Source of the DNA: Anaerolineae bacterium | Lineage (GTDB): Bacteria > Chloroflexota > Anaerolineae > Aggregatilineales > Aggregatilineaceae | Direction of reading: 5' to 3' | Assembly (NCBI GenBank): GCA_027494015.1 | Contig: JAOSJP010000014.1 | Location: 1 to 22,376, forward strand | DNA length: 22,376 bases | Shown here: positions 1 through 22,376 of the stretch, piece by piece | Numbering within the stretch: the first letter of the stretch is position 1 | How the letters are laid out: every line of letters starts with the position of its first letter | The notes under the pieces: generated by a model | Told to the model about the DNA's origin: nothing | What the model saw: only the letters and a program-made list of their open reading frames with translations | Database searches by the model: none | Position numbers and translations under genes: made by a program

Positions 1-1778
1 CCAAGAGCCTGCGCAGCCGCGTGCGCAGCTACTTCCAGCCGGGCAATCACGACCCCAAAGTGCTCAAGATTCGCCACGAGACGGCAGACATCCAGTTCAT
101 CCTCACCGGCGACGAGCTGAAGGCGCTCATCACCGAAGCAGAGCTGATCCGCGTCCACAAGCCGCGCTACAACGTCCTGCTCAAGGACGACAAGCGCTAC
201 CCGTACATCCGCGTGACGACCGCCGACGCCTTCCCCACCGTCGAGATGACGCGGCGCGTGGACCGCCGCGACGGGCACCGCTACTTCGGCCCCTTCACCT
301 CGGCGGGCGGCGTGCGCGAGACGCTCGACGTGCTGCGCCGCGCCTTCCCCTACCTGACCTGCGACCGCGAGATCACCGGGCAGGACGCGCGCGCCTGCCT
401 GTACTACGACATCAAGCTGTGCGGCGCGCCGTGCATCGGGGCACAGACGCGCGACGAATACCGCGAGAGCATCAACGGGCTGATGCGCGTGCTCTCCGGC
501 CACGCCCAGGAAGTGCTGGCCGACCTGCGCGCGCAGATGGAGGCGGCGGCAGAGGCGCTCGACTTCGAGCGGGCGGCCATCCTGCGCGACCGCATCAAGG
601 TCGTGGCCCAGATTTCCTCGCGCCAGCGCCTCGTGGCCGACATTGACGCCGACCAGGACGTGATCGCCTTCGCCCAGGAGGGCAGCGACGCCGTCGTGCA
701 GATGTTCCTCATCCGCAGCGGGCGGCTCGTCGGCAGCGAGTACTTCGCCCTGGCAGGCTCCGAAGACACCGGCGCGGCGGACATCGTGGCTGGCTTCCTG
801 ACGCAGTTCTACCAGGACGCAGCGGACATCCCGCGCGAGGTCGTGCTGCCCGCCGACGTGCAGGAGGCGCGCATCATCGAGCAGTGGCTCGCCGACAGGC
901 GCGGCGGCAAGAAGGTGAAGCTGACCGTGCCCAAGCGCGGCAACAAGCGCGAGCTGGTGCAGCTTGCCGCGCAGACCGCCGCCGAGAAGCTGCAAATCCT
1001 GCGCGCGCAGTGGGAGTCCGACACGGTCAAGCAGGAGGCGGCGCTGCGCGAGATTGAAGAGGCGCTGGGCCTGCCGCGCCCGCCCAACCGCATCGAGTGC
1101 TTCGACATCAGCACGACGCAGGGCACGGCCATCGTCGCCAGCCGGGTTGTCTTCGCCCGGGGCGTGCCGCGCAAGAGCGAGTACCGCCGCTTCAACATCC
1201 GCACGGTGGCCCACGAAGGCTCGGACGACTACCAGTCCATGCGCGAAGCGCTGACCCGCCGCTTCCAGCGCCACGCCGAGACCGTCGCCAACCCGCTGCC
1301 GGTCGAGCCGGGCAAGCAGGATCACGACGAGACGTGGCGGCTGCTGCCCGACCTGCTGATCGTGGACGGGGGCAAGGGCCAGCTTGGGGTGGCGGTCGAG
1401 GTGCTGGCCGGGTTCGGGCTGGCGGAGCGCGTGCCGGTGGCCGGGCTGGCCAAGCAGTTCGAGGAGATCTTTCTGCCGGGCCGCCCGCACTCCGTCCTGC
1501 TGCCGCGCCGCAGTGAGGGGTTGTTCCTGTTGCAGCGCGTGCGCGACGAAGCGCACCGCTTCGCCATCACCAGCCACCGCCAGCGGCGGGGCAAGGCGGG
1601 CCTGGCCAGCCAGCTTGAGGACGTGCCGGGCATCGGCCCGCAGCGGCGCAAGGCGCTGCTCAAGGCGTTCGACCGCGACATCGAGGCGATTCGCGCGGCG
1701 AGCGTCGAGGAGCTGACCGCCGTGCCGGGCATCACCCGCGAGATCGCCGAGAATCTCAAGGCGGCGCTGGGCGGGTAG
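1..1778 (+). CDS. uvrC: UvrC excinuclease subunit, 5'-truncated by window edge (left copy)
   Basis: UvrC makes the dual incisions around lesions in UvrABC nucleotide excision repair. The frame is open from base 3 (KSLRSRVRSYFQ), so the gene starts before the window; the GTG at 21 is internal, not the true start. Missing at the front is most of the GIY-YIG 3'-incision nuclease domain. Numbering from the GTG at 21, a UVR helical hairpin that contacts UvrB lies near residues 173-195 (core ALDFERAAILRDRI). The RNase H-like 5'-incision domain follows, with acidic residues in ECFDIS (D about 362) and VDGGKGQL (D about 449) and the histidine of DEAHRF (about 512). Two helix-hairpin-helix motifs close the protein (VPGIGPQRRKALL near 535, VPGIT near 567). 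It converges on the reductase gene. It differs from the right copy by about 14 residues. Confidence 0.96.
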   Translation, partial: KSLRSRVRSYFQPGNHDPKVLKIRHETADIQFILTGDELKALITEAELIRVHKPRYNVLLKDDKRYPYIRVTTADAFPTVEMTRRVDRRDGHRYFGPFTSAGGVRETLDVLRRAFPYLTCDREITGQDARACLYYDIKLCGAPCIGAQTRDEYRESINGLMRVLSGHAQEVLADLRAQMEAAAEALDFERAAILRDRIKVVAQISSRQRLVADIDADQDVIAFAQEGSDAVVQMFLIRSGRLVGSEYFALAGSEDTGAADIVAGFLTQFYQDAADIPREVVLPADVQEARIIEQWLADRRGGKKVKLTVPKRGNKRELVQLAAQTAAEKLQILRAQWESDTVKQEAALREIEEALGLPRPPNRIECFDISTTQGTAIVASRVVFARGVPRKSEYRRFNIRTVAHEGSDDYQSMREALTRRFQRHAETVANPLPVEPGKQDHDETWRLLPDLLIVDGGKGQLGVAVEVLAGFGLAERVPVAGLAKQFEEIFLPGRPHSVLLPRRSEGLFLLQRVRDEAHRFAITSHRQRRGKAGLASQLEDVPGIGPQRRKALLKAFDRDIEAIRAASVEELTAVPGITREIAENLKAALGG

Positions 1779-1994
1779 CGGTATAGCTCAACAAGCCGAT
1801 CTATTGCCTCACCCCCTAAATCCCCCTCTCCAACCGAGTTAGAGAGGGGGACTTTGGCAGGCTGGCGTGGCATCTTCCCCCTCTCTGGCTTTGCCGGGGA
1901 GGGGGCCAGGGGAGGGGCGTTCTGCCCGTACCGCGCACCCAGAAGTCTCAAGATGGTGCGCATGGGCGTATTGCACATGCCCCGGCAAACATCC
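1779..1994. repeat. Intergenic palindromic repeats between convergent uvrC and reductase genes
   Basis: No gene is visible here. A 9-bp perfect stem CCCCCTCTC/GAGAGGGGG lies at 1822-1830 and 1842-1850. A weaker related hairpin spans 1877-1905 and is followed by another G-rich block. Near 1961-1983 there is a degenerate relative of the palindrome at 18084-18111 (GGGCGTATTGCACATGCCCC). These could end transcription from both convergent genes, but no T-tract follows, so that is only a guess. The right arm has unrelated sequence here, including a secreted-protein gene. Confidence 0.7.
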
Positions 1995-2975
1995 TCAGCG
2001 GCGGAACCAGTTGCGAGTCACCCCGGTCAGCTCGTCCAGGCGCAGCATCTCGTCTTCGGTCAGGCGCAGATCAACCGCGCCCAGCGATTCCTCCAACTGG
2101 GCGACGGTGTTGGCCCCGACAATTGGCGCGGTGACGAAGGGCTGCGTCAGCAGCCAGGCCAGCGCCATTTGCGCGACCGTCGCCCCGCGCTGCTCGCCCA
2201 TCTCGTGCAGCGCGTCCACAATGCGGAAGTTCTGCTCGGTGCGGTAGCCGGCGATGCGCGCGCTCTGCGCCCCGCGCGAATCGGGCGGCACCGTGTCGCG
2301 CGTGTACTTGCCGGTGAGGAAACCGCCCGCCAGCGGGCTGTAGGGGATCATGCCAATGCCCTGATCCAGGCACAGCGCGGCCAGGTCTGGCTCGACCTCG
2401 GCGCGGTTGAGCAGGTTATAGTGCGGCTGGATGCAGTCGTAGCGGGCCAGCCCGTGCCTGTCGCTGATCCACAGTGCCTTGGTCAGCAGCCAGGCGGCGT
2501 GATTGCTCGCGCCGATGTAGCGCACCTTGCCCGCGCGCACCAGGTCGTCGAGCGCGCGCAGCGTCTCGTCGAGCGGCGTGTCCCAGTCGGGATGGTGCGT
2601 CTGGTAGAGGTCAATCGTCTCCACCCCCAGCCGCCGCAGGCTGTCTTCGACGGCGAGCATGATGTGCTGGCGGCTGAGGCCCTCGCCGTTCGGCCCGGCC
2701 CACATGCGCCCGCGCACTTTGGTGGCAATGACCACTGTGTGGCGCAGCTTGGTCTTGAGCCACTTGCCGACGATCCGCTCAGCAATGCCGCCGGGGTTGC
2801 CCGGCGCCCAGTTGCTGTAGATGTCGGCGGTGTCAATAAAGTTGATGCCCGCGTCATAAGCCCGGTCGAGCACGCGCAGCGCCTGCTGCTCGGTGCTCGT
2901 CCAGCGAAACGTCATGGTGCCCAGGCACAACGCGCTGACTTTCAGCCCCGTCCGGCCCAGCTTGCGGCACTCCAT
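1995..2975 (-). CDS. Aldo/keto reductase (left copy)
   Basis: This is a 326-residue NAD(P)H-dependent aldo/keto reductase, a cytosolic (alpha/beta)8-barrel enzyme. The catalytic tetrad can be read: D48 and Y53 in IDTADIYS, K86 in IATKVRG and H127 in LYQTHHPD. The early GTMTF strand and late cofactor-side sequences (YSPLAGGFLTGKY, PIVGANTVAQLEESL) fit the oxidoreductases related to general stress protein 69 and YajO. The substrate cannot be told. The ATG is preceded by a strong purine-rich ribosome site (AGGGAGGGAG on the minus strand, about 2981-2990). The gene is divergent from the radical SAM gene and convergent with uvrC. The right copy differs at five residues, none in the tetrad. Confidence 0.95.
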   Translation of the reverse strand: MECRKLGRTGLKVSALCLGTMTFRWTSTEQQALRVLDRAYDAGINFIDTADIYSNWAPGNPGGIAERIVGKWLKTKLRHTVVIATKVRGRMWAGPNGEGLSRQHIMLAVEDSLRRLGVETIDLYQTHHPDWDTPLDETLRALDDLVRAGKVRYIGASNHAAWLLTKALWISDRHGLARYDCIQPHYNLLNRAEVEPDLAALCLDQGIGMIPYSPLAGGFLTGKYTRDTVPPDSRGAQSARIAGYRTEQNFRIVDALHEMGEQRGATVAQMALAWLLTQPFVTAPIVGANTVAQLEESLGAVDLRLTEDEMLRLDELTGVTRNWFRR

Positions 2976-3022
2976 GTGCGCTCCCTCCCTGCTTGGTGAT
3001 CGCCATCCCTGTTCGCTTCCCT

Positions 3023-3051
3023 AGTTAAGACCCAAGCCAGCGAAAAGTCAA
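3023..3051 (-). promoter_or_regulatory. Candidate promoter of the left reductase gene
   Basis: On the minus strand TTGACT (3046-3051) is followed, after a 17-bp spacer, by TTAACT (3023-3028), about 48 bases before the ATG. The -35 is a 5/6 match, the -10 is weak. The same block is kept in the right arm up to the point where the two intergenic regions diverge, which supports a function. Confidence 0.45.
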
Positions 3052-3088
3052 ACGCCTCGGCGGGGGTCTCTCGCGATGGGGACGAAAC

Positions 3089-3380
3089 ACCTCAACCGCA
3101 GAGGTGCAGAGAGCGCAGAGAAAAGCAAGGAATCCTCACCGTTCGGGTCCACGCATGAGTTATCAGCGATTGCCGAAGGCCCCCATCCCCGGCCCCTTCC
3201 CCCAGCAAAGCCAGGGGAAGGGGAGAGCTGCTCGCCAGATCGTCCCCCCTCTAGCTTCGCTGGAGGGGGGATTGAGGGGGGAGGCCTTCAGCGAGCATTC
3301 CCGAACTTCCCCTGGCAACAGGTTGGTCGTGGACCCTCACCGCTCTTCTCTGGGTCCTCTGCGCCTCTGCCGTTCAAACG
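3089..3380. mobile_element. MITE-like element with long imperfect terminal inverted repeats (left arm only)
   Basis: This gene-free stretch is bounded by imperfect inverted repeats of about 45-50 bp. The left end reads AACCGCAGAGGTGCAGAGAG and on to GGGTCCACG near 3156. The right end, in reverse complement, reads AACGGCAGAGGCGCAGAGGA and on to the same GGGTCCACG near 3330. Inside are a 10-bp perfect stem CCCCTTCCCC/GGGGAAGGGG (3193-3202 and 3214-3223) and a second hairpin at 3244-3270. The end sequence belongs to the widely scattered CCGCAGAGGCGCAGAGA-type repeat, also seen after tlyA. No transposase is encoded. A reading frame running through it into the radical SAM gene is fortuitous, because the right arm lacks it. 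Confidence 0.7.
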
Positions 3381-3400
3381 TCTTTCAGCCGCCAGCAGGC

Positions 3401-3406
3401 TATAAT
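3401..3406 (+). promoter_or_regulatory. Candidate -10 box (TATAAT) of the left radical SAM gene
   Basis: A perfect TATAAT lies 37 bases before the radical SAM start and is conserved in the right arm at 17914-17919. No good -35 is visible at 16-18 bp. It lies just inside the block where arm homology resumes (GTTCAAACGTC). Confidence 0.5.
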
Positions 3407-3442
3407 CTGGATCGCAGTGACGCACCAAACGGAAACGCAGCC

Positions 3443-4648
3443 ATGCCCATCCACGTCACCGACCCGGCCACCGGGGACACCATCACCGCCAGCCTGGCGG
3501 GCAGCGCGCTGGTCATCTCGCCACGCTTCGGCGAAAGCTACAGCTTCGACCGCGCTGGGCGACTGCTCGGCCTGTTTCGCGACGAGCGCAGCTACCAGCG
3601 GACGCTCGATCACCGCCTGCTGGAGCGGCTGAGCGGTCGCAACAACGGCCCGCGCCGCCGCGAGCTGCCGCCAGACGAAGCGGACGCCCTGCTGGAGCGG
3701 ACGTTTGCCGGGCTGCGCGCGCTCGCCGAGACGCTGCCGTGCCTGGACGTGCCGCCCGACGACCGCCGCCTGCTGGCCGGCAGCCTGGCCGAAGTGCTCG
3801 CCTTCGGGCCGGAGCGCCTGGCCGCCGACGGGGCGACCTTCCGCCATCTCTACAAGCCGGTGAGCATCCTGCCGCCCGACCAGTACCTGGCGCTCGTGCT
3901 TCAGGCGACGGAGGGCTGCACGTGGAACCGCTGTACCTTCTGCGGCCTGTACCGCGACCGCGCCTTCCGCGCCCACAGCCCGGACTCCTTCCGCGCGCAC
4001 TGCGCCGCCGTGCGCGACTTCTTCGGCGAGGGGATCAGCCTGCGGCGCGGTCTCTTCCTGGCGGACGCCAACGCGCTCGTGCTCTCGATGGAGCGGCTGC
4101 GCGCGATCTTCGCCATCGCCCAGGACTTCTTTCGGCTGCCCGACGGGCCGCGCCCGGTCTTCTCCTTCGTCAGCGCGTTCGACGTGGGGCGCAAACCGGC
4201 GGACGAATGGGCAGAGCTGGCCGCGCTGGGGCTGCGCCGCGCCTACATCGGCCTGGAGACGGGCGACGACGCGCTGCTGCGCTTTCTCAACAAGCCGGGG
4301 ACGGTCGCCGATGCGGTGGAGGCCGTGCGCGCGCTGCGCGCGGGGGGCGTGGCGGTCGGCGTGATCGTCATGGCAGGCATCGGCGGCGAACGCTACGCGG
4401 AAGCGCACGTCGCCGGGTCCGTAGAGGCGATCCGGGCAATGGGTCTCGGCCAGGGAGATCAGGTGTACCTGTCCAGTTACGTCTCCGCGCCGGGCACGGA
4501 GTACGGCGCGCTGGCGGCAGAAGCGGGGATTCGCCCGCTGAGCGCCGAGGAGAGTGATGCGCAGCGCCAGGCGTTGCAGGCGCAGATGCGCGCGGCGGCT
4601 CCAGAGGCCATTGTCGCCCCGTACCACGTGGACGGGTTCGCACTATGA
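3443..4648 (+). CDS. Radical SAM domain protein (left copy)
   Basis: This 401-residue protein is predicted to cleave S-adenosylmethionine reductively with a [4Fe-4S] cluster and start radical chemistry; the substrate is unknown. The cluster ligands appear as EGCTWNRCTFCGLY, with C159, C164 and C167, giving CX4CX2C where the canonical spacing is CX3CX2C. Later segments (LADANALVLS, RRAYIGLETGDD, GGVAVGVIVMAGIGG) look like the barrel strands of COG1032/Elp3-like enzymes. About 130 residues precede the cluster and carry no recognisable domain. The ATG at 3443 was chosen because it matches the only possible start in the right arm (17877). The frame stays open upstream to 3104, but through repeat sequence. 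It differs from the right copy at about 11 residues and converges on the unknown membrane-anchored gene 35 bp away. Confidence 0.9.
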   Translation: MPIHVTDPATGDTITASLAGSALVISPRFGESYSFDRAGRLLGLFRDERSYQRTLDHRLLERLSGRNNGPRRRELPPDEADALLERTFAGLRALAETLPCLDVPPDDRRLLAGSLAEVLAFGPERLAADGATFRHLYKPVSILPPDQYLALVLQATEGCTWNRCTFCGLYRDRAFRAHSPDSFRAHCAAVRDFFGEGISLRRGLFLADANALVLSMERLRAIFAIAQDFFRLPDGPRPVFSFVSAFDVGRKPADEWAELAALGLRRAYIGLETGDDALLRFLNKPGTVADAVEAVRALRAGGVAVGVIVMAGIGGERYAEAHVAGSVEAIRAMGLGQGDQVYLSSYVSAPGTEYGALAAEAGIRPLSAEESDAQRQALQAQMRAAAPEAIVAPYHVDGFAL

Positions 4649-4683
4649 CGCTCTCGTGACCGGCGCGCGCCCGGCTCAATCTC

Positions 4684-5283
4684 TCAGATGCGAGTGAGGC
4701 GCTGGCGACGGGGTGCGGGCGGCTTGTGAAAGCCAAAAACATTAATGCGCTTGTGCATCCGCTCCGCCTGAGCGAGCACGTGCGCGGCGAAATCCACCGC
4801 GTCGGCGCGCTCGTCGGTGGGGATGGGGATGGTCATGGTGCGGCCCTGGAAGGGGACGATGATCAGGGCGAAGGTGTAGGAAGTGGTCGTCTGGCGGTCG
4901 GTTGAGCCGTCCCCATCGGAATCGGCGAAACTGAAGCCAGGCTGCATCCGCACGCCCACGCCGCCAATGTCGGCCCAGCGCAGCGCGGCAGTGGCGCTGG
5001 CGGGGGCCGGGGTGCGCCGCCGCTCCACGCCCGCCGCGCTCAGTATGTAGATGGAACCGGAGGGCGACTTCCAGGACAGCACGCCCGTGCCGAGCGTGAG
5101 CGGCGCGATCTCGTGGTAGCGTTCCACAATGCGGCGCAGCGTGGTCTGGCAGCGCGCGTAGTCGAGCGGTGTCTCGCTGGCAGCCAGGTCCGGGTGCTGG
5201 TGAACATAGCCGAGGGCGCGCAGCAGCACCACAACGGTCACAACGAGCAGGATCAACGCGGTGATGAGCGCAGCAGCCAGCAT
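4684..5283 (-). CDS. Membrane-anchored protein of unknown function (left copy)
   Basis: I do not recognise the family. The 199-residue product starts with one hydrophobic helix (about residues 2-22, rich in L, V and A). A mostly polar domain follows, with a few beta-like hydrophobic stretches (SGSIYILSAAG, YTFALIIVPFQG) and an acidic aspartate/glycine/serine stretch, FADSDGDGSTD, resembling a metal-binding loop. The C-terminus is basic (PPAPRRQRLTRI). It looks like a single-pass protein with most of its mass on one side of the membrane; orientation is uncertain. It is the third gene of a tight operon, 15 bp behind mevalonate kinase, and both arms keep it intact with only four amino-acid differences. 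That suggests a real protein and perhaps a link to isoprenoid lipid metabolism, which is inference from position only. Confidence 0.82.
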   Translation of the reverse strand: MLAAALITALILLVVTVVVLLRALGYVHQHPDLAASETPLDYARCQTTLRRIVERYHEIAPLTLGTGVLSWKSPSGSIYILSAAGVERRRTPAPASATAALRWADIGGVGVRMQPGFSFADSDGDGSTDRQTTTSYTFALIIVPFQGRTMTIPIPTDERADAVDFAAHVLAQAERMHKRINVFGFHKPPAPRRQRLTRI

Positions 5284-5298
5284 GAGCGCGCTTCCCGG

Positions 5299-6252
5299 CT
5301 AGAGGCCTGGCGGGATGCGCGTAGCTAGCACGCGGGTCGCGCCAGCCCGTCGCAAGGCAGCGGTTACCGGCGCGGCCTCCGCTTCGCCCACCAGGGCGAT
5401 GATCGCGCCACCTCGCCCGCCGCCAGAGAGCTTGGCACCATGCGCGCCCGCGTCACGCGCCGCCTGGCACAGCCTGTCCAATGAATCGGAGGAGACAGTT
5501 AGCTCGCGCAGCAGCGCATGATTCTCGTCCATAAGTGGGCCGAGCGAGTCCAGATCGCCAGACTCAAGGCTCTGGCGAGCGGCGCGCGCGATCTCGCCTA
5601 TGCGGGCGAAAAGGGCGTTCAGGCGAGGCGGATCGGCGTCGTGCAGGCGGCGCACGTCGGCGACGGTCAGGCGGGTGGGGCTGCTCTGGCCGCTGTCGGC
5701 GACGAGCAGGGTGAAGGGCCGGGCGACGGCGAAGGTCTGCGGCGCGGTCCCGCGCACGAAGTAGACGGGGCGGGCGTAGACGATCACGGTGTTGTCAATG
5801 CCGCTCGGCGTCCCGTGATGGCGCTTCTCCACCTCATAGACCAGCGGATTGAGCGCGTCATCAGTCAGTGGCGCGCCCAGCGCAGCGGCCAGCGCGCGCA
5901 TGATGGCCGTTGCCAGGGCGGCCCCGCTGCCCAGCCCGCTGGCGACGGGAATCGTCGAGCGCACAGTCAGCCGCAGGTCAGGCGCGGGCGCGCGCAGGTG
6001 ATCCAGGAGCAGGTGGGCGGGATAGATCAGCGCATCGAAGAACGGATCGCCTGGCGTGGCCTGCGCCGCGACGACGGCCTGGCCGAGGCCGGCAGCGTCG
6101 AAGACCAGCCCGCTCCCCGGCGGGCCTGGCTCAGCAGCGGCAGTCACCTGGACAGCGGTCAGCGGCGCGGCGATGGCTGGCTGCCCATAGACGACGGCGT
6201 GCTCGCCAAAGAGGATGATCTTGCCCGGCGCTGAGGCGCTGACGGCGGCCAT
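5299..6252 (-). CDS. mvk: Mevalonate kinase, GHMP family (left copy)
   Basis: Mevalonate kinase phosphorylates mevalonate with ATP in the mevalonate route to isopentenyl diphosphate. The 317-residue protein has the GHMP-kinase motifs in order: PGKIILFGEHAVVYG at residues 9-23, the ATP-binding glycine loop VASGLGSGAA (103-112), GTPSGIDN (147-154) carrying the catalytic aspartate D153, and the C-terminal KLSGGGRGGAI (about 274-284). GEHAVVYG and SGIDN point to mevalonate kinase rather than phosphomevalonate or homoserine kinase. It lies between ubiA (18 bp upstream) and the unknown membrane protein (15 bp downstream), so the three are probably cotranscribed. No other mevalonate gene is in the window. 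The copies differ at about seven residues, mostly in a variable stretch near 59-84. Confidence 0.92.
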   Translation of the reverse strand: MAAVSASAPGKIILFGEHAVVYGQPAIAAPLTAVQVTAAAEPGPPGSGLVFDAAGLGQAVVAAQATPGDPFFDALIYPAHLLLDHLRAPAPDLRLTVRSTIPVASGLGSGAALATAIMRALAAALGAPLTDDALNPLVYEVEKRHHGTPSGIDNTVIVYARPVYFVRGTAPQTFAVARPFTLLVADSGQSSPTRLTVADVRRLHDADPPRLNALFARIGEIARAARQSLESGDLDSLGPLMDENHALLRELTVSSDSLDRLCQAARDAGAHGAKLSGGGRGGAIIALVGEAEAAPVTAALRRAGATRVLATRIPPGL

Positions 6253-6270
6253 AGGCGTGCAGCGGCTCCC

Positions 6271-7194
6271 TCACAGAACGTACAGGACCACGCCGGCGGT
6301 GATCACCCAGAGGACGACGGCCAGCAGCAGCGGCATATCCTCGAACAGCAATTCGTCCGGCGCGCTGCCCTGCCCGCGCACGTGGATCAGGTACAGGTAG
6401 CGAAAGATGCCGTAGAGGACAAAGGGAATGGTCAGCATCATGCTGTAGCCGTTGACGCGGATAGTGGTCGCCTCGACGGTGTAGAGCATGTAAGTGAGCA
6501 CGCTGCCGGTGGTGACCATGCGCAGCATGTCGTCCAGCAGGGGCATGTTGTAGTCTTTGTACGTCGCGCGCACGTTCTCAGCGTCTTCGGCCAGCAAGAT
6601 CAGCTCCTGGCGGCGCTTGCCGATGGCCAGGAAGAGCGCCAGCAACCCCGCGCACAGGTACAGCCAGGGCGAGAAATGGGTCACATCTATGACCACGATG
6701 CCAGCGACCACGCGCAGCACGAACCCGCCCGCGATGGCGAAGACATCGAGCAGCACAATATTCTTCAGGAAGAACGAGTAAGCGATGTGCAGGGCGAGAT
6801 AGGCGAGCAAGACGACCGCCAACTGCCAGGTCAGCAGCAGGCTGGCGGCCAGCGCGATCACCGGCATGACGGCGGCGGCAGCAATCGCCCACCTGACCGG
6901 CAGTTGCCCGGAGGGCAGCGGGCGCTGGCGCTTGCGCGGGTGGAGGCGGTCGCGCTCGATGTCCACCAGATCGTTGATCAGGTAGATGGTGCTGGCCGCC
7001 AGGCACAGCAGGAGGAAGGTGGCTACCACGCGCGCCAGTGGCTCGGCCTGTGTGAACTGCTGGTCGAACAGGAGGGCGGCGAAGACGAAGCCATTCTTCG
7101 ACCACTGAATGGGCCGCATCGTCGCAATCAAGCCCCGCACAGGGGTTGGCAGCGTGTTCCACAGGGGGCGCAGCGCAGTCTTCACTGAGGTCAC
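6271..7194 (-). CDS. UbiA-family prenyltransferase, decaprenyl-phosphate phosphoribosyltransferase-like (left copy)
   Basis: This is a 307-residue polytopic membrane protein of the UbiA superfamily. The Mg/diphosphate-binding motif NDxxDxxxD is at residues 74-82 (NDLVDIERD), followed by RLHPRKRQRPLPSG. The early RPIQWSKN (27-34) and later KRRQEL, YKDYN and TTGSVLTYMLYT segments resemble the DPPR synthase branch (decaprenyl-phosphate + PRPP, Rv3806c-like) more than quinone or heme prenyltransferases. Several hydrophobic helices are obvious. It starts at a GTG with GGAGG seven bases upstream, and it leads an operon with mevalonate kinase and the unknown membrane protein. A TATAAT lies upstream. 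The exact substrate (ribose-phosphate donor or an aromatic acceptor) cannot be settled here. Only two residues differ from the right copy. Confidence 0.88.
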   Translation of the reverse strand: MTSVKTALRPLWNTLPTPVRGLIATMRPIQWSKNGFVFAALLFDQQFTQAEPLARVVATFLLLCLAASTIYLINDLVDIERDRLHPRKRQRPLPSGQLPVRWAIAAAAVMPVIALAASLLLTWQLAVVLLAYLALHIAYSFFLKNIVLLDVFAIAGGFVLRVVAGIVVIDVTHFSPWLYLCAGLLALFLAIGKRRQELILLAEDAENVRATYKDYNMPLLDDMLRMVTTGSVLTYMLYTVEATTIRVNGYSMMLTIPFVLYGIFRYLYLIHVRGQGSAPDELLFEDMPLLLAVVLWVITAGVVLYVL

Positions 7195-7232
7195 GCGATT
7201 TCCTCCACACCAACACTGTTCACTGGGGGCGC

Positions 7233-7238
7233 ATTATA
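7233..7238 (-). promoter_or_regulatory. Candidate -10 box of the left ubiA-mvk operon
   Basis: Minus-strand TATAAT lies 38 bases upstream of the ubiA GTG. The ribosome site GGAGG is at 7202-7206. No clear -35 is seen. The MITE-like array begins about 30 bp further upstream, so its units sit where activators or the -35 region would be. Confidence 0.5.
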
Positions 7239-7268
7239 CCAGGGTTGTGCGCCCGCCCATAGCTCGGC

Positions 7269-7861
7269 GGGTGCGTGCACAACCCCTCAGGTAGGGACGC
7301 TGCTCTGCTCGCCCTGCTTGACCTCACCCCCGCTCGGCGCTGATGCGCCTCGCCGCCCCCTCTCCGTTGACGGAGAGGGGGCAAGCCGAGCGCAGCGAGG
7401 CTGGGGGTGAGGTCCATATCCCCGCGCCCAGCGAGTCGCTGTCAACTTTTGCATGCACCCACAGCAAACGGTGCGTGCACAACCCGTCAGGTAGGGACGC
7501 TGCTCTGCTCGCCCTGCTTGACCTCACCCCCGCTCGGCGCTGACGCGCCTCGCCGCCCCCTCTCCGTCAACGGAGAGGGGGCAAGCCGAGCGCAGCGAGG
7601 CTGGGGGTGAGGTCCATATCCCCGCGCCCAGCGAGTCGCTGTCAACTTTTGCACGCACCCACAGCAAACGGTGCGTGCACAACCCGTCAGGTAGGGGCGC
7701 TGCTCTGCTGCGCCCTGCTTGACCTCACCCCCGCTCGGCGCTGACGCGCCTCGCCGCCCCCTCTCCGTCAACGGAGAGGGGGCAAGCCGAGCGCAGCGAG
7801 GCTGGGGGTGAGGTCCATATCCCCGCGCCCAGCGAGTCGCTGTCAACTTTTGCATGCACCC
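7269..7861. repeat. Tandem array of three ~191-bp MITE-like units (left arm)
   Basis: Three nearly identical units (7269-7460, 7470-7660, 7670-7861) are spaced exactly or nearly 200 bp apart and separated by the 9-bp linker ACAGCAAAC. Each unit begins GGTGCGTGCA and ends TGCAYGCACC, giving about 10-11 bp terminal inverted repeats. Inside each is a 95-bp imperfect palindrome (7320-7414, 7520-7614, 7721-7815). Its outer stem is GACCTCACCCCC/GGGGGTGAGGTC and its inner stem CCCCCTCTCCG/CGGAGAGGGGG has a 4-nt loop. A perfect TTGACA sits near one end of each unit. No convincing protein is encoded. The array fills most of the 739 bp between the divergent ubiA and tlyA genes. The right arm has only two units. 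Confidence 0.9.
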
Positions 7862-7933
7862 TAGTCCGGCGCAGGGTGGGAGCGCGCCAGGCAATGCGGT
7901 AGACTCGCCGCGCTAACGCGGAGACGGAGCAAG

Positions 7934-8752
7934 ATGATGGCGGACAAGGTGCGGCTCGATGTGCTGGTCGCCGAGCGGGGGCTGGCCCCCAGCCGCGAGG
8001 CAGCGCGACGCATGATCATGGCGGGCGAAGTGCGCGTCGAGGGGGCGGTGCGCGACAAGCCCGGTATGCACGTCGCGCGCCAGGCGGCGGTCGAAGTGCG
8101 CCAGACGCCGCGCTTTGTCAGTCGTGGCGGCGAAAAGCTGGCGGCTGCGCTGGCGACCTTTGCCGTGAGCGCGCGCGACCGGACATGCGCCGACGTGGGC
8201 GCGAGCACCGGCGGGTTCACCGATTGTCTGCTCCAGCACGGTGCGCGGCGCGTCTACGCCATTGACGTGGGCTACGGGCAACTTGACTACCGGCTGCGCT
8301 CTGACCCGCGCGTGGTGGTGATGGAGCGCACTAACGCACGCTACGTGATGGCGCTGGACGAGCCGGTGAGCCTGGTGGTGGCCGACGTGTCGTTCATCTC
8401 GCTGCGCTATCTGCTGCCAGCGGTGCGCGGCTGGCTGAGCAGCCCGGCAGACCTCATCCTGCTGATCAAGCCGCAGTTCGAGGCCGGCAGAGGGCAGGTG
8501 GGCAAAGGGGGCGTGGTGCGCGACCCGCAGACGCACCGCCGCGTGCTGACCGACGTGCTGGACGCAGCCCAGGCAGAGAGGTTCGCAGTGGGCGGGCTGA
8601 TTCGCTCCCCGCTGAAGGGGCCGGCGGGCAATGTGGAGTTCCTGGTGTGGCTGCGGGCTGGCCAGGGAGTCCCGGCCCTCTCCGCGCAAGACCTGATCGC
8701 GGCGGTGGTGGCGGACGAAGAGACTCTGGCGGACAGGGGAGAGAATCGCTGA
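7934..8752 (+). CDS. tlyA: TlyA-family rRNA 2'-O-methyltransferase (left copy)
   Basis: TlyA methylates ribose 2'-OH groups of 16S and/or 23S rRNA (C1409 and C1920 in mycobacteria) and affects capreomycin sensitivity. The 272-residue protein has an N-terminal S4 RNA-binding domain (about 5-62, LDVLVAERGLAPSREAARRM). A FtsJ-like Rossmann methyltransferase follows, with SAM motif DVGASTGGFTD at 87-97. The likely K-D-K-E catalytic set is K68 (RGGEKLA), D151 (VADVSF), K179 (LIKPQFE) and E235 (NVEFLV). Two ATGs are adjacent at 7934 and 7937; GGAG at 7926-7929 fits either. A possible -10 TAGACT is at 7900-7905. Two residues differ from the right copy. The gene now runs into an IS element, where the right copy runs towards a toxin-antitoxin pair. 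Confidence 0.95.
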   Translation: MMADKVRLDVLVAERGLAPSREAARRMIMAGEVRVEGAVRDKPGMHVARQAAVEVRQTPRFVSRGGEKLAAALATFAVSARDRTCADVGASTGGFTDCLLQHGARRVYAIDVGYGQLDYRLRSDPRVVVMERTNARYVMALDEPVSLVVADVSFISLRYLLPAVRGWLSSPADLILLIKPQFEAGRGQVGKGGVVRDPQTHRRVLTDVLDAAQAERFAVGGLIRSPLKGPAGNVEFLVWLRAGQGVPALSAQDLIAAVVADEETLADRGENR

Positions 8753-8907
8753 AGCGCAGATAGAGAAGGGCAGAGCGAATCTGATGTTTCTCTCCGCGCT
8801 CTCTGCGCCACCGCTGCGGTGATGTTTTGCCTCAGGAAAGAAACGCACCCTGGCGGTCCTTGACTCTCTGCACATCACCGTTGAAGGGTAGCAGACGGTG
8901 GTAGAAT
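8753..8907 (+). repeat. Post-tlyA spacer with CTCTGCGC-type dispersed repeat (left)
   Basis: This stretch between tlyA and the IS holds the inverse of the CCGCAGAGGCGCAGAGAG-like repeat (8793-8822, TCTCTGCGCCACCGCTGCGG). Related ends occur at 3089-3130 and 3341-3378. It encodes nothing visible. Its counterpart is 12612-12766, of exactly the same length. Confidence 0.75.
8881..8907 (+). promoter_or_regulatory. Arm-end promoter candidate now facing the transposase
   Basis: TTGAAG (8881-8886) and TAGAAT (8902-8907) are separated by 15 bp. The same sequence in the right arm lies just upstream of the vapB ribosome site. Here it ends exactly at the IS boundary and reads into the transposase. The spacer is short, so activity is uncertain. 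Confidence 0.35.
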
Positions 8908-8921
8908 GTAACTACTCAGGC
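8908..8921 (+). repeat. Left terminal inverted repeat of the IS66 element
   Basis: GTAACTACTCAGGC is a perfect inverse match to 10383-10396. It starts directly after the last base shared by the two arms. Confidence 0.92.
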
Positions 8922-8963
8922 CAGAAGATGCGGACCTGAGGTCAAAAGCGATATAGTAGCCGC

Positions 8964-10388
8964 ATGAACCCAGATGAAAAAGCACTGCACGAACTGGACA
9001 AGGCAACCCTGGTCGCTATCATCCTCGAACTGCGCGAGATGATTGGGCAACTGACTGCGCGTATCCAGGACCTGGAAGACCAGCTTGCCAAGAACAGCGG
9101 CAACAGCGGTAAACCGCCGAGCAGCGATGGGTTGAGAAAAAAGCCTGCACCCAAGAGCCTGCGGGCCAAAGGGCAGCGACGGACGGGCGGACAACCGGGC
9201 CATCCAGGACACACGCTGGAACTGGTGAGCAACCCGGAGCACATCGAAGTGCACCGGTTGGCGACCTGCCCCCAGTGTCAGCACGACCTGAGCGAAGCAC
9301 CGGTGCTGGCCGTTGAGCGGCGGCAGGTATTTGATGTGCCTCCGGTGGTCATTGAAGTGACCGAACATCAGGTGCCCGTCGTGTGTTGCCCCAACTGTCA
9401 GACGCACGTGAAAGCGGCGTTTCCAGCAGATGTGACCCAGCCGGTGCAGTACGGAGAGCGGTTGAAAGCCCAGGCGGTCTACCTCACTGGGTACCAGTTG
9501 CTGCCGGTGGCACGAACCTGTGAAGTCTTTGAGGACCTGTACGGTCATCGGCCCAGCGAAGCGTTGGTCTTGAGTGCGACAGAGGCGCTGCATGAGCAGC
9601 TTGACCCCGCCCTGAGCGCAATCCGCGACCAGATTATTCGGGCGGACGTGGTCCATGCCGATGAAAGCGGTCTGCGGGTGGAAGGCCAGCTCAACTGGCT
9701 GCATGTGCTCTCGACGGAACGCTTGACCCATTACGCCGTGCATCCCAGGCGTGGACAAGTTGCCATGCGTGACATTGGGCTGCTGGCTGACTATCAGGGT
9801 CGTGCCATCCATGATGCTCTGGCCGCCTATTTCCAGTTCGACAAGTGCACTCATGCGCTCTGCAACGCCCATCATCTACGTGAACTACGCTTCGTTACCG
9901 AACAATACGGGCAGGCGTGGGCCGGTGAAATGGCCCAGTTGCTGCTGGACATCAAAGCCGAGGTCGCCCAAACCCTTGACGCCATGACGCTGCCACCCGA
10001 CCGCCTCGCGTACTACGAAACCTGTTTTGACGTGCTGCTCCAGGCTGGTTTTGACGCCAATCCGTCCCCAGCCACACCTCCACCGCGTCAACGCGGGCGC
10101 AAAAAACAATCGCCCCCGAAAAATCTGTTGGACCGCCTGTCCAGGTACAAAGCTGAGACGCTGGCTTTCATGCACGATTTCCGCGTGCCCTTCGATAACA
10201 ACCTTGCCGAGCGTGACCTGCGCATGATCAAGGTCAAACAGAAAGTCTCCGGCACGTTTCGCACACGCTCCGGCGCAGAAATCTTCTGCGATATCCGCAG
10301 TTACATCTCAACCGTTCGGAAGCAGGGTGCGAATGTGCTGGCTGCTCTCCACGATGCCTTGTTAGCGCGTCCCTTTGTCCCTGCCTGA
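8964..10388 (+). CDS. tnpC: IS66-family transposase (TnpC type)
   Basis: This 474-residue DDE transposase catalyses movement of the element. An N-terminal helical leucine-rich stretch (about 9-45) is followed by a basic linker with GGQPGHPGH. Then come two CxxC pairs (C102/C105, CPQC; C142/C145, CPNC) that form the zinc-finger part of IS66 transposases. The catalytic domain shows D233 (VHADESGLRV), D284 (AIHDALAAY) and E416 (DNNLAERDLRM). The C-terminal SGTFRTRSGAEIF and SYISTVRKQG segments are IS66 hallmarks. The reading frame is intact. The stop codon TGA lies inside the right terminal repeat. No strong ribosome site precedes the ATG. The transposase may be read from the promoter-like sequence at 8881-8907. 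Confidence 0.95.
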   Translation: MNPDEKALHELDKATLVAIILELREMIGQLTARIQDLEDQLAKNSGNSGKPPSSDGLRKKPAPKSLRAKGQRRTGGQPGHPGHTLELVSNPEHIEVHRLATCPQCQHDLSEAPVLAVERRQVFDVPPVVIEVTEHQVPVVCCPNCQTHVKAAFPADVTQPVQYGERLKAQAVYLTGYQLLPVARTCEVFEDLYGHRPSEALVLSATEALHEQLDPALSAIRDQIIRADVVHADESGLRVEGQLNWLHVLSTERLTHYAVHPRRGQVAMRDIGLLADYQGRAIHDALAAYFQFDKCTHALCNAHHLRELRFVTEQYGQAWAGEMAQLLLDIKAEVAQTLDAMTLPPDRLAYYETCFDVLLQAGFDANPSPATPPPRQRGRKKQSPPKNLLDRLSRYKAETLAFMHDFRVPFDNNLAERDLRMIKVKQKVSGTFRTRSGAEIFCDIRSYISTVRKQGANVLAALHDALLARPFVPA

Positions 10389-10396
10389 GTAGTTAC
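10383..10396 (-). repeat. Right terminal inverted repeat of the IS66 element
   Basis: This is the perfect inverse of 8908-8921. It overlaps the transposase stop codon and ends 32 bp before the 3' end of rnc. Confidence 0.92.
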
Positions 10397-10428
10397 AACC
10401 AATAACCAATTAACCACTCCGCCCACCG

Positions 10429-11142
10429 TCAGCGATCCCCAAAAACGACTTCGCCCGCTTCGATGGCAGCCAGCGCGCGCTGTGCCGCGTCCTGCGCGGC
10501 AGCCTGCTTGCTGTGGCCGACGCCCGCCCCGCACACCGTCGTCCCGATCAGAACCTGCACCGTGAATCGCTTGGCATGGTCGGGGCCATAGCTTTCTACG
10601 GTGCGGTAGGCGGGCGTCTCGCCGAGCGTCGCCTGGCTCCACTCCTGAAGCAGGCTCTTGGCGTCTTTCTCGGTGTCGCGCTCCAGCATATCGGTCAGGG
10701 CCGGCTCCAGCAGCGGCTCGACGAACGCGCGCGCAGCGGGCATCCCCTGGTCCAGGTACAGCGCGCCGATCAGCGCCTCGAACGCGCCGCACAGGTTCTT
10801 CGGGCGATGGCGACCCCCGGAGTCGTCCTCGCCTTTGCCCAGCAGCAGCGCTTCGCCCAGCAGGTAGCGTACCGCGAACGAGGCCAGCATCTCCGTCCGC
10901 ACGAGTCCGGCGCGCAGGCGGGTGAGCCGGCCTTCGTCCATCTCCGGGAAGCGATCATAGAGCCACGCCCCGGCGATGAAATCCAGCACGGCATCTCCCA
11001 GGAACTCCAGACGCTCGTTGTCTTCCAGGGAATGTTCCGGGTGCTCGTTGAGGTACGAGCGGTGTGTGAGCGCGCGCTGCAACAGCGAGAGGTTGCGGAA
11101 CTCGACGTTCAGCCGTTCTTGAACTCTGATCAGTTCGGTCAT
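10429..11142 (-). CDS. rnc: Ribonuclease III
   Basis: RNase III cuts double-stranded RNA during rRNA maturation and mRNA decay. The 237-residue protein has the RNase III domain with signature NERLEFLGDAVLD (E43, E46, D50) and the second catalytic helix FEALIGALYLDQG (E122). A C-terminal double-stranded-RNA-binding domain follows at about 160-228, with DAKSLLQEW and the KQAAAQDAAQRAL helix. At the position of E. coli D114, three residues before the essential glutamate, I read glycine (CGAFEAL). The ATG at 11142 (MTELIRVQERL) gives normal family length. A longer frame to 11298 adds 52 low-complexity residues and is rejected. It is the last gene of a leftward cluster, 103 bp behind the FHA gene, and its 3' end almost touches the IS. 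Confidence 0.93.
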   Translation of the reverse strand: MTELIRVQERLNVEFRNLSLLQRALTHRSYLNEHPEHSLEDNERLEFLGDAVLDFIAGAWLYDRFPEMDEGRLTRLRAGLVRTEMLASFAVRYLLGEALLLGKGEDDSGGRHRPKNLCGAFEALIGALYLDQGMPAARAFVEPLLEPALTDMLERDTEKDAKSLLQEWSQATLGETPAYRTVESYGPDHAKRFTVQVLIGTTVCGAGVGHSKQAAAQDAAQRALAAIEAGEVVFGDR

Positions 11143-11245
11143 AGGTGTCTGTGCGTGTTTGCGGCAAGGCGCGGGCGCGGCCCGGACACAAGCGGAGCGC
11201 GCTGAGGAGCGCACGCCCCAGCCGGGCCGAGTGGGGTGCGATCCA

Positions 11246-11773
11246 TCACTCGATAAATGAGACGCGGATGACCAGCCGCCCCAGCCGCAGCTCGTCATTG
11301 TCGCGCAGGATGCGCGGCTCGTAGGGCATCAGGCGCTGCCCGTTCAGGTAGGTGCTGTTGGCGCTGCCCATATCGCTGACCACCACCGTGTCGTGGTCGC
11401 GCATCAGCGCCAGGTGATTGCGCGACACGCCTTTTTCGAGCGCTCCATAGGGCGACAAGTCCACATCCGGCAGGGCCACGTCCGGCTCGTTGTGAGCGCG
11501 CCCCAGGACGATCTCGCGGTCAACGTCCAGGACGATCACAGCATCCGAGTCGCGGAAGTGCAGACGGAGCTTACTATTGCGGTCGAAGTACGCTGTCCCC
11601 CAGCGGCGACGCGGCTCAATCGCCTCATAAAGCGCATCGCTCAAGCGGCCAGTCGCGTCGCGCTCGGCGTCAGCGAGGGCGTTGGGCAGGATGTGGCCGC
11701 AGGCATAGCAGTAGGCTTCTCCATCTGGTCTCTGGCGGCCACAGTGGGGGCAGACTTGCATCGTATGGTTCAT
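11246..11773 (-). CDS. Zinc-ribbon plus FHA-domain protein
   Basis: The 175-residue product has an N-terminal double-CxxC zinc ribbon (C8, C11, C22, C25: CPHCG and CYACG). A linker of about 50 residues leads to a C-terminal FHA domain (about 88-172). The phosphothreonine-binding signature is present: G91-R92, S117-R118-N119-H120 (GVSRNH) and NSTYLNG (139-145). It probably reads Ser/Thr-kinase phosphorylation and binds a partner; the target is unknown. The first ATG (11773) directly abuts an AAGG. The in-frame ATG at 11761 is better spaced from the same GAAGGA, so the protein may begin at M5. It is cotranscribed with rnc and has its own promoter candidate. Confidence 0.88.
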   Translation of the reverse strand: MNHTMQVCPHCGRQRPDGEAYCYACGHILPNALADAERDATGRLSDALYEAIEPRRRWGTAYFDRNSKLRLHFRDSDAVIVLDVDREIVLGRAHNEPDVALPDVDLSPYGALEKGVSRNHLALMRDHDTVVVSDMGSANSTYLNGQRLMPYEPRILRDNDELRLGRLVIRVSFIE

Positions 11774-11811
11774 CCTTCGTACGAAAAAACACCCCGCTCA
11801 TCACGGCACCT

Positions 11812-11840
11812 ATGATACGTGCTGGGCAGCGAAATTACAA
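11812..11840 (-). promoter_or_regulatory. Candidate promoter of the FHA-rnc unit
   Basis: On the minus strand TTGTAA (11835-11840), a 17-bp spacer and TATCAT (11812-11817) precede the FHA start by about 40 bases. The -10 matches 5/6 and the -35 matches 4/6. The rest of the 180-bp gap to vapC (11774-11953) shows nothing else. Confidence 0.45.
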
Positions 11841-11953
11841 TTGGCATTGTCGGTGATGGGTGCATTTTACGGTCGGCCTATGATGCGATAAGCCGGAACG
11901 GGTTCGTCGCGTATCGTGACCTGAAACGCCGTCGTAGCGTAGTCCAGGTGGAA

Positions 11954-12378
11954 TCAAAAATCAGTGACTGGTTTGAGCATCAAACCACTCGCCGCAGCGG
12001 TCTGACTCTGCCGCGCATCTACCGTGACCAGTGGACAAGCGAGGCGTTCGACCATAGCAATATAGATGGAATCATAAATGGACAGATTATGCGTCATGCC
12101 GAGAGTCAATGCGCGGGGCAGCAGGTCGCTGACAGGTACAACACGCAGAGGAAGGGTGGCCAGGTCGGTAAGCAGTTGAACCGCCTGTTCGGGGGCATCC
12201 CGCGAAAACGAACCGCTTTCCACAGCACATTGGCGCATTCTACGAGACAGAACTCCGGAACCCACAAGCGGTCGTCAGTTTCGGTCAAACGCTGAAACAA
12301 AGCGCGCACGTAGGGCGTGTGCGTGTCTTGAATGAGGCGTTGAACAACGACACTCGTATCGAGGCCATAGGCAGCCAT
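11954..12378 (-). pseudogene. vapC: VapC-like PIN-domain toxin, frameshifted
   Basis: VapC toxins are PIN-domain RNases held in check by a partner antitoxin. The N-terminal part reads MAAYGLDTSVVVQRL with the first PIN aspartate (D7), then WVPEFCLVECANVLWKAV with the conserved glutamate. After RGMPP the frame is lost. The other frame continues with PEQAVQLLTDLATL, then YDSIYIAMVERL and LVTVDARQ, which carry the later PIN acidic residues. One extra base in the G5 run at 12191-12195 would restore a single 141-residue protein of normal VapC length (425 nt are present). The ATG overlaps the vapB stop by one base (TGATG), typical of coupled toxin-antitoxin pairs. Base composition is lower in GC than the arms. 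The frameshift may be real decay or a homopolymer read error. Confidence 0.82.
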
Positions 12379-12587
12379 CAGCGGTCTCGATCCTCGCGGA
12401 GCATTTCGAGCGTTGAGGGTGAGCCAGGAGGTGGCGTCCACATGTTGCGGTCAATGGAATCCAAAATCTCCTGTGGCGTGCGCGGGTCGTAGGGGCGCGG
12501 CCACATGACCATGCGCTGTTCAATTTCGCGCGCGATGAGCGCCTTCAATTCATCTAATGTCATGTCAGCCACTCGTTGGGCAACCAT
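12378..12587 (-). CDS. vapB: VapB-like antitoxin
   Basis: This 69-residue acidic/basic mixed protein (MVAQRVADMTLDELKALI at the start) lies immediately before the PIN gene and overlaps it by one base. Both position and size fit an antitoxin that would bind the toxin and repress its own promoter. I cannot see a clear AbrB, RHH or Phd DNA-binding motif. The DELKALIAREIEQR helix and the proline-rich tail WPRPYDPRTPQEIL resemble short antitoxin-like proteins found beside PIN genes. The ribosome site AAGGAGG (12594-12600) is very strong, six bases before the ATG, and a promoter candidate sits at 12612-12638. The frame is intact while its toxin is broken. Confidence 0.72.
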   Translation of the reverse strand: MVAQRVADMTLDELKALIAREIEQRMVMWPRPYDPRTPQEILDSIDRNMWTPPPGSPSTLEMLREDRDR

Positions 12588-12611
12588 GAATATCCTCCTT
12601 GAACGATCTCT

Positions 12612-12638
12612 ATTCTACCACCGTCTGCTACCCTTCAA
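12612..12638 (-). promoter_or_regulatory. Candidate promoter of vapBC at the inner end of the right arm
   Basis: Minus-strand TTGAAG (12633-12638) and TAGAAT (12612-12617) with a 15-bp spacer are placed about 25 bases before the vapB start. It is the last sequence shared with the left arm (8881-8907). Confidence 0.4.
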
Positions 12639-12766
12639 CGGTGATGTGCAGAGAGTCAAGGACCGCCAGGGTGCGTTTCTTTCCTGAGGCAAAACATCAC
12701 CGCAGCGGTGGCGCAGAGAGCGCGGAGAGAAACATCAGATTCGCTCTGCCCTTCTCTATCTGCGCT
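12639..12766 (-). repeat. Post-tlyA spacer with dispersed CCGCAGCGGTGGCGCAGAGA repeat (right)
   Basis: This is the counterpart of 8753-8880, almost base for base. The repeat CACCGCAGCGGTGGCGCAGA lies near 12698-12720 and no gene is visible. It separates tlyA from vapB, which are on the same strand. Confidence 0.75.
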
Positions 12767-13585
12767 TCAGCGATTCTCTCCCCTGTCCGCCAGAGTCTCT
12801 TCGTCCGCCACCACTGCCGCGATCAGGTCTTGCGCGGAGAGGGCCGGGACTCCCTGGCCAGCCCGCAGCCACACCAGGAACTCCACATTGCCCGCCGGCC
12901 CCTTCAGCGGGGAGCGAATCAGCCCGCCCGCTGCGAACCTCTCTGCCTGGGCTGCGTCCAGCACGTCGGTCAGCACGCGGCGGTGCGTCTGCGGGTCGCG
13001 CACCACGCCCCCTTTGCCCACCTGCCCTCTGCCGGCCTCGAACTGCGGCTTGATCAGCAGGATGAGGTCTGCCGGGCTGCTCAGCCAGCCGCGCACCGCT
13101 GGCAGCAGATAGCGCAGCGAGATGAACGACACGTCGGCCACCACCAGGCTCACCGGCTCGTCCAGCGCCATCACGTAGCGTGCGTTAGTGCGCTCCATCA
13201 CCACCACGCGCGGGTCAGAGCGCAGCCGGTAGTCAAGCTGCCCATAGCCCACGTCAATGGCGTAGACGCGCCGCGCGCCGTGCTGGAGCAGACAATCGGT
13301 GAACCCGCCGGTGCTCGCGCCGACATCAGCGCATGTCCGGTCGCGCGCGCTCACGGCAAAGGTCGCCAGCGCAGCCGCCAGCTTTTCGCCGCCACGACTG
13401 ACAAAGCGCGGCGTCTGGCGCACTTCGACCGCCGCCTGGCGCGCGACGCGCATACCGGGCTTGTCGCGCACCGCCCCCTCGACGCGCACTTCGCCCGCCA
13501 TGATCATGCGTCGCGCTGCCTCGCGGCTGGGGGCCAGCCCCCGCTCGGCGACCAGCACATCGAGCCGCACCTTGTCCGCCATCAT
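12767..13585 (-). CDS. tlyA: TlyA-family rRNA 2'-O-methyltransferase (right copy)
   Basis: This is the same 272-residue S4 plus FtsJ methyltransferase as at 7934-8752, with K68, D151, K179 and E235 all kept. It differs at two residues: R for H near 46 (PGMRVARQ) and A for V near 219 (RFAAGG). Neither touches the SAM or catalytic motifs, so both copies should be active. Here tlyA is followed on the same strand by vapB, vapC, the FHA gene and rnc. I take this to be the ancestral order, because the left copy is interrupted by an IS at exactly this boundary. Confidence 0.95.
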   Translation of the reverse strand: MMADKVRLDVLVAERGLAPSREAARRMIMAGEVRVEGAVRDKPGMRVARQAAVEVRQTPRFVSRGGEKLAAALATFAVSARDRTCADVGASTGGFTDCLLQHGARRVYAIDVGYGQLDYRLRSDPRVVVMERTNARYVMALDEPVSLVVADVSFISLRYLLPAVRGWLSSPADLILLIKPQFEAGRGQVGKGGVVRDPQTHRRVLTDVLDAAQAERFAAGGLIRSPLKGPAGNVEFLVWLRAGQGVPALSAQDLIAAVVADEETLADRGENR

Positions 13586-13657
13586 CTTGTTCCGTCTCCG
13601 CGTTAGCGCGGCGAGTCTACCGCATTGCCTGGCGCGCTCCCACCCTGCGCCGGACTA

Positions 13658-14050
13658 GGGTGCGTGCAAAAGTTGACAGCGACTCGCTGGGCGCGGGGAT
13701 ATGGACCTCACCCCCAGCCTCGCTGCGCTCGGCTTGCCCCCTCTCCGTTGACGGAGAGGGGGCGGCGAGGCGCGTCAGCGCCGAGCGGGGGTGAGGTCAA
13801 GCAGGGCGAGCAGAGCAGCGCCCCTACCTGACGGGTTGTGCACGCACCGTTTGCTGTGGGTGCATGCAAAAGTTGACAGCGACTCGCTGGGCGCGGGGAT
13901 ATGGACCTCACCCCCAGCCTCGCTGGGGCGGGGTGTGCCCCCTCTCCGTTGACGGAGAGGGGGGGGCGAGGGCGCGTCAGCGCCGAGCGGGGGTGAGGTC
14001 AGCCAGGGTGCAGCAGAGCACCCCCTACCTGACGGGTTGTGCACGCACCC
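13658..14050. repeat. Tandem array of two ~191-bp MITE-like units (right arm)
   Basis: Units at 13658-13848 and 13858-14050 are separated by the 9-bp linker GTTTGCTGT, the inverse of the left-arm linker. Both begin GGGTGCRTGCA and end TGCACGCACC. The inner palindromes are at 13704-13798 and 13904-14000. The second unit is the more divergent, with CGCTGGGGCGGGGTGTG where the others have CGCTGCGCTCGGCTTG. The array occupies most of the 539 bp between the divergent tlyA and ubiA genes. Confidence 0.9.
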
Positions 14051-14080
14051 GCCGAGCTATGGGCGGGCGCACAACCCTGG

Positions 14081-14086
14081 TATAAT
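14081..14086 (+). promoter_or_regulatory. Candidate -10 box of the right ubiA-mvk operon
   Basis: A perfect TATAAT lies 38 bases before the GTG start and 31 bases after the last array unit. GGAGG (14113-14117) is the ribosome site that fixes the GTG at 14125. Confidence 0.5.
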
Positions 14087-14124
14087 GCGCCCCCAGTGAA
14101 CAGTGTTGGTGTGGAGGAAATCGC

Positions 14125-15048
14125 GTGACCTCAGTGAAGACTGCGCTGCGCCCCCTGTGGAACACGCTGCCAACCCCTGTGCGGGGCTTGATTGCGACGA
14201 TGCGACCCATTCAGTGGTCGAAGAATGGCTTCGTCTTCGCCGCCCTCCTGTTCGACCAGCAGTTCACACAGGCCGAGCCACTGGCGCGCGTGGTAGCCAC
14301 CTTCCTCCTGCTGTGCCTGGCGGCCAGCACCATCTACCTGATCAACGATCTGGTGGACATCGAGCGCGACCGCCTCCACCCGCGCAAGCGCCAGCGCCCG
14401 CTGCCCTCCGGGCAACTGCCGGTCAGGTGGGCGATTGCCGCCGCCGCCGTCATGCCGGTGATCGCGCTGGCCGCCAGCCTGCTGCTGACCTGGCAGTTGA
14501 CGGTCGTCTTGCTCGCCTATCTCGCCCTGCACATCGCTTACTCGTTCTTCCTGAAGAATATTGTGCTGCTCGATGTCTTCGCCATCGCGGGCGGGTTCGT
14601 GCTGCGCGTGGTCGCTGGCATCGTGGTCATAGATGTGACCCATTTCTCGCCCTGGCTATACCTGTGCGCGGGGTTGCTGGCGCTCTTCCTGGCCATCGGC
14701 AAGCGCCGCCAGGAGCTGATCTTGCTGGCCGAAGACGCTGAGAACGTGCGCGCGACGTACAAAGACTACAACATGCCCCTGCTGGACGACATGCTGCGCA
14801 TGGTCACCACCGGCAGCGTGCTCACTTACATGCTCTACACCGTCGAGGCGACCACTATCCGCGTCAACGGCTACAGCATGATGCTGACCATTCCCTTTGT
14901 CCTCTACGGCATCTTCCGCTACCTGTACCTGATCCACGTGCGCGGGCAGGGCAGCGCGCCGGCCGAATTGCTGTTCGAGGATATGCCGCTGCTGCTGGCC
15001 GTCGTCCTCTGGGTGATCACCGCCGGCGTGGTCCTGTACGTTCTGTGA
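14125..15048 (+). CDS. UbiA-family prenyltransferase, DPPR-synthase-like (right copy)
   Basis: This is the second copy of the 307-residue polytopic enzyme, with NDLVDIERD at 74-82 and all other family segments unchanged. It differs from the left copy only by T for A in LTVVLLAYL and by A for D in SAPAELLFED, near the C-terminal helix. The GTG start is supported by GGAGG seven bases upstream. It heads the three-gene operon ubiA-mvk-unknown, spaced 18 and 15 bp. Confidence 0.88.
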   Translation: MTSVKTALRPLWNTLPTPVRGLIATMRPIQWSKNGFVFAALLFDQQFTQAEPLARVVATFLLLCLAASTIYLINDLVDIERDRLHPRKRQRPLPSGQLPVRWAIAAAAVMPVIALAASLLLTWQLTVVLLAYLALHIAYSFFLKNIVLLDVFAIAGGFVLRVVAGIVVIDVTHFSPWLYLCAGLLALFLAIGKRRQELILLAEDAENVRATYKDYNMPLLDDMLRMVTTGSVLTYMLYTVEATTIRVNGYSMMLTIPFVLYGIFRYLYLIHVRGQGSAPAELLFEDMPLLLAVVLWVITAGVVLYVL

Positions 15049-15066
15049 GGGAGCCGCTGCACGCCT

Positions 15067-16020
15067 ATGGCCGCCGTCAGCGCCTCAGCGCCGGGCAAGA
15101 TCATCCTCTTTGGCGAGCACGCCGTCGTCTATGGGCAGCCAGCCATCGCCGCGCCGCTGACCGCTGTCCAGGTGACTGCCGCTGCTGAGCCAGGCCCGCC
15201 GGGGAGCGGGCTGGTCTTCGACGCCGCCGGCCTCGGCCAGACCCTCGTCGCGGCGCAGGCTGCGCCAGGCGATCCGTCCTTCGATGCGCTGGTCTATCCC
15301 GCCCACCTGCTCCTGGAGCACCTGCGCGCGCCCGCGCCTGACCTGCGGCTGACTGTGCGCTCGACGATTCCCGTCGCCAGCGGGCTGGGCAGCGGGGCCG
15401 CCCTGGCAACGGCTATCATGCGCGCGCTGGCCGCTGCGCTGGGCGCGCCACTGACTGATGACGCGCTCAATCCGCTGGTCTATGAGGTGGAGAAGCGCCA
15501 TCACGGGACGCCGAGCGGCATTGACAACACCGTGATCGTCTACGCCCGCCCCGTCTACTTCGTGCGCGGGACCGCGCCGCAGACCTTCGCCGTCGCCCGG
15601 CCCTTCACCCTGCTCGTCGCCGACAGCGGCCAGAGCAGCCCCACCCGCCTGACCGTCGCCGACGTGCGCCGCCTGCACGACGCCGATCCGCCTCGCCTGA
15701 ACGCCCTTTTCGCCCGCATAGGCGAGATCGCGCGCGCCGCTCGCCAGAGCCTTGAGTCTGGCGATCTGGACTCGCTCGGCCCACTTATGGACGAGAATCA
15801 TGCGCTGCTGCGCGAGCTAACTGTCTCCTCCGATTCATTGGACAGGCTGTGCCAGGCGGCGCGTGACGCGGGCGCGCGCGGTGCCAAGCTCTCTGGCGGC
15901 GGGCGAGGTGGCGCGATCATCGCCCTGGTGGGCGAAGCGGAGGCCGCGCCGGTGACCGCTGCCTTGCGACGGGCTGGCGCGACCCGCGTGCTAGCTACGC
16001 GCATCCCGCCAGGCCTCTAG
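15067..16020 (+). CDS. mvk: Mevalonate kinase (right copy)
   Basis: This 317-residue GHMP kinase has the same ATP loop, SGIDN motif and C-terminal glycine motif as the left copy. The seven differences cluster between residues 59 and 84 (GQTLVAAQAAPGDPSFDALV here, against GQAVV..T..F..I), plus R for H near 272. The catalytic motifs are unchanged, so the variable patch is likely a surface loop. This copy lies 18 bp behind ubiA, and the spacing suggests translational coupling without a strong ribosome site of its own. Confidence 0.92.
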   Translation: MAAVSASAPGKIILFGEHAVVYGQPAIAAPLTAVQVTAAAEPGPPGSGLVFDAAGLGQTLVAAQAAPGDPSFDALVYPAHLLLEHLRAPAPDLRLTVRSTIPVASGLGSGAALATAIMRALAAALGAPLTDDALNPLVYEVEKRHHGTPSGIDNTVIVYARPVYFVRGTAPQTFAVARPFTLLVADSGQSSPTRLTVADVRRLHDADPPRLNALFARIGEIARAARQSLESGDLDSLGPLMDENHALLRELTVSSDSLDRLCQAARDAGARGAKLSGGGRGGAIIALVGEAEAAPVTAALRRAGATRVLATRIPPGL

Positions 16021-16035
16021 CCGGGAAGCGCGCTC

Positions 16036-16635
16036 ATGCTGGCCGCTGCGCTCATCACCGCGTTGATCCTGCTCGTTGTGACCGTTGTGGTGCTGCTGCG
16101 CGCGCTCGGCTACGTTCACCAGCACCCGGACCTGGCTGCCAGCGAGACACCGCTCGACTACGCGCGCTGCCAGACCACGCTGCGCCGCATTGTGGGACGC
16201 TACCACGAGATCGCGCCGCTCACGCTCGGCACGGGCGTGCTGTCCTGGAAGTCGCCCTCCGGTTCCATCTACATACTGAGCGCGGCGGGCGTGGAGCAGC
16301 GGCGCACTCCGGCCCCCGCCAGCGCCACTGCCGCGCTGCGCTGGGCCGACATTGGCGGCGTGGGCGTGCGGATGCAGCCTGGCTTCAGTTTCGCCGATTC
16401 CGATGGGGACGGCTCAACCGACCGCCAGACGACCACTTCCTACACCTTCGCCCTGATCATCGTCCCCTTCCAGGGCCACACCATGACCATCCCCATCCCC
16501 ACCGACGACCGCGCCGACGCGGTGGATTTCGCCGCGCACGTGCTGGCCCAGGCGGAGCGGATGCACAAGCGCATCAATGTGTTCGGCTTTCACAAGCCGC
16601 CCGCACCTCGTCGCCAGCGCCTCACCCGCATCTGA
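16036..16635 (+). CDS. Membrane-anchored protein of unknown function (right copy)
   Basis: This is the second copy of the 199-residue protein with one N-terminal membrane helix and the acidic loop FADSDGDGSTD. Four residues differ (G for E in RRIVGRYHE, Q for R in GVEQRRTP, H for R and D for E around FQGHTMTIPIPTDD). The hydrophobic anchor and the loop are identical. The gene ends 36 bp from the stop of the convergent radical SAM gene. The short gap contains a G/C-only palindrome (GGGGCGCGCGCC), a possible but weak shared terminator. Confidence 0.82.
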   Translation: MLAAALITALILLVVTVVVLLRALGYVHQHPDLAASETPLDYARCQTTLRRIVGRYHEIAPLTLGTGVLSWKSPSGSIYILSAAGVEQRRTPAPASATAALRWADIGGVGVRMQPGFSFADSDGDGSTDRQTTTSYTFALIIVPFQGHTMTIPIPTDDRADAVDFAAHVLAQAERMHKRINVFGFHKPPAPRRQRLTRI

Positions 16636-16671
16636 GAGATTGAGCCGGGGCGCGCGCCGGTCACGAGAGCG

Positions 16672-17877
16672 TCATAGTGCGAACCCGTCCACATGGTACG
16701 GGGCGACAATGGCCTCTGGAGCCGCCGCTCGCATCTGCGCCTGCAACGCCTGGCGCTGCGCGTCACCCTCCTCAGCGCTCAGCGGGCGAATCCCCGCTTC
16801 TGCCGCCAGCGCATCGTACTCCGTGCCCGGCGCGGAGACGTAATTGGACAGGTACACCTGGTCGCCTGGGCCGAGGCCCATTGCCCGGATCGCCTCTACG
16901 GACCCGGCTACGTGCGCTTCCGCATAGCGTTCGCCGCCGATGCCCGCCATAACGATCACGCCGACCGCCACGCCTCCCGCGCGCAGCGCGCGCACGGCCT
17001 CCACCGCGTCGGCGACCGTCCCCGGCTTGTTGAGGAAGCGCAGCAGCGCGTCGTCGCCCGTCTCCAGGCCGATATAGGCGCGGCGCAGCCCCAGCGCGGC
17101 CAGCTCTGCCCACTCATCCGCCGACTTGCGCCCCACGTCGAACGCACTGACGAAAGAGAAGACCGGGCGCGGCCCGTCGGGCAGCCGAAAGAAGTCCTGG
17201 GCGATGGCGAAGATCGCGCGCAGCCGCTCCAGCGAGAGCACGAGCGCGTTGGCGTCGGCCAGGAAGAGGCCGCGCCGCAGGCTGATCCCCTCGCCGAAGA
17301 AGTCGCGCACGGCGGCGCAGTGCGCGCGGAAGGAGTCCGGGCTGTGGGCGCGGAAGGCTCGGTCGCGGTACAGGCCGCAGAAGGTGCAGCGGTTCCACGT
17401 GCAGCCCTCTGTCGCCTGCAACACGAGCGCCAGGTACTGGTCGGGCGGCAGGATGCTCACCGGCTTGTACAGGCGGCGGAAGGTCGCCCCGTCGGCGGCC
17501 AGGCGTTCCGGCCCGAAGGCGAGCACTTCGGCCAGGCTGCCGGCCAGCAGGCGGCGGTCGTCGAGCGGCACGTCCAGGCGCGGCAGCGTCTCGGCGAGCG
17601 CGCGCAGCCCGGCAAACGTCCGCTCCAGCAGGGCGTCCGCTTCGCCCGGCGGCAGCTCGCGGCGGCGCGGGCCGTTGTTGCGACCGCTGAGCCGCTCCAG
17701 CAGGCGGTGATCGAGCGTCCGCTGGTAGCTGCGCTCGTCACGGAACAGGCCGAGCAGTCGCCCGGAACGGTCGAAGCTGTAGCTTTCGCCGAAGCGCGGC
17801 GAGATGACCAGCGCGCTGCCCGCCAGGCTGGCGGTGATGGTGTCCCCGGTGGCCGGGTCGGTGACGTGGATGGGCAT
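16672..17877 (-). CDS. Radical SAM domain protein (right copy)
   Basis: This 401-residue protein starts MPIHVTDPATGDT. The CX4CX2C cluster motif (C159, C164, C167) is identical to the left copy, so the unusual spacing is not a single-read error. About 11 residues differ, mainly in the N-terminal part (S/A in DRSGRL, G/D in PPGEAD, R/C and L/P around 100-105) and near the C-terminus (P/Q, N/S and D/G in GLGPGDQVYLSNYVSAPG). The start is fixed here because the upstream frame is not open as it is in the left arm. It is divergent from the reductase gene. Confidence 0.9.
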   Translation of the reverse strand: MPIHVTDPATGDTITASLAGSALVISPRFGESYSFDRSGRLLGLFRDERSYQRTLDHRLLERLSGRNNGPRRRELPPGEADALLERTFAGLRALAETLPRLDVPLDDRRLLAGSLAEVLAFGPERLAADGATFRRLYKPVSILPPDQYLALVLQATEGCTWNRCTFCGLYRDRAFRAHSPDSFRAHCAAVRDFFGEGISLRRGLFLADANALVLSLERLRAIFAIAQDFFRLPDGPRPVFSFVSAFDVGRKSADEWAELAALGLRRAYIGLETGDDALLRFLNKPGTVADAVEAVRALRAGGVAVGVIVMAGIGGERYAEAHVAGSVEAIRAMGLGPGDQVYLSNYVSAPGTEYDALAAEAGIRPLSAEEGDAQRQALQAQMRAAAPEAIVAPYHVDGFAL

Positions 17878-17913
17878 GGCTGCGTTTCCGTTTGGTGCGT
17901 CGCTGCGATCCAG

Positions 17914-17919
17914 ATTATA
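17914..17919 (-). promoter_or_regulatory. Candidate -10 box of the right radical SAM gene
   Basis: Minus-strand TATAAT is at the same distance from the start as in the left arm. It is conserved although the sequence beyond about 17945 is unrelated between arms. Confidence 0.5.
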
Positions 17920-17955
17920 GCCTGCTGGCGGCTGAAAGACGTTTGAACCGCCAAG

Positions 17956-18152
17956 CAGGGCAATCGCATCAAACGTGCGTGTTGTTCTACCTCACCCCCA
18001 GCCTCGCCCCGCTCGGCTTGCCCCCTCTCCGTCAACGGAGAGGGGGCGGCGAGGCGCGCCAGCGCCGAGCGGGAGTGAGGTCCGTAGGGGCGTATTGCAA
18101 TACGCCCCTACAAGCAGGCTGGCGCGCGGCGGACTTTGATGTGATTGCCCTG
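17956..18152. mobile_element. MITE-like element with 18-bp terminal inverted repeats (right arm only)
   Basis: The ends are CAGGGCAATCGCATCAAA (17956-17973) and its inverse TTTGATGTGATTGCCCTG (18135-18152), with one mismatch. The interior holds one copy of the same 95-bp palindrome family as the tlyA-ubiA arrays (17989-18082) and a 28-bp perfect palindrome (18084-18111). No coding capacity is visible. It occupies the reductase-radical SAM gap, where the left arm has a different element. Confidence 0.78.
18084..18111. repeat. 28-bp perfect palindrome
   Basis: The sequence starts GTAGGGGCGTATTG and is its own reverse complement over all 28 bases. A degenerate relative is in the left arm near 1961-1983. 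It could form a cruciform or bind a dimeric protein; no role can be assigned. Confidence 0.85.
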
Positions 18153-18165
18153 ACCGCCGAGGCGT

Positions 18166-18194
18166 TTGACTTTTCGCTGGCTTGGGTCTTAACT
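18166..18194 (+). promoter_or_regulatory. Candidate promoter of the right reductase gene
   Basis: TTGACT (18166-18171), a 17-bp spacer and TTAACT (18189-18194) match the left-arm block at 3023-3051. The ribosome site GGGAGGA (18228-18234) precedes the ATG at 18242. Confidence 0.45.
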
Positions 18195-18241
18195 AGGGAA
18201 GCGAACAGGGATAGCGCTCACCGAGCAGGGAGGAAGCGCAC

Positions 18242-19222
18242 ATGGAGTGCCGCAAGCTGGGCCGGACGGGGCTGAAAGTCAGCGCGTTGTGCCTGGGCAC
18301 CATGACGTTTCGCTGGACGAGCACCGAGCAGCAGGCGCTGCGCGTGCTCGACCGGGCCTATGACGCGGGCATCAACTTTATTGACACCGCCGACATCTAC
18401 AGCAACTGGGCGCCGGGCAACCCCGGCGGCATTGCTGAGCGGATCATCGGCAAGTGGCTCAAGACCAAGCTGCGCCACACAGTGGTCATTGCCACCAAAG
18501 TGCGCGGGCGCATGTGGGCCGGGCCGAACGGCGAGGGCCTCAGCCGCCAGCACATCATGCTCGCCGTTGAAGACAGCCTGCGGCGGCTGGGGGTGGAGAC
18601 GATTGACCTCTACCAGACGCACCATCCCGACTGGGACACGCCGCTCGACGAGACGCTGCGCGCGCTCGACGACCTGGTGCGCGCGGGCAAGGTGCGCTAC
18701 ATCGGCGCGAGCAATCACGCCGCCTGGCTGCTGACCAAGGCACTGTGGATCAGCGACAGGCACGGGCTGGCCCGCTACGACTGCATCCAGCCGCACTACC
18801 ACCTGCTCAACCGCGCCGAGGCTGAGCCAGACCTGGCCGCGCTGTGCCTGGATCAGGGCATTGGCATGATCCCCTACAGCCCGCTGGCGGGCGGTTTCCT
18901 CACCGGCAAGTACACGCGCGACACGGTGCCGCCCGATTCGCGCGGGGCGCAGAGCGAGCGCATCGCCGGCTACCGCACCGAGCAGAACTTCCGCATTGTG
19001 GACGCGCTGCACGAGATGGGCGAGCAGCGCGGGGCGACGGTCGCGCAAATGGCGCTGGCCTGGCTGCTGACGCAGCCCTTCGTCACCGCGCCGATTGTCG
19101 GGGCCAACACCGTCGCCCAGTTGGACGAGTCGCTGGGCGCGGTTGATCTGCGCCTGACCGAAGACGAGATGCTGCGCCTGGATGAGCTGACCGGGGTGAC
19201 TCGCAACTGGTTCCGCCGCTGA
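18242..19222 (+). CDS. Aldo/keto reductase (right copy)
   Basis: This is the second copy of the 326-residue reductase, with D48, Y53, K86 and H127 intact. Five conservative or surface-type differences from the left copy are visible: I for V in ERIIGK, H for N in PHYHLLN, A for V in RAEAEP, E for A in QSERIAG and D for E in QLDESLG. The start is supported by GGGAGGA seven bases upstream. Downstream, only the first 15 or so bases after the stop resemble the left arm before the sequences part. A secreted-protein gene then converges on this one. Confidence 0.95.
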   Translation: MECRKLGRTGLKVSALCLGTMTFRWTSTEQQALRVLDRAYDAGINFIDTADIYSNWAPGNPGGIAERIIGKWLKTKLRHTVVIATKVRGRMWAGPNGEGLSRQHIMLAVEDSLRRLGVETIDLYQTHHPDWDTPLDETLRALDDLVRAGKVRYIGASNHAAWLLTKALWISDRHGLARYDCIQPHYHLLNRAEAEPDLAALCLDQGIGMIPYSPLAGGFLTGKYTRDTVPPDSRGAQSERIAGYRTEQNFRIVDALHEMGEQRGATVAQMALAWLLTQPFVTAPIVGANTVAQLDESLGAVDLRLTEDEMLRLDELTGVTRNWFRR

Positions 19223-19291
19223 GCGTGTTTGCGGGGGCGGTTGGCATTGCTCCTGAGGCGCAAGCGCCGCTGCTGCCCGGCCTGTAAACGA

Positions 19292-19319
19292 CAGGGGCGA
19301 GCTACCATGCTCGCCCCTG
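19292..19319. terminator. Strong hairpin between convergent genes
   Basis: A perfect 11-bp stem CAGGGGCGAGC/GCTCGCCCCTG has a 6-nt loop, TACCAT. It lies 17 bases past the end of the secreted-protein gene and 70 bases past the reductase stop, so it could stop transcription from either side. On the minus strand only a short TCGTTT follows, so a classic intrinsic terminator is not fully met. Confidence 0.55.
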
Positions 19320-19336
19320 CGCCGCATCTCGACCAG

Positions 19337-20305
19337 CTACTCCACGACTTCGGTTGGCAGCGGTCTGCCCTGCCACACTTCGTCGTAGTTAGGCCCCATG
19401 ACGCTGGTGGGCAGCCAGAAGAACTGGCCGGACAACATGACCTTGTAAAAGGTACCGCTGGCGTCCACACCGTAGACCCACAGGGTTTTTCCTGCCGCGA
19501 TGGTGATCCCGGTCTGGGCGTCGGCCTGCGGCGCGTAGTAGGCTGGCGTGTCGGCCAGCACCGACCCGACCACCGCCGTTTCCGGGATGGGAACCATGTC
19601 GGGGCCGGGCACGGGCACGAGAGGCTCTTCGTCATCCGGGACGAAAACTTCGCCCTCAGCGCGAATGGCCATCGCTTTGCCACCAGGCCAGTAGGTTGTC
19701 AGACCTACCCATGTCGCGCCGCCATCCGTTGACGTCAAGCCGGCAATTGCGCCGCCCGGCCCATTCTCGTCGCTGCACAGAAAGACGGAGGGTTCGGTAA
19801 CTGCATTGAAATTGAAGCCGATCCAGATGCCGGAGGTGGTCACCTGCACAGCCGCCGGAACCGCATACCATGCCCCCGGCAGAGCGCCAGGAATGCCAGT
19901 GGCGTTGGCGCTGACGCGCCCAAGCTCGGAGCCTGGCTGCCCCCCGTCGTCGGCGAACACAACCATGTCAAAGGCTTTGGTGGGCGAGCCTAAGCTAACC
20001 AGGCAGACGCAGAACTGAGTCAGCTTGAATGGCGTTTCGGGCAGCGCGTAGTATTCGGCAAAGTAGGCGCTGGTGATACCGGCGCCCGAGTAGAAGCTGT
20101 ACCCATTCTCGAACGTGCCGCCGTCGTTCTGCAGGCCGCCGGCGCAGTCGGGAGCCGGGCTGAGGGTTACGCCCCCTTCCGCAGGTGCGCGGCCCGCTTC
20201 CCCAAGGCTGGTTGCCGGTGAACCGTCCTGACCGTAGGCTGGCGCGATAACAGCCAGCGTCAGCACGACGACGATTGCCAGACTCAACCAGTGTGTGCGC
20301 TTCAT
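19337..20305 (-). CDS. Secreted protein with C-terminal SH3-like domain (right arm only)
   Basis: The 322-residue product starts with a signal peptide: MKRTHW, a hydrophobic core to about residue 23, and likely cleavage near APA or AYG at 23-25. The mature part is rich in G, A, S and T, with a beta-sandwich look and four cysteines (PDCAGG, FCVC, FLCSD) that could form disulfides. Repeated phrases such as VVFADDGGQPGSELG and TSGIWIGFNF resemble extracellular beta-sandwich modules. After a proline/acid-rich linker (about 224-245), residues about 253-305 (PAYYAPQADA, LWVYGVDASG, FFWLPTSVMG) look like a bacterial SH3-type domain common in Chloroflexota exported proteins. Function is unknown; cell-surface binding is a guess. 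AAGGAG (20317-20322) lies 11 bases before the ATG. The left arm lacks the gene entirely. Confidence 0.85.
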   Translation of the reverse strand: MKRTHWLSLAIVVVLTLAVIAPAYGQDGSPATSLGEAGRAPAEGGVTLSPAPDCAGGLQNDGGTFENGYSFYSGAGITSAYFAEYYALPETPFKLTQFCVCLVSLGSPTKAFDMVVFADDGGQPGSELGRVSANATGIPGALPGAWYAVPAAVQVTTSGIWIGFNFNAVTEPSVFLCSDENGPGGAIAGLTSTDGGATWVGLTTYWPGGKAMAIRAEGEVFVPDDEEPLVPVPGPDMVPIPETAVVGSVLADTPAYYAPQADAQTGITIAAGKTLWVYGVDASGTFYKVMLSGQFFWLPTSVMGPNYDEVWQGRPLPTEVVE

Positions 20306-20502
20306 GTCGTTTGCATCTCCTTATATGATGAATGCAGAGAGTTTCGAGGATAGAAGAGGTGGCAACAGACCGTAAGTCACTAATGAATTGTAATTATATT
20401 CACAGGGCGCGCAAGCGATCGTGAGCATCGCCAATAAGTGAACTAAGAAGAAAAGGATTCCGCCGCCGGTTCGAGCGCCTTTGTCCCCCTGCCTGCGCCC
20501 GG
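20306..20502. other. AT-richer intergenic region upstream of the secreted-protein gene
   Basis: About 100 bases (20320-20420) are clearly richer in A/T than the neighbourhood and contain AATTGTAATTATATTCAC, a likely promoter zone for the leftward secreted-protein gene. No tRNA, small ORF or hairpin of note is seen. It has no counterpart in the left arm. Confidence 0.5.
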
Positions 20503-22376
20503 CTACCCGCCCAGCGCCGCCTTGAGGTTGGCGGCGATCTCGCGGGTGATGCCCGGCACGGCGATCAGCTCCTCGACGCTCGCCGCGCGAATGGCCTCGA
20601 TGGCGCGGTCGAACGCCTTGAGCAGCGCCTTGCGCCGCTGCGGGCCGATGCCCGGCACGTCCTCAAGCTGGCTGGCCAGGCCCGCCTTGCCCCGCCGCTG
20701 GCGGTGGCTGGTGATGGCGAAGCGATGCGCCTCGTCGCGCACGCGCTGCAACAGGAACAGCCCCTCGCTGCGGCGCGGCAGCAGGACGGAGTGCGCGCGG
20801 TCCGGCAGAAAAATCTCCTCGAACTGCTTGGCCAGCCCGGCCACCGGCACGCGCTCCGTCAGCCCGAACCCGGCCAGCACCTCGACCGCCACCCCAAGCT
20901 GGCCCTTGCCCCCGTCCACGATCAGCAGGTCGGGCAGCAGCCGCCACGTCTCGTCGTGATCCTGCTTGCCCGGCTCGACCGGCAGCGGGTTGGCGACGGC
21001 GTCGGCGTGGCGCTGGAAGCGGCGGGTCAGCGCCTCGCGCATGGACTGGTAGTCGTCGGAGCCTTCGTGGGCCACCGTGCGGATGTTGAAGCGGCGGTAC
21101 TCGCTCTTGCGCGGCACGCCCTGGGCGAAGACCACCCGGCTGGCGACGATGGCCGTGCCCTGCGTCGTGCTGATGTCGAAGCACTCGATGCGGTTGGGCG
21201 GGCGCGGCAGGCCCAGCGCCTCTTCAATCTCGCGCAGCGCCGCCTCCTGCTTCACCGTGTCGGACTCCCACTGCGCGCGCAGGATTTGCAGCTTCTCGGC
21301 GGCGGTCTGCGCGGCAAGCTGCACCAGCTCGCGCTTGTTGCCGCGCTTGGGCACGGTCAGCTTCACCTTCTTGCCGCCGCGCCTGTCGGCGAGCCACTGC
21401 TCGATGATGCGCGCCTCCTGCACGTCGGCGGGCAGCACGACCTCGCGCGGGATGTCCGCCGCGTCCTGGTAGAACTGCGTCAGGAAGCCCTCCACGATGT
21501 CCGCCGCGCCGGTGTCCTCAGAGCCTGCCAGGGCGAAGTACTCGCTGCCGACGAGCCGCCCGTTGCGGATGAGGAACATCTGCACGACGGCGTCGCTGCC
21601 CTCCTGGGCGAAGGCGATCACGTCCTGGTCGGCGTCTATGTCCGCCACCAGCCGCTGGCGCGAGGAGATCTGGGCCACGACCTTGATCCGGTCGCGCAGG
21701 ATGGCCGCCCGCTCGAAGTCGAGCGCCTCAGCCGCCGCCTCCATCCCCGCGCGCAGGTCGGCCAGCACTTCCTGGGCATGGCCGGAGAGCACGCGCATCA
21801 GCCCGTTGATGCTCTCGCGGTATTCGTCGCGCGTCTGCGCCCCGATGCACGGCGCGCCGCACAGCTTGATGTCGTAGTACAGGCAGGCGCGCGCGTCCTG
21901 CCCGGTGATCTCGCGGTCGCAGGTCAGGTAGGGGAAGGCGCGGCGCAGCACGTCGAGCGTCTCGCGCACGCCGCCCGCCGAGGTGAACGGGCCGAAGTAG
22001 CGGTGGCCGTCGCGCCGGTCTACGCGCCGCGTCATCTCGACGGTGGGGAAGGCGTCGGCGGTCGTCACGCGGATGTATGGGTAGCGCTTGTCGTCCTTGA
22101 GCATGACGTTGTAGCGCGGCTTGTGGACGCGGATCAGCTCCGCCTCGGTGATCAGCGCCTTCAGCTCGTCGCCGGTGAGGATGAACTGAATGTCCGCCGT
22201 CTCGTGGCGAATCTGGAGCACTTTGGGGTCGTGGTTGCCCGGCTGGAAGTAGCTGCGCACGCGGCCCCCGCAGGCTCTTGGCCTTGCCCACGTAGAGGAT
22301 CGTCCCGGTGGGATCCAGCATCTGGTAGACGCCGGGATCGGCGGGCAGGTTGGCGAGGATGTCCTGGATGTGCTCG
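20503..22376 (-). CDS. uvrC: UvrC excinuclease subunit, +1 frameshift near 5' end, truncated by window edge (right copy)
   Basis: From 22260 down to 20503 the frame encodes the same 585 residues as the left copy, with about 14 substitutions and all nuclease, UVR and HhH motifs kept. Upstream, residues typical of the GIY-YIG domain (LPADPGVYQM, TILYVGKAKSLRG) are in another frame. The break is at the C5 run 22265-22269 (G5 on the coding strand). Removing one base restores SLRGRVRSYFQ, matching the left copy's SLRSRVRSYFQ. The gene continues past the window end. Either this copy has lost its 3'-incision domain fusion, or a homopolymer was misread. If real, translation from the GTG at 22260 would give a protein without the first nuclease domain. 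Confidence 0.93.
   Translation of the reverse strand, partial: STSRTSSPTCPPIPASTRCWIPPGRSSTWARPRACGGRVRSYFQPGNHDPKVLQIRHETADIQFILTGDELKALITEAELIRVHKPRYNVMLKDDKRYPYIRVTTADAFPTVEMTRRVDRRDGHRYFGPFTSAGGVRETLDVLRRAFPYLTCDREITGQDARACLYYDIKLCGAPCIGAQTRDEYRESINGLMRVLSGHAQEVLADLRAGMEAAAEALDFERAAILRDRIKVVAQISSRQRLVADIDADQDVIAFAQEGSDAVVQMFLIRNGRLVGSEYFALAGSEDTGAADIVEGFLTQFYQDAADIPREVVLPADVQEARIIEQWLADRRGGKKVKLTVPKRGNKRELVQLAAQTAAEKLQILRAQWESDTVKQEAALREIEEALGLPRPPNRIECFDISTTQGTAIVASRVVFAQGVPRKSEYRRFNIRTVAHEGSDDYQSMREALTRRFQRHADAVANPLPVEPGKQDHDETWRLLPDLLIVDGGKGQLGVAVEVLAGFGLTERVPVAGLAKQFEEIFLPDRAHSVLLPRRSEGLFLLQRVRDEAHRFAITSHRQRRGKAGLASQLEDVPGIGPQRRKALLKAFDRAIEAIRAASVEELIAVPGITREIAANLKAALGG

What the first reader, a model, noticed from the sequence alone, without database searches (positions are those of the whole stretch)
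1..22376. Giant imperfect palindrome: about 9 kb of housekeeping genes duplicated in inverted orientation
Seven genes, including normally single-copy uvrC and tlyA, occur twice in mirror order around a 3.7-kb unique centre. All duplicated frames except one uvrC are intact, and the proteins differ by 0.7-2.7%, so neither copy is dead and the repeat is not a trivial mirror artefact. Two explanations compete: a real segmental inverted duplication under selection, or two strain haplotypes of one species joined through the IS by an assembler. Duplicated single-copy genes at strain-level divergence favour the second; intact arms with independent insertions fit both.
Basis: partly seen in the sequence, partly recalled or inferred. 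Interest (0 to 1): 0.82.

Follow-up and report, generated by a model that had tools for sequence, protein, structure and literature searches.

The report
Two strain haplotypes wrongly joined
The 22-kb mirror-image stretch is really on the contig, but it is best read as the same stretch of chromosome from two close strains, stitched head to head through a mobile element by the assembly program, so it is probably not a real duplication.

Summary
The palindrome is in the sequence: arms 1-8907 and 22281-12612, seven gene pairs, 3,704 nt between. The evidence favours two strain haplotypes joined at an IS66 element (8908-10396). (1) In relative G005 one 266,866-bp contig carries uvrC-AKR-rSAM-hyp-MVK-UbiA-tlyA-FHA-rnc, colinear with the window's right arm plus centre; homology stops exactly at the IS right edge. 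(2) Left-right homology stops exactly at the IS left edge. (3) The flanking octamers differ at 7 of 8 positions, whereas 9 of 11 two-ended elements with the same ends have perfect 8-bp target duplications, though only 1 of the 3 full-size ones. (4) tlyA and uvrC never occur in two full-length copies in relatives (found in 54 and 56 of 61). (5) The arms differ like strains: 107 synonymous, 48 non-synonymous changes, dN/dS 0.16, 80 versus 69 changes against G005. (6) The contig ends lie 95 nt apart in the same gene. Reads were not available, so a real IS-mediated inverted duplication is not excluded (about 7%).

The parts
1..8907 (+). left arm: allele B of the uvrC-tlyA block
12612..22281 (-). 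right arm: allele A of the same block, mirror order (contig runs 95 nt further in uvrC)
8908..10396 (+). IS66-family element with 13-nt exact terminal repeats, the junction; flanking octamers GGTAGAAT / AACCAATA, no target duplication
8964..10388 (+). IS66 transposase, 474 aa (DDE_Tnp_IS66, zf-IS66, DUF6444)
10397..12611 (-). unique centre continuing allele A: rnc, FHA protein, PIN-like insert; colinear with G005 apart from this insert and a 2-kb stretch in G005
10429..11298 (-). rnc, ribonuclease III frame (true start probably further in; most close relatives listed are 237-240 aa)
11246..11773 (-). zinc-ribbon/FHA-domain protein
3..1778 (+). uvrC, left copy, cut by contig start
20503..22376 (-). 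uvrC, right copy, cut by contig end, frame broken near the contig end
1995..2975 (-). aldo/keto reductase, left
18242..19222 (+). aldo/keto reductase, right
3443..4648 (+). radical SAM protein, left
16672..17877 (-). radical SAM protein, right
4684..5283 (-). 199-aa hypothetical, left (no Pfam match)
16036..16635 (+). 199-aa hypothetical, right
5299..6252 (-). mevalonate kinase, left
15067..16020 (+). mevalonate kinase, right
6271..7194 (-). UbiA family (NCBIfam: decaprenyl-phosphate phosphoribosyltransferase), left
14125..15048 (+). UbiA family, right
7934..8752 (+). tlyA, left
12767..13585 (-). tlyA, right
19239..20501 (-). 1.26-kb stretch only in the right arm (with a 322-aa hypothetical, 19337-20305); uvrC and AKR nearly abut in G005
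7270..7870 (+). three tandem ~200-nt repeat units in the left arm; the right arm (13658-14025) has one unit fewer

Best explanation
The contig is an assembly chimera of two alleles (strains) of one Chloroflexota species, Anaerolineae-like by the titles of its nearest relatives. Allele A (right arm plus centre, read on the minus strand) runs uvrC...tlyA-FHA-rnc and enters an IS66 copy 32 nt past rnc. Allele B (left arm) runs uvrC...tlyA and enters an IS66 copy 155 nt past tlyA. The assembler took the IS66 sequence, present at both places, as one and left it along the wrong flank, folding A onto B. Shown: the palindrome, colinearity of A with a relative, breakpoints at the IS ends, missing target duplication, no double copies of tlyA or uvrC in relatives, strain-like divergence. 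Inferred: that both alleles have the IS, and that the join was made by the assembler and not in a cell.
For: (a) G005 contig C2 (266,866 bp) holds the block in right-arm order. In 6 of 6 relatives in which I saw tlyA and FHA/rnc on one contig (G001-G006) tlyA has the right-arm orientation to FHA/rnc, and none of the six shows tlyA-IS-rnc. (b) L-R homology ends at 8907; homology with G005 ends at 10397 and with G003 at 10398, i.e. at the two IS ends. (c) The octamers beside the IS differ at 7 of 8 positions. Of 11 two-ended elements with these ends found in 46 loci scanned, 9 have perfect 8-bp duplications: 8 of 8 short and 1 of 3 full-size. (d) tlyA found in 54 of 61 genomes, uvrC in 56 of 61, none with two full-length copies. 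(e) 107 synonymous, 48 non-synonymous changes, dN/dS 0.16; L-only 80, R-only 69 against G005 (chi2 0.81, p 0.37); third positions 111 of 155. (f) Contig ends 95 nt apart in the same gene. (g) Arms share exact stretches up to 463 nt, the IS is 1,489 nt, so within this contig it is the longest repeat to cross. (h) In G148, 22 of 70 hits to the terminal repeat start within 130 nt of a contig's first base, so such elements break assemblies.
Against: No reads or coverage; no genome is held for the window; no contig with the alleles apart was obtained. Missing duplication is weak on its own: 2 of 3 full-size relatives also lack it, and IS-IS recombination in a cell would remove it too. The IS's copy number in this species is unknown: in 151 genomes around G005 the longest match is 66% over 1,049 nt, with 2 candidates scored per genome. 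Near-identical transposases exist elsewhere: P0001, 100%, on a 2,147-nt contig with different residues upstream, and P0020, 98% over 82%, on a 256,466-nt contig. Colinearity of the whole block is seen in G005 alone: in G001 and G004 uvrC, AKR, radical SAM and tlyA lie on different contigs, and in L001 no radical SAM match lies near the 199-aa gene. The assembler resolved arms with 18 shared exact stretches of 127 nt or more, so it had long-range links; if these were long reads, a 1.5-kb IS should have been spanned.
Confidence: 0.88

Rival explanations
1. A real inverted segmental duplication in one genome, made by recombination between IS66 copies in opposite orientation on sister chromosomes or incoming strain DNA, both copies then kept by selection.
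For: Frames intact in both arms and under purifying selection; IS at the junction without target duplication, as IS-IS recombination would leave; natural very large inverted repeats exist in L. delbrueckii ssp. bulgaricus (PMC5345009, passages seen).
Against: A sister-chromosome exchange predicts an IS beside the right tlyA too, and none is there. Seven gene pairs diverged symmetrically with none decayed. No relative examined has two full-length tlyA or uvrC. PMC5345009 found such repeats in 5 L. delbrueckii chromosomes and in none of 1373 others; its filter asked for arms of at least 98% identity, which these diverged, interrupted arms would probably miss, so that prior is only indicative.
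Confidence: 0.07
2. A real IS-mediated rearrangement, such as an inversion, in a minor strain, so that the junction exists in some cells but the two arms together do not.
For: Junction exactly at an IS with unmatched flanks; elements with the same ends are repeated in some relatives.
Against: Needs an extra event and still needs two alleles to supply the arms (inference).
Confidence: 0.04
3. A laboratory hairpin or amplification artefact copying one molecule onto itself.
For: Overall palindromic shape.
Against: 365 mismatches in 8,602 aligned bases, third positions 111 of 155, different inserts in the arms; a hairpin copy would be near identical.
Confidence: 0.01

Closest known systems
Palindromic contigs as assembly artefacts (PMC9455707, M. 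bovis; PMC12755884, cyanobacterial SAGs; passages seen)
   Same: Contigs whose halves mirror each other, with duplicate gene sets, judged likely assembly artefacts by those authors.
   Different: Theirs are described as identical gene sets or exact mirrors; here coding arms differ by about 2% and carry different inserts, which points to two strains.
Misassembly among closely related strains (PMC9661791, PMC8021871; passages seen)
   Same: Repeats, shared mobile elements and close strains are named as causes of assembly errors.
   Different: The head-to-head form at a single IS66 copy is not described in the passages seen.
Natural very large inverted repeats of L. delbrueckii ssp. bulgaricus (PMC5345009; passages seen)
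   Same: Long arms around a unique centre.
   Different: 38-76 kb, at the replication terminus, in all 5 chromosomes analysed; here about 9 kb, on one contig, not seen in relatives.
IS66-family insertion sequence
   Same: IS66 transposase and terminal repeats beginning GTAA; 9 of 11 elements with the same ends have an 8-bp target duplication.
   Different: One transposase gene, no room for tnpA/tnpB in 1,489 nt (one-gene IS66 elements of the ISBst12 kind are recalled, not tested); this copy lacks the duplication.

Membership tests
chimeric (two-strain) assembly join | breakpoints at the ends of a repeat | tested here: met
   homology ends at 8907 and 10397, the IS ends
chimeric (two-strain) assembly join | each side alone matches the normal gene order of a relative | tested here: met
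   right arm plus centre colinear with G005; left arm colinear with it up to near the IS (8757); whole block seen in G005 only
chimeric (two-strain) assembly join | repeat present in several copies in the source genome(s) | tested here: inconclusive
   no genome held; near-identical transposases on two other contigs; same ends repeated in G148
chimeric (two-strain) assembly join | no reads span the join; coverage changes at it | not testable with these tools
   no reads held
genuine segmental inverted duplication | both arms in one genome, arm depth twice single-copy depth | not testable with these tools
   no reads held
genuine segmental inverted duplication | seen in at least one relative (supporting, not required) | tested here: not met
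   no two full-length tlyA or uvrC in 61 genomes each
genuine segmental inverted duplication | relaxed or asymmetric evolution of a redundant copy (expected, not required) | tested here: not met
   dN/dS 0.16; 80 versus 69 changes, p 0.37
IS66 family | IS66 DDE transposase | tested here: met
   PF03050 4.5e-45, NF033517 4.8e-96
IS66 family | terminal inverted repeats | tested here: met
   13-nt exact repeats at 8908 and ending 10396
IS66 family | 8-bp target duplication | tested here: not met
   GGTAGAAT / AACCAATA; concerns this copy's flanks, not the element's kinship

The most novel reading that the evidence does not exclude
An uncultured Chloroflexota carries a stable inverted duplication of housekeeping genes with 9-kb arms, bounded by IS66, in which both copies work and have diverged for a long time.
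Probability: 0.07. Interest if true: 0.55.

Novelty: not a real feature. Interest (0 to 1): 0.1.

Why it matters
Contigs like this inflate gene copy counts and can pass for gene duplication in catalogues of uncultured bacteria. The case gives a read-free set of checks that can be reused: breakpoints at IS ends, unmatched target octamers, single colinear copy in a relative, and symmetric strain-level divergence. If it were real, a long-lived inverted duplication of housekeeping genes would be very unusual.

Tried and rejected
Hairpin or amplification artefact: rejected by the divergence pattern. Decay of one copy: not seen, rates equal and compared frames open. tRNA genes and Rfam families in the window: none found. 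Homologue searches (capped candidate lists, best 120 shown) do not separate the alternatives: the left mevalonate kinase's cluster has 4 member sequences on 3 contigs, the window being the longest, and the others' context is not given; for rnc the best listed hit is 95%, and one 95% cluster (P0242) reaches a 3,733,950-nt contig that I did not examine. Uneven divergence along the arms (dS 0.017 to 0.128, heterogeneity p 5e-9) fits strain recombination as well as gene conversion between duplicates and was not used. Literature searches (listings seen) showed no paper on a strain-diverged head-to-head contig at an IS; that is no proof of absence. Passages of PMC8311964 were seen and not used.
Full report
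Observation. The window is an imperfect palindrome over its whole length. Arms 1-8907 and 22281-12612 match in long blocks at 96-99% (ungapped) or 97-98% (gapped), with 3,704 nt between them. The arms are not clean copies: they carry different stretches between uvrC and AKR (199 nt left, 1,263 nt right) and between AKR and the radical SAM gene (305 nt left, 202 nt right), and three versus two units of a ~200-nt repeat beyond UbiA.

Which arm is normal. tlyA loci from the genome collection gave two relatives, L001 and L002, in which UbiA, tlyA, FHA and rnc are neighbours; in the other loci of that call FHA and rnc were not found beside tlyA at E 1e-8. Closer relatives came from whole-genome search. 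In G005 a single 266,866-bp contig holds uvrC, AKR, radical SAM, the 199-aa protein, mevalonate kinase, UbiA, tlyA, FHA and rnc in the order of the window's right arm plus centre; uvrC and tlyA occur once in that genome. G005 has a 2-kb stretch between FHA and rnc, and the window has a PIN-like insert between tlyA and FHA. In 6 of 6 relatives in which I saw tlyA and FHA/rnc on one contig (G001-G006) the right-arm orientation is kept. Against this, the whole block is colinear in G005 only: in G001 and G004 uvrC, AKR, radical SAM and tlyA lie on different contigs. Right arm plus centre is thus a plausible ordinary chromosomal allele, and the left arm a second allele of its outer part.

The junction. 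Left and right arms match up to base 8907; the right allele matches G005 down to base 10397 and G003 down to 10398. Exactly between lies an IS66-family element, 8908-10396, with 13-nt exact terminal repeats and one 474-aa transposase. One relative (L132) showed a perfect 8-bp target duplication. A wider scan of 46 loci from genomes carrying related elements gave 11 two-ended elements with these ends: 9 with perfect 8-bp duplications (8 of 8 short MITE-like ones, 1 of 3 full-size) and 2 full-size ones without. The window's element has GGTAGAAT and AACCAATA, differing at 7 of 8 positions. Its flanks therefore do not come from one simple insertion: one would belong to an insertion after tlyA, the other to an insertion after rnc. 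An assembler produces this when it leaves a repeat on the wrong side; recombination between two IS copies in a cell would give the same.

Copy number. tlyA was found in 54 of 61 genomes around G001 and uvrC in 56 of 61 around G005. None has two full-length copies; second rows are weak partial matches or parts of one gene on two contigs. Completeness of these genomes is not told.

Divergence. Over the seven pairs there are 107 synonymous and 48 non-synonymous differences, dN/dS 0.16. With G005 as outgroup 80 changes fall on the left copy, 69 on the right (6 undecided; chi2 0.81, p 0.37); third positions hold 111 of 155 differences. Distances to G005 are similar for both (dS 0.13-0.28). Two strains of one species look like this; a redundant duplicate would be expected to decay on one side, though it need not. 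Synonymous divergence varies strongly between genes (0.017 to 0.128), which either explanation allows.

Contig ends and repeats. Exact shared stretches between arms reach 463 nt, while the IS has 1,489 nt, so within this contig the join lies at the longest repeat. That the assembler got through 18 shared stretches of 127 nt or more shows it had long-range links, which cuts both ways. In G148, a genome with related elements, 22 of 70 hits to the terminal repeat start within 130 nt of a contig's first base, so elements with these ends do break assemblies.

Weaknesses. No reads, no coverage and no genome for the window. In 151 genomes around G005 the longest match to this IS is 66% over 1,049 nt (10 of 151 with any match, 2 candidates scored per genome), so its copy number in this species is unknown. 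Near-identical transposases lie on two other contigs (P0001, P0020). If the assembly is from long reads, the join would be harder to blame on the assembler.

Literature. Palindromic contigs are called likely assembly artefacts in PMC9455707 and PMC12755884 (passages seen). Repeats, shared mobile elements and close strains as causes of misassembly are stated in PMC9661791 and PMC8021871 (passages seen). PMC5345009 (passages seen) reports large inverted repeats in all 5 L. delbrueckii ssp. bulgaricus chromosomes analysed and in none of 1373 others; its filter (arms of at least 8 kb, at least 98% identity, less than 10 kb apart) would probably miss arms as diverged as these, so it is only an indication of rarity.

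Verdict. A chimera of two strain haplotypes at an IS66 copy, confidence 0.88; a real inverted duplication 0.07.

Noticed in passing
They account for part of the arm-specific intergenic difference.
   Followed up: partly
window 11954-12600 (minus strand): Possible VapBC-like module between tlyA and FHA: a PIN-like frame (Pfam PIN 22.5 bits, just below its 23.6 cut-off) that appears broken between two frames, and a possible antitoxin frame judged by eye. The tlyA-FHA gap in G005 is too short to hold it.
   Followed up: partly
window 19239-20501: Stretch only in the right arm with a 322-aa hypothetical (no Pfam or NCBIfam match); partial DNA matches elsewhere in 4 of 5 relatives, in a series of five on G005:C26.
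   Followed up: partly
L152, L154, L158, L160, L166, L172, L173, L179 (genomes G148 and G144): Short elements of 147 and 240 nt with the same 13-nt ends as the IS66 element and perfect 8-bp target duplications: MITE-like derivatives of an IS66-family element.
   Followed up: partly
P0001 (protein on a 2,147-nt contig): Transposase identical to the window's over 474 residues but with a 25-residue upstream extension that departs from the window's upstream frame about three codons before the start.
   Followed up: no
P0242 (rnc relative, 95%): Its cluster reaches a 3,733,950-nt contig, probably a near-complete chromosome of a close relative, which could show the single-copy arrangement.
   Followed up: no
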